A stretch of DNA of 64,000 nucleotides from Brachyhypopomus gauderio (taxonomy: Eukaryota; Chordata; Actinopteri; Gymnotiformes; Hypopomidae), in the NCBI RefSeq assembly GCF_052324685.1, contig NC_135226.1, positions 15,022,887 through 15,086,886 on the forward strand, written 5' to 3'. Below, one piece after another: positions 1 through 64,000 of this stretch (position 1 is its first letter; each line of letters opens with the position of its first letter). Below the pieces are notes generated by a model that was given only the letters and a program-made list of their open reading frames with translations, was not told the origin of the DNA and searched no databases. The position numbers were made by a program, and so were the translations under genes.

Positions 1-202
1 TTAAAAGCCATTACAGTGTGCCGAGACTTCTAATTTTCTGTATAACCTAATTTAAACTTTTGTGTAATTAGTATTAGATACATTTGAACCGAACGTGTAA
101 TTCTTTGGTAATATAAAATGCAAAATGCAAAGGTTCATGTCCAAGTTTAAATTTACTCATACTGTATAAAATGATGATGCGTACGGTATTATTCGGTGAA
201 AT

Positions 203-2369
203 CAGTGGGGAACCGTCAGGGCCCTCTACGCCCTCTCAGAGGGCCTAAAATATTCTTAAAGCATTATATATATAATTATCCAATTTTATTTTATCTACTT
301 ACAGTTTGACATTCGACATCTAAACAATTACAAAAATATAAGCAAATAAAATATTCACCCGTGTCTATTCAATCTGTGTTGGAAGGTGAGGGGTTGAGTG
401 GAAGCCTGTGAGCCTGTGTCTCCCCCTATCAGGACTGTGATGCCCGCTGTTCGTTTACAGAGGGCCTGGCAGTTATAATTCAGCGCAATACCAGTTTCAA
501 ATGACAGCAAAATTGACCAATCATATCTTCTCTCTTAGTGGGCGGGCTTAACTGTATGATAATTTCCGCCCGCTGTGGCGACGCTAGCTGTCGTTAGCAC
601 CATCGCTAGCTAGTTTCGATTCATCCCTTTGACGTCCTCGTGCGCGTTGTTTACATATTCCGCTTCCGAGAACCACGGAGCTGTGAACCTTATTTTGTTT
701 GGAAACTTATTTTGCTTAAGATGTTATCTAGTACAGATATTATTGTTTATTGCGTTTTTAAAGCTGTACTGTCGTCAGTGCCGTTTCAAGGTATTTGGGG
801 GCCCCAAGCAAAGACACCAACCGGGGCCCCCCCAACCTCCACACCAGAAATCTCATGCCCAAACCCCCCTCCGGCCAAAAAAAAAAACATATCTGGCCGC
901 AGTCCACCTTCAAGAACCACAGCATATACACCTCAAACTAACTACTTTACAAATTTACTACTTGTAGCTGAACATAGCAGATTTAAGTATGGGATTACCC
1001 GGGACGTATATATATTGTTTTTAGCCTACCTGCTGCTAAATTACACCATTTGTACAGGTAGGCCTAATTTATCCAGTGTAAATCATCACTTACCACTGTC
1101 TTGTGTTTTTTTTAGGGGTGGGCATAGATTAATTTTTTAAATCTAGATTAATCTCACTGAAATCTTGAAATTAATCTAGATTAATCTATATTAAAATGGC
1201 TCATATGTGTGCTACCCAAGTAATAACTAAAAGTCAGCTTTTGAGATAGGGTTTCTTAATACAGAGGGTGCATTAGACCAGGGGCTCATCTCCTGTTTCC
1301 AAAATGCATCAATGACTGCTTGAGGAAGCTGTTCTACTTTGATACTTGAAGAAAAAAACATACTCAATAAAATGTAGGCTACTCGTGTTCAACGGTTTAT
1401 TCAGTTAAACATGAATTTGTAAGCCTACATACTGTACATTAAAAGGGGTTGATAACATGTTTATTCAGCTAAACATGATATTTGAAATGTAAGCCAACAT
1501 TTAGTACATTTAATCTCACGGACATAATTTGGGGGGGACTTTTTCAAAAGCCGGTTTGGTCCTCTGAAGTTTTAACGGTTAAAAATAAATATTTAAATAG
1601 CGACGAATCTAGCGCTAGGACCATGCAGAAAACGACCGCTCCGAGCTCCGCTCCGCTTTACGTTCCTAAAAATGAATTTTCCATGAAGCAAACCTGGCGA
1701 CTTCGTGGCTGCATCCATGTAAACACACGTACGATTTTTAATTCACAGGTTTGAAAACTCGTTCTCGCCCCTACTGTGCAATTTGGTTAGGAATACAGCC
1801 GAGCTAAACTGTCAAGTTGAAAGTCATCATAGTTTGCTTACCCATTTAGTAGATATATTAACGGCGATAATTTTTATATCGCCCGATAAGAGTATCAAAT
1901 TAACGAACGCCGTTAACGGCCCACCACTTGTTTTTTTGTGTTCCTCTTCCTTCTTTTGTTTTCTCTTTTGGCTTCCTGATGGATAAATTCGCTTCATGGT
2001 TAAGTTTCATATTTGCCGGCGTCTAAAACTTGGCTGTCTGCCAGGACAGTGTCTGCCTGCCTTAAGCAGCTGGTGGGAGGGGCCCCCTTGAGGGGGATTC
2101 TGAGAACAGTGTCATTGCTCATGACTTTGAGAATGTAAAGGGGGGCTCACACAGTTTGTCGCTGCATTTAATTCTTAACCTGTTGTTGTCTGGGGGCCCC
2201 AGGCCAGCTTGGGGCCCCAAGCAATTGCCTGGTTTGCCTGCCCCATCGCGACGGGCCTGACTGTCGTCTCAGTTTTTCTTTATTTAGTTTATTAAGAAAG
2301 GAAAAAAAAAAATTTCGGGGGGGAGGGGGGGGTAGCGGGCCCAGGTTTAAAGGTCACGGTTCGCTACTG
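203..2369. mobile_element. Non-autonomous hAT-type DNA transposon
   Basis: The left end starts CAGTGGGGAACCGT. The right end, read on the other strand, starts CAGTAGCGAACCGT. The two ends are flanked by the identical 8-bp sequence GGTGAAAT (195-202 and 2370-2377), the target-site duplication length of hAT elements. Reading frames inside (629-1140) are Pro/Ser-rich and show no transposase domain, so the copy is probably non-autonomous. It is interrupted by another element at 1113-1929. Pieces of the same family recur at 24,780-24,928 (reverse) and from 58,149. Confidence 0.85.
1113..1929. mobile_element. Nested hAT-like MITE
   Basis: An 817-bp element sits inside the larger hAT copy. Its ends read TAGGGGTGGGC on the left and, on the opposite strand, AAGTGGTGGGC on the right. 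It is flanked by the 8-bp direct repeat GTTTTTTT (1105-1112 and 1930-1937). The left arm contains repeated ATTAATCTAGATTAATC and the right arm GTTAACGGC motifs. No coding capacity is seen. The T-rich target makes the exact duplication slightly ambiguous. Confidence 0.65.
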
Positions 2370-2377
2370 GGTGAAAT

Positions 2378-3756
2378 ATATCTGACTTGACTTTCTCCAG
2401 ATACTGTACAGTGCATGCGGGACCGAAAAACTAGAATTTGAATATGCTTTGCAGTATTGCCATCTACTGGTCGATAGCTGAACTTGCAGGCTCTTCCTCA
2501 CTTCTCTACAGGAACCGTCCACAGTGCCTTGAGATCCTGCAGAAAAGAACTAACAAAATTAATTTGTTGTTGCATTTGTGAGAGTAAATTTATACTTTAG
2601 TAATGTGAGGTCAATTTAAACCCATCTATATATGTGTTTTCATTTGTCTCTGCACGATCTGGGATCTGGAGTAAACATTTGAATCCAAGAAAGATTAATC
2701 TGCAATAGTAAATGAAAACACCAAAAAGGTCTATTCACATCTGAGAAAGAGAGTAGGGGGATGTTGTTGGGATTTGGTCTGGTTTTATTATTTTATTGTA
2801 TTTAACTTTATGTTCCAGGAGTACATGTTGCTAGCAACACCATTGTCATTTGATTCCCAAGGAGCTGAAATTTCCCAAGAAGGTCATTAGCCAGATGAGA
2901 AAGAGTTTGAAAAAGCAAACAATGGATAAGATGTGATTCACAGTGAAGTAGTAAATAATAATAAACAAAAAGTTACATTTATTCCAAAATAAATTTTATT
3001 TAATTTTAAAATATAAAAAAAAAATCATATTCAGCTTCATATTCCTATCAGCTTTTCTACATTACTGAAAATTATTTCCTCATCCATGTATTTTCTGAAC
3101 ATCTGACACTCACCTCAAAACACGTTTTGATGTTTCATATGACCTAAACACTCAACAAGTTTCAACAGCATATAATCAAATAAATAAATCTATACTCTAA
3201 TACCGATCTTTGGTAGGTAAGTTATAATTTTACTGGAAGCTATTACTATTATTTTTCACTGTATTTTTAAATACAAAATTGCATTTGGATTAAATGCATT
3301 TTGCTTCTAGAATGAATTATTTTATAATGCAAATAGTATATAATTTGTAAGTAACATCATATAGATAATCTAATTCACAATAGTAAACCATTCACTTAAT
3401 CAATGTGATTAACGTTCTGGGTTTACACTGAACCCTCAGGTAAAGGGAAAGCTCTTAAAATGGATGCGTACATGACTGCCTGTTCTTGGAGGGTTGTCTC
3501 CACTGTGAGCTGAAAACAATTACACATACAGCCTTGTTTTTCACTAACTACACCCCGACATTTCAACAGGGTTTCTACCAGATTATATCTCAATCTCTCT
3601 CAATCCCTCTCTTTCACTTTCTTTCGTAAGGGTCAACCTCTGTGAGGTCACCCGCCACGAGACTTGCTTTGTTTTTTTACATCTGTGACAATGTTATAAC
3701 AGACTGCTGAGAGAAAGCAGAAGGAATGGATCAATGTTGGCTGCTTCAGACTGGTT
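2378..3756. other. Intergenic, nothing recognised
   Basis: AT-rich DNA without a convincing reading frame, splice-bounded exon or terminal repeat. The T- and A-rich stretches around 2990-3030 are simple low-complexity sequence. Confidence 0.5.
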
Positions 3757-3816
3757 GAGTTACCCCATAGCAATGTGAGTTACCCCATAGCAATGTGAGT
3801 TACCCCATAACAATGT
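3757..3816. repeat. Three-copy 20-bp tandem repeat
   Basis: The unit GAGTTACCCCATAGCAATGT occurs three times in a row. The third copy has two single-base changes (ATAACAATGT, then A in place of G). No function is apparent. Confidence 0.9.
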
Positions 3817-3989
3817 AAGCGTGTCTTTGAGTTTGGTGGAGAACTTTTGAGACTGCCTGCTTAAGACAAACTTAACCAGGATATTCTTAAGAGAACCAAC
3901 ATTGCATGAATTGTTTCCTTGTTCATGCACGGGTTGTTTCATTTGTCTAGGTATGGCTTCACAATTCAATAACAAAGTAATCCTTGACA

Positions 3990-4085
3990 CCCTTACCATA
4001 ATAATAACAACAATAATAATAATAGCATAACAACAACAACAATAATAATTGACAGTATTATTATTTTTTTATTATTATTTTAGTT
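3990..4085. repeat. AAT/AAC trinucleotide low-complexity tract
   Basis: Imperfect runs of ATA, AAC and AAT triplets followed by TTA runs. It is a simple-sequence tract with no coding potential. Confidence 0.8.
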
Positions 4086-4650
4086 TGTATTTCATATTGT
4101 ACTGTACATTATTACCTTTTTGTATTATTTAGGGTTTATTTTTCTGAAAATGCCACTGAAATCATGGTTAGGTGCTATATTATGTGCTATAGTACTATAG
4201 TACTAGATGCAGGTTCCTCTTCACTGGAGGTTCTGTGTATAAGCTAAAGGTTAGAAAAAAAAATGAGAAAAAAAGGAAATTCCAAGCATAAAAGCATGTA
4301 TTTAAGATTCAAGATTGCATTCAAGATTCAATGTCAAGACTTTCTGATTTTGTGTTTATAGCGTTCCATTTTTTTTCCCAGTTTTAAATAGAGCATACAG
4401 AGTTAACAGCAGTAGTGATAGTAAGTAATAATCACACAAAAATAATCACATATCACATCATCAGAGTAATAATCACAAAAGTTAACAGTGGTAGTAAGTA
4501 ATAATCTAAAAAATATGACCCATTTTAAGTGCTTAGTAAAAAATAAAAATAAAAACAGCTAAACAACCACCAGCAATTTTGCCTCGCACTCTCAATAATG
4601 AATATTTTAATAATTAATATCTCAAATTTTTTTTCATTGAAAATGATTTG

Positions 4651-4660
4651 TATATATATT

Positions 4661-4734
<74 letters not shown>
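4651..4734. repeat. (TA)n microsatellite
   Basis: Long alternating TA tract of about 70 bp or more, preceded by short interrupted TATATATT segments. Any reading frame through it (Tyr-Ile repeats) is artefactual. Confidence 0.95.
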
Positions 4735-4738
<4 letters not shown>

Positions 4739-4772
4739 TAAAAACAGTCTGCAAGCGAGTTAAATTTAATTA

Positions 4773-4823
4773 GTGGTGGGCCGTTATCGGCATTATCGGC
4801 GTTAACGGCATTAACGGCCCACA
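4773..4823. mobile_element. hAT-like terminal fragment
   Basis: Short inverted arrangement of GTGGTGGGCCGTTA and TAACGGCCCAC with internal GGCGTTAACGG motifs. It matches the right end of the MITE at 1113-1929, so it is a remnant of the same or a sister family. Confidence 0.55.
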
Positions 4824-4835
4824 ACTATTTTGTAA

Positions 4836-5469
4836 TGTGACAGAAATGATTGATTATTGACTAATCATCATTGATTAGATCATGTTTAGTTATTATAAGG
4901 GATCATTATGAACTTTATGATTTAGGACATGTCCATTCTGACTAAGCAGAAGGACTACAATAATGAAGTAGTGTGTTTCCGTGTAATCATGTACTTATGT
5001 TTAGTTCATATTATGCATGTGTGCTATACGTGACCCATGTCAGGGAGAGTGCTGAGGGTAAGAGCACTCTGTTAACTGGTAGTCACTAGGCTTCTAGTCT
5101 TGGGTCATTTAGCTTTCTCTGTGTTCAACTGATACATCAGTTGCTTCCACTAACTCTAGGGAAGTCCATATTAGGAAATACACACATGTGCGACAAAGTA
5201 GCCTGCTGGACTCATGTTTTGGAACATGCTGTGCTAAAGATAACCTGCTGTTAGAACTGCTGAATTGTGTTTAAGATTGTATATAAGCAGGGGGACTGCC
5301 CCCCTGCCTTCAGAGTTGTCATGCTTGAATGAGACTCTCATGTCTGTGTCTGTCTTGTGTCTGTCTTGTATCTGTATTTGTCCTATTTATATATATTTAT
5401 ATTTTTGTAATAAATTAATCATTTAACCACGTCTGAGTCCTCATCCATTTCCAGAAAATTTCCACGACA
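4836..5469 (+). mobile_element. Solo LTR of a retrovirus-like element
   Basis: The segment starts TGTGACAG and ends CCACGACA (TG...CA) and is flanked by the 4-bp duplication GTAA (4832-4835 and 5470-5473). Inside, in the expected order on the plus strand, are a TATA-like TGTATATAAG near 5276-5285 and an AATAAA at 5409-5414, which define probable U3, R and U5 regions of about 634 bp in total. No internal viral genes adjoin it, so it is a recombined solo LTR. Confidence 0.75.
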
Positions 5470-5946
5470 GTAATCATATATTTTTTATAGGTCTGGCTCT
5501 TTACTGGTCTGTCCAAAACTATAAAGCATGTTCTGTTGCAAAAACACAATCCAAAATTAATTCTACAGATCTGGTTATTTTTATGTAAAAAGAATGCTTG
5601 CAGAGTTATTGTGACCTCATTCTTGTAACCTTTTACATACATTGCTTTGGCCATCATTGTCCCAGCTAAAATGTATTTAGAAGGTTGTGACCCTAATCAG
5701 AACGTTCTTCTGGATAATAAAGCACAGAGAATGAGAAAAGTCATGGTTGGTCACAACAAAGTTTAGAGATGTGAGAAGCTGATTGGTGCCATACCACAAC
5801 CAATCCCTGGAAAGAAATGCCATTCGGAACACCTCCCACTGATTAATGCAACATCACAAATACCTGCCCACTCCAGGAGGCTGTTAGGGTCTGACGCCTA
5901 CAGCTCCTCCCACTGTTCCACATCTTGTCACCCATACAGAATTAGC

Positions 5947-6092
5947 CAGAGATCACCAGAGAGATCACCAGAGATCACCACAGAGATCGCCAGAGATCAC
6001 TAGAGATCACCAGAGAGATCACCACAGAGATCACCAGAGATCACCACAGAGATCACCAGAGATCACCAGAGAACACCAGAGATCACCACAGT
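5947..6092. repeat. Minisatellite of AGAGATCACC-type units
   Basis: About a dozen imperfect 10- to 14-bp units built from GAGATCACC(A/CAC)A. They are contiguous with no unique spacers, so this is a minisatellite and not a CRISPR-like array. Confidence 0.9.
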
Positions 6093-6520
6093 CTGAATCC
6101 TTCTGGCGGGTCTGAAGACATGATAGAAACTCTATTCGGTGGGAAGAAGATACAAAATGTTCTACTGCTGTTTCTCTCGTGTAGATACATGGTGACTTTA
6201 ATCAAAAATGTACTTGTTAATTTAGTTGTGTTTTAGTTCTAAACACATCTAAAATGAGAATTGGTTTTACTGGCCATAGAAAAGTCATTACACATGTTCA
6301 AAGGGACATTAAATAAGAAATCACAACTGTATATAACAAAGGGCTGTGCATAAATGCAAAAATGTTAAACCATATTACATTTGTTTTCTAAAAGCTTCAA
6401 CAAATCTTTATGCATTTAATATCCTATTCTCTTGTAAAAGTCTTCCTTTGGGCAATTAAGTTTTTACATGTATCATCAGACTCACAAACAGACTGATGTT
6501 TATTAAAACCAGCTCACAGA
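6093..6520. other. Intergenic, nothing recognised
   Basis: No gene, terminal repeat or RNA gene could be supported here. Confidence 0.45.
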
Positions 6521-6524
6521 AACA

Positions 6525-6680
6525 TGACCAGTGATGGCTTAGTTACTCTGAAAAAGTAATCCGATTTCTAATTACTGATTACTCCTTTAAAAAGTAACTT
6601 AGTTACGTTACTGATTACTTGATTTTAATAGTAACTACGTTAGATTACAAGTTACTTTAGTAGTTACATTTAGCAGCAAA
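6525..6680. mobile_element. MITE fragment of the AGTTACTT-rich fish type
   Basis: The stretch opens CAGTGATGGCTTAGTTACT and continues with repeated AAGTAA/TTACTT modules, as in the element at 54,542-54,876. The second terminus was not found, so it is called a fragment. Confidence 0.55.
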
Positions 6681-7144
6681 ATTCATTTTTCCAATACTCA
6701 GTTTATTGGATGTGCATTTTAAACAAGTAACAATGTATCTCCTGACATTTAAATAATGTATCTCCTGACATCACGTTTGTGTCGCTGCGGGGTATTATTT
6801 GTAAATGTATTTGTAAACGTAGTAATACAAGCAAACTATTCGGTCAGACAGCTATTTGTTGTGAAACAAAATACAACTAATACAATTCCCTATAAAGCTC
6901 ACCTCTGCACTGTTGTGACTACACGATCCTATGAGGTGGCAGGGCTGTATGCGGTGTGTATGTGTTCATACACATATGGAATGGAAGGGGGCCAGAATCT
7001 AGAATGGGTCCAGAATCAGCAACAGGAGGCAGAACGGGTAATGGACCAGAGTATGGAATAGTACCATAACAAGGACCGGTGGCCCTGAGCCATGAAAGTG
7101 TCGGTGGCCCTGAGCTCTGGAAGAGTGTTCCTGCTCCTCCGCAT

Positions 7145-7500
7145 GTCTCTACTTCTCTCCCTTCTCTCATAACGCAGCAGAGAAAACGTATATATCAGTG
7201 CATGTCTTTCTTCTCGTCTGTGAGGTGACAAGCAGGAAAGTGAGATGTGAGCATTCAAGGAAGGTTGCATCCATTAACAGGATCCAAAACACAGAACACG
7301 TTGTTGCTCCCCTCCTCCGCTCCAGAGCCCGCGTGACGGACCTTCCATGTGGCCCGCGTTGTGATTTCCTTCTGTCAGAGGGTGCCCTCCTCATTTGGCC
7401 ACGCCCCCTTATTGTTTTCTCTTATTGCTTCGAACTGTGTCTAGTTAACCCCATCAATGCCTAATGTATAAGTGTTTACACGTCAGCTGTTTTGACCTAG
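7145..7500. other. Duplicated spacer at the left edge of array unit A
   Basis: Nearly the same sequence occurs at about 16,648-17,115 and 30,636-31,103, just outside units B and C. Open frames here are shared only because the DNA is duplicated: there are no splice sites or domains. It marks the left edge of the duplicated segment around gene A. Confidence 0.7.
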
Positions 7501-7933
7501 CGTTTGCTGTGTTTGTCTGTGCTCATGTGTTCATACCCGCTTGGATGAATGTCATTGGTTTTATGTTTACATTCATACAGCTTATGCATTCATATGGTGT
7601 TTTACTGGCCTCTCATGGGAAGAATAAGTTCAGACAGACTCCAGGAGAAATTGGTCAAGACCTGCTACTGTCAGTTAAACACATATTTTGTGTCATGGTG
7701 TTCACCATAGCATATGGTTCATAGCACAACCACTGGGACAGTGACCATGACCAGTTAGTTTCTGGGAATATGATTACCCAAAGTCCTTAGACAAACAGAC
7801 ACACACACAAAGCTTATGTTTACAACTATAATAATCTTTATGCATTTATTTACTGATCTAACTTTAGGATGTAATTATTCAGAGTACTTTGACTTTCTGA
7901 GATACATAATACATAATACAGTTCTCATAGGTT

Positions 7934-9036
7934 TCAGCAAGCGTTGGCATTAAAAACCTCTCCATTAAAGCAAGCATTGCATCTTTCAGGAGTACATTGA
8001 TAAAGAAAAATTTCTTTGTTTACTTTTGCAAAGTTTGTACGGCGGTTATCAGCACTCTCGCTGCCAAAAATCTTACTGAAAACAAAAGCTTTTAGATTTC
8101 GGCTGTTGAACATCTTGAGGGCTTTGAGAATGTTATACGGACTCTGTTCATTTAAACATGTATTTAGACAGGGGGAGTTGTAGGTGTAGAAAATGACACA
8201 GCCATTGCTGTTCTTATTCAGGAGGTTCTGCATAGGCGAGGCTTGATTTGCTGAATTTAGCAGCCGTGACTCAGAGTGGGCGTTACTCTTTGGCAATGCC
8301 CCAATCATTGTGTTGCTTTGATAAATGTTTCTTTCATTTAAGACCTTTTTGACATTTTCTGGGTCATTGCCTGCAAGGAAGTCCTGACCTGGAATAAAAC
8401 CTGCAGCACACTGATCAGCTGGAATATTGAGGGCCACTGCATACTGAACATCAACACCAGGACTAAACCTGTAATGAACAAAACAATGAAAGGCATGATA
8501 ATTCATGTAATGACACTGTGAAATTGATTTTAATGTTTAAGGAGCTACTGCAGAATAATGTTATCTATATTTTCTTGCTTTTGTATAATAATTTACAATG
8601 CTCCACTTTTTTTGCATTATTTATATTAGACATTGTTTCGCTTACTTGTTCTGAATGTACTTGATTATCCGAGCCAGAGTGTTCTGGTCCACATTTTGAG
8701 TTTCAGTTCCACTAAAAACAACGCAGAGCAGGAAGCAACCTCTCAGAACTCCACCGAACACCTGCAGTGAAACCACAATAACTTCATAAGTCAAATTTCA
8801 TGAACACCGGCCTAACTGAGTGTTTGTGCTCCATGTCACTAAACATTGTACATTTGGCCAGCTTGGGGCTCTGAGGTGTTTATTAATGCTGTGCAGGTAG
8901 TAGTTCTCTCAATGATACAGGTGTATCATACATCAGAAGAGAAGAAATGGATGAGATCTTGTAGTAATCTAGGAACTACAACTACTTGTAGATACATATG
9001 TCCAGTAAATATTTATAGGCAGAAATAACTTACCAT
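7934..9036 (-). CDS. Secreted AID/APOBEC-like deaminase, paralogue A (three exons)
   Basis: Exon 1 ends exactly at its ATG (9034-9036, followed by donor GTAAGT). Exon 2 is 8646-8761 and exon 3 is 7934-8468, ending in TGA. The phases agree and give 217 residues. Residues 1 to about 20 form a signal peptide (Arg8, then core CFLLCVVF), so secretion is expected. The body carries HSE (104-106) and SPC with Cys140 and Cys144, the zinc-ligand and catalytic-Glu layout of the cytidine deaminase fold. A C-terminal Cys group follows at 198, 203, 206 and 217. A signal peptide plus this motif set fits the SNAD group of secreted AID/APOBEC-like deaminases known from fish. Their target is thought to be foreign nucleic acid, which is inference here. 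AATAAA lies at 7845-7850. It is the first of four same-strand paralogues. Another deaminase-fold family is the main alternative. Confidence 0.75.
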
Positions 9037-9168
9037 GGTTTTTCGTTGGACACTGCAGAGCAAATCGGGATGAGAAAGCAGAATTGAGACTCTTTATGTC
9101 TCGGTAAGGAGTGATGAGCAGGAGGATCTGGTGCAGATTTATACTGATCATAACCCCGCCTCCTTAAA
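9037..9168 (-). promoter_or_regulatory. TATA promoter and 5' UTR of deaminase A
   Basis: Upstream of the ATG on the minus strand there is AGTATAAATC (9136-9145), about 100 bp before the ATG, with a GGCGGGGTTATGATC element just upstream of it. The same block is repeated before genes B, C and D. Transcription probably starts about 25-30 bp downstream of the TATA box. Confidence 0.7.
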
Positions 9169-10260
9169 AAAAAAATTAAAAGCACTAGCCAGTCAGTGTT
9201 ATTATGAATTCAGTGCCAGTTCCACTTGCAATATGTCAACAAAATAATTCTCGAAACGATTATTATCGGGTGGCCTATAACATACAGTATGTACTTACCA
9301 AAATCTAAACAGAGGACATGACTTCTACAATGCTTGCTTAGTGATTTAAGAAAGGTTTCAAGAAGTCACAACCAGCTACAGTTATGTAATAAATATGTAG
9401 TAGTGTAGTAAATACTGCTAGTATGTACAATAATATATTCATCTTTACCCTAATTAATTTATTAGCATAAATGTTCTTACATCTTAGAATTTGGAACAGG
9501 CAGGAAACAGACACAGCCTCAGTATTAAGATATTGAAGTGTACACGTCTTTGTGGTTCTCATTAATTGAATTCAGAAAGAATGCATTATAAGGGTGATTT
9601 CAAATTCCTGTTATAATATTAGAGCATATCTGATTGCTCCCAGCCCAAACCAAGAACCTGCAACCTCATTAAAGTGAATGTTTTAGTTTTGAGGTCTTTC
9701 TAAGTGGCGTAACATGCTAAATTTGCGTGACACCCCTTGAGATCCCCCAAGTGATGGTGTCACATGCATTGCTGTTTTCCTGTGTGGTAAACCTGTGAAA
9801 AACGTTCATGAAAAAGCATTTGTGTGGTGTCATTTTGTATGTACAAGAATTCATCTGCTTTCAAAGGCAGCCCTATTTTACAAAGCATAATTCTATTTAT
9901 TTAATGTTCCCTCACAACACATACAATACCATTATGTCAAATGTGTCAAATGTCAAATGTCAAAGTGTTTAAGATAGAACCACCCAACCTTGAGTTCTAT
10001 TGTCATCTTCACAATAAACGGTTACACTGAACAATGAAATTCCTACTCTGCATTCCTTCTATGGCTAAGAAAGAGTAAATGTAAACACAAATATGAAAAA
10101 TCAACAAGAAACAATAAAAGGATCAATATAAAAAATAATTGAACATTAGTGTACATGAGATTGGCTGTGTTCAGCCTGTGCAGTAAAGGACTGTTCAGAT
10201 TCACTTTGTCTTGGTTCAGTCAGTCAACTTCCTGCTGTTCTGAGCTGAAGAAGAAACAAA
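9169..10260. other. Upstream flank shared by array units
   Basis: No gene is supported. The sequence is shared, with small indels, with about 23,800-25,150 and 34,555-35,710, so it is part of the duplicated unit upstream of each of genes A to C. Confidence 0.7.
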
Positions 10261-10261
10261 C

Positions 10262-10331
<70 letters not shown>
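10262..10331. repeat. (CA)n microsatellite
   Basis: About 34 CA units. Shorter homologous tracts lie at 25,151-25,182 and 35,712-35,748 in the other units, so the repeat length has changed since duplication. Confidence 0.95.
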
Positions 10332-10335
<4 letters not shown>

Positions 10336-10853
10336 GCGTTTCACTGAGAGTTACTGAGTTAAAATTCCAACGATTCACTTAATCTAAGCCATTCAATTCT
10401 GTATCTTCCAGCTTAGTATTTGAGACAGGCAGGGACCAGATACTGTCTCAATATTAAGGTATTAAAGTGAAAACGTCTTTGTACGATACATTATTGGAAT
10501 TCATAAAGATTCATTATAAAATTATGCTATAATGGTGATGAAATACTAGAAAAAATCCTGTTGTATCGGAGTGTGTCTGATTGTACGCAGGCCAAACCAA
10601 GAGCCTCCAACCTCATTAAAATGAATGTTTTGAAGACAAAATGAAAAGAGAAGTACTCTTGCACAGTGTTCTTAATGTTTCTGCCTGTGTTACATTAATC
10701 TAAAAAGCTAGTGAGGAGTGGATTAATAACATGCAGTGGTTGAAATGTGGCTGATTAAGCTAGACTAAATCTGCTGCTGATAACATTCACAGTAAAGTCT
10801 GAAGTGTTATGTGCATAGCACACAAATGCAGTCTAGAGTTCAGGAGCAAAAAG

Positions 10854-10854
<1 letters not shown>

Positions 10855-10883
<29 letters not shown>
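10855..10883. repeat. (TG)n microsatellite
   Basis: Thirteen or so uninterrupted TG units in otherwise unremarkable sequence between 10,400 and 11,200, where no gene was recognised. Confidence 0.9.
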
Positions 10884-10887
<4 letters not shown>

Positions 10888-11249
10888 GAGAAAGGGGTAA
10901 CGAAGGATAAAACATTTAAGATCTGCAAGAGTCTGCAAAAGTTGGGCGAATCTGATGCTTTCAAGGTGAACTTCTAGAAAGACTGCACACTCATTCTAGA
11001 CACTATCAGAATTCTACACGTTACTTCAAAGTGTTACAACAGGACACTTTGGGAAATTGTGCAAAAACGTCACAACACCACAACTCACCAACAAGAGGAT
11101 GTGGCCGTTCTAACGAGATGAACAGTGGAGCTTAACACTGAATTTTGCAACAGGCACAATACATTTTAGACTGTTACATTTTGTAAGTCTAATCCTGTTT
11201 ATTTTATCTTCCCTCAAAAAATAGAACATTTCGTCAAAAGTGTTTAAGG

Positions 11250-12534
11250 AGGCAACTGTGCTAAGTAATTACAGACCCATCTCAAATCTACCATTTATTG
11301 GGAAAATAATTGAGAAAATAGCCTTCAAGTAACTCTGCAAGTGGCTGTCTAGACAAATTTCAGTCAGGTTTTTGACTGGCTCACAGTACTGAAACTGCTC
11401 TAATTAAGGTAATTAATGACATTCGTCTGAACACGGATTCAGGGAAGCTGTTCTAGTACTGCTTGACAGCCTTTGATACTGTAGTAGACCATCACATTGT
11501 TATAGATAGACTAGAGAAGTGGGTTGGTCTCTCAGGAACAGTTCTAAAATGGTTCAGTTCTTAATTGCAAGGCAGGAATTATTTTGTTGAAACTGAAAAT
11601 AAGACTCCTGAAAGAATGCCAGTGACTTCCACAGTGGTGTTCCACAGTGTTCGATACTTGGGCCACTCCTATTTAACTTATAGATGCTTCCACTTGGACA
11701 GTTTTAGCAGTCACATGAAATCAGTAACTAAGTTGACATTTTTTCATCTTAAGAATATCAATAAGATCAGAGATTTCTTGACAAAAGCAGATCTTGAGAA
11801 ACTTATTCAGGCTTTTGTTTCTAGCAGGGTTGATTACTGTAATGTCCTCCTAATAGGACTTCCAAAAAAGACAATTAAGCAGCTACAGCTGATTCAAAAT
11901 GCAGCTGCTGTTCTCACTAGGAGCAAAAAAAGTGATCATATCACCCCCATTCTTACGTCCATACAGTGGTTACCAGTACAATACAGGATAGACTTCAAGG
12001 TGTTATTACTGGTCTATAAATCACTAAATGGTGTAGGACCAGTGTATCTATCTGACATGATGCTGAGCTATGAGCCAGGCAGAAATCTTAGGTCACTAGG
12101 AACTAATCAGTTAGTCCTGCCAAAGGTAAGAACTAGGCAAGGAGAGGCAGCATTTAGATATTACGCTGTTTCTAAACGCAATCCAAATAACACAAGTAAA
12201 CATGCATGGCAACAAACACGGAGAACTCACAGGGCAACGGGAAGAACACTAGCCTATTTTAATAATTTTATTTATCTTTTACTTATTCCTATTTTCTTAT
12301 TTATTTTCTCTGTTTCCATTTTTATTGCCTTTTATTTTAATCTTTTAATCTTTAGATTGTAATCATTTTCATTTCTATTTGATTTCCTTTAAAATCTTGT
12401 TAAAATTCTTATGTATTATGGGCAACACCTTGCCAAGGTGATAGACCTCGTAATAATCTTCTTTCTTTGCTTGTGTAAAGCACTTTGAATTGCCAGTGTG
12501 TATGAAAGTTGCTACATAAATAAACTTGCCTTGC
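11250..12534 (+). pseudogene. Degraded L2/CR1-like LINE
   Basis: From 11,260 the translation shows the [12 protein letters not shown] start of a LINE reverse transcriptase with stops and deletions. A longer open stretch (about 11,700-12,175) encodes the typical C-terminal part: DYCN, QNAAA, HITPIL, WLPV and IDFK followed by LLLVYKSL. The catalytic YADD block is missing because sequence has been lost between about 11,640 and 11,700. The 3' end (12,280-12,534) has the tail with a hairpin CACCTTGCCAAGGTG and TACATAAATAAACTTGCC. This tail is reused at 26,308 and 36,173. Confidence 0.8.
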
Positions 12535-12674
12535 CACAACATAATGGGGAACAGGTGCTAGTAGTCTAGTGATGGGGACAGAAGGAGTGGTTTGGTGCTC
12601 GGGGGCGTGTTGTGAAGCAATGTGATCTGAGACACGCGCCCTCTGGCGGCGACCCGGCCTCCCCACCGTGACAA
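12535..12674 (-). mobile_element. Truncated LTR fragment
   Basis: It matches the distal part of the complete solo LTR at 36,465-36,708 and ends CACCGTGACA followed by AATATTC, the same junction as there. The proximal part is missing and is fused to the LINE tail. The identical fusion occurs at 26,531. Confidence 0.7.
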
Positions 12675-12689
12675 ATATTCAATAGTTAC

Positions 12690-13250
12690 CGAGTCTTCCC
12701 AGTCTTCCCTTAAACATCTATAGTTGGTAGAAAATTCTGCTGCCAGGTTTTCAACTGGAGTGCATAAGAGGGAGCACATTATTCCTATTCTGGCTTCCCT
12801 CCACTGGCTGCCCGTGTATTTTAGAATTCATTTTAAGATTCTTTTATTTGTTTTTAAATCTTTAGATGGACTCGCCCCACCTTACCTCTCTGAGCTCCTC
12901 CATCCACATGCTCCCACTCAGTGCCTCAGGTCAGCTGATCAGCTGCTCTTCAAGGTGTCGAGGTCAAAGCAGCGTTAGAGCAGCGGGCTTTCTCACCTGC
13001 TGCTCTTTAATTATAAAACTTTAAAAATTATTTAAAAATTATAAAACGACCTCTCAATTTATATTAGACAAGCCTCGTCACTGTCCATTTTTGAAACTCA
13101 TCTTAAAACCCATTTTTATTCCTTGGCTTTTAATCCAGCATAAGACCTGTTTTATTGGTGTTTACTGTCTCTATTTTTATTTATTTTATTACTGTTTTAA
13201 TGCAATACTGCAGTTTCCAACTGAGAGTTGATTTCTTACCTGTTCTCATT
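12690..13250 (+). pseudogene. LINE reverse transcriptase C-terminal fragment
   Basis: Encodes a short frame with HIIPILASLHWLPV and FKILLFVFKSLDG, typical of the C-terminal region of fish L2-like LINE ORFs. It is then broken by stops and an AT-rich insertion near 13,020. The same fragment is at 26,695-27,230, and a shorter piece is at 36,722-36,874. Confidence 0.75.
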
Positions 13251-14084
13251 ACGGAAAGTCCGGATGTACCTACTTATATGTAACACTGTGGTATAGAATA
13301 TTCATGCAGTGATCTTAATACTAGTCCCCTTATATGTGTCATAGAGTTTTCATGCACAGAACTAAAGTCTCTCCATTTAATTTGGTAAACATTAAATTAA
13401 AAAAATAATTATCTAATTTCCCCATAATGTGAAAACTGTGTTTCAAGACATCCTTGGCATAATTTTCATTGGGATTGTCAATGTATATATTAAAAATCAA
13501 CACCAATTATGGTAGACCTCAGTAGAAATAAAAAGACACCCAAACTCCAACTAAATGTTGGTGTGACGACTGGGGGGGCAGACAATCATGTAGACAGACA
13601 GTAACACTGACTGACTGGTGCATTTTGTGGTGAAAACTATAAAACCAATCACACCTCAATCATAGAGGTCACACATCAATTTTTTTTGGTGTGTTTGTTG
13701 GTGTCCAATAGTCCAATACTCTGTGGCACTATAAGGGGACTAGTATTCTAAAACCTAATGGGATAAAGCAATCCAAAAGCATTTAGGAATCAGATTACAT
13801 TACTTAAATATAGTAAGATTCTGGATTAGGTGACAAAAACATGTTTAATAGTTAAATCTGATAATTAATTAAATAAATTAATAGTAATCTGGGGTGACTA
13901 TGAGTAAGAACTTTGAGATTAGAACTGTGGGATTATAAAGGGTGCTCTGGTGATACAGGCTGTGTACATTTGAATTTATCATGTCATCATATTGACCGAT
14001 TAAGGTCAGACTGAAGGCAAAATAACAGGTACCCACCTCCCAACTCCAAACACAAAATCTAGTTACAAATAAGTAAAAACCATT
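13251..14084. other. Duplicated intergenic DNA, nothing recognised
   Basis: No gene or element end was identified. It is repeated almost without change at 27,251-28,084 (offset 14,000). Confidence 0.6.
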
Positions 14085-14333
14085 TGTCACGTTGTGGGGG
14101 GGCCCCTGCCGGTCGCCCCCGTTTACAGCGGCAGATGTCCTGTTTTTGGTCACGTTATGTTCGTCCCTCAGGTGGGCGGGACCCGTGATCCGTCTCACCT
14201 GAGGGTCGTTTGTTCGTCTATAAATGTCTTGTCTTTGTACCAGTTGACTGCTGGTTATTATTTCCTTCATTTGGAACAATGCACGGGTTTTTGGTTTGCA
14301 CACTTTCTATTAAACCATCCTCTTTCCCTGAGA
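14085..14333 (+). mobile_element. Truncated LTR (TGTCACG family)
   Basis: Starts TGTCACGTTG. It contains CTATAAATGTCTTGTC (TATA-like, 14,218 onward) and CTATTAAACCATCC near the end, as in the fuller copies at 36,875-37,137 and in the interrupted one at 50,133-52,989. It stops at CCCTGAGAC, short of the expected terminal CA. Confidence 0.7.
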
Positions 14334-16404
14334 CCATCTGTTGAGTGACATCACAGCACCATCTGTTGGGCGACCTGTAAACAGAACTAAAGTAGCAAGA
14401 AAAAGCACAGACATTCTCAAAACGGCAACAGCCGTAACACACAGAGTTTATAATAAATTTTCATTTTCAATTTTTTATATACTGGGATGATGTATTGTAA
14501 GATTGTTAGGTTTTCACACCTCATACAAGACTGCTCAGTTTCTTGTCAATATGACAAAAGATTTAATAGATTAATAACTTCAACTTCAACATTTTTTATA
14601 TACCCCTTGAAAACAACTACAGTTGACCCAAAGTGCTGCACAGAGAATATGCTAATAAAACATACAAACAGTAGGAAAAGTAGAATACAACAGTACACCA
14701 GCAATATCAATACAGTACTCAATGAGTACAGTATTGCCTGTGGACTGTTCTGTAGGACTGTAAATATAAAGTATGTTTCAAGTATTTGGGAAATGTATTC
14801 CTACTTTGTATTCCTACACAGTATTTACAGTATGTTACTATTTGTATTGCAGAACTGAAAGATTACCAACACTAGGTGGACGGAAACGTCTTTGGTCTCC
14901 TGAACAGGAAACTGAAATCCTGAACATGGTCCTAGAAAATAATGCCATAACATTACGGCAAATGCAAAGAAAAATAATAGAAAACAATGAGATATTTCAG
15001 AATATTGATAGGGTAGCTTATCAACGCTGGACCGTGTCTTGCGCAGAAATAATCTGAGGATGAAGCAGGTCTACAGGGTGCCTTTTTAACCCAATTCAGA
15101 AAGAGTCAATATAACTACGTGCAAGTAAGCCCTATACAATCTCACAACTGATGTATACACTCAACACTATATAAATTATACATAGTTCAGTATTGTAATC
15201 ATAATGATTGTGCTTCACAATAGTGACTCCTCCATGTCTATTTCTGATACTGTCATGTGTGTTTCAGAGAATCCTTGAGCAGTGGAGCACCAATTCATCT
15301 TCATTGATGAGGTTGGATTCAACCTCACAAAAAGACGAAGGAGGGGAAGGAATATCATCGGCCAGCATGCCATTGTTGAAGTCCCTGGCCAGCGCGGAGG
15401 GAACATCACTATGTGTGCAGCGATTACCCACCACGGCGTCATCCATCACCATGCTACCCTTGGCCCATACAACACTGCCCATCTAATCACATTCCTGGAC
15501 ACCCTACACAACACACTCATTCCACCAGATCAGATAGACGGTCCAGAGCAGCTCAGGTACGTTGTCATTTGGGACAATGTAAGTTTCCACCGGGCTGCTC
15601 TGGTTCTTAACTGGTTCACTGCCCACCCACACTTTTCAGTTGTTTATCTCCCTCCATATTCTCCATTCCTCAATCCTATTGAGGATTTTTTTCTGCCTGG
15701 AGATGGAAAGTGTATGAGCTACATTCACAAACACGTATACCCCTTCACCAAGCTATGGAAGACGCATGTGGAGATATAGCAGTTGATGCTTTTCATGGCT
15801 GGATTCGCCATGCTAGTCGATATTTCCCCCGCTGCTTGGCCAGAGAAAACATTGCTTGTGATGTGGATGAGGTGCTGTGGCCAGACCGAAACAGAAGAGA
15901 GGATGCAACATAGTTTTTTAAATGTAACTGTATACAGTAAATTCTTCTGTTGTTTTGTATGTAGACCACTGTATGTGCAACTTTGTGTTGGGTGGGATGT
16001 ACACTGTGTACATTGCTTTTGTGGGAAAAAATAAAATATATTTGTTACTGTGTGTATGTGTGTTCTGAGTATAAAAACACTATTCTAAAATATTTTACAA
16101 CACACTTATGTATTTCCTGTCTGTAGTAAGTGTAACACTGAACAAAAAAAAGCCTAAGTCATTATGATGAATGGAGAAGAAGTGTTTTCCATTCATCATA
16201 GTGTTTTACATTGAGCACATCAGTGTTCAACTGGTTCTTATAAATGTCTATTCATATGATGGTTTGTGTGTGTTATCTGTGTCATCAAGAGAACTGAGGG
16301 GTTTTGCCCAATGTGTGTGTGTTTTTTTGATTTGTGTGTAGAGTTCTAAGAGTATGAGGCATGCTTTCAGACAATGTGTGTAAACAATTGAGAAAAACTG
16401 TAAT
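14334..16404 (+). mobile_element. Tc1/mariner-like (DDE) transposon, copy 1
   Basis: The right end reads, on the minus strand, TACAGTTTTTCTCAATTG, which matches the end at 44,584 of a reverse copy. The left terminus could not be placed, because a truncated LTR adjoins it. The transposase region is listed separately. An exact-looking copy lies at 28,334-30,404. Confidence 0.75.
14850..15912 (+). pseudogene. Broken Tc1/mariner-like transposase, copy 1
   Basis: An N-terminal helix-turn-helix-type segment (RKRLWSPEQETEI...) follows an acceptor near 14,851. It is frameshifted near 15,027 and stops. A probable intron (15,128-15,267) precedes the catalytic part, which contains FIDEVGFN (first Asp), IWDNVSFHR (second Asp) and FLNPIEDF (Glu). 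I count 35 residues between the second Asp and the Glu. A seven-T run just after this Glu shifts the frame; the reverse copy at 45.8 kb has eight Ts there and reads on in frame. The C-terminal part continues to a stop at about 15,912 in another frame. The transposase is therefore inactive. Confidence 0.85.
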
Positions 16405-16419
16405 ACGGCGGTACCTGAG

Positions 16420-16645
16420 CAAGAGGACATTAAGAACTACAGAACAATTTCCAATCTTTCTATTTTTAGTAAATTGTTTGAATGTGTTGCTGTAGTCTAG
16501 TTGAAAGAACATCTATGTTCTAATAATCTTTCTGAGCTGTTCTAGTCTGCGTTTGGAGTTAACCACAATACTCAATCTACCTTATAAATGACTTATTGTT
16601 TGAGTGAACTCTGGACTGTTGAATATTTGTGCTCTCCTGGATCTC
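16420..16645 (+). pseudogene. Short LINE RT fragment
   Basis: Translation with interruptions gives NYRTISNL, FSKLFE, KEHLCSNN and SAFG, matching the NYRPIS...FQSGF region of LINE reverse transcriptases. The same piece is at 30,420-30,633. Confidence 0.6.
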
Positions 16646-17113
16646 CACATGTCTCTAATTTTCTCCCTTCTCTCATAACGCAGCAGAGAAAACGTATATA
16701 TCAGTGCATGTCTTTCTTCTCATCTGTGAGGTGACAAGCAGGAAAGTGAGATGTGAGCATTCAAGGAAGGTTGCATCCATTAACAGGATCCAAAACACAG
16801 AACACGTTGTTGCTCCCCTCCTCCGCTCCAGAGCCCGCGTGACGGACCTTCCATGTGGCCCGCGTTGTGATTTCCTTCTGTCAGCGGGTGCCATGAGCAC
16901 TCTGTTCTCTTGTTCCTCCTCATTTGGCCACGCCTCCTTATTGGGGAATAGGAAGATGGTGGGGAATAGGAAGATTATTATTATGGTGGGGAATAGGATT
17001 ATTGTTTCCTCTTATTGCTTTCACCTGTGTCTAGTTAACCCCATCAACGCCTAATGTATAAGTGTTTACATGTCAGCTGTTTTGACCCAGCGTTTGCTGT
17101 GTTTGTTGGTGCT

Positions 17114-19115
17114 CATGTGTCACAGTTTTAATGTGAGGGCTGAGAATGTTTGGTATTGTCCAGCTGTGGAATATCTGAGGGCAAAGATGCTGTGGCTACA
17201 TGTAACTGATTCTCCAGGTGGGTATCTGTTAATCTTGAACGAAGTCGGTTTTTTGCATGTGACAGCTTTGAGAAGAATTGTTCACAGCGGTATGTGGTTC
17301 CGAACAGTGAGGCCATTTTAAGTGCATGTTTCCTTAAATTTGGAAATTCACAAGCACTTATGTTCTGTTTGTAGAATTCTAGCAGGTCCATGTTGCTGTG
17401 CCTGGCCTTTAGCTGACAGTTATTCTGAAGTTCAATTATTTCTAGCTGCATGCATTCTGGTACATCAGCCACATTTACATTGAATGGTGTTGCAAAAATG
17501 TTAAGATCTTGTTCTTTTGCTTTCACATCTTGAAATCACTGAGCAAATGCTTCTAGCAAGTAGGTACATTCATTTGCATATTCTTTTGTCCTTTCTGGCA
17601 CAGGATTGTGATTCTGAAGTGTAGGGAAATGCCCAACATTGCCCCTTGCAAGTTGCACTTGCCACAATTTTAATTTGGCTTCAAATGACTTCATATGAAA
17701 AAGAAGTGAGACTAGGAGCTGATTAGGCCCTTGCAGTTTAACATTGAGCTCTGACAAATAGCTTGTGATGTCCACCATGAAGGCCAAATCACACGTCATT
17801 GAGTTTTTCATTACATTTCCCTTTTGTTTCCATGAAACTTTTAACAGCATCTCGGAGTTCATAAAATCGCTTGCGCATGTTAGCCCTGCTAAGCCATCGC
17901 ACCTCACAGTAGTAAACCAAATCTCTGTAGTCTTTTTCTAGGCTTTTCAAAAATTCCTTGAACTGTCGATTATTTAGCCCTCTACTTTTAATGAAGTTAA
18001 CGCAGGAAACAACAGTTGCCATTACATCTTTTATACACAGTGACTGTGAGCACAGATTTTCTTGGTGAATAATACAGTGACATGTAAATAAACTGCTGGG
18101 ATCTACACCAACACGTGCCATCTCTTTTTTAATGAGTGCCACCAATCCTTTATGTGTCCCCACCATAGCTGGTGCACCATCAGTTGTCAGTCCACATAAT
18201 TTGTTGAGTGATAAACCATAGGACTGCATTGCTATCATTAGCTTCTCAAAATGTCCTCACCTTTGGTTGTATCATGCATGCCCACCAACGAAAGCAAATC
18301 CTCTCTTGTGTTAAAACCCACCATAATTCCACGTACAAAAATTGCCGTTATGTCTGTTGTCTCGTCTAAAGCCAATGAGTAGAACTCAAAATCCTTGACA
18401 GAATCTTTCAGAGATTTCTCAATATCCTGTGCCATATTGCCAATATGGTCCGACGAGAAAGGCTGACGTTCTGGAACAGTTTCAGCTTTTCTGGAGCGAG
18501 CACCTGAGCAGCAGCGACCATACATTCCTTCACAAACTCTCCTTCAGAATATGGCCTCAGCCTCTTTGCTATCAGTTCACGTAACTCGCCTCAGTCACAC
18601 TGTCCAGCTCCTTTTTGGGTCGTGTATAAGACGCTTGCTGTGTAAGCAAATTATTTTTAAGCGCCTTTATTTTTTCTGCTCGTACTGCAGTGTAGTATAA
18701 CTTGCGTGTTTGGTGGTATGATGTCTTTCAATATTGCTTTTCTTGAGAACAGCGAGGGCTTCTCTACAAATTAAGCATACTGGCTTTCCTTTCACTTCAA
18801 CGAAAAAATATTCTGTCGTCCATTTTTCTTGAAAGGCACGATATTCATCATCAACTTTCCTCCGCTTCGCCATTTTTCCAACTCGGACAAGCTTACTTCA
18901 TGTCAGAAAGATGCATCTAATCGGATGAACCTACAATCATGTTTCTTGCAGCTAATTGGTTCGTTGAAAATATGCTAATTGAGTTGTAGAGTATCAAAAG
19001 TGACTGCATAAATCCTAAATATATATTTAATAAAATATAGAAAATACCCGACGGGCCATATATGGCTGAGTGGGGGGTCGTATACGGCCCGCGGGCCGGA
19101 GGTTCCCCACCCCTG
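17114..19115 (-). pseudogene. hAT (Charlie-like) transposon with broken transposase, copy 1
   Basis: The right end (19,115) reads inward on the minus strand as CAGGGGTGGGGAACCTCC, a hAT terminus. The left terminus is missing. In order on the minus strand there is a BED-type zinc-finger segment (18,873-18,667; CLIC...HHTTKH), then LALDETTDIT (18,525-18,238), GLTTDGAPAMVG and CEVRWLS (18,238-17,789), and the C-terminal dimerisation region (17,526-17,128; FFSKLSHAKNRLRSRLTD). Adjacent pieces lie in different frames or are separated by stops, so no full transposase can be made. The 8-bp target duplication cannot be verified. The second copy is at 31,102-33,085. Confidence 0.85.
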
Positions 19116-19351
19116 GTGTACACGATAGCATTTAGTTCATAGCACAACCACTGAGACAGTGACCATGACCAGTTAGTTTCTGGGAATATGATTACCCAAA
19201 GTCCTTAGACAAACAGACACACACACAAAGCTTATGTTTACAACTACAATAATCTTTATGCGTTTATTTACTGATCTAGCTTGAGGATGTAATTATTCAG
19301 AGTACTTTGACTTTCTGAGATACATATTACATAATGTGGTTCACATAGGTT

Positions 19352-22300
19352 TCAGCAAACGGCATTAAAAACCTCTCCATTAAAGCAAGCATTGCATCTT
19401 TCAGGAGTACATTGATAAAGAAAAATTTCTTTGTTTACTTTTGCAAAGTTTGTACGGCGGTTATCACGACTCTCGCTGCCAAAAATCTTACTGAAAACAA
19501 AAGCTTTTCGATTTCGGCTGTTGAACATCTTGAGGGCTTTGAGAATGTTATACGGACTCTGTTCATTTAAACAGGTATTTAGACAGGGGGAGTTGTAGGT
19601 GTAGAAAATGACACAGCCATTGCTGTTCTTATTCAGGAGGTTCTGCATAGGCGAGGCTTGATTTGCTGAATTTAGCAGCCGTGACTCAGAGTGGGCGTTA
19701 CTCTTTGGCAATGCCCCAATCATTGTGTTGCTTTGATAAATGTTTCTTTCATTTAAGACCTTTTTGACATTTACTGGGTCATTGCCTGCAAGGAAGTCCT
19801 GACCTGGAATAAAACCTGCAGCACACTGATCAGCTGGAATATTGAGGGCCACTGCATACTGAACATCAACACCAGGACTAAACCTGTAATGAACAAAACA
19901 ATGAAAGGCATGATAATTCATGTAATGACACTGAGAAATTGATTTTAATGTTGAAGGAGCTACTGCAGAACAATGTTATCTATATTTTCTTGCTTTTGTA
20001 TAATAATTTACAATGCTCCACTTATTTTGCATTATTTATATTAGACATTGTTTCGCTTACTTGTTCTGAATGTACTTGATTATCCGAGCCAGAGTGTTCT
20101 GGTCCACATTTTGAGTTTCAGTTCCTCTAAAAACAACGCAGAGCAGGAAGCAACCTCTCAGAACTCTACCGAACACCTGCAGTGAAACCACAATAACTTT
20201 ATAAGTCAAATTTCATGAACACCGGCCTAACTGAGTGTTTGTGCTCCATGTCACTAAACATTGTACATTTGGCCAGCTTGTGGCTCTGAGGTGTTTATTA
20301 ATGCTGTGCAGGTAGTAGTTCTCTCAATGATACAGGTGTATCATACATCAGAAGAGAAGAAATGGATGAGATCTTGTAGTAATCTAGGAACTACAACTAC
20401 TTGTAGATACATATGTTCAGTAAATATTTATAGGTGTGACGCTCGGGGCTGGACGAAGGACGAGACACGAAATCCTTCTGGACGGACGTCACTTTAAGTT
20501 TATTCACATATATTGCGCAATAGCGCACAGTGAACAGAGATACACACACAGAAACGTGTAGACCAGGGGTACTCAAATAGAAATGATGACGGGCCACATT
20601 TTATTTTTTCAATCACTGACGGGGCCGGTTACGGGGGGGGGGGGGGGGGGGGTGGTGGTGTGAACGCATTTGAATGAATGAATGAATGTTCGATTTATAT
20701 AGCGCCTTTCCAAATTCCCAAGGTCGCTTTACAATTTAACACAGGTACAATTCACAGACAACCAATCACACACACACCGGTGAGAAGCGGCAGCCAATTG
20801 CGCACAGCGTACTCTCTACCGGGATCCACAGCCCCCTGGGGGACTGAATGGGGTGCAGGAAGGGGAGAGAGGACAGACCCTAGTGGCAGAGCACCATCCA
20901 CCACTGGACATACAAGCACACACACGCACGCACGCACACAGACACAGACACTACTTTTTATTGAACATAGAGACACAGACACACACTCAGGGAGAATTTT
21001 TGTTGACTGCCAATTTACCTAACCTCCATGTTTTTGGACTGTGGGAGGAAACCGGAGATCCCGGTGGAAACCCACGCAAACACGGGGAGAACATGGAAAC
21101 TCCACTCAGATAGGAACTAGAACCCAAGACCCCAGTGCTGAGAGGCAAACGTGCTAACCACCAAGCCACCGTGTTACCCATTTTGACGCATTTGGGCGTC
21201 TGCTACCTGTTTGTTGTTGCCATAAAGGCAATCCCCGGCATCATCTTGAGATCGCGGTGCGCGATTTCAAAATAAGAGCGGATAGCGCGATTTAAAAAAA
21301 AAGATTCCTAAAAAAAAAAAAAACACTTTTCAAAACAGCTCGCGGGCCAGAAATAGATAGCCCCGGCCCGCGGGCCGCTATTTGAGTATGGGGGGTGTAG
21401 ACTCTAGACAACGACGAGCACAGGACACTGCGCGAGCGCACATTAAATAGACAAACCACATTAACCCCATGTGATTACGAGACGATTCACAGGTGAGACG
21501 GATTATCACATGACATTGCCATCACCACGGAATATCCACAGACGCAGACGATGCACGTAGACTACGTAAACACACGCCCAAAAGGGAGGGGCCGGGGTCC
21601 TCAACGTGACAGACGCCCCCTCCAAGGGCACTACCCGTCCCGGGGTGCCAACAGGACCGAGTGCCCCGAACCCACGACGATGGGCGGATCCGACGCGCTC
21701 AGTCCTGCGTCTGGGAGGTGACTGCCCTTGGCGAAGCGTCCATCACGAATCGTCTAGCACACCCTCCCTGGGAAGACGGGGGAAAAGACGTTAAACACAT
21801 TAAACGGCACATTCACAAACACACACACAGGCACGTTTACACAAAGTGGCACAAGAGGGAAAAACGGGTTAGGTACACAAAGGGGGAGACTGACAAACAC
21901 AGGAACACAAACATGTAACATAGGCGCCAGGCTTCGCGCCAGGAGAAGAGCGAGTAGGGGAGAGTGCTCCGGTGCTGCTGGCGCTGTGTTGGGCAATCCC
22001 CCTCCTGCCTTCGCTGCGAACTCTCCGCCGGGTGCAGCGTGGCTGGCGGACGTGCCGGGAGCAGCGCGGCGGGCGGACGTGCCGGGAGCAGCGCGGCGGG
22101 CGGACGTGCCGGGAGCAGCGCGGCGGGCGGACGTGCGAGGTGCAGCGCGGCTGTAGGACGTGCCAGGTGCAGCGTGACTGGCGGATGTACCCGGCGCAGC
22201 GCGAGGAAGCTCCTCCTCGTAGTCCATCAGCTCCTCCTCGCCCTCCAGGACCCCTTCCATGGACTTAGCCGGACTCTCACCCCGGGAATAGTCCATGGGG

Positions 22301-23663
22301 CTGGCCCCGGAAGGACTGGAAGACGCGGTCTCTCCAGGAGTCCTCCTCCTTTTGACGGTTTTCACGGAGGAGGGAAGGCTCTCCTCCTCGTCCTCCGTGT
22401 AGGAGTCGCTCTCGGGTGTTCCCGAGCCCACAGACGGGGAATAGTCCTCTGCTCCGTACTCCACTGTGGACCTGTCGTCCTCCGACGGAGGGTAATGGTC
22501 CCGCTCCTCCTCCTGACCCTTGGGAGAGAGACCCACAGGCGGAGGGAGGTAGTCTTCCTCCTCTGACTCCTCCTCCTCTTCGCCGTAGTCTATGGTGGTG
22601 TCGGTGTAGACGGAGGGAGGGTACTCCTCTTCCTCCTCCCCCTCCCCAACATAGTCCACGGTGGGAGCGGAGTAGATGGATGGAGGGTAATCCTCCTCCT
22701 CCTCTGACTCCTCCTCGGAGTCCCCCTCCCCGAATTCGCTCACTGGGGTGGACTCCGTAGCACCGAAGACGCAGGAGTCCACCCTCAGAGGCGAGAGGGC
22801 GCGTGCTGGATGGGGGCGTCGCTGGCGCTCACGCCAAATCCGCACCACCCCCTCACGGAGCTCCTTGGCCAACTCGGGGTCTCGCGTACTCCGTGCTGCG
22901 GCCAGCTGGAACGCGCAGACGGGATCCTGCTCCAGCTGCTCCTGCGTCGGGGGGTCCTCTTCCTCTACAAGCTCGGCCTCTGGTGGCGATGCCTGGTAGA
23001 ACTCCGGGACGCTCACTCTTATGGGCGAGCCCTCCCGGGAAGGTGCGGGGTGCCGCTCTCGCCACACTCGGACCGCAGTCCGGTAGTACTCCTCCTTCAG
23101 CTCGGGAATAGTGGTCTCCCGAGCCGCGCAGAGCAGGTAGGAGCACTCCGGGTCCTCCATGAGCTGCGTCCGAGTCGGCGGAGCTTCGTGGCGTGGGGGA
23201 GAAGACGAAGAGCGGCGATGCCGCTTACTGGGCTTCTTGCCCTTCTTCGGCTTCCCCTTGTAGCCTGGCATTCTGGGTTGGTGTCTCAAACGGCTCGTCG
23301 TTCTGTGCCGCTCGGGGCTGGACGAAGGACGAGACACGAAATCCTTCTGGACGGACGTCACTTTAAGTTTATTCACATATATTGCGCAATAGCGCACGGA
23401 GAACAGAGATACACACACAGAAACGTGTAGACTCTAGACAACGACGAGCACAGGACACTGCGCGAGCGCACATTAAATAGACAAACCACATTAACCCCAT
23501 GTGATTACGAGACGATTCACAGGTGAGACGGATTATCACATGACATTGCCATCACCACGGAATATCCACAGACGCAGACGATGCACGTAGACTACGTAAA
23601 CACACGCCCAAAAGGGAGGGGCCGGGGTCCTCAACGTGACAATAGGCAGAAATAACTTACCAT
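19352..23663 (-). CDS. Secreted AID/APOBEC-like deaminase, paralogue B (intron 1 carries an LTR element)
   Basis: Exon 1 ends at its ATG (23,661-23,663, followed by donor GTAAG). Exon 2 is 20,061-20,176 and exon 3 is 19,352-19,883. Phases agree and predict 216 residues. The signal peptide, the HSE motif, SPC-x3-C and the C-terminal Cys group are all intact, and the protein differs from paralogue A at only a few positions (for example DPVNV for DPENV, and an ending NAVC). A 3,207-bp LTR retrotransposon lies in intron 1, its end only 15-20 bp from the 5' splice donor, in the same orientation as the gene. Coding and splice sites are untouched, but LTR polyadenylation or promoter signals could interfere. 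AATAAA lies at 19,263-19,268. Confidence 0.72.
20564..21394. mobile_element. hAT MITE inside the 3' LTR
   Basis: Ends carry CTCAAATAG in inverted orientation (left CAGGGGTACTCAAATAG; right, reverse strand, CCCCATACTCAAATAG). It is flanked by the 8-bp duplication GTGTAGAC (20,556-20,563 and 21,395-21,402). It includes a 20-G run (20,633-20,652) and is itself interrupted by a SINE-like insert. A relative is at 56,930. Confidence 0.85.
20672..21184 (-). mobile_element. tRNA-derived SINE-like retroposon, nested
   Basis: On the minus strand it begins near CACGGTGGCTTGGTGGTTAG (A-box-like) and GGTTCTAGTTCC-type B-box sequence, and ends in an (ATTC)n tail at 20,672-20,690. Flanking near-identical GAACGCATTT and GACGCATTT (20,662-20,671 and 21,185-21,193) look like its target duplication. 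Related copies are at 47,174 and 62,018. Confidence 0.7.
21754..23271 (-). CDS. Single ORF of the LTR retrotransposon, unknown function
   Basis: The first suitable ATG (23,269-23,271) lies about 30 bp inside the 5' LTR and gives 505 residues. Visible layout: a basic N-terminus (about 1-30, Lys/Arg/Ser-rich); two copies of a module of about 55 residues ending VWRER...SP(I/L)RV; a long acidic Glu/Ser/Tyr/Pro stretch with repeated YPPS; a run of nine-residue units of the type AAPGTSARR; and a hydrophobic Val/Pro/Phe-rich C-terminal tail. No retroviral gag zinc knuckle or pol motif is seen. It occupies the gag position, so a gag-like particle role is possible, but I do not recognise it. A frame on the opposite strand is a shadow of its repeats. 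Confidence 0.6.
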   Translation of the reverse strand: MPGYKGKPKKGKKPSKRHRRSSSSPPRHEAPPTRTQLMEDPECSYLLCAARETTIPELKEEYYRTAVRVWRERHPAPSREGSPIRVSVPEFYQASPPEAELVEEEDPPTQEQLEQDPVCAFQLAAARSTRDPELAKELREGVVRIWRERQRRPHPARALSPLRVDSCVFGATESTPVSEFGEGDSEEESEEEEDYPPSIYSAPTVDYVGEGEEEEEYPPSVYTDTTIDYGEEEEESEEEDYLPPPVGLSPKGQEEERDHYPPSEDDRSTVEYGAEDYSPSVGSGTPESDSYTEDEEESLPSSVKTVKRRRTPGETASSSPSGASPMDYSRGESPAKSMEGVLEGEEELMDYEEELPRAAPGTSASHAAPGTSYSRAAPRTSARRAAPGTSARRAAPGTSARRAAPGTSASHAAPGGEFAAKAGGGLPNTAPAAPEHSPLLALLLARSLAPMLHVCVPVFVSLPLCVPNPFFPLVPLCVNVPVCVFVNVPFNVFNVFSPVFPGRVC

Positions 23664-23800
23664 GGTTTTTCGTTGGACACTGCAGAGCAAATCGGGATGA
23701 GAAAGCAGAACTGAGAGTCTTTATGTCTCAGTAAGGAGTGATGAGCAGGAGGATCTGGTGCAGATTTATACTGATCATAACCCCGCCTCCTTAAAAAAAA
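23664..23800 (-). promoter_or_regulatory. TATA promoter and 5' UTR of deaminase B
   Basis: AGTATAAATC lies at 23,763-23,772 on the minus strand, about 100 bp before the ATG, in the same block as for genes A, C and D. It sits upstream of the intronic LTR element, so the native promoter is preserved. Confidence 0.68.
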
Positions 23801-25150
23801 AAAAAGAAAAAACACTAGCCAGTCAGTGTTATTATAAATTCAATGCCGGTTCCACTTGCAATATGTCAGCAACAAAATAATTCTCGAAACGATTATTATA
23901 GGGTGGCCTATAACATACAGTATGTACTTACCAAAATCTAAACAGAGGACATGACTTCTACAATGCTTTCTTAGTGATTTAAGAAAGGTTTCAAGAAGTC
24001 ACAACCAGCTACACTTATGTAATAAATATGTAGTAGTGTAGTAAATACTGCTAGTATGTACAGTAATAGATTAATCTTTACCCTAATGAAGTTATTAGCA
24101 TAAATGTTCTTACATCTTAGAATTTGGAACGGCCAGGACACAGACACAGTCTTAGAATTAAGATATTAAAGTGTACACGTCTTTGTGGTTCTCATTATTT
24201 GAATTCAGAAAGAATGCATTATAAGGGTGATAAAACATTAGAAAAATTCAAATTCCTGTTATAATATTAGAGCATATTTGATTGCTCCCAGCCCAAACCA
24301 AGAACCTGAAACCTAATTAAAGAGAATGTTTTAAAGTTTTGAGGTCCTTCTAAGTGGCGTAGCATGCTAAAATTTGAGTGACACCCCTTGAGATCCCCCA
24401 AGTGATGGTGTCACATGCATTGCTGTTTTCCTGTGTGGTAAACCTGTGAAAAGCGTTCATGAAAAAGCATTTGTGTGGTGTCATTTTGTATGTACAAGAA
24501 TTCATCTGCTTTCAAAAGCAGCCCTAACAGGTCAAGGCTACTGTATTTTTATTTTTTTTGACAAAGCATAAGTCTATTTATTTCATAATCCCTCACAACA
24601 AATACAATACCATTATGTCAAAGACAGAACCACCCAACCTCCCAGAAACTACCATCTACTCGATTCATGAGTTCTATTGTCATCTTCACAATAAACAGTT
24701 ACACTGAACAATGAAATTACTACTCTGCATTCCTTCTTCTATGGCTAAGAAAGAGTAAATGTAAACACAAATATGAAAAAACAAGACAATACGACAATAC
24801 AGCTTTAGAAATGCAATAACCAATAACATGTGTACTAGATAACTTTAAATTAAAAAATTAGGTTCACAGCTCTGTGTTCCTCGGGAGCGGAATATGTAAA
24901 CAACACGCACGAGGGCATCAAAGGAATAGCCTTCTTCTATGGCTACGAAAAGGGTAAATGTAAACACAAATATGAAAAATCAACAAGAAACAATAAAAGG
25001 ATCAATAAGAATATAAAACATAAATTAACATATGTGTACATGAGATTGGCTGTGTTCAGCCTGTGCAGTAAAGGACTGTTCAGATTCACTTTGTCTTGGT
25101 TCAGTCAGTCAACTTCCTGCTGTTTTGCAATAGACTTGAACTGAAGAAGA
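23801..25150. other. Upstream flank of gene B shared with other units
   Basis: No gene. It is homologous to 9,169-10,260 and 34,555-35,710. Only this unit has the extra hAT-derived piece at 24,780-24,928. Confidence 0.65.
24780..24928 (-). mobile_element. Fragment of the hAT family seen at 203-2369
   Basis: The reverse complement matches about 625-775 (TGCGCGTTGTTTACATATTCCGC and neighbouring sequence). It is present only in unit B and absent from the homologous place in unit C, so it inserted or was copied after the duplication. Confidence 0.65.
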
Positions 25151-25299
25151 AACACACACACGCGCACACACACACACACACTCACAGCGTTTCACTGAGT
25201 GTTACTGAGTTAAAATTCCAACGATTCACTTCATCTAAGCCAATAAATTCTGTATCTTCCATCTTAGTATTTGAGACAAGCAGGAACCAGATACTGTCA

Positions 25300-25611
25300 A
25301 CTGGCAACGGGAAGAACGCTAGACAGAAAGGCGGGACTGAACAAGGAACAATACTCACAAACGGTCACGAAATAACAGAGAGCACACGGTCACTAAGAAC
25401 ACTAATGAACAGATAGAACAAAACATACTATACAATACTATACTAGGGGAACAAGACACAGCTGGAAACACTGACGACAAGGGTGTGGCAGACAGGGGAA
25501 ACCATAGAAACAGACAAAAAGGCAGGATCAATGAGCGGGGAACAACACAGACACGAGGAACAGGGACACCGGTGTGACGGCTAGGAGAGGGGGGCGTAGC
25601 CCTACGTGACA
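25300..25611 (-). mobile_element. Truncated LTR (CCTACGTGACA end)
   Basis: Minus-strand LTR start TGTCACGTAGGGCTACGCCCC, related to the solo LTR at 44,836-45,260. The distal end is missing and abuts unit sequence near ACTGTCAACTGG. The same truncated LTR is at 35,870-36,172. Confidence 0.65.
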
Positions 25612-25612
25612 C

Positions 25613-26302
25613 TGTTAACGTTTGGGACGGGCAGGCATGACGCAAATGCAGAATTCAGGGGGTTTTAATAAGGAGAGTAACAATCACGGCAAATAACAAA
25701 GAAGGCGGAGGGAGCTAAACAAAACCAAGGGGGGAAGACACCAACTAAACAGGTAAGCTAAACAACAGGGAACGCTAACGTATAAACCATAACAAACCGA
25801 GAACTGAGTAAGCACACAAAGGGGAAGAACATAACGAGGGGAGCAAAAGATACAGGGAAAACACAACAGTAATCAATGACTAAGCGAACAATGAACCACG
25901 GAACTACAAAGGATTACAAAATACTAGGGATATGCATAAGGAAAACAGAAACGCTAAACATGTGAAGACAAAATCAGCGAAGGCTAAGAATAAAGCAGGG
26001 AGGGAGAACTAGAACATAACATGAACAGACTATGAGGCAGGGCAAAGGAGAAACGAGGGACTACACACAAGGACAATAGCATGAACAATCTAAAGGCAAC
26101 ACAGAGGAACAGCGAGGACTCACGTACAGGGAAAGACCGACAACGGAGAATAACACTAGGGGGTTTTTATACACAGAGACAAGACGGTGAAACAAGACTC
26201 AGGTGTGCAAGACTAACGACGAGGGCGTGACAGACAGACGGAGGGACGAATGGGAGCGGGAGCTAGGCGGGACCAGGGAGGAGGGAGGGGCTGGACGTGA
26301 CA
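25613..26302 (-). mobile_element. Solo LTR, unit-B specific
   Basis: A 690-bp segment TGTTAACG...CGTGACA flanked by GACAC (25,608-25,612 and 26,303-26,307). At the homologous point in unit C (36,172) the site is empty with one GACAC-like copy, so this LTR arrived after the duplication and left no internal region. Confidence 0.85.
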
Positions 26303-26307
26303 GACAC

Positions 26308-26530
26308 TTTTATTTTATCTTCTTTTATCTTAATTATTTTATCTTTTATTTTTATATTGTAATCATTATCATTTCTATTTGATTTCCTTTAAAATCTTGT
26401 TTAAATTTTTATGTATTATGGGCAACACCTTGCCAAGGTGATAGACCTCGGTTCGTAATAATCTTCTTTCTTGTCTTGTGTAAAGCACTTAGAATTGCCA
26501 GTGTGTATGAAAGTTGCTACATAAATAAAC
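26308..26530 (+). pseudogene. LINE 3' tail
   Basis: Matches the 3' end of the LINE at 12,280-12,534, including the CACCTTGCCAAGGTG hairpin and TAAATAAACTTGCC. The body of the LINE is absent here. It marks the junction between repeated units. Confidence 0.75.
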
Positions 26531-27230
26531 TTGCCTTGCCACAACATAATGGGGAACAGGTGCTAGTAGTCTAGTGATGGGGACAGAAGGAGTGGTTTGG
26601 TGCTCGTTGGCGTGTTGTGAAGCAATGTGAGCTGAGACACGCGCCCTCTGGCGGCGACCCGGCCTCCCCACCGTGACAAATATTCAATAGTTACTGAGTC
26701 TTCCCAGTCTTCCCTTAAACATCTATAGTTGGTAGAAAATTCTGCTGCCAGGTTTTCAACTGGAGTGCATAAGAGGGAGCACATTATTCCTATTCTGGCT
26801 TCCCGCCACTGGCTGCCCGTGTATTTTAGAATTCATTTTAAGATTCTTTTATTTGTTTTTAAATCTTTAGATGGACTCGCCCCACCTTACCTCTCTGAGC
26901 TCCTCCATCCACATGCTCCCACTCAGTGCCTCAGGTCAGCTGATCAGCTGCTCTTCAAGGTGTCGAGGTCAAAGCAGCGTTAGAGCAGCGGGCTTTCTCA
27001 CCTGCTGCTCTTTAATTATAAAACTTTAAAAATTATTTAAAAATTATAAAACGACAATTTATATTAGACAAGCCTCGTCACTGTCCATTTTTGAAACTCA
27101 TCTTAAAACCCATTTTTATTCCTTGGCTTTTAATCCAGCATAAGACCTGTTTTATTGGTGTTTACTGTCTCTATTTTTATTTATTTTATTACTGTTTTAA
27201 TGCAATACTGCAGTTTCCAACTGAGAGTTG
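26531..27230. mobile_element. LTR fragment and LINE fragment, second copy
   Basis: Repeats 12,535-13,250: a truncated LTR ending CACCGTGACA, then the plus-strand LINE C-terminal fragment (HIIPILASRHWLPV). A small deletion near 27,055 brings the offset to exactly 14,000. Confidence 0.75.
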
Positions 27231-28084
27231 ATTTCTTACCTGTTCTCATTACGGAAAGTCCGGATGTACCTACTTATATGTAACACTGTGGTATAGAATA
27301 TTCATGCAGTGATCTTAATACTAGTCCCCTTATATGTGTCATAGAGTTTTCATGCACAGAACTAAAGTCTCTCCATTTAATTTGGTAAACATTAAATTAA
27401 AAAAATAATTATCTAATTTCCCCATAATGTGAAAACTGTGTTTCAAGACATCCTTGGCATAATTTTCATTGGGATTGTCAATGTATATATTAAAAATCAA
27501 CACCAATTATGGTAGACCTCAGTAGAAATAAAAAGACACCCAAACTCCAACTAAATGTTGGTGTGACGACTGGGGGGGCAGACAATCATGTAGACAGACA
27601 GTAACACTGACTGACTGGTGCATTTTGTGGTGAAAACTATAAAACCAATCACACCTCAATCATAGAGGTCACACATCAATTTTTTTTGGTGTGTTTGTTG
27701 GTGTCCAATAGTCCAATACTCTGTGGCACTATAAGGGGACTAGTATTCTAAAACCTAATGGGATAAAGCAATCCAAAAGCATTTAGGAATCAGATTACAT
27801 TACTTAAATATAGTAAGATTCTGGATTAGGTGACAAAAACATGTTTAATAGTTAAATCTGATAATTAATTAAATAAATTAATAGTAATCTGGGGTGACTA
27901 TGAGTAAGAACTTTGAGATTAGAACTGTGGGATTATAAAGGGTGCTCTGGTGATACAGGCTGTGTACATTTGAATTTATCATGTCATCATATTGACCGAT
28001 TAAGGTCAGACTGAAGGCAAAATAACAGGTACCCACCTCCCAACTCCAAACACAAAATCTAGTTACAAATAAGTAAAAACCATT
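27231..28084. other. Duplicated intergenic DNA, second copy
   Basis: Near-identical copy of 13,231-14,084. Nothing recognised. Confidence 0.6.
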
Positions 28085-28333
28085 TGTCACGTTGTGGGGG
28101 GGGCCCTGCCGGTCGCCCCCGTTTACAGCGGCAGATGTCCTGTTTTTGGTCACGTTATGTTCGTCCCTCAGGTGGGCGGGACCCGTGATCCGTCTCACCT
28201 GAGGGTCGTTTGTTCGTCTATAAATGTCTTGTCTTTGTACCAGTTGACTGCTGGTTATTATTTCCTTCATTTGGAACAATGCACGGGTTTTTGGTTTGCA
28301 CACTTTCTATTAAACCATCCTCTTTCCCTGAGA
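28085..28333 (+). mobile_element. Truncated LTR, second copy
   Basis: Copy of 14,085-14,333 with a one-base difference near the start of the G-rich run. Confidence 0.7.
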
Positions 28334-30404
28334 CCATCTGTTGAGTGACATCACAGCACCATCTGTTGGGCGACCTGTAAACAGAACTAAAGTAGCAAGA
28401 AAAAGCACAGACATTCTCAAAACGGCAACAGCCGTAACACACAGAGTTTATAATAAATTTTCATTTTCAATTTTTTATATACTGGGATGATGTATTGTAA
28501 GATTGTTAGGTTTTCACACCTCATACAAGACTGCTCAGTTTCTTGTCAATATGACAAAAGATTTAATAGATTAATAACTTCAACTTCAACATTATTTATA
28601 TACCCCTTGAAAACAACTACAGTTGACCCAAAGTGCTGCACAGAGAATATGCTAATAAAACATACAAACAGTAGGAAAAGTAGAATACAACAGTACACCA
28701 GCAATATCAATACAGTACTCAATGAGTACAGTATTGCCTGTGGACTGTTCTGTAGGACTGTAAATATAAAGTATGTTTCAAGTATTTGGGAAATGTATTC
28801 CTACTTTGTATTCCTACACAGTATTTACAGTATGTTACTATTTGTATTGCAGAACTGAAAGATTACCAACACTAGGTGGACGGAAACGTCTTTGGTCTCC
28901 TGAACAGGAAACTGAAATCCTGAACATGGTCCTAGAAAATAATGCCATAACATTACGGCAAATGCAAAGAAAAATAATAGAAAACAATGAGATATTTCAG
29001 AATATTGATAGGGTAGCTTATCAACGCTGGACCGTGTCTTGCGCAGAAATAATCTGAGGATGAAGCAGGTCTACAGGGTGCCTTTTTAACCCAATTCAGA
29101 AAGAGTCAATATAACTACGTGCAAGTAAGCCCTATACAATCTCACAACTGATGTATACACTCAACACTATATAAATTATACATAGTTCAGTATTGTAATC
29201 ATAATGATTGTGCTTCACAATAGTGACTCCTCCATGTCTATTTCTGATACTGTCATGTGTGTTTCAGAGAATCCTTGAGCAGTGGAGCACCAATTCATCT
29301 TCATTGATGAGGTTGGATTCAACCTCACAAAAAGACGAAGGAGGGGAAGGAATATCATCGGCCAGCATGCCATTGTTGAAGTCCCTGGCCAGCGCGGAGG
29401 GAACATCACTATGTGTGCAGCGATTACCCACCACGGCGTCATCCATCACCATGCTACCCTTGGCCCATACAACACTGCCCATCTAATCACATTCCTGGAC
29501 ACCCTACACAACACACTCATTCCACCAGATCAGATAGACGGTCCAGAGCAGCTCAGGTACGTTGTCATTTGGGACAATGTAAGTTTCCACCGGGCTGCTC
29601 TGGTTCTTAACTGGTTCACTGCCCACCCACACTTTTCAGTTGTTTATCTCCCTCCATATTCTCCATTCCTCAATCCTATTGAAGATTTTTTTCTGCCTGG
29701 AGATGGAAAGTGTATGAGCTACATTCACAAACACGTATACCCCTTCACCAAGCTATGGAAGACGCATGTGGAGATATAGCAGTTGATGCTTTTCATGGCT
29801 GGATTCGCCATGCTAGTCGATATTTCCCCCGCTGCTTGGCCAGAGAAAACATTGCTTGTGATGTGGATGAGGTGCTGTGGCCAGACCGAAACAGAAGAGA
29901 GGATGCAACATAGTTTTTTAAATGTAACTGTATACAGTAAATTCTTCTGTTGTTTTGTATGTAGACCACTGTATGTGCAACTTTGTGTTGGGTGGGATGT
30001 ACACTGTGTACATTGCTTTTGTGGGAAAAAATAAAATATATTTGTTACTGTGTGTATGTGTGTTCTGAGTATAAAAACACTATTCTAAAATATTTTACAA
30101 CACACTTATGTATTTCCTGTCTGTAGTAAGTGTAACACTGAACAAAAAAAAGCCTAAGTCATTATGATGAATGGAGAAGAAGTGTTTTCCATTCATCATA
30201 GTGTTTTACATTGAGCACATCAGTGTTCAACTGGTTCTTATAAATGTCTATTCATATGATGGTTTGTGTGTGTTATCTGTGTCATCAAGAGAACTGAGGG
30301 GTTTTGCCCAATGTGTGTGTGTTTTTTTGATTTGTGTGTAGAGTTCTAAGAGTATGAGGCATGCTTTCAGACAATGTGTGTAAACAATTGAGAAAAACTG
30401 TAAT
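28334..30404 (+). mobile_element. Tc1/mariner-like transposon, copy 2
   Basis: Copy of 14,334-16,404 at an offset of 14,000 with very few substitutions (for example GAAGAT for GAGGAT at the Glu codon region). It has the same right end and carries the pseudogene listed next. Confidence 0.75.
28850..29912 (+). pseudogene. Broken Tc1/mariner-like transposase, copy 2
   Basis: Carries the same N-terminal frameshift and the same seven-T frameshift after FLNPIED as copy 1. The breaks therefore predate the segmental duplication. Catalytic motifs FIDEVGFN, IWDNVSFHR and NPIED are present. Confidence 0.85.
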
Positions 30405-30419
30405 ACGGCGGTACCTGAG

Positions 30420-30633
30420 CAAGAGGACATTAAGAACTACAGAACAATTTCCAATCTTTCCATTCTTAGTAAATTGTTTGAATGTGTTGTGAAAGAGCAT
30501 CTATGTTCTAATAATCTTTCTGAGCTGTTCTAGTCTGCGTTTGGAGTTAACCACAATACTCAATCTACCTTATAAATGACTTATTGTTTGAGTGAACTCT
30601 GGACTGTTGAATATTTGTGCTCTCCTGGATCTC
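30420..30633 (+). pseudogene. Short LINE RT fragment, second copy
   Basis: Copy of 16,420-16,645. A 12-bp difference near 30,490 (extra GCTGTAGTCTAG-like sequence in the first copy) changes the offset from 14,000 to 13,988. Confidence 0.6.
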
Positions 30634-31101
30634 CACATGTCTCTAATTTTCTCCCTTCTCTCATAACGCAGCAGAGAAAACGTATATATCAGTGCATGTC
30701 TTTCTTCTCATCTGTGAGGTGACAAGCAGGAAAGTGAGATGTGAGCATTCAAGGAAGGTTGCATCCATTAACAGGATCCAAAACACAGAACACGTTGTTG
30801 CTCCCCTCCTCCGCTCCAGAGCCCGCGTGACGGACCTTCCATGTGGCCCGCGTTGTGATTTCCTTCTGTCAGCGGGTGCCATGAGCACTCTGTTCTCTTG
30901 TTCCTCCTCATTTGGCCATGCCCCCTTATTGGGGAATAGGAAGATGGTGGGGGATAGGAAGATTATTATTATGGTGGGGAATAGGATTATTGTTTCCTCC
31001 TATTGCTTTCACCTGTGTCTAGTTAACCCCATCAACGCCTAATGTATAAGTGTTTACATGTCAGCTGTTTTGACCCAGCATTTGCTGTGTTTGTTGGTGC
31101 T

Positions 31102-33085
31102 CATGTGTCACAGTTTTAATGTGAGGGCTGAGAATGTTTGGTATTGTCCAGCTGTGGAATATCTGAGGGCAAATATGCTGTGGCTACATGTAACTGATTC
31201 TCCAGGTGGGTATCTGTTAATCTTGAACGAAGTCGGTTTTTTGCATGTGACAGCTTTGAGAAGAATTGTTCACAGCGGTATGTGGTTCCGAACAGTGAGG
31301 CCATTTTAAGTGCATGTTTCCTTAAATTTGGAAATTCACAAGCACTTATGTTCTGTTTGTAGAATTCTAGCAGGTCCATGTTGCTGTGCCTGGCCTTTAG
31401 CTGACAGTTATTCTGAAGTTCAATTATTTCTAGCTGCATGCATTCTGGTACATCAGCCACATTTACATTGAATGGTGTTGCAAAAATGTTAAGATCTTGT
31501 TCTTTTGCTTTCACATCTTGAAATCACTGAGCAAATGCTTCTAGCAAGTAGGTACATTCATTTGCATATTCTTTTGTCCTTTCTGGCACAGGATTGTGAT
31601 TCTGAAGTGTAGGGAAATGCCCAACATTGCCCCTTGCAAGTTGCACTTGCCACAATTTTAATTTGGCTTCAAATGACTTCATATGAGAAAGAAGTGAGAC
31701 TAGGAGCTGATTAGGCCCTTGCAGTTTAACATTGAGCTCTGACAAATAGCTTGTGATGTCCACCATGAAGGCCAAATCACACGTCATTGAGTTTTTCATT
31801 ACATTTCCCTTTTGTTTCCATGAAACTTTTAACAGCATCTCGGAGTTCATAAAATCGCTTGAGCATGTTAGCCCTGCTAAGCCATCGCACCTCACAGTAG
31901 TAAACCAAATCTCCGTAGTCTTTTTCCAGGCTTTTCAAAAATTCCTTGAACTTTCGATTATTTAGCCCTCTACTTTTAATGAAGTTAACGCAGGAAACAA
32001 CAGTTGCCATTACATCTTTCATACACAGTGACTGTGAGCACAGATTTTCTTGGTGAATAATACAGTGACATGTAAATAAACTGCTGGGATCTACACCCAC
32101 ACGTGCCATCTCTTTTTTAATTAGTGCCACCAATCCTTTATGTGTCCCCACCATAGCTGGTGCACCATCAGTTGTCAGTCCACATAATTTGTTGAGTGCA
32201 TTGCTATCATTAGCTTCTCAAAATGTCCTCACCTTTGGTTGTATCATGCATGCCCACCAACGAAAGCAAATCCTCTCTTGTGTTAAAATCCACCATAATT
32301 CCACGTACAAAAATTGCCGTTATGTCTGTTGTCTCGTCTAAAGCCAATGAGTAGAACTCAAAATCCTTGACAGAATCTTTCAGAGATTTCTCAATATCCT
32401 GTGCCATATTGCCAATACGGTCCGACGAGAAAGGCTGACGTTCTGGAACAGTTTCAGCTTTTCTGGAGCGAGCACCTGAGCAGCAGCGACCATACATTCC
32501 TTCACAAACTCTCCTTCAGAATATGGCCTCAGCCTCTTTGCTATCAGTTCACGTAACTCGCCTCAGTCACACTATCCAGCTCCTTTTTGGGTCGTGTATA
32601 AGACGCTTGCTGTGTAAGCAAATTTTTTTTAAGCGCCTTTATTTTCTCTGCTCGTACTGCAGTGTAGTATAACTTGCGTGTTTGGTGGTATGATGTCTTT
32701 CAATATTGCTTTTCTTGAGAACAGCGAGGGCTTCTCTACAAATTAAGCATACTGGCTTTCCTTTCACTTCAACGAAAAAATATTCTGTCGTCCATTTTTC
32801 TTGAAAGGCACGATATTCATCATCAACTTTCCTCCGCTTCGCCATTTTTCCAACTCGGACAAGCTTACTTGTCAGAAAAGATGCATCTAATCGGATGAAC
32901 CTACAATCATGTTTCTTGCAGCTAATTGGTTCGTTGAAAATATGCTAATTGAGTTGTAGAGTATCAAAAGTGACTGCATAAATCCTAAATATATATTTAA
33001 TAAAATATAGAAAATACCCGACGGGCCATATATGGCTGAGTGGGGGGTCGTATACGGCCCGCGGGCCGGAGGTTCCCCACCCCTG
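31102..33085 (-). pseudogene. hAT (Charlie-like) transposon with broken transposase, copy 2
   Basis: Same order and same breaks as the copy at 17,114-19,115: BED finger at 32,845-32,639, DETTD at 32,497-32,210, the RWLS region at 32,154-31,777, and the C-terminal dimerisation region at 31,514-31,116. A short deletion near 32,200 removes the start of the GLTTDGAPAM segment. Its right end CAGGGGTGGGG is intact. Confidence 0.85.
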
Positions 33086-33321
33086 GTGTACACGATAGCA
33101 TTTAGTTCATAGCACAACCACTGAGACAGTGACCATGACCAGTTAGTTTCTGGGAATATGATTACCCAAAGTCCTTAGACAAACAGACACACACACAATG
33201 CTTATGTTTACAACTACAATAATCTTTATGCGTTTATTTACTGATCTAGCTTGAGGATGTAATTATTCAGAGTACTTTGACTTTCTGAGATACATATTAC
33301 ATAATGTGGTTCACATAGGTT

Positions 33322-34421
33322 TCAGCAAACGGCATTAAAAACCTCTCCATTAAAGCAAGCATTGCATCTTTCAGGAGTACATTGATAAAGAAAAATTTCT
33401 TTGTTTACTTTTGCAAAGTTTGTACGGCGGTTATCACGACTCTCGCTGCCAAAAATCTTACTGAAAACAAAAGCTTTTCGATTTCGGCTGTTGAACATCT
33501 TGAGGGCTTTGAGAATGTTATACGGACTCTGTTCATTTAAACATGTATTTAGACAGGGGGAGTTGTAGGTGTAGAAAATGACACAGCCATTGCTGTTCTT
33601 ATTCAGGAGGTTCTGCATAGGCGAGGCTTGATTTGCTGAATTTAGCAGCCGTGACTCAGAGTGGGCGTTACTCTTTGGCAAAGCCCCAATCATTGTGTTG
33701 CTTTGATAAATGTTTCTTTCATTTAAGACCTTTTTAACATTTACTGGGTCATTGCCTTCAAGGAAGTCCTGACCTGGAATAAAACCTGCAGCACACTGAT
33801 CAGCTGGAATATTGAGGGCCACTGCATACTGAACATCAACACCAGGGCTAAACCTGTAATGAACAAAACAATGAAAGGCATGATAATTCATGTAATGACA
33901 CTGAGAAATTGATTTTAATGTTGAAGGAGCTACTGCAGAATAATGTTATCTATATTTTCTTGCTTTTGTATAATAATTTACAATGCTCCACTTATTTTGC
34001 ATTATTTATATTAGACATTGTTTCGCTTACTTGTTCTGAATGTACTTGATTATCCGAGCCAGAGTGTTCTGGTCCACATTTTGAGTTTCAGTTCCTCTAA
34101 AAACAACGCAGAGCAGGAAGCAACCTCTCAGAACTCCACCGAACACCTGCAGTGAAACCACAATAACTTCATAAGTCAAATTTCATGAACACCGGCCTAA
34201 CTGAGTGTTTGTGCTCCATGTCACTAAACATTGTACATTTGGCCAGCTTGGGGCTCTGAGGTGTTTATTAATGCTGTGCAGGTAGTAGTTCTCTCAATGA
34301 TACAGGTGTATCATACATCAGAAGAGAAGAAATGGATGAGAGCTTGTAGTAATCTAGGAACTACAACTACTTGTAGATACATATGTCCAGTAAATATTTA
34401 TAGGCAGAAATAACTTACCAT
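33322..34421 (-). CDS. Secreted AID/APOBEC-like deaminase, paralogue C (three exons)
   Basis: Exon 1 ends at ATG (34,419-34,421), exon 2 is 34,031-34,146 and exon 3 is 33,322-33,853. Predicted 216 residues, in phase throughout. The signal peptide (core CFLLCVVF), HSE, SPC-x3-C and the C-terminal Cys group are all present. It is nearly identical to paralogue B but has an uninterrupted intron 1 of about 270 bp, which shows the ancestral gene organisation. One visible difference is FLEGND in place of FLAGND. AATAAA lies at 33,233-33,238. Function is inferred from the family, as for paralogue A. Confidence 0.75.
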
Positions 34422-34553
34422 GATTTTTCGTTGGACACTGCAGAGCAAATCGGGATGAGAAAGCAGAACTGAGACTCTTTATGTCTCGGTAAGGAGTGAT
34501 GAGCAGGAGGATCTGGTGCAGATTTATACTGATCATAACCCCGCCTCCTTAAA
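34422..34553 (-). promoter_or_regulatory. TATA promoter and 5' UTR of deaminase C
   Basis: AGTATAAATC at 34,521-34,530 on the minus strand. From the donor to the upstream GGCGGGG motif the sequence matches that of gene D base for base over about 130 bp. Confidence 0.7.
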
Positions 34554-35710
34554 AAAAAAAAAGAAAAAACACTAGCCAGTCAGTGTTATTATAAATTCAG
34601 TGCCGGTTCCACTTGCAATATGTCAGCAACAAAATAATTCTCGAAACGATTATTATAGGGTGGCCTATAACATACAGTATGTACTTACCAAAATCTAAAC
34701 AGAGGACATGACTTCTACAATGCTTTCTTAGTGATTTAAGAAAGGTTTCAAGAAGTCACAACCAGCTACACTTATGTAATAAATATGTAGTAGTGTAGTA
34801 AATACTGCTAGTATGTACAGTAATAGATTAATCTTTACCCTAATGAAGTTATTAGCATAAATGTTCTTACATCTCAGAATTTGGAACGGCCAGGACACAG
34901 ACACAGTCTTAGTATTAAGATATTAAAGTGTACACGTCTTTGTGGTTCTCATTATTTGAATTCAGAAAGAATGCATTATAAGGGTGATAAAACATTAGAA
35001 AAATTCAAATTCCTGTTATAATATTAGAGCATATTTGATTGCTCCCAGCCCAAACCAAGAACCTGAAACCTAATTAAAGTGAATGTTTTAAAGTTTTGAG
35101 GTCCTTCTAAGTGGCGTAGCATGCTAAAATTTGAGTGACACCCCTTGAGATCCCCCAAGTGATGGTGTCACATGCATTGCTGTTTTCCTGTGTGGTAAAC
35201 CTGTGAAAAGCGTTCATGAAAAAGCATTTGTGTGGTGTCATTTTGTATGTACAAGAATTCATCTGCTTTCAAAAGCAGCCCTAACAGGTCAAGGCTACTG
35301 TATTTTTATTTTTTTTGACAAAGCATAAGTCTATTTATTTCATAATCCCTCACAACAAATACAATACCATTATGTCAAAGACAGAACCACCCAACCTCCC
35401 AGAAACTACCATCTACTCGATTCATGAGTTCTATTGTCATCTTCACAATAAACAGTTACACTGAACAATGAAATTACTACTCTGCATTCCTTCTTCTATG
35501 GCTACGAAAAGGGTAAATGTAAACACAAATATGAAAAATCAACAAGAAACAATAAAAGGATCAATAAGAATATAAAACATAAATTAACATATGTGTACAT
35601 GAGATTGGCTGTGTTCAGCCTGTGCAGTAAAGGACTGTTCAGATTCACTTTGTCTTGGTTCAGTCAGTCAACTTCCTGCTGTTTTGCAATAGACTTGAGC
35701 TGAAGAAGAA
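34554..35710. other. Upstream flank of gene C shared with other units
   Basis: No gene. Homologous to 9,169-10,260 and to 23,801-25,150. Confidence 0.65.
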
Positions 35711-35711
35711 A

Positions 35712-35748
<37 letters not shown>
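35712..35748. repeat. (CA)n microsatellite
   Basis: About 18 CA units at the position homologous to 10,262-10,331 and 25,151-25,182. Confidence 0.92.
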
Positions 35749-35753
<5 letters not shown>

Positions 35754-35869
35754 GCGTTTCACTGAGTGTTACTGAGTTAAAATTCCAACGATTCACTTCA
35801 TCTAAGCCATTTAATTCTGTATCTTCCATCTTAGTATTTGAGACAGGCAGGAACCAGATACTGTCAACT

Positions 35870-36172
35870 GGCAACGGGAAGAACACTAGACAGAAAGGCG
35901 GGACTGAACAAGGAACAATACTCACAAACGGTCACGAAATAACAGAGAGCACACGGTCACTAAGAGCACTAATGAACAGATAGAACAAAGCAACCGATAC
36001 CATACTAGGGGAACAAGACACAGCTGGAAACACTGACGACAAGGGTGTGGCAGACAGGGGAAACCATAGAAACAGACAAAAAGGCACGATCAATGAGCAG
36101 GGAACAACACAGACATGAGGAACAGGGACACCGGTGTGACAGCTAGGAGAGGGGGGCGTAGCCCTACGTGAC
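35870..36172 (-). mobile_element. Truncated LTR, second copy
   Basis: Copy of 25,300-25,611, ending CCTACGTGACA and directly followed by the LINE tail. It shows the empty site for the solo LTR of unit B. Confidence 0.65.
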
Positions 36173-36420
36173 ACTTTTATTTTATCTTCTTTTATCTTAA
36201 TTATTTTATCTTTTATTTTTATATTGTAATCATTATCATTTCTATTTGATTTCCTTTAAAATCTTGTTTAAATTTTTATGTATTATGGGCAACACCTTGC
36301 CAAGGTGATAGACCTCGGTTCGTAATAATCTTCTTTCTTGTCTTGTGTAAAGCACTTAGAATTGCCAGTGTGTATGAAAGGTGCTACAGAAATAAACTTG
36401 CCTTGCCTTGCATTGCCTTA
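36173..36420 (+). pseudogene. LINE 3' tail, third copy
   Basis: Matches 12,280-12,534 and 26,308-26,530 with the same hairpin and AAATAAACTTGCC tail. It continues a few bases further (GCCTTGCATTGCC) than the other copies. Confidence 0.7.
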
Positions 36421-36464
36421 AGCAAGAACCAAGCTTCCAGAAACCACCATTCTCTACTCAATAT

Positions 36465-36708
36465 TGTGACGCGGGAAGAGAAACGGCCAAAGGCGAGGGT
36501 TGTACAGAATGATTTTTATTCTCCATCAGAGAAGAGCATTCAAAATAAAGGGCAACTCAAAGAAGGGTGCACAACATAATGGGCAACAGGTGCTAGTAGT
36601 CTAGTGATGGGGACAGAAGGAGTGGTTTGGTGCTCGTTGGCGTGTTGTGAAGCAGTGTGAGCTGAGACATGCACCCTCTGGCGGCGACCCGGCCTCCCGA
36701 CCGTGACA
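36465..36708 (-). mobile_element. Complete solo LTR (244 bp)
   Basis: TGTGACGC...CCGTGACA flanked by AATAT (36,460-36,464 and 36,709-36,713). Truncated versions of the same insertion are at 12,535 and 26,531, so this copy preserves the state before the deletion shared by those two. Confidence 0.82.
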
Positions 36709-36721
36709 AATATTCAATAAT

Positions 36722-36874
36722 TACCGAGTCTTCCCAGTCTTCCCTTAAACATCTATAGTTGGTAGAAAATTCTGCTGCCAGGTTTTCAACTGGAGTGCAT
36801 AAGAGGGAGCACATTATTCCTATTCTGGCTTCCCGCCACTGGCTGCCTGTGTATTTTAGAATTCATTTTAAGAT
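36722..36874 (+). pseudogene. LINE C-terminal fragment, third copy
   Basis: Same sequence as the start of 12,690-13,250, cut off by the LTR that begins at 36,875. Confidence 0.7.
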
Positions 36875-37137
36875 TGTCACGGTGAGGCGGCCCCCTACCG
36901 GTCGCCTCCATCCACAGCGGCTGTTGTTGTTGTTGTTGTTTTGTGACGTCGTGTGCGTCCCCTGAGGGTCATTTGTTTGCCTATATATGTCTTGTCTTTG
37001 TACCAGCTGGTCATTATATCCTTAATTTTGAGATATTGCACGGGTTTTTGGTTTGCACACTTTCTATTAAACCATCCTCTTTCCCTGAGACTTGGCATGA
37101 TCGCTTCCTTTTTAGTTGCTCACCCCTGCCCGTCACA
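36875..37137 (+). mobile_element. LTR (TGTCACGGTG family), 263 bp
   Basis: Starts TGTCACGG, ends CCCGTCACA, and contains CTATATATGTCTTGTC and CTATTAAACCATCC. The flanks (AAGAT and GAATG) do not match, so the insertion has since been rearranged or joined by recombination. The sequence is the best guide to the interrupted copy at 50,133-52,989. Confidence 0.75.
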
Positions 37138-39420
37138 GAATGACCAGCCACTTTTTGGAAGCTGCCAGTCTCCTTTACTTTCTCCTTCATTCGTGGTCAT
37201 GTCTCGTGGTAAGTGTTTGTCTGCGTGGTGTTTTTGTCTTACTGTCTCCAAATTTTCACAAGCTTACTCGAAGAGTTCTGTAAATAGCATTATAGAGGCA
37301 TCGGCTCCTAGTGTAAATGTGGATGAACTAGTAGCTCTGTTTCATTCATCTTGTTCCACTATTCTTGACTCTGTTGCTCCCTTTAAAACCAGACAGATTA
37401 AATCTAAATCTCAGCCATGGTTAAATAATTCTACCCAAGCCCTTAGACGTAAATGTAGATGTGCTGAAAGGAAATAGAAAAAGGAGAAGCTGCAGGTCTC
37501 TTTGGACATTTTAAAACACTGTCTGACTGATTTTCAAAATGCTGTAAAAGCAAAAAATCACTATAGACCTAAAGTTTTGTTTAATACCTTAAATGCTGTC
37601 CTAAAGGCACCACCCATCACTCTTGTGGAATCACCCAAAATTTGTGAGGATTTCTTGCAAGTCTTCATTGATAAGATTGATAAGGGCTAATATAAGCCCC
37701 CCCCCCCCCCCCCCCCCGGAAATGATAAACCAGTAGATGTAGTAGGTTCTGCTGTTTTCAATCAGTTTGAACCTGTCTTTCTTTTGGATATTAAAGATAT
37801 GGTCTCTCAGATGAAACCCTCAACATCTCCATGTGATATTATTCCTACCCGCCTTATTAAAAAGGCTTTTGATATAATAGGGCCAGGTATTGCATTAATC
37901 CTAAATGCAAGCTTATCTTCGGGCATGGTTCCAGCCTGTTGTAAACAAGCTGTCATTCAGCCAATTTTGAAAAAACAAAACCTAAATCCAAACATCCTCA
38001 GTAATTTCCGGCCAATCTCCAAATTAAGTTTTATTTCTAAATTACTTGAAAAATCAGTATTTCAGCAAATAACATACCTATTAGAAAATGAAATCTTTGA
38101 GGAATTTCAGTCTGGTTTTAAAGCACTTCATAGTACAGAGTCTGCGTTGCTAAGGGTGACAAATGACTTATTGTTAGCAACCGATTCAGGAAATGTATGT
38201 TTCTTTTAGACCTCGGTGCTGCGTTTGATACTGTCGACCATGGCATTTTGCTTAAACGACTTGAGCTTATGGTTGGTTTTCAGGGAACCGTCCTAGATTG
38301 GTTTAGATCTTACCTGAGTAATAGGACTTTTAGGATAAATGTGGGAAATTGTTATTCATCTATCGCCAGCCTGAGATGCGGGGTTCCACAGGGTTTTATT
38401 TGGGGGCCTGCCTTTTTTTCACTGTATATTATTAGGAAACACAATATAGCATTCCATTGTTATGCCGATTACACCCAGCTTTACATGCCCTTCAAGCCTA
38501 ATGATCTCACAGCCGTAACTCGGCTAAGTGAATGCTTAAAGGAGATAAATTCATGGATGGCTATTAATTTTCTCCAACTAAATGAACAAAAATCAGAAAT
38601 GCTTTTATTTGGCCCCAGCTAAAGCTGTTGAAACAGCTTCACAAAGAGCAAATTATCTGTCACGTTGAGGACCCCGGCCCCTCCCTTCTTGGCGTGTGTA
38701 AATGTTGTCCACGTGCTTTGTCTGCGTCAGCGGAACTCCGTGGTTATGGCTATGTTGTGTGAATAATGTGTCTCACCTGTGAATCGTCTCGTAATCACAT
38801 GGGGCTAATGTGGTCTATCTATTTAATGTGCGCTCGCGCAGTGTCCTGTGCTCGTCGTTGTCTGAGTCTACACGTTAGAAAAGGGAAAGAAAAGAAAAGG
38901 GACCACATCACCCCTGTTTTAGTTTCTTTGCACTGGCTTCCTGTTTACCACAGAATTCATTTTAATATTCTTTTATTTGTTTTTAAAGCCTTACATGGGC
39001 AAGCGCCATCATATATTAAGGACCTGCTCTGTCCTTATTCTGTCCCACGGTCTCTGAGGTCCTCTGACCAACTATTGTTGACTATTCCTCATTCTCGTTT
39101 GAAGCTGAGAGGTGATCGAGCTTTTTCAGTTGCAGCTCCGAGATTATGGAATAGTCTTCCCTTCGAGGTTAGATCTGCTCCATCTCTTACAACCTTCAAG
39201 TCGAGACTTAAAACACATCTTTTTACCTTGGCCTTTTAAACCTGTATATTTATCTTACATGGTGTATTTGTATGTATTTTAAATGTTTCTATGCTATGTA
39301 TAAATGTGTTTTTCATTTGAGTTGGGCGTATATTGTACTTTTTAGCCTTTGTACAGCACTTTGGTTGACTCTGTCATATAAAATGTGCTTTATAAATAAA
39401 CTTACTTACTTCATGATGTT
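37138..39420 (+). pseudogene. Degraded L2-like LINE with LTR insertion
   Basis: Pieces of one LINE ORF in order. First comes the end of the endonuclease region (about 37,250-37,475, PWLNNSTQALRRK). A poly-C run at 37,697-37,717 follows. The RT region (37,784-38,622) contains NPNILSNFRPIS, FQSGF, LGAAFDTVDH and GVPQG, with the catalytic YADD changed to YADY. The C-terminal part (38,878-39,239) contains HITPVL, SLHWLPV and RLKTHLF. The 3' end has TAAATAAACTTACTTACTT. Stops and frameshifts separate the pieces, and an LTR fragment (38,659-38,877) replaces the segment after FGPS. Not active. Confidence 0.85.
38659..38877 (+). mobile_element. LTR fragment of the 20.4-23.6 kb element family
   Basis: Starts TGTCACGTTGAGGACCCCGG and follows the 338-bp LTR of the element in gene B up to GTCTACACGTT, then stops. 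It lies inside the degraded LINE. Confidence 0.75.
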
Positions 39421-39900
39421 TTGGATTGGCCAGTAAGGAAGTAACACTGGATTCAGCTGTTTTCTGTGCCTCTACATTATTGACAGCACGAGATAGTGTA
39501 TCTTTTCCAGGTGTGTACAGGAAGCCACTACCGAAATGCGGGAGACTCCCGCAGCTTCAGGGAGACTTGGGATGTCTGCGAGGAACACTGAGATGAGGAG
39601 AGACGAGCCTTTCCAGAGATCCATCCTGGGCCAGCCACCTCCTGCCTAACCAGATATGATGGAGGACCTACCCACCGCCCTGACAAACCAGTTTTTCCAA
39701 AAGTGTGAGATGTTTTGTCTGTTTTTTGTGTGGCATTGGCTGCTGTGTGTTTCGAAAAAAGAGACAGTTTCAGAAATTGAGTCTTAGCGGCTGCAAAAAA
39801 CTGTAAGCTGTTCATGCATCCACAAGGTATTTTACTGCCCTCTAGTGGAAAGTCCAAAACATTTAATTCCTCAAACACACACACACACACACACAGTTGA
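39421..39900. other. LINE 3' UTR-like remnant and (CA)n tract
   Basis: A segment around 39,588-39,660 resembles the 3' UTR of the L2 at 52,390-52,450 (GATGAGGAGAGAC..., CCACCTCCTGCCTAACC). A (CA)n tract lies at 39,875-39,895. No gene. Confidence 0.5.
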
Positions 39901-40011
39901 CTCACTCTGTAATGCTGCATTACGTATTTATTTAATGATCTTAAGCTTTAGGAGATCTTCATAAAGAGTGCTGTGTCTTTTTATAGCCCAATAACAAAAT
40001 TCTCATAGGTT

Positions 40012-41296
40012 TCAGCAATCATCACTAAAAATATTCCCATTGAAGCAAGCATTGCATCCTGTAGCATCACAGCGATAAAGATTAATCTTATTGTTTACTT
40101 TGGAAAATAATTGATGACGCTGTTCTCTGTTTTGTGTGTCATTGGGATAAATTCTATTGAAAACAAAAGCATGTGGACCATGATGATTTCGGAATATGTT
40201 GAGGTCATTGAGAATATTACGTGGTTTTGCAGCACATAAGCAGGTTTTGAGGCAGGGTGAGTTAAAGGTGTAGAAAACCACACAGCCGTTTTTACGCTGG
40301 TTCAGGAGGTTTTGCATAGGAGAGACACCCGTCTCTCCGGGCCTCAGCAGCCGGAATTCAGAGTGATTTTTACCCTTTGGCTTTGCCCCAATCATTGTGT
40401 TGCTTTGATAAATGTTTCTTTCTTTTAAGATCTTTGTGACATTTTCTGGGTCATTATCTGCAAGGAATTTCTGACCTAGCTTAACTTTAGTACACTGAAC
40501 AGCTGGAATATTGATGGCCACTGCATACTGAACATTCCTAGCAGGACTAAACCTGTAATGAACAAAAGAGTTTAATCGACATATTATAATTCACAAAAAA
40601 TACTATGAGAATTTTATTATTATTCTGTATAATTCATGTGGTGCCTGTTTTACATCATTTGTATTTGACAATGTTTTGCTTACTTTTCCTCAATGTAATT
40701 GATAATGTGAGACAAGGTCTTCTGGTCTACATTTTGGGTGGTCTGGTCCACATTTTGGGTATTTTGGTCCACATTTTGGATGTTATGGTCCACATTTTGA
40801 GCCTCAGTTCCAATCACGTATGAGAAGAGAACACAGAGCAGGAAGCAACCTCTCAGAACTCCGCGGAACACCTGCAGTGACACCACCATACCAAAGACAT
40901 GAAGAGCACCAGCACTGACTATAACTGCAACCCAGTGCAAACTGAGGTCATACATTACCATACTAGTAATGCTGGGTGTGCCATGGTTCTTGGGAAACCT
41001 GACATTTTCTTGAAAATGTATGCTAACAGGTCTAACATCAAAATTCAAAATTGGTTGACCCAATTTGACTGCACAGTGTTGTGGAAGAGTTCAGTTCTAA
41101 AGTATAAAGTTCTGGATATACTACAGGGTTTGATGTATTTGATAATGCTATACAGTCAGGTCACAACTTGTAGGTCTCATATATACTTCAGAGGACGCAA
41201 AAATGGATGTGATTTTGTACCAATCTAGGAACTTGTTCAACTACAGTAACATAAAGAGACAGGTGTAGATATTTTTAGATTGAAATAACTTACCAT
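40012..41296 (-). CDS. Secreted AID/APOBEC-like deaminase, diverged paralogue D
   Basis: Exon 1 ends at ATG (41,294-41,296), exon 2 is 40,684-40,871 and exon 3 is 40,012-40,552. Phases agree and give 243 residues. The signal peptide (GVLRGCFLLCVLFS) is close to that of A to C. After it, exon 2 is 72 bp longer because a 21-bp unit encoding QNVDQxT has been amplified to four copies where A to C have one. The deaminase body is clearly diverged yet keeps HSE (about 127-129), SPC-x3-C (about 164 and 168) and the C-terminal Cys group (YRC...GCNACFN). Likely zinc-dependent secreted deaminase, as for the others. AATAAA lies at 39,927-39,932. The downstream flank is unrelated to units A to C. Confidence 0.72.
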
Positions 41297-41425
41297 GATT
41301 TTTCGTTGGACACTGCAGAGCAAATCGGGATGAGAAAGCAGAACTGAGACTCTTTATGTCTCGGTAAGGAGTGATGAGCAGGAGGATCTGGTGCAGATTT
41401 ATACTGATCATAACCCCGCCCCAGA
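41297..41425 (-). promoter_or_regulatory. TATA promoter and 5' UTR of deaminase D
   Basis: AGTATAAATC at 41,396-41,405 on the minus strand. The block from the splice donor to GGCGGGGTTATGATC is identical by eye to that of gene C, although the coding exon 3 is much more diverged. Confidence 0.7.
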
Positions 41426-41619
41426 AAGAGAAGAAAGCATGTAGTGGAAAATTATGTGTGGTGTCCAACTAGTGGTGTTGAGAATAACATGACTGTGTGT
41501 GACCAATGAGAACAGCACACGAGAGACCTGTAGTGTTGAAGTGGGACTAGTACTGAGAGTAAAGAAACTGCACAATTGCACAAACAGATGGTTATGTCTA
41601 GTGATTATCTGATCTCCTG

Positions 41620-41621
<2 letters not shown>

Positions 41622-41695
<74 letters not shown>

Positions 41696-41733
41696 TGTAC
41701 ATATAGTTTATTTATATATACTATATACACATT

Positions 41734-41770
<37 letters not shown>

Positions 41771-41902
41771 GTATATATATATATATATATATACTGTATA
41801 TATAGTTTATTTATATATACTATATACACATTTATACACACACACACACATATATGTATATATATATACTGTATATATAGTTTATTTATATATACTATAT
41901 AT

Positions 41903-41999
<97 letters not shown>

Positions 42000-42012
42000 C
42001 ACACACACATAC
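41622..42012. repeat. Compound (TA)n/(CA)n microsatellite
   Basis: Three blocks of TA repeats, each separated by TATAGTTTATTTATATATACTATA and (CA)n stretches, so a larger unit is itself repeated. It lies about 220 bp upstream of the gene D TATA box. All reading frames through it are artefacts. Confidence 0.95.
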
Positions 42013-43617
42013 TTAAATAAGAAAGTGATCAAAAGTGTTGAGTTTCTCTTGAGCAGCCAAACCCAAAGATTGTTTTTCTCTCCTGTCTCCCACATACTTG
42101 CTTTCTTGTTTGCAAGAAATCCCAGTAAACTCCTTGACAGTGGTGCTTAACAATCTGGAATAGCTATTTACTGTCTCCCAATGTAGGGCCCAGTTTGACT
42201 AACTACTGACTACTGTAGTCATTATGCTACCATGTGGGCAGCCAATCATAACGTGCACGCATTTTGATTTGCTTTGCACATGCTGCTGTTTTGTTGTGTC
42301 TTGTTTCTGATGATGTATGACTTTCCACAGCCCAGATCTAACACTGACAATGAAACAAGGCACTGAAGTTGAAGCCACAACGATGAGGCAACAGACGCAG
42401 GTGATAAAAAAGAAAACACTTTGTTAGAGAGAAAAACTTTGTTTATACAACAATGTGTCTCTGACTCTCATGCTGATATCTTTCACAAACCATTCACACA
42501 AACCTATCACACACACACGCACGCCTTTTTCTCTTCCTTGATGCCCTGATCCCCACCCCCACCAACTCTGGTGTGCTGCTATGATTATTAATATTCTCAT
42601 TTGTATGTATATGAATAACTACATCAACAACAATCAGCTATTCAGCTATCAAAAAATATCTTCAGAATTCCGACTCACACAAAACCAGGCATGACTATGG
42701 CAAAATGAACTAAAAAACAATTAAACCACCAACACCAGCCATGTAATGTGTTTACACACGTGAACAAGGAGAGAGAAAAGAGTGAACAGGGAAACAGCTA
42801 GGTGAATAACATGTGACATGTGTACATGCAGGTGTGTCTGAGTCAATGTGTGTGTGACAGTGAGGATGTGTGTGTGAGGTTGATTAAATGGCAGGTATAT
42901 TTATGAATATTTATGGAGAGAGGGCTTTATTAAAAGGGCCCCAGTCTAAAACATTGAGTGATGTTGGATATGTTCTATAAAAGTGAGTCCCACTGCATCA
43001 TGGTCTTTTTCCTAAGCTGTAAGTTCAGTACACTTTTCCTCTGTGATAGTGATGGGAATATGTGCAATGCAAAATAAACCCAACCCTAAAAGAAAAATAA
43101 TGAATGCAAGCACAAAAGATGCGGAAAACTCAACTCAACGTAAAAAGAAACAAAAGATGCCAGGGGAAGTAACCGGCTGGCTGGCAAACGCTGCTATGAA
43201 CAGAAAACCCTTCCCAAAACAAAAGCAGAACTGGACAGGTAGATAACAACGTGAGAGAGACCAGGAAGTGGTGCAGGAGGTAAGTACTCGAATAAGTAAA
43301 AGATGAGAGTGAGAGAGAATGGTGACGAGTCACCAGCAATGCAACACAAGACCAACAAGGAGAAAACTGGCTGAGCAACAATCAGCATGGAGACCAAACG
43401 ATTCAGCAGTGAACTGCCACAACTCTCTCCCTAAAGTAGGGAGGGAGACAGCTGCGGCAGATCACTGCTGATTGCGAGGACTCTGTCTGAAACTGGCTCA
43501 TGAGCTCTTCTCTGTGGCAGCCAGAGGAACCGCACTGGAGCCAGCCCTGACACAAATCCAGGAGAAGAGAAGAACAGAGGGTTTGGAGTTTGGGGGAGAA
43601 CTTTTAAGACTGCCTAT
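42013..43617. other. Intergenic, no gene recognised
   Basis: No domain or splice-supported exon. A TATAAAAG near 42,976 is followed about 40 bp later by a CTGTAAGT donor-like site. This could be a chance promoter and first exon, too weak to call. Confidence 0.45.
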
Positions 43618-44450
43618 TTACAGTTTTTCTGAGTTGCCAAGACACATTTCCGGAAACCATGCATCTATTTCTCCAAACTGTAAACACAAAACCGAATTCA
43701 AACACTAAATTCACAAAACCTCTGACTCTTCCTGCAAAACCAAACTATTTCCTCAGAACAGTTCAAGCAGTGCTCAAAACCAAACAATGTTGTCAAATCA
43801 AGCCTCAAGTCAATCAAAATGAATAACAGCACTGAACATTACACACAACACTGAAAAAAGGAAAACACAATGGTCAGATCATGAACCTGTAGAAATAATC
43901 TTTATTGGCTTCAAAACAAAAATGTTGTTTAGAAAAAATGAGTAAAAATATATACAAAGAAATACATTACAACAGAAGTGCATGCAGTATCTACTCTACT
44001 GCAGCATTATGTCGAAGTGCTGGGTCAGGCCACAGGACTTCAACAACATCACAGGCCACATTCTCCCTGGCCAGGCAGCGTGGAAAATAACTTCTAGTAT
44101 GCCGGATCCATGCTTGGCATGCATCCACACCTATGTCATTACAGGCCAGTTCCATGGCCTGCAAGAGATTTTCACTGGTGTAGGGTTGCCGGTCATAGAC
44201 CTTCCAATGCCATGAACGCTTTGCCTTATGCCTGTTGCCATTTTGAGAACATCTGTGCTTATTCTTGCTGCTGTAGTTCTGTTTACAGGTCGTCCAACAG
44301 ATGGCGCTGTGATGACAATAGTTGGGTTGTCACTCAACTTCTTATTTAGAGGTGAGATTGGTGGAAGGTTCATCAGCATGTGGTTGTCTTGTGCAGTAGG
44401 CGCCATGTGGTAACGGAAGATGGGGTTTTTTTATGTTCTTTTTTAGCTTT
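43618..44450 (-). pseudogene. Diverged Tc1/mariner-like element remnant
   Basis: One end (43,618) begins TACAGTTTTTCTGAG, like the terminus of the elements at 14-16 kb and 44.6 kb. On the minus strand about 44,200-43,990 encodes the transposase C-terminal part (QAWIRH...SYFPRCLARENVACDV, then VLWPD), corresponding to GWIRHASRYFPRCLARENIACDV in the other copies. The catalytic region is missing. It is an older, separate family member. Confidence 0.7.
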
Positions 44451-44835
44451 TGTGGTTGGCAAGTTGTTAGAAACAAGGCCTATTGAGTTAAAATTGAACT
44501 GTGGTTCTTGAAAAGGGCCTTATGAGATAGTTCTGAACACTGTGGTAGGTTCTCTTTAGTAGGACCTTTTAAATCACTAGCTTTACAGTTTTTCTCGATT
44601 CTTTACACACATTGTCTGAAAGCATGCCTCATACTCTCAGAACTCTACACACAAATAAAAAAACGCACACACAATGGGCAAAACCCTCCAGTTCTCTTTC
44701 AAAATGAAACTTTACATTCAGAACAATGTTATCTCTTTTTAAAATGGTATTTTGTTCACAGATGACACACACAAACCATCATATGAATAGACATTTTTAA
44801 GAACCAGTTGAACACTGATGTGCTCAATGTAAAAC

Positions 44836-45260
44836 TGTCACGTAGGGCAACGCCCCCTCTCGTAGCTGTCACTCTGGGTTCCTTCATGTCTGTGTTCCCT
44901 GCCTGTTTGTCCCGCCCTGCTCGTTGGTTTTGATGGATTCCTTGTTTGTTACCACGCCCCTGTGTCATTGTCATCACCTGTCCCTAGTTTAGTCCTGTGT
45001 ATATTAGTCCCTGTGTCTCCCAGGTCTAGTTATTGGTTTTTTTGTTTTCTCTGTGTTTTGCATGTTCGCCTTAGTGCTGCTGTTCCGTGAGTTTTCCTTG
45101 TTGTGTTCGCTATGTCTGTCCATATTTCGTGTCCTGACTGCCTGCCCGATATGACCTGCGCCTGCTATTACGACCCTGATTATGGAATTTCCTTGAATAA
45201 ATCTCGCTCTCCTCAGCGTTTGTGTCCGCCTCCCTGTTCTGCCCCACGCAGAACGTTACA
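44836..45260 (+). mobile_element. Solo LTR (425 bp)
   Basis: TGTCACGTAG...GAACGTTACA flanked by AAAAC (44,831-44,835 and 45,261-45,265). It is related to the truncated LTRs at 25,300 and 35,870. A GTGTATATTAG TATA-like sequence is near 44,997 and GAATAAATCTC near 45,195. Confidence 0.85.
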
Positions 45261-46235
45261 AAAACACTAAGATGAATGGAAAACACTTCTTCTCCATTCA
45301 TCATAATGACTTAGGCCTTTTTTTTGTTCAGTGTTACACTTACTACAGACAGGAAATACATAAGTGTGTTGTAAAATATTTTAGAATAGTGTTTTTATAC
45401 TCAGAACACACATACACAGTAACAAATATATATATATTTTTCCCACAAAAGCAATGTACACAGTGTACATCCCACCCAACACAAAGTTGCATATACAGTG
45501 GTCTACATACAAAACAACAGAAGAATTTACTGTATACAGTTACAGTTAAAAAAACTATGTTGCACCCTCTCTTCTGTTTCGGTCTGGCCACAGCACCTCA
45601 TTCACATCACAAACAATGTTTTCTCTGGCCAACCAGCGGGGGAAATATCGACTAGCATGGCGAATCCAGCCATGAAAAGCATCAACTGCTATATCTCCAC
45701 ATGCATCTTCCATAGCTTGGTGAAGGGGTATACGTGTTCGTGAATGTAGCTCATACACTTTCCATCTCCAGGCAGAAAAAAAATCCTCAATAAGATTGAG
45801 GAATGGAGAATATGGAGGGAGATAAACAACTGAAAACGTGGGTGGGCAGTGAACCAATTATGAACCACAGCAGCCCGGTGGAAACTTACATTGTCCCAAA
45901 CGACAACGTACCTGAGCTGCTCTGGACCGTCTATCTGATCTGGTGGAATGAGTGTGTTGTGTAGGGTGTCCAGGAATGTGATTAGATGAGCAGTGTTGTA
46001 GGGGCCAAGGGTAGCATGGTGATGGATGAGGCCGTTGTGGGTAATCGCTGCACACATAGTGATGTTCCCTCCGCGCTGGCCAGGGACTTCAACAATGGCA
46101 CGCTGGCCGATGATATTCCTTCCCCTCCTTCGTCTTCGTCATCAATGAAGATGAATTGGTGCTCCACTGCGTCCACCTCTAGCTCAAAGATTCTCTGAAA
46201 CACACATGACAGTATCAAAAATAGACATGGAGGAG

Positions 46236-46470
46236 CAGGGTTGCCAACTCTCACGTATTGAGCGTGAGACACACGCATTTGACCGTTTCACATGCTCTCA
46301 CTCCACACTTCCAATATTTCACGCCGAAAAAAAAATCCAGTTTATTTACCTCTGATCCACATATATGATTCAATGAGTTACTAGTTCACTCTGGCCACCG
46401 GCTTTTGACAGATCGAGATATAACACTCAATTTGTGTCCATTACACTCGCCACCTCCTCGGTCACCCTGT
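46236..46470. mobile_element. DNA-transposon fragment
   Basis: Begins CAGGGTTGCCAACTCTCACG with the GTGAGAC inverted motif close by, a terminus I associate with a fish DNA transposon family. The other end was not defined. It splits the Tc1-like transposase N-terminus from its catalytic part. Confidence 0.5.
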
Positions 46471-46780
46471 AGACCTGCTTCATCTTCAGATTATTTCTGC
46501 GCAAGACACGGTCCAGCGTTGATAAGCTTACCCTATCAATATTTTAAAATATCTTGTTGTTTTCTATTATTTTTCTTTGTATTTGCCATAATGTTATAGC
46601 ATTATTTTCTAGGACCATGTTCAGGATTTCAGTTTCCTGTTCAGGAGACAAAAGACGTTTCCATCCACCTCATAATACAAATAGTAAAATACTGTAAATA
46701 CTGTGATTATAGAATATAAACAAAAACTAAATATGAGGTTCGACAGGAACTTTGAAATCTCCAGTCTGTTAAGTGTGTTG

Positions 46781-47173
46781 CAGATCCAAACCTGTACGGA
46801 CCTCCCAGGCGACCCCAAACCATCCCGACGGCCCCACCCACTCCCATCGACGTCAAACCCCCGATACCCGTGAGACGTACCAAGAACACTCCAGCACGCC
46901 CAGTCAGCCCAGTGGCTTCGCACACGAGATCACAAGACGTGCAAGACGCAACAGCCGGACCAAGCCAAGGACGGATGGTCCACGTCAGCGAACCGCCCCT
47001 GCCCCCACCTCCAGAGTAGAAGTGGACAGGATGAGCCTATGCTTGTTATGAGAACATGGTTGCAGATTTACAGGAAGTCGTAAAGCAGTTCAAATACCCT
47101 GGTGACATTGGGGATCGTAAGTTTGCAGATGAACTGGATATGTTCTGCTGTGAGTTCAGGCCGACGTCACATG
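46781..47173 (+). other. Unassigned, possibly retroelement gag remnant
   Basis: Open frames rich in Arg/Pro/Thr (46,773-47,051) and a short frame DLQEVVKQFKYPGD (47,056 onward) precede the SINE. The position upstream of retroviral pol debris suggests a gag remnant, but I see no zinc knuckle or other diagnostic motif. Confidence 0.25.
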
Positions 47174-47520
47174 AGGGCAGCACGGTGGCTTGGCGGTTAG
47201 CACGTTTGCCTCTCAGCACTGGGGTCTTGGGTTCAAGTCCCTATCTGAGTGGAGTTTCTATGTTCTCCCCGTGCCTGCGTGGGTTATCTCCGGTTTCCTC
47301 CCAGAGTCCAAAAACATGGAGCTTAGGTAAATTGGCAGTCCCAAAAATTCTCCCTGAGTGTGTGTCTGTGTCTCTCCATGAGTGTTTGTCTGTGTCTCTC
47401 TCTGTTCAATAAAAACAAGTTGTTGTCTGTGTGTGTGTGTGCTTGTATGCCCAGTGGCGGATGGTGCTCTGTCACTAGGGTCTGTCCTCTCTCCCCTTCC
47501 TGCACCCCAATCAGTCAAGG
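47174..47520 (+). mobile_element. tRNA-derived SINE-like retroposon
   Basis: GGCAGCACGGTGGCTTGGCGG followed by GGTTCAAGTCCC (A- and B-box-like), then the shared body to about CCAATCAGTCAAGG. It is truncated relative to the copies at 20,672 and 62,018, with no tail. Confidence 0.7.
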
Positions 47521-47975
47521 AATTTCCCACAAAGACAGGATAAGCGTGATAAGCAAGGTCGGCAAAGTCGAGGTGGGGACTGATGGTCGGAGGGGTCGAC
47601 TGGTGATGTTCCGGAAGGGTCAGGTAAGACACAAACTTTTATGACTGAATTTATAGATGTTGATGACAGCGATAAAGTGATTAATTCTGCTACTGGGATT
47701 ATGCAAAATAATTATGAACTGTCATGTGGGGGGGACATATGCTGTTTATGAGACAAATGCTGCTGCAGATGTACTATGTTAAATGTTATGGTGGGGGGAA
47801 TTGAGATGGCAGGTATCTCCAGTCTGTTGGTGCGTCAGGTGTGCCTATAGCTGAACACTTCTCTTTCCGGCTTTCGCACTTTATCTCTGCTCCTGCACTC
47901 CCTCTGTTTCAGCTAGCTTAACTTCTTTGTCTCGTCTTAGTTTCCTGACGTGGTTTTCGAACTTTGGCAAAGAAA

Positions 47976-48425
47976 ATGGATTTGATCAAGTGGTCCCTCA
48001 ACACAATTGGTATGATTTTTTCCACGTGGAGTCATGGTGTGGGAGAACCCACATGTCTGGACGGACCGTCCTCATCTGGATATGTGTTTGGCTCAGGGGG
48101 GACGTGGCGTAGTTTGTGTCTTGCGCCTCTCTCCCTGGAAGATGTTGAGGACGTGTTCTTATTTGGAACTTTGATCACTGGGATTCTGCTGATTGGATTA
48201 GGCGGATTTGGATTTGGATTTGCCCTGGTGTATCGGGAAATTAAAAGAGTGGGGTCAGTTATCGAACGCCCACGAAAATTGCCCAACTTGATTGATGCGG
48301 TGGGTAGAGCTGTTGGAACTGTTGGAACTGTTGAAACACAGACTGTGACTTTTAAAAAGCTGGATTTGATCATGGATGGAATCAATGCTCTACACGTGAA
48401 GCTGGATCAGCTGGGAGACCGCTGA
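47976..48425 (+). CDS. Unknown 149-residue membrane-anchored ORF
   Basis: ATG at 47,976 and stop at 48,423-48,425. Residues about 55-80 form one strong transmembrane segment (VFLFGTLITGILLIGLGGFG...), followed by a basic, then helical, tail ending HVKLDQLGDR. The frame lies between a retrovirus-like region and a retroposon tail. It could be a retroelement accessory or envelope-tail-like remnant, or part of the retroposon itself. I do not recognise it, and expression is uncertain. Confidence 0.35.
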   Translation: MDLIKWSLNTIGMIFSTWSHGVGEPTCLDGPSSSGYVFGSGGTWRSLCLAPLSLEDVEDVFLFGTLITGILLIGLGGFGFGFALVYREIKRVGSVIERPRKLPNLIDAVGRAVGTVGTVETQTVTFKKLDLIMDGINALHVKLDQLGDR

Positions 48426-48439
48426 CTTAAGGGGAGTTT

Positions 48440-48945
48440 GTGTGTTCAAACACTCAAGGACAAGCTCCCTGCTAAATTCTTCATTCATGATTATCTGCAT
48501 TGGCGCCCAAACAAATTTCTCCCGGAAGGTCATCGTCTTGGTTACCTGCTCCTACCCCGACACAGAGACTGTCAGAGATGGCTTTCGCCTTCCACCACGA
48601 ACTTTGACACAAAGACTGTGTGCCAGGCCTCTGGCTCCCCCCTCCCTATCTGAATGGATCTCGCCTCTCACTGCTTACTGTCTGTGTTATCAATGCTGTA
48701 TGTGCTATGGGGATTTTTTGCATGCACACAGACTGTTGTCTTGTTTGTGAGAATAATCTGTGGTCATATTTTTTTGTCTCCTCCTAATGTCTATCTCTAT
48801 GTTTCTCCCTAATCTGTACGGCGGCACCCTGAAGTGTGGCCACTCTAGGTTCTCGGTGCTTTACACCGGGGTCCTGGGGAAACTGAATTTCCCATTCGTG
48901 GGATCAATAAAGGTTTATCTTATCTTATCTTATTTTTCTGCACCC
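48440..48945 (+). mobile_element. 3' end of a non-LTR retroposon with (ATCTT)n tail
   Basis: Ends GGGATCAATAAAGGTTTATCTTATCTTATCTTA, a 3' tail typical of fish non-LTR retroelements. Immediately afterwards the retroviral pol remnant starts, so the retroposon seems to have inserted there. Its 5' limit is unclear and may include the 149-residue ORF. Confidence 0.55.
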
Positions 48946-50060
48946 CTCTCTTGTACATTGCAGGAGACGGGGACTAAATTTAGGTTTAGCTTCCTGATAT
49001 CTAGGGTGTGTCCAATAAATCTGCTTGGAAGAGATTTAATGTGTCAGCTAGGTATTCAGATAAAAAGGGCCGGATGGCCTGAGAGTTGAATTACCTGATT
49101 CAAGCTGTACATCTTGCTTTAGAGCCGCTCTGTTATGCATACGAGTGGCAGCTGAGCACCTGTCCCACTGGGAAAATTAAGACAGAACTGATAACATTTG
49201 CACAAAATGCTATTAACCCCACGGGCACTGTGTTTATGGACCCGTGTATGTTGCATTGCACAGCTTACACACATGAGAGAGGACCAGATGTAGGTTATGA
49301 GAAAAAATGGTTCAGAAAGCGTGAACAGGGTGAAATGCTGGTGTTAAAACAGATGTTTTGGGGTCAACACATGGGAGTGCTGGAGGTTGATTTGAGCAGA
49401 GCAGAGCAGGCTATGTTTCAAATGATAAACAGTGTGGCACATGTTTCTTTGGTCGAACCCACTGATTGGCAGTGGGGTGATTTGGGGGTGTGGCTGGAGC
49501 GAGTGTTGTGTGCGCATGACTGGGATAGTGGGTGTGATGATGTGCGGTACAGTGCATCAACGGACGTTTTTTGTAAACCTCTGAACTGGGTAGTCATAGT
49601 GGGGGGGGGGGGGGGGTAGAGCTGCGTCTGGGCAAGCTGCCAACATTCCATTGTCCAAAGATAGAGGGTGTGTGTGTGGGAATGGAGCAGGTCTCTGGGG
49701 CGCTGTGGTCTAAGGGTAAGTGTGATGTGGGCTTAATCAGGGGATGTGACCCTGTGAGAATCACACCTAAGTCGAACTTCAGGCCTTGTAAACCACAGTA
49801 TCCCTTGAAGCAGGAAGCAGTCCAGGAGATACGACCAGTCTTTGAGGCATTGTTGAAGGTGGGGGTAATTGTTCCATTGTTCCATAGGGGGCCTGGTGAA
49901 CTGGAAGAGTGAACGTAGCTGTGAACGTAGCTGTGGTACAGAGAGCACCGTTGGTTCCGAACCATTATACACTTTTGTTACAGGGCCCACCTGACAGTAA
50001 GTGGTTTTCAGTTGTTGATTTGGCCAATGCCTTCTTTTCTGTACCGGTACATGCAGACTA
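48946..50060 (+). pseudogene. Endogenous retrovirus pol remnant (protease end to RT start)
   Basis: About 48,960-49,080 encodes the C-terminal part of a retroviral aspartic protease (NLLGRDLM motif region). A spacer frame follows at 49,086-49,619, broken at a G-rich homopolymer (49,601-49,616). The N-terminal reverse transcriptase region then runs from about 49,640 to 50,060, with a stop and frameshift near 49,912. The catalytic core of RT, RNase H, integrase and any env are absent downstream. A fish retrovirus of gamma/epsilon type is the likely source. It is clearly defective. Confidence 0.7.
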
Positions 50061-50214
50061 GGGATGTCTTCAACTAAGGATTTTCATCCTTGGCTTTATT
50101 GGCTTGGTTGGCTTTATTCAGCTTTTATTTATTGTGACGGGCGGTGTGAGCAACTGAAAATGAAGCGATCACGCCAAGTCTCAGGGAAAAAGGATGTTTT
50201 AATAGAAAGTGTGC

Positions 50215-52050
50215 TCAGCATACTTAGCCTCACTGATAGAGAAAAATAAAAACAATCCTAGATTTCTTTTTAATACTATTTCTAAACTTACAAAAAATCA
50301 AGCAGGCACAGAACCTCAGATTCCAGTAAACCTCACTAGTAATGTATTTATAGATTTCTTTGATAATAAAATAGAGAATATTAGACAAAATATAAAACCC
50401 TTTATTAGCAATACAACTGGTATGTCATCTGGTTTGGTTGATATTGATTTAAATTACATACCGGGAGAAAAACTTGATGCTTTTCATCCACTCCCAAAAT
50501 CAGAATTAGAGAAAATAATTTCTTCCTTAAATTGTACTACCTGCACATTAGACTCAGTTCCCTCAAAGTTATTAAAAGAGGTATTACCAGCTGTAACTGA
50601 ACCTCTTCTAACTATAGTTAACTCATCCATTACAATAGGTCACATGCCCAAATCATGTAAATTAGCAATTATCAAACCTCTGATCAAGAAACCAAATCTT
50701 GATCCGACTGTGCTATCTAATTATAGACCCATTTCAAACACATCATTTATATCTAAGATCATAGAAAAAGCTGTTGCCCAGCAATTATGCCTATATCTGC
50801 ATATGAATAACACATTTGAAAAGTTCCAATCTGGTTTTAGGCCCCATCACAGTACTGAAACAGCATTAGTTAAAGTAACAAATGATCTCCTCCTTGCATC
50901 AGATCAAGGCTATGTATCACTGTTAGTGCTTCTTGATCTTAGTGCAGCTTTCGACACAATTGATCATAGGATCTTGCTAGAAAGGTTAGAACGCTGGGTT
51001 GGAGTCTCAGGCACAGCCCTTTCATGGTTTCAGTCTTACTTAACAAATCGCTATCAGTTTGTAGAGCTCAATAATATTTCATCCAAACATACAATGGTTA
51101 AATATGGGGTCCCGCAAGGCTCCATCTTAGGACCACTATTATTTACATTATATATGCTACCATTGGGCACAGTTATAAACAAACATGGTGTCAACTTTCA
51201 CTGCTATGCGGATGACACTCAACTTTACATATCAGCCAAACCCGATGACAAACTCAGTTTAGGAAAAATTGAGGCCTGTGTAAGAGATATTAAATGCTGG
51301 ATGTCTCTAAACTTCCTACAATTAAATGAGGACAAAACAGAAGTTCTCCTTGTGGGCCCTAAGGCCGCAAGACAGAAAATTCCAAATTTAATGCTTAATC
51401 TTGCAGACTATCCCATTACACCTGGCACAGTAGCCAAAAACCTAGGCGTCATACTCGACTCCGACCTATCATTTGATAAATATATAGATAATACTACTAG
51501 GATAGCTTTTCTACATCTCCGCAACATTGCCAAATTAAGAAATGCATTATCACAGGATGATGCAGAAAAATTGGTGCACGCCTTTGTTAGCTCTAGACTA
51601 GACTACTGCAATTCACTACTGTCAGGATGTTCAAATAGGAATCTAAATAAACTTCAAGTAGTTCAAAATGCCGCAGCTAGAGTTCTGACCAGAACTAGAA
51701 AATTTCAGCATATTAGACCAGTCCTATCAGCCCTGCATTGGCTCCCAGTTAAATTTCGTATTGATTTTAAAATTCTATTATTAGCATATAAAGCACTACA
51801 CGGGCTTGCTCCTGAATACCTCCAGGAACTTATTTCCTACTATGAACCCCCACGTCAACTAAGATCACAGGGTGCTGGTCTGTTATTAGTTCCACAAATT
51901 AACAAGGTAACAGCAGGGGGAAGAGCCTTTTCTTATAAGGCCCCCCAGCTTTGGAATAATCTTCCTAAATGTGTCCGGGACTCTGACACAGTCACAATCT
52001 TTAAATCTAGGTTGAAAACCCACTTATTTAGTCTAGCATTTGATAATTAA
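50215..52050 (+). CDS. L2-like LINE reverse transcriptase (5'-truncated ORF2)
   Basis: The frame is open from the truncation point to a stop at 52,048-52,050, about 610 residues, without its own start codon or endonuclease. Visible RT blocks: [34 protein letters not shown] (first catalytic Asp), [11 protein letters not shown], and CYADDTQLY (YADD, catalytic Asp pair), then LNEDKTE. The C-terminal part carries [29 protein letters not shown] and [10 protein letters not shown]. It would copy LINE RNA at a nicked target site in the nucleus. Without the 5' part this copy cannot retrotranspose by itself. Confidence 0.88.
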
Positions 52051-52767
52051 TATCCCCCTTAGATAAAGGTACAGATCCAGGGGTTCATAGACGAAGGGTT
52101 TTATGGTAGACTGGGGTGCTGGTGCTGTCATCCTGTCACTGCTCGTGGTCACTCAAGTTTGTTGACAGTGCAGTGGACGGATGCCATTGTCTCAGAATGC
52201 CCCCAAGCCTATGTTACCTTCTGGTTCTGCCTTTTTTTAGCTAGGCTGTAATAATTTAACTTAGTGCCGGAGTTGCTGCCACACTCCAGAAATGTTTATA
52301 ATTTTACCTGTCCTGTATATGTCCTCATACAGAGCTAATTTTCCCTGTTTCATTTCTCCACATGGCTGCCCGCCTGCTTGAGGTATAATGAGATGAGGAG
52401 AGACAAGCGATCCATCCTGGCCGGCCACCTCCTGCCTAACCGGATGCCTACACCATGATGGACATTATTACATCTTTTTCGGTCTAAATGGACATTATTG
52501 CATCTTTTACATTCTGTCTACATTCTGTCTATATTGTTGTTGTTGTCATGGTGACCGGTGTCGGCCAGAGGAGGATGGGCTCCCCCCCTGAGTCTTGGTT
52601 CCTCTCAAGGTTTCTTCCTCATGCAAAAACTAGGGAGTTTTTCCTTGCCACTGTCGCCCTTGGCTTGCTCACTGGGGGCTAGGACTCGGCACTTGTAAAG
52701 CTGCTTTGTGACAACAACTGTTGTAAAAAGCGCTATATAAATAAAATTTGATTGATTGATTGATTGA
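50215..52767 (+). mobile_element. 5'-truncated L2-like LINE with intact RT frame
   Basis: Flanked by the direct repeat AAGTGTGC (50,207-50,214 and 52,768-52,775), possibly two bases longer. It has the 3' UTR and the tail AAAGCGCTATATAAATAAAATTTGATTGATTGATTGA. The 5' end is truncated inside the ORF between endonuclease and RT, as is common for LINEs. The clean duplication and open frame indicate a recent insertion. Confidence 0.9.
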
Positions 52768-52989
52768 AAGTGTGCAAACCAAAACCCGTGCAAAAGATCC
52801 AAATTAAGGATATAATGACCAGCAGTCAACTGGTACAAAGACAAGACATATATAGGCAAACAAACGACCCTCAGGTGAGACGGATCACGGGCTCCGCCCA
52901 CCTGAGGGACGCACATGACATCACCAAACAATAACAACAACAGCCGCTGTGGACAGAGGCGGCCGGTAGGGGGCCGCCTCACCGTGACA

Positions 52990-53898
52990 TTTATTCACAT
53001 TTTTTTTATGAAAAAAAAAAGTCACAGTCAGTGCGCATATCAAACTGTCAGACAGGCACTGTGCAAAATGTCAAAAATATTTTAAATAAAATATGCCTGC
53101 CTGAAAATATAAAAAATGCCACACAACAGCATTTTATAATTATAAATTATAAGTAAAGGTTCAAGTAACGGGGTTTAAAAAGCAAACAACAACAAAAAAT
53201 GTTTATAGGCCTACTTGCCGAGACGCACCGCGACGAGACGAGATGACACTGTAACAGTGGTTTTACATGTACTGTACCACTGCGCATGCGCACTCTTGTT
53301 GGGTATCCTGCGCGGGACTGCGAGCTAGTTGTAGCATAGCCTCCGGTCTGCTGTGTCTACCCTGAGTTATCTGGACAGTAATGGTGAGATGCGTGGGTGA
53401 CTCCTGCCCTATTAAACACCACTTTTACCCCGCACGGTGTGTGTCCTGTGTGTGTGCCTCCAGAGAAGCCAGGAACTAGTGTATTTTCCCTGCTGGCTCC
53501 TTCGCTACACGCTTTTCACCCATTACAACACGACCGAAACGACAAACGGCTGAACTGTTTTTTTTTTTTTTTTTGCCTTACGCGTTTTAAATGGTATGCC
53601 ATGTTGGTTGTTGTCTTGTGAAATGAAAGACGTTGATGACATAACTTGCACTTTACTTTGTTTGATTCATCTTTATCTTTTTCAAAATACTCCCACACTT
53701 TTGAAGTTTTTTTAGTAGCCATTATAATCTCGGCAGATGCTGACTATCCTGACTAGCCCTTTAATGAATTTGTACCGGCTCCCCCGGTCAACAAATTACG
53801 TTCGCAACAAATTTGTTTGGGTGATATGGGACAGGTGGGGCATGGAATTTCCCCTTCTTCTGAGGTGGGGAATGATAGAAAAAGTTTGAGAACCACTG
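52990..53898 (-). pseudogene. hAT element with BED-finger exon, interrupted by an LTR
   Basis: The right end reads CAGTGGTTCTCAAACTTTTTC on the minus strand (ending 53,898), a classical hAT terminus. About 53,722-53,580 on the minus strand encodes an N-terminal BED zinc finger (VWEYFEKD, CKLCHQRL, NMAYHLKR). It ends in a poly-Lys stretch from a T-run, and no transposase core follows. A solo LTR at 53,250-53,527 interrupts it. Confidence 0.75.
53250..53527 (+). mobile_element. Solo LTR (278 bp)
   Basis: TGTAACAGTGG...CACCCATTACA flanked by ACAC (53,246-53,249 and 53,528-53,531). It contains CCTATTAAACACC as a polyadenylation-like region. It is inserted in the hAT remnant. Confidence 0.75.
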
Positions 53899-54541
53899 CA
53901 CTAGTTACACTTTACTATAGTTACATTACAAAGCATTACAAAGAATGAGGCTGTCATTCTCATATCCTCCTGCAGCCTCCGGTCTCCTTACACCAGTCAA
54001 GTCCCAGGTGAGCCATCAGCAGTCTTCTCAACTCGCCGGTGTTACGTTTGAATTATTGACATAACTGGTGGACCTGCCTGACGAACTTCTCTCCGCCCAC
54101 GTCTCTAGGGTTGTCTATCTGTCACATGACTTATTTGATGTCGGACACAGTCCATGGGCGGTGGACCAACATGAGTCCTTCATGGCTTGCCACCTCTACC
54201 ATTGGCATCTGGTGGGTCTCTTGTCTCTCCTTTTTCTGTTTTTTGCTTTCTAATGAGGCCTGCGTTTCGAAATTTGGCCCCCCGGCCGCGCGAGCTCACA
54301 ACCTTGCTTTTCTCCTGTTTCCTGCTCACTATCTGTGTCGTAACCGCTGTAATCTTCTGGGCTGGTGCTCATGATGATGATGATGATTGCAGCACCAGCA
54401 GCTGGTTTGGTGCTGCTGATGATAGCACCACCAGTGGTAGTGCCTGCGCTGCTGTGTGTGTGTGTGTGATAGAAGACACTGACGTATCAATTGTACACAG
54501 AAAAAGCTGATGGGTCAGCAGAGGAATGACAGGCAGATAAC
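53899..54541. other. Intergenic, nothing recognised
   Basis: Short TGATGATGATG and GTGTGTGTG runs near 54,370 and 54,455. Frames here (54,068-54,510) show no domain. Confidence 0.45.
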
Positions 54542-54876
54542 CAGTGTTGGGAACGTTACTTTAAAAAAGTAATTAGTTATAGTTACTCACTACTTGTTCA
54601 AAAAAGTAACTGAGTTAGTAACTGAATTACTCTATAATAAAAATAACTCGTTACCAGGGAAAGTAACTATTTGCACTACAGTTAAAAAAAGTTATATGCT
54701 AATGAATAAGGATTTTTTTTGAAAAAGCAGTTTTCACAGTCAGTTCAAATGAGTAGATCAGAAAGGTGTTTAACTTTTGATATTTATTGTAACGTCAACG
54801 GCATTGTAACGACAGGAAAAGTAATTAATTATATTATCCCATTACTGACAAAATGACGCCGTTACCTAACATTGCA
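54542..54876. mobile_element. MITE of the CAGTGTTGGGAACG type
   Basis: The left end is CAGTGTTGGGAACGTTACTTT. The right end on the opposite strand is CAATGTTAGGTAACGGCG. The body is made of AAGTAA/AGTTACT modules common in fish MITEs. The target duplication was not resolved. Confidence 0.65.
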
Positions 54877-55102
54877 CAACATTGCACAACGTTATTCACA
54901 ACATTGCAGATAACATAGTGCTTTCCGTCTCTGCACATTCCTCTGATGCAGGTTACAATAAACACACACATAAAAAAATACATAATTACATACTGAATCA
55001 CACTATTCACAGTCCTTCTGCTAATCAGAATGACATGTACATAAATCTTTACTAACCACCCCAAGCTGTCTGTGTGTGTGCATGAGAGCATGCACGTGTG
55101 TG

Positions 55103-55290
55103 TGTGTGATTACCAGAGGGCTGTGGATCACACATGCCCAAAGCGGTGTGCAGCCCTAGCCCGGCACCCAGTTGGGGTTAGGTGCCTTGCTCAAGGGCAC
55201 CTCAGTCATGACCTTAGGTCTGGGAATCAAACCCACAACCCTCCGGTCACAACACCAGTTCCCTAACCACCAGGCCATGACTGCCCTAAC
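55103..55290 (-). mobile_element. tRNA-derived SINE
   Basis: The minus strand reads GGCCTGGTGGTTAGGGAA (A box) and GGTTGTGGGTTTGATTCCC (B box), followed by GTGCCCTTGAGCAAGGCACC, a combination familiar from fish SINEs. No fold-competent tRNA acceptor stem is present, so it is not a tRNA gene. Confidence 0.8.
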
Positions 55291-55499
55291 ACCCCTTGCT
55301 ATGCTCTCCTATATTCAAGTTCTTAAAATGTAGATGAGCATTAATTACCTGACTATCCCTACAAAACTGTAGTTCTAGTCACTGGTCTAGTCCATAATTT
55401 CCAGACTTCATGGTGCCACGATCTTCTTCTACCCCTGCTATAGGCCCATAGCCACCCACCATGACACCCATGCTCAGTTTCATAATTCATCATGTCCAG

Positions 55500-55850
55500 T
55501 CTTGATTATATTAAGTTTTTTATATCTTGATAACTTTCTCCTGAAACTCAAAACATCCTTTTTGTTTGGCAAACCAAAACAAACTGGTCTGCTCACTTTA
55601 GTATGTCTGCTACATTCTAGAAAACTGGCCCACATCACTCCAACTCTCCATCTGTTACATTGGTTATCTATCTCACAATGCATTCAGTTTAAACTTATTT
55701 TTACATACACATCTTGGAGAACCGTACTTACTGGCCATGGGCCTCCACTAGACACAGCCAAATGAAAACATGACCGTAGTATTAAAAACGCGTCCATACC
55801 ACTGTTATCATTAACGTACCCTTTCCCGGCTTGTGTTAGAATCTGAAGAT
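55500..55850 (+). pseudogene. Faint LINE C-terminal fragment
   Basis: HITPTLHLLHWLSISQCIQFK resembles the HITP.L..LHWLPV..RI.FK signature of the LINE copies at 12.7 and 38.9 kb. The remainder is too eroded to place. Confidence 0.5.
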
Positions 55851-56250
55851 GAGGTAAGAATCAGTGAGCTTCAAGAGGTAGTCACCTAAAATGGGCTTCA
55901 GGTTTGCTTTAATAGGGTTCATTAGTGGAAGCTCATTGAGAGAATGCCAAGAGTGTGCAAAGTAGTAATCAGAGCAAAGAATGGCTATTTTGAAGAAACT
56001 AGAATAGAAAACATGTTTTCAGTTATTTCACTTTTTTTGTCAAGTACATAACTCCACATGTATTCATTCATAGTTTTGATGCCTTCTACAGCACAACTAA
56101 TTACAGTATACTGGTTACATCAATTGGAAGTGGAGCTTAGATAAGGGGATCTAGACCTCTGCACAGAAACTTACAATACAACAAAACGCAAACCCTTAGA
56201 AAATCAGACTATTACAACAATTTCAGACCTCTGCAACACGTAAGATATCA
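55851..56250. other. Intergenic, nothing recognised
   Basis: No gene or element end seen. Confidence 0.45.
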
Positions 56251-56254
56251 ATAT

Positions 56255-56256
<2 letters not shown>

Positions 56257-56342
<86 letters not shown>
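56257..56342. repeat. (TA)n microsatellite
   Basis: About 40 TA units. Confidence 0.95.
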
Positions 56343-56346
<4 letters not shown>

Positions 56347-56929
56347 AAACAATTTTATACCTGCATATGGATCCTCACTCTCATTCATAGTCCATTTTGT
56401 GGACTTGTCAGACCTCTAAAACACAGCAAATTTCAGACCTTTGCAACAAAACTAAATTGTGTTGTGGATATCTGACCTACTTTGAAAAGGTCTCACTTGT
56501 TAATGAGAAAAAAACGAACATCTCTCCAAACTTAATGCAAATGGATAAATCTTTTTTACAATAAAATCTGTAGCAAAGTCCATGAATTAACTATTTAAAG
56601 CAGAGATTGAGCAGAGAGGGACTGAACATCCAGTAACAAAAGATCTCACCATATATACATTTGAAAATACATTGAGGCTGCTTCTGCCTGTACTGCCAAA
56701 GGGCAGAGACAGGCTCAACCCATTCAGTGTAGTTTGCTGTGAAAATCCCTGCCTGTATTGATTGATTCAATGTTTTTACTACATAGCAAGAGTATCAAAA
56801 CATCAAACTTCATGTGTGCAACTGGAAAAAATATCACGGCAGCTATAAAAAACAAACAAACAAAAACTGTACAGAGCAGTGTACATCAGCATAGCCAAAC
56901 ATATCCATTCATCTAGATTATTCTATACC
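56343..56929. other. Intergenic, nothing recognised
   Basis: AT-rich DNA with repeated short phrases such as CAGACCT(C/T)T. No gene supported. Confidence 0.45.
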
Positions 56930-57115
56930 CCCCATACTCAAATAGCGGCCTGTGGGCCTAAAAAGGGCCGCGGGCTGTTTTGAAAAGTTTTTTTTTTTTT
57001 TTTTATGATTTTTTTTCAATCGCGCTATCCGCTCTTATTTTGAAATCGCACACCGCGATCTCAAGACCAAGCTGGGAATTGCCTCCATGGCAACAATAAA
57101 CAGATATGTTTATTA
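56930..57115 (-). mobile_element. hAT MITE fragment
   Basis: CCCCCATACTCAAATAGCGGCC and the following GGGCCGCGGGC, T-run and ATCGCGCTATCCGCTCTTATTTTGAAATCGC are the reverse of the right arm of the MITE at 20,564-21,394. The other arm is absent. Confidence 0.75.
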
Positions 57116-57187
57116 TTAGATAAACAATATGTTCACAATCGGTCTAATTCGAAATATGATTGTTTGATTAAAACTGTCAAGTGTAAG

Positions 57188-57347
57188 GGGAATTCCCATG
57201 ATGTCACAAAGCAGCAACTGTATATAAACTTGCGCTGAGAGTGTCATTTGTGGGATACAGACAGGAGAGCAGTACGTGGTTTTGGATACATTTACAACAT
57301 TTATTTACCACAGCATACAGGATTCAGCTACACAGATTGCTGCAGAG
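57188..57347 (+). promoter_or_regulatory. Candidate promoter with kappaB-like site, CRE-like site, TATA box and first exon
   Basis: Within 41 bp are the palindrome GGGAATTCCC (57,188-57,197, a textbook NF-kappaB site), TGATGTCA (57,199-57,206, CRE/ATF-like) and TATATAAA (57,221-57,228). About 120 bp downstream a GAG/GTATGT splice donor follows at 57,347/57,348, with no ATG in between. This would be a 5' untranslated exon, possibly an upstream first exon of ccdc9 (58.9 kb) or of a transposon-derived transcript. The assignment is inference. Confidence 0.45.
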
Positions 57348-58148
57348 GTATGTATGTCTTTTGGACTTTTATGAATATGTTTTAATACGAACTGTGCCTT
57401 CCGCCAAAAAGTAGTTCCACAACAAGTGAACAGAACAGTTCCCTGGCCTATCTAAAAAATAAAATAATTATTTAGCTCAGCCTTTTCAACTGTTCCCAAA
57501 TTGACCTTAAAGTGATTTTGTAAGAGCCAGACTGTGAAGCACTTTGTAGCCCACTTTATTTGTCGAATTGTATTTTGCTCATGTTAAGCCAGTTCCAGCG
57601 CGTTCAGTTGTTCTACTGTCATTGCAGTCGATCAAATAGTTTTTGTGGTAATTGTAGGTTCAGAATTTGATGTAAGTGTGGAGTCACACTTTTTCTGAGT
57701 CTGTCCAAATTGGCTGCAGGTCAAACGTTATGTTAAAAGCATCCATTTGATAAATTTTTGCAGGTTGTATAAGCACAGATACAAAAATGTTTTTTGTGTA
57801 CATGCCGTTGCTTGGCAACGTGTCCGCGGAGTGATACAGGTTTAGTGTGAGAATGCAGTGCTGTTCTCAGATTGCGAGGTCGGAACTAACTGTTGTATAA
57901 TGATGTTTAAATGCGGTTTTAAAAGTAGCTATAGAGTCAACGTTTGTTTTTAGAAAGAGCATCGATATTTAGTTATTTTTGACGTGCCTTATTACTGATG
58001 TGCAACCAACTCTTAAACCTTTGGAACAGTTATACATTTGGTTCAAAGAGGCGGGGTCTAGTTAAAAACTTCAAATACTTCGAATGCAAACGGGAATTGC
58101 CGAAAGAAGATGATGCGTCTCTCTGGACGTAGAAACACATCCTAGCAC

Positions 58149-58520
58149 CAGTGGGGAACCGTCAGGGCCCTCTACGCCCTCTCAGAGGGCCTAAAATATT
58201 CTTAAAACATAAATATATATAATATAATTTATCCAATTTTATTTTATCTACATACAGTTTGACAATCGACATCTAAACAATTACAAAAATATAAGCAAAT
58301 AAATTATTCAACCGTGTCTATTCATACTGTGTTGGAAGGAGGGGTTAAGTTAAGTTAACTGTGTCTCCCTCTATCAGCACTGTGATGCCCGATGCCCGAT
58401 TCATATTCCGCTCCTGAGGAACACGGAGCTGTGGACCTTATTTTGCTTAAGAAGTTATCTAGTGCATATGTTATTGTTTGTTGCGTTTTTAACCTGCTTT
58501 TAAGAAGCATGTTGACCTCG
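58149..58520 (+). mobile_element. hAT fragment, family of 203-2369
   Basis: Starts CAGTGGGGAACCGTCAGGGC and follows the left part of the element at 203 with short deletions, up to TTGCGTTTTTAA. The right end was not found. Confidence 0.75.
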
Positions 58521-58941
58521 CTTCTTTGCTCACACGTCTTTTATCAAAATATTTTTTATCTAAATGTAGGAATGTTAACACCACCTAATTCACAATCTCG
58601 GGACCAGATCATATGTAGTGGATCAATAAAAAATTGCGGTTGCAGTACCAGCTGCCCAGCCGCTAGCGAGCTTGGTTAATAATTCGGTTTTTAATTCGAG
58701 GACCGACGACGTCTTTCTTGTCGTAATAGTTTTGTGAAGGCATCTTTGATATTTTTACATTAACATAGTTAACCAACCATGAACGCATTTTCCTCTGTAA
58801 ATCCACATAAATTGAAAAGACACATCTAAAATCCCGTTTCTCGTGGCCCAAGAGTGCGACATATTTGTTTACATGTGGTGTTTTCATCTAGTTTGTAGGT
58901 GGGTTTGGTCTTCACTTGAATTTGACAACAGGCTTCCAGTT
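58521..58941. other. Upstream region of ccdc9
   Basis: No independent gene. An acceptor-like TTTGACAACAG at 58,930 or a nearby start site would define the small first coding exon that ends at 58,944. Confidence 0.4.
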
Positions 58942-61900
58942 ATGGTGAGTTGTGGGTGATGAATCCAGCACCACACGCCCATGTTCATTTAAGATACAAA
59001 GATCTTTAAGAACACAGAAACAATTCTGAACCATTTTCTTATGTAGCTCATTGAAATAGCCTGGAAGAGAATTGTACTACTCGGTATTAAAAGGGATCCT
59101 CCAAAAACTTTAAATAAAAAGCAATAAATATGGAACCATAAATGGATATAAATGCTGAATGTAAAGAAAATGCTTCTTTATTCTGTTACTCTATTCAATA
59201 TGGAAAGATCTTCATGTACTTTTCTAAAATGTAGTTGCATTAAGGAAATTATTAAGGATAATCTTTTAAATAAAGTAGCAGTAACTTCCAAACATTTGTA
59301 ATTGTGAGTTCTGAACATTGTACTGGTTCTGGCAGTCCAACGCAGTGGATCTGAAGAAGAAGGAGGAGAAAGATGCGGAGCTGGACAGACGGATCGAGGC
59401 TCTGCGCAAGAAGAACGAGGCTTTGATGAGAAGATATCAGGTGGGTGTGCTGAAAGTTGCATGGCATTCTCCCCTTTCACTGTTTATTTCATGCGTGTTG
59501 TCTCCCAACCTCGTGGGTTTGCTGTGGAGAAGAGTACATGTATCTGTCTGGTATGTATACATTTTCAATTAAGTGAAGCACTTTTTTCGCATTTCTTCAT
59601 ACATGGATCATTTTAATTTTATATGCTATATGTGATTTTTGTAATGTGCATGCCAACTTGTACTTAACAAAAAACCCTATACGAGCAGAAACTGAAGGGG
59701 AAGGCAATTAATTTTTGTAACAACAGCAGAATAGGCCAGATAATTTTTATTTATTTATTTTAAATAGGTGCTATTTGTTATGATATTTATAAGTACCACT
59801 ACGTTACATCCTGCAGGAAATAGAGCAAGATAAAAAGAAGGCTGAACAGGAGGGCATCGCTGTGACAACCCCCCGCAAGCCCCGCTCTCATGAGCCCGAC
59901 TCGGACCGGCGGAAGATCGAGAAAGAAAACATAACTGTGACTGTTGATCTGTCCAAACTGAGTGGGGTAAGACCAGCAACGTCCATAGTTCAAAGTGGGC
60001 TTTGTGGACATGGAATGCCAAGCTGCCAAGGAGATGTTTTCAGTGCTTTTAGCATTTTGGGGCTATGCTAATGTTGGCTTTTGGATGGTATATAATGTAA
60101 AAACACCATCCAGGGAAAGTAACACACACACACAGATGGCCTGTGTAGTGGTAATTAGACTCCCTCCCTCTGGTCTATGAAGGTCAAGTGTCAGAACACA
60201 CACACACCGCTGATTACGATGTCCCAGCCCTCCACACACACACCACCTATGGAAGCCCTCTGTGACAACTGCTCACTGACTCCCTCCCCCTCCTCCTCCC
60301 CCAGAATCGGAGGCCCGGTACCAAGAGCTCCGTGGACATGACTCTGTCCATGACGGGCCGAGAGCGGGCCGAGTACCTGCGCTGGAAGAAGGAGCGCAAG
60401 CAGATTGACGAGGAGAGGCTGGCTCGCCACCGCAACTCCACTGGCCAGTGGAAGCGGGAGTGGGACGCCCAGAAAACAGACACCATGTGAGTCCGGAGCC
60501 CCGGCGGCCCCTCCTCCACGCACAGCACTCGCCCCCCGCCCGGCTGCCTAACGACAGACAGCCTGTCATGGGAAATGGGCGCAGTTATAGAGTATTTTCA
60601 TATGAAAAGCAAACGTGGTGTAATGGTGTTAGACAATTACAATCTGATTTTTGGGTTATTATTGGTGAGTGTGTGTGAGGGATAGAGAGAGAAGCTGGGA
60701 GGGAGTGATTCATGTTGACAGGATGCAAGTGGGATGATGAGTCACTCTGTGGTGTGTTCACAGGTTCAGTGAGGACTCGGCTGCAGCCGGAGAGGCCACA
60801 CCAGAAGCAGGAAGTAGGAGAGGCAAGTTACACACACACACACACACACACACACAGCTGACCATGAGAGTGAGTAGTCGGCACTGATCATGGCATCAGT
60901 GAACATACCTGCATAAAACCTGCCTGTGAGGTCAGTTGTGTGTACATCAGGTGTACACCTTAATCAACTCCATGCACCACTTGTGATTTTGGGCTTTGTT
61001 TCTGTAGTTGGACTTCTTAACCATCCTTAGCCCATCATCATTGTAGGTGTTTAGTGACGTTCTGTGATGTCTTCTTTCAGCAGCTAGGGGGCGTAATGCC
61101 CATATACAGCAGCACAGTGGGGCTTCAGGTCAGCTTGTGGCATGGGACTGTCTCTGTGTGGCGTGTGTCTGTCACCTCACTCCACATTGACCCTGCCAAA
61201 GGACAAGCTCGTCTAACCATGCTCTCACCTACATCTGCTTCATGGTCATGCTGACCATCCTTCACTTGTAGTTGTGTCCATGGTGTTTTTATGGGGTGCT
61301 CCTCTGCAGTAATGAACTGAAGTTCATGGCGGAAGGGGAAGAATGACCTATTTTGAATGGTTGCTTTTAAAAAAAACTATTCATCTTGTGGCATACGCTC
61401 TTGAGCGGCTTTTTACGTGCCTCAGCACCTTACGTCAAAACTCGTTAGACACAAGTCCAGTCAAGACTCAATTTGCATGCTTTTCATCATAATTTCCCCT
61501 CCCCCCTCACCGAAGACTGATGTGTGCTGCTATCCATCATGATGACTTGTGGGGCCATCTGTGCCTCTGAGCTCCGGGTCTGTGCTCTCCTCTGCTGGTT
61601 TGTTGTATGCAGTCGCCTTCCAGGATCATGCAGGGCCCCTTGTAAGACTCACACTGTTTTACCTCCCCTCTCTTCCAGAGGACAGCAAGAGACCCCCCAA
61701 GGTGCCCACGTTTGGAAACTTCTTGGGGCACGGCAAGTCCAGAGAGGAGCGCCGTAGCTGTCGTGGACGAGGGAAAGGCAGGGGTCAGGGCAAGAGCTAC
61801 AGGTAGTGTTCCATACTGGTCATCGGTCACTCTTCAATTAATCTATCAGCTCTACGTTTTCCTTGAAATGGGGTATTGGGAGGTGGTGACGTTATCTACA

Positions 61901-62977
61901 ATAAATGTAAAGTATTAGTCACCGTAGCTTCAGAAATGTTGCACAAGATTAGTTTTAATTTGATGCTTAAGCGCCATCTCAGCCATGGGTTCCCAGTAAA
62001 TGGGATTACAGTGGCAAGGGCAACACGGTGGCTTGGTGGTTAGCACGTTTGCCTCTCAGCACTGGGGTCTTGGGTTCAAGACCCTATCGGAGTGGAGTTT
62101 CCATGTTCTCCCTGTGTTTGCGTGGGTTTTCCCTGTGATCTCTGGTTTCCTCCCACAGTCCAAAGACATGGAAGTGAGGTAAATTGGCAGTCACTGACAA
62201 ATTCTCCCTGAGTGTGTGTCTGTGTCTCTCTGTTCAATAAAAAAAAGTAGTGTCTGTGTGTGTGCATGTATGTGTGTCTGCTTGTATGCCCAGTGGTGGA
62301 TGGTGTTCTGCCACTAGGGTCTGTCCACTCTCCCCTTCCTGCACCCCATTCAGTCCCCCAGGGGGCTGTGTATTCCGGTAAAGAGTACGCTGTGCGCAAT
62401 TGGCTGCTGCTTCTCGCTGGTGTGTGTGATTGTTTGTTTGAGACTTGTACCTGTGTTAAATTGAACATTCATTCATTATTGTGTCTCTGTTCTCAAGCAT
62501 GCATGATAACCGCTGGGAGAAGGAGAAAGAGGAGGAGAAGCCCAGAGAGGAGCATCCCAAAGCCCTATCAGAAAAGGTGAGGCTTTTGTGCTTCCAGAAG
62601 CTTGGTTGGATCCTTTCCTGAATGTTTTAACATGGTTGAGCACTTGATAATTCCCAGAGTTTAACTAATATAGTTGATATCGTCTCTGCCGATGGACTAG
62701 CCTGCAGGTGCCGTTGAGAAACTCCCTGTTAGCAGTACTGCTAATGTATTTAATTTAATGAACTCTTGGTCACCAGAAAGAACTGAAGAGCTCCAGCTCC
62801 CACGCCCCGTCCACCCCGAGCCCCAAGCAGCAGCGGACATCCGGGCCCAAGGTGGACATCCCCTCCCCACAGGAGAGCCTCAGCACCCCAGAGACCCTCA
62901 GCCCCTACATCCCTCTGGAGGACCACCAGCCCGTGTTAGACTGGGGAGAAGAGATGGAGAAAAATTATGGCTGGTGA
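58942..62977 (+). CDS. ccdc9: CCDC9-family coiled-coil protein
   Basis: Exons: ATG at 58,942-58,944 directly before a GTGAGT donor; 59,336-59,440; 59,817-59,966; 60,305-60,486; 60,764-60,822; 61,081-61,128 (less certain, symmetric phase 1); 61,679-61,802; 62,498-62,576; 62,777-62,977. All phases join, giving about 316 residues. The N-terminus is a charged coiled coil (DLKKKEEKDAELDRRIEALR); then come MTLSMTGRERAEYLRWKKER, GQWKREWDAQKTD, PPKVPTFGNFL, an Arg/Gly patch, HDNRWEKEKE, and the C-terminal HQPVLDWGEE. These match vertebrate CCDC9, an RNA-binding, exon-junction-complex-associated protein. It is shorter than the human protein of about 530 residues. The intron after 60,822 uses a GC donor (AG/GCAAGT). 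The sister gene ccdc9b is the main alternative. Confidence 0.82.
60825..60856. repeat. (CA)n tract in ccdc9 intron
   Basis: A run of CA units begins a few bases after the GC-type splice donor. Confidence 0.9.
62018..62479 (+). mobile_element. tRNA-derived SINE-like retroposon in ccdc9 intron
   Basis: Begins near GGCAACACGGTGGCTTGGTGG with B-box-like GGTTCAAGACCC and ends in ATTCATTCATT about 18 bp before the exon at 62,498. It is on the same strand as ccdc9. It is a fuller copy of the repeat at 47,174 and the nested one at 20,672. Confidence 0.78.
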
Positions 62978-62980
62978 AAA

Positions 62981-62986
62981 AATAAA
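62981..62986 (+). terminator. ccdc9 polyadenylation signal
   Basis: AATAAA begins only three bases after the TGA stop, which would give an extremely short 3' UTR. A later signal outside the recognised region cannot be excluded. Confidence 0.55.
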
Positions 62987-62989
62987 CAA

Positions 62990-63401
62990 TTTATTTGAAC
63001 ATGAATTTTGCCCTAGAAGGATGAAAGGATTTTTTTGTAAAGATAAAACTGAATTTACTCTCATTTTGTAAGAGCTGCTGCTCCAGCTTGCCTGATATTC
63101 AACGTGAACCGAGTTACGTTGGAGGGTCACGCGAGGTGGGCGGAGTCGCGCGCTACGGTCACTCGCGAAAGTATAAACCTAGCTTTAATGAACCGCAGCT
63201 GACTAACACTACCAACAAGAGTGGGTGTGTCCAAGAAGAGTGGGTGTGTCCAGAGAGCTGCGCCCCGTGGAAAATCTGAAACCAGCCAATTAAACTGCAG
63301 CCTCAGATCACGTGCTTGGCAAAAGTTTATCCCTCTCCATGCACTCTCATTAGACCGGTGCCCCGCACACAGGAAGTGTGCACAATGTAAGCAATTAAAT
63401 T
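62990..63401. other. Intergenic downstream of ccdc9
   Basis: No gene. A GC-rich CpG-containing patch (63,125-63,170) and a doubled AAGAGTGGGTGTGTCC (63,217-63,252) are the only structures seen. Confidence 0.5.
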
Positions 63402-63560
63402 AGTGCTGTCAATTCCAGGTGCTGCGATTGATTTTGCTCAAGCTTGCTAGATTTTTTAATTAGCAATCCAGGTAAAATTAGTGGAATGAACACAATCCAG
63501 GTAGCCTGAGCAAAATCCTGGTGAGGACTTTTAATCGCAGCACCTGGAATTGACAGCACT
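63402..63560. mobile_element. Palindromic MITE, 159 bp
   Basis: The first 28 bp (AGTGCTGTCAATTCCAGGTG...GCGATT) are repeated exactly in inverted orientation at the right end. The inner arms (ATTTTGCTCA) are also complementary. The flanks are AT-rich (ATTAAATT and AAATTAAAT) without a clear duplication. Confidence 0.85.
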
Positions 63561-64000
63561 AAATTAAATACAATTGTGTTTACTCTTTTAATACATTCAA
63601 ACATGGCTATTAGACACACAGTGTGACAAAATAATTTCCTCATTATCGCAGTTTATAATGAACTAATTTTAATATCGGAACAATATTAAATGGGCGGCGC
63701 CCTAGCGCCCCCTATTGACCAGCCACCACTGAGAGATGCAGTCTTCCAAGAGCAGTGCGGGGGAAGAGTCCCCTGAAGCCCAGCAGTGACCACAAGTCCG
63801 GTACCAACCAAAAGCCAAGAGGAGAGGGGTGGTGGTGACCATTGATCTATATTACTGGATTGGACATCGCCTGTTGCCGCTATAGCTAGCGATGCGCCGC
63901 CCTCTGAGCCATTACTATGCATTGAGTCATGCCAGCAAAGCAGTGTAGTTCCTATGTGGGATGTGCATCCATCCGCCCTTATTTCTTATCCGATTTTTAT
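63561..64000. other. Window end, nothing recognised
   Basis: No convincing gene. An open minus-strand frame (63,922-63,686) has no recognisable domain. Confidence 0.45.

Follow-up and report, generated by a model that had tools for sequence, protein, structure and literature searches.

The SNAD family of AID/APOBEC-like deaminases owes its name to Krishnan et al. (2018), as cited in PMC11004436. According to the accessible sections of PMC11004436, SNAD1 is present across fish, and the family has been lost from birds, marsupials, and mammals. Zebrafish chromosome 15 carries three SNAD1 genes with three exons in about 44 kb, a gene structure that is usual, not universal (PMC11004436, Table 1), and carp has 13 SNAD1 genes (PMC11004436). 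Zebrafish SNAD1 expression is highest in the liver, kidney, and spleen, and the carp protein is found in blood and seminal plasma (PMC11004436); developmental expression of SNAD1 in carp (PMC13402138) and the presence of SNAD1 in nurse shark plasma (PMC9207270) have also been reported. The idea that these proteins act as mutagenic immune effectors has been put forward as a hypothesis (PMC11004436; PMC9207270), with fast-evolving loops taken as a sign of pathogen-driven selection (PMC9207270). The available portions of PMC11004436 and, again, PMC8201067 state that SNAD activity is unknown, and a search of the open literature, with subscription papers outside its scope, returned neither a SNAD activity test nor a report of a homogenised promoter block.

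A 64,000-nucleotide stretch of contig NC_135226.1 of the gymnotiform electric knifefish Brachyhypopomus gauderio (hereafter, the window) contains an array of new SNAD1 genes, members of an already described fish family in an informative arrangement. Four minus-strand genes, g1 to g4, span positions 7934–41296. All were rebuilt as three-exon models with GT-AG introns, and none of the four has a broken reading frame or splice site; the products (217, 216, 216, and 243 aa, respectively) agree in length with the 216 to 243 residues given by the first-pass annotation, which had listed four same-strand, three-exon genes. In every gene, exon 1 contributes only the ATG to the coding sequence, exon 2 supplies a hydrophobic leader, and the entire conserved domain comes from exon 3:

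7934..8468, minus strand: g1 exon 3, deaminase domain and C-terminal Cys cluster (gene model, Pfam, predicted fold)
8646..8761, minus strand: g1 exon 2, leader peptide and first helix region (gene model, hydropathy)
9034..9036, minus strand: g1 exon 1 coding part, ATG (gene model)
19352..19883, minus strand: g2 exon 3, deaminase domain (gene model, Pfam)
20061..20176, minus strand: g2 exon 2 (gene model)
23661..23663, minus strand: g2 exon 1 coding part, ATG (gene model)
33322..33853, minus strand: g3 exon 3, deaminase domain (gene model, Pfam)
34031..34146, minus strand: g3 exon 2 (gene model)
34419..34421, minus strand: g3 exon 1 coding part, ATG (gene model)
40012..40552, minus strand: g4 exon 3, deaminase domain (gene model, Pfam)
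40684..40871, minus strand: g4 exon 2, leader peptide and short QNVDQ-type repeat (gene model)
41294..41296, minus strand: g4 exon 1 coding part, ATG (gene model)

Three copies are very similar and one is diverged, as had been noted: g1–g3 proteins are 97–99% identical, and g4 is 61–62% identical to these. Elsewhere in the window, a 614-aa open frame at 50206–52050 (plus strand) contains a reverse transcriptase domain, RVT_1, of a LINE-like element, and an exon at 60266–60490 (plus strand) matches DUF4594 (Pfam, 96.9 bits); together with neighbouring frames, at about 59.3–63 kb, this exon resembles what we take to be a CCDC9-type gene.

With the SNAD1 genes described from common carp and from zebrafish chromosome 15, which mostly have three exons, the array shares a Pfam SNAD1 match, the three-exon structure, a putative leader, an HxE plus PC-x-C motif, and three C-terminal cysteines (features as given in the accessible part of PMC11004436). 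The array differs in having four genes, in another fish order (Gymnotiformes), and in its homogenised promoter block, of which the accessible part of PMC11004436 makes no mention for zebrafish or carp. Among closer relatives, Electrophorus voltai P0001 is 62% identical to g1 and groups with g1–g4 (support 99/98). At least five listed relatives from Metynnis and at least four from Acnodon lie on one contig each, as judged by gene tags; these serrasalmid and electric-eel relatives (P0001–P0005 and others) differ from the array in sequence and copy number.

Assignment of the array genes to SNAD1, based on sequence, is close to certain. All four proteins match the Pfam SNAD1 profile (PF18744) at 122.5–128.2 bits and SNAD2 (PF18745) at 87.5–94.5 bits, against a cut-off of 25 bits for each; SNAD2 scores lower in 4/4, by about 28–41 bits, which makes SNAD1 the better label, one that rests on the Pfam scores, the tree containing no labelled SNAD1 or SNAD2 references. 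Matches of g1 to NAD1, SNAD3, APOBEC_N, and SNAD4 across the HSE–SPC region are sub-threshold; APOBEC_N reaches 16.3–16.7 bits in g1–g3, under its cut-off of 25, and is not listed for g4. A classical intracellular AID/APOBEC identity was rejected given these APOBEC_N scores and a hydrophobic leader in 4/4 proteins.

The zinc motifs proposed earlier, HSE and SPC-x3-C, are found in all four proteins and conform to the SNAD1 zinc/catalytic signature, HxE plus PC-x2-4-C. In g1 the residues concerned are H104, E106, C140, and C144. A family alignment combined two window domains with 44 of the 65 database relatives. Its 46 members all have matches to both SNAD1 and SNAD2 (E up to 0.1), and 45 of them keep HxE and SPC-x3-C; in the sole exception, P0039, the zinc His is lost from a protein that is otherwise normal for the family. 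The expectation that most pipelines would leave such genes uncharacterised holds for names, most named relatives being "uncharacterized" or "hypothetical", and fails for precomputed Pfam labels, which include SNAD1 in 46/46 of the database relatives listed.

For the common signal peptide claimed at first pass, Kyte-Doolittle hydropathy, the only measure used, shows a hydrophobic N-terminal stretch in 4/4 proteins, with a peak of 2.45–2.75 vs. 1.15–1.52 in the rest of the protein; this leader and the extracellular relatives suggest secretion. Six non-zinc cysteines (domain C20, C90, C158, C163, C166, and C177) are present in 4/4 array proteins. The three C-terminal cysteines of SNAD1 are C198, C203, and C206 in g1, with equivalents in 4/4. 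Across the 46-row alignment, C20, C90, and C177 are invariant and C158, C163, and C166 are at least 90% conserved, a pattern expected for a secreted disulfide protein.

The g1 domain is predicted to adopt the deaminase fold (pLDDT 90.9, pTM 0.86), and together with the SNAD1 profile this model upholds the first-pass placement in a SNAD-type AID/APOBEC-like family. In the structural alignment called for at that stage, 50/50 rows listed are APOBEC3 or AID; these rows were picked out of the Foldseek top 1000 and are not an unbiased test. Sequence searches of solved structures returned only weak, unrelated chains, with a best E of 0.49 for the g1 query and 0.33 for the 46-row profile, and profile comparison with APOBEC2-like proteins gave a probability of only 4.4%. 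We know of no leader and no C-terminal Cys cluster in AID or APOBEC3. The array proteins share with AID/APOBEC3 the predicted core fold and zinc motif; AID/APOBEC3 are intracellular (PMC11004436).

A genome search located SNAD1 at no fewer than seven places: the window accounts for four, and contigs C4, C14, and C31 for one apiece. AID/APOBEC-like exons, named by reading of their sequences, are present on C1 and C21 (APOBEC2-like) and C13 (AID-like). SNAD3 gave no match, from which, with the search used, its absence does not follow. The C4 and C14 genes (L007, L011) have an apparent GC-AG first intron (ATG|GCAAG), array genes having GT-AG, and a long inverted repeat common to both lies immediately upstream of the C14 promoter (L011, about 730–810). 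The C31 protein (L012, 1501–2115) keeps HAE and SPC-x3-C, has a changed C-terminal Cys pattern, and contains a KVDNN repeat; a 205-aa stretch of this locus is identical to LOC143487829 of B. gauderio (P0063). Best identity to g1 among the 46 database relatives listed is at most 63%; the window proteins therefore seem to be absent from the searched database, in which the C31 protein is present.

The tree, in which 37 of 43 rows come from the 65 database relatives, unites g1–g3, g4, and two sequences from Electrophorus (support 99/98), adjoined by three serrasalmid sequences (96/92). Support is weak (80/55) for the branching order inside this gymnotiform group, which places g4 outside. C4 and C14 fall into a separate clade, and C31 forms a very long branch. 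A link to transferrin, prompted by the database name of Electrophorus P0004, was discarded: the 61 transferrin matches listed are on other contigs, none on C16.

The arms-race reading of the first-pass annotation stands only in part. Two gene pairs, g1/g4 and C4/C14, were tested against introns or other non-coding DNA; differences among g1–g3 are too few for inference of selection. With a dN/dS of 0.53–0.59 for g1–g3 vs. g4 and g1/g4 replacement divergence equal to intron divergence (117/509 vs. 81/373, p 0.68), g1/g4 evolution is relaxed or locally diversifying, with no gene-wide positive selection; synonymous divergence is higher (49/136). By contrast, C4/C14 replacement divergence exceeds most, not all, neutral yardsticks. 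By NG86, dN is 0.142 and dS is 0.088 (ratio 1.61). Replacement sites (69/534) exceed intron 2 (11/284, p 2e-5), pooled non-coding sites (51/799, p 5.7e-5; the pool leaves out the middle of intron 1), and the non-coding plus synonymous pool (p 9e-5), but not significantly synonymous sites alone (13/156, p 0.16). The final 150 bp of intron 1, whose alignment requires many gaps, exceed replacement sites (23/134), and when they replace the last 90 bp in the pool (65/846), p weakens to 0.002. In both pairs, strands and the catalytic helix are spared: core positions differ at 10/45 vs. 63/130 for the rest in g1/g4 (p 0.003) and at 2/45 vs. 51/130 in C4/C14 (p 3e-6). A spared core is also the expectation under ordinary purifying selection.

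Each gene begins within a 139-bp block comprising a GC box, a TATA-like box, the 5'UTR, the ATG, and a splice donor:

9022..9160, minus strand: g1 promoter/exon-1 block, 99% identical to the 139-bp query
23649..23787, minus strand: g2 promoter/exon-1 block, 98% identical to the 139-bp query
34407..34545, minus strand: g3 promoter/exon-1 block, 139/139 identical to the g4 block
41282..41420, minus strand: g4 promoter/exon-1 block, 139/139 identical to the g3 block

In a genome DNA search that ignores very common words, the block appeared at four places, all inside the window, and a dispersed repeat was therefore rejected. Downstream of the block, g3 and g4 are 80% identical over the remaining aligned sequence, and upstream they yield no credible alignment; in 2000 shuffles, the longest identical run is at most 59 vs. 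the 139 observed. Block identity can be explained by recent gene conversion or by strong constraint. Sharp block edges and one site common to g3 and g4 alone weakly favour conversion; promoter constraint, however, would likewise yield identity, and the count of such sites is just one.

The near-identical g1–g3 look like products of recent tandem duplication. The g2 unit at 12332–20434 is repeated as the g3 unit at 26334–34404 (8.1 kb, 98.8% identity), and the g2 and g3 proteins differ by two residues. Two further features bear on the history of the locus:

20435..23641, no strand assigned: LTR-like insertion in g2 intron 1, missing at the g1 site, with a 217-bp repeat and target duplication
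5641..5865, plus strand: inverted SNAD relic, degraded and interrupted in frame by a stop codon (best tblastn match a Prochilodus SNAD, E 6e-12)

The insertion (3207 bp) has TG...CA ends, a 5-bp target duplication, ATAGG, and identical 217-bp repeats (21395–21611 and 23425–23641), and lies about 20 bp from the intron 1 splice donor. A 559-aa open frame inside it (21754–23433, minus strand) has no Pfam match. The relic emerged from a tblastn search with 43 SNAD proteins: outside the four genes, six matches reached E 0.01 or better, and every one falls in 5635–6000; the reversed window, used as a control, gave 0 hits. The Prochilodus SNAD closest to the relic groups in the tree on the C4/C14 side, away from the array.

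These same features could indicate that some copies have lost function or were created by assembly error. A false duplication, with g2 and g3 as haplotypes of one gene, might produce 98.8% identity across 8.1 kb, the 3.2-kb element so close to the g2 splice donor may have damaged that gene, and the relic shows that decay has occurred nearby. Yet frames and splice sites are intact in all four genes, g1 and g4 are plainly distinct, and g1 shares the repeat unit with g2 and g3 at 92–98%; the tandem duplication is therefore real at the array locus, and the artefact reading is quite unlikely.

Two other readings accept the genes as genuine and concern what their products do. As secreted nucleic-acid binders, with catalysis secondary or lost, the proteins could shield or sequester their ligands and tune endosomal sensing; the clustering of differences outside the core in g1/g4 and C4/C14 would suit such a role, as would loss of the zinc His in P0039 (1/46 relatives), and a binding-only role is among the proposals for ADA2 (PMC12060026, in the part available). 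Retention of the zinc motif in 45/46 family sequences and 4/4 array genes, however, suggests that catalysis is under selection, leaving a binding role unlikely, if the least so of the alternatives weighed here. Zinc chemistry is common to the entire deaminase superfamily (PMC11004436, in the sections accessible), and the array proteins might instead deaminate free cytidine or a small molecule in plasma, like nucleotide-salvage cytidine deaminases. Against this, all 50 listed fold matches, albeit a biased selection from the Foldseek top 1000, are AID/APOBEC polynucleotide deaminases, and loops vary strongly between paralogues, contrary to expectation for a fixed small substrate; a salvage-like function is improbable.

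The preferred reading is that the array encodes SNAD1-type secreted AID/APOBEC-like deaminases, multiplied head-to-tail, that probably act on microbial or viral nucleic acid. Nucleic-acid deaminase activity itself is also probable, to judge by sequence and model, and an immune role is slightly favoured. In the mechanism envisaged, head-to-tail tandem duplication would multiply SNAD1-type genes, each transcribed from its own TATA-like promoter; the leader peptide would send each protein out of the cell, where disulfides would hold it together. One zinc ion would be bound via one His and two Cys, and the Glu of HSE would drive cytosine deamination in single-stranded DNA or RNA. The likeliest targets would be microbial or viral nucleic acids, either extracellular or endosomal after uptake.

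ADA2 is secreted, and its fold is unrelated to that of AID/APOBEC-like deaminases; an adenosine deaminase, it is only a functional analogue of the array proteins. ADA2 is a precedent for the endosomal route: the available part of PMC12060026 describes a lysosomal deaminase for which DNA deamination and DNA binding are both proposed, altering TLR9 signalling. A more speculative extension, to which we give little credence, treats the array as a module of one promoter and many enzymes: conversion would homogenise the block for joint switch-on, substrate-facing loops would diverge, and the secreted mixture would deaminate cytosines of extracellular or endosomal pathogen nucleic acid, damaging it and altering its reading by Toll-like receptors, as proposed for ADA2.

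The array offers matched natural variants, two genes whose products are two residues apart and one at 62% identity, under near-identical promoters, a convenient set for a first activity test. Editing of foreign DNA or RNA by secreted deaminases, if it occurs extracellularly, would take the AID/APOBEC mutator principle beyond the cytosol and the nucleus.
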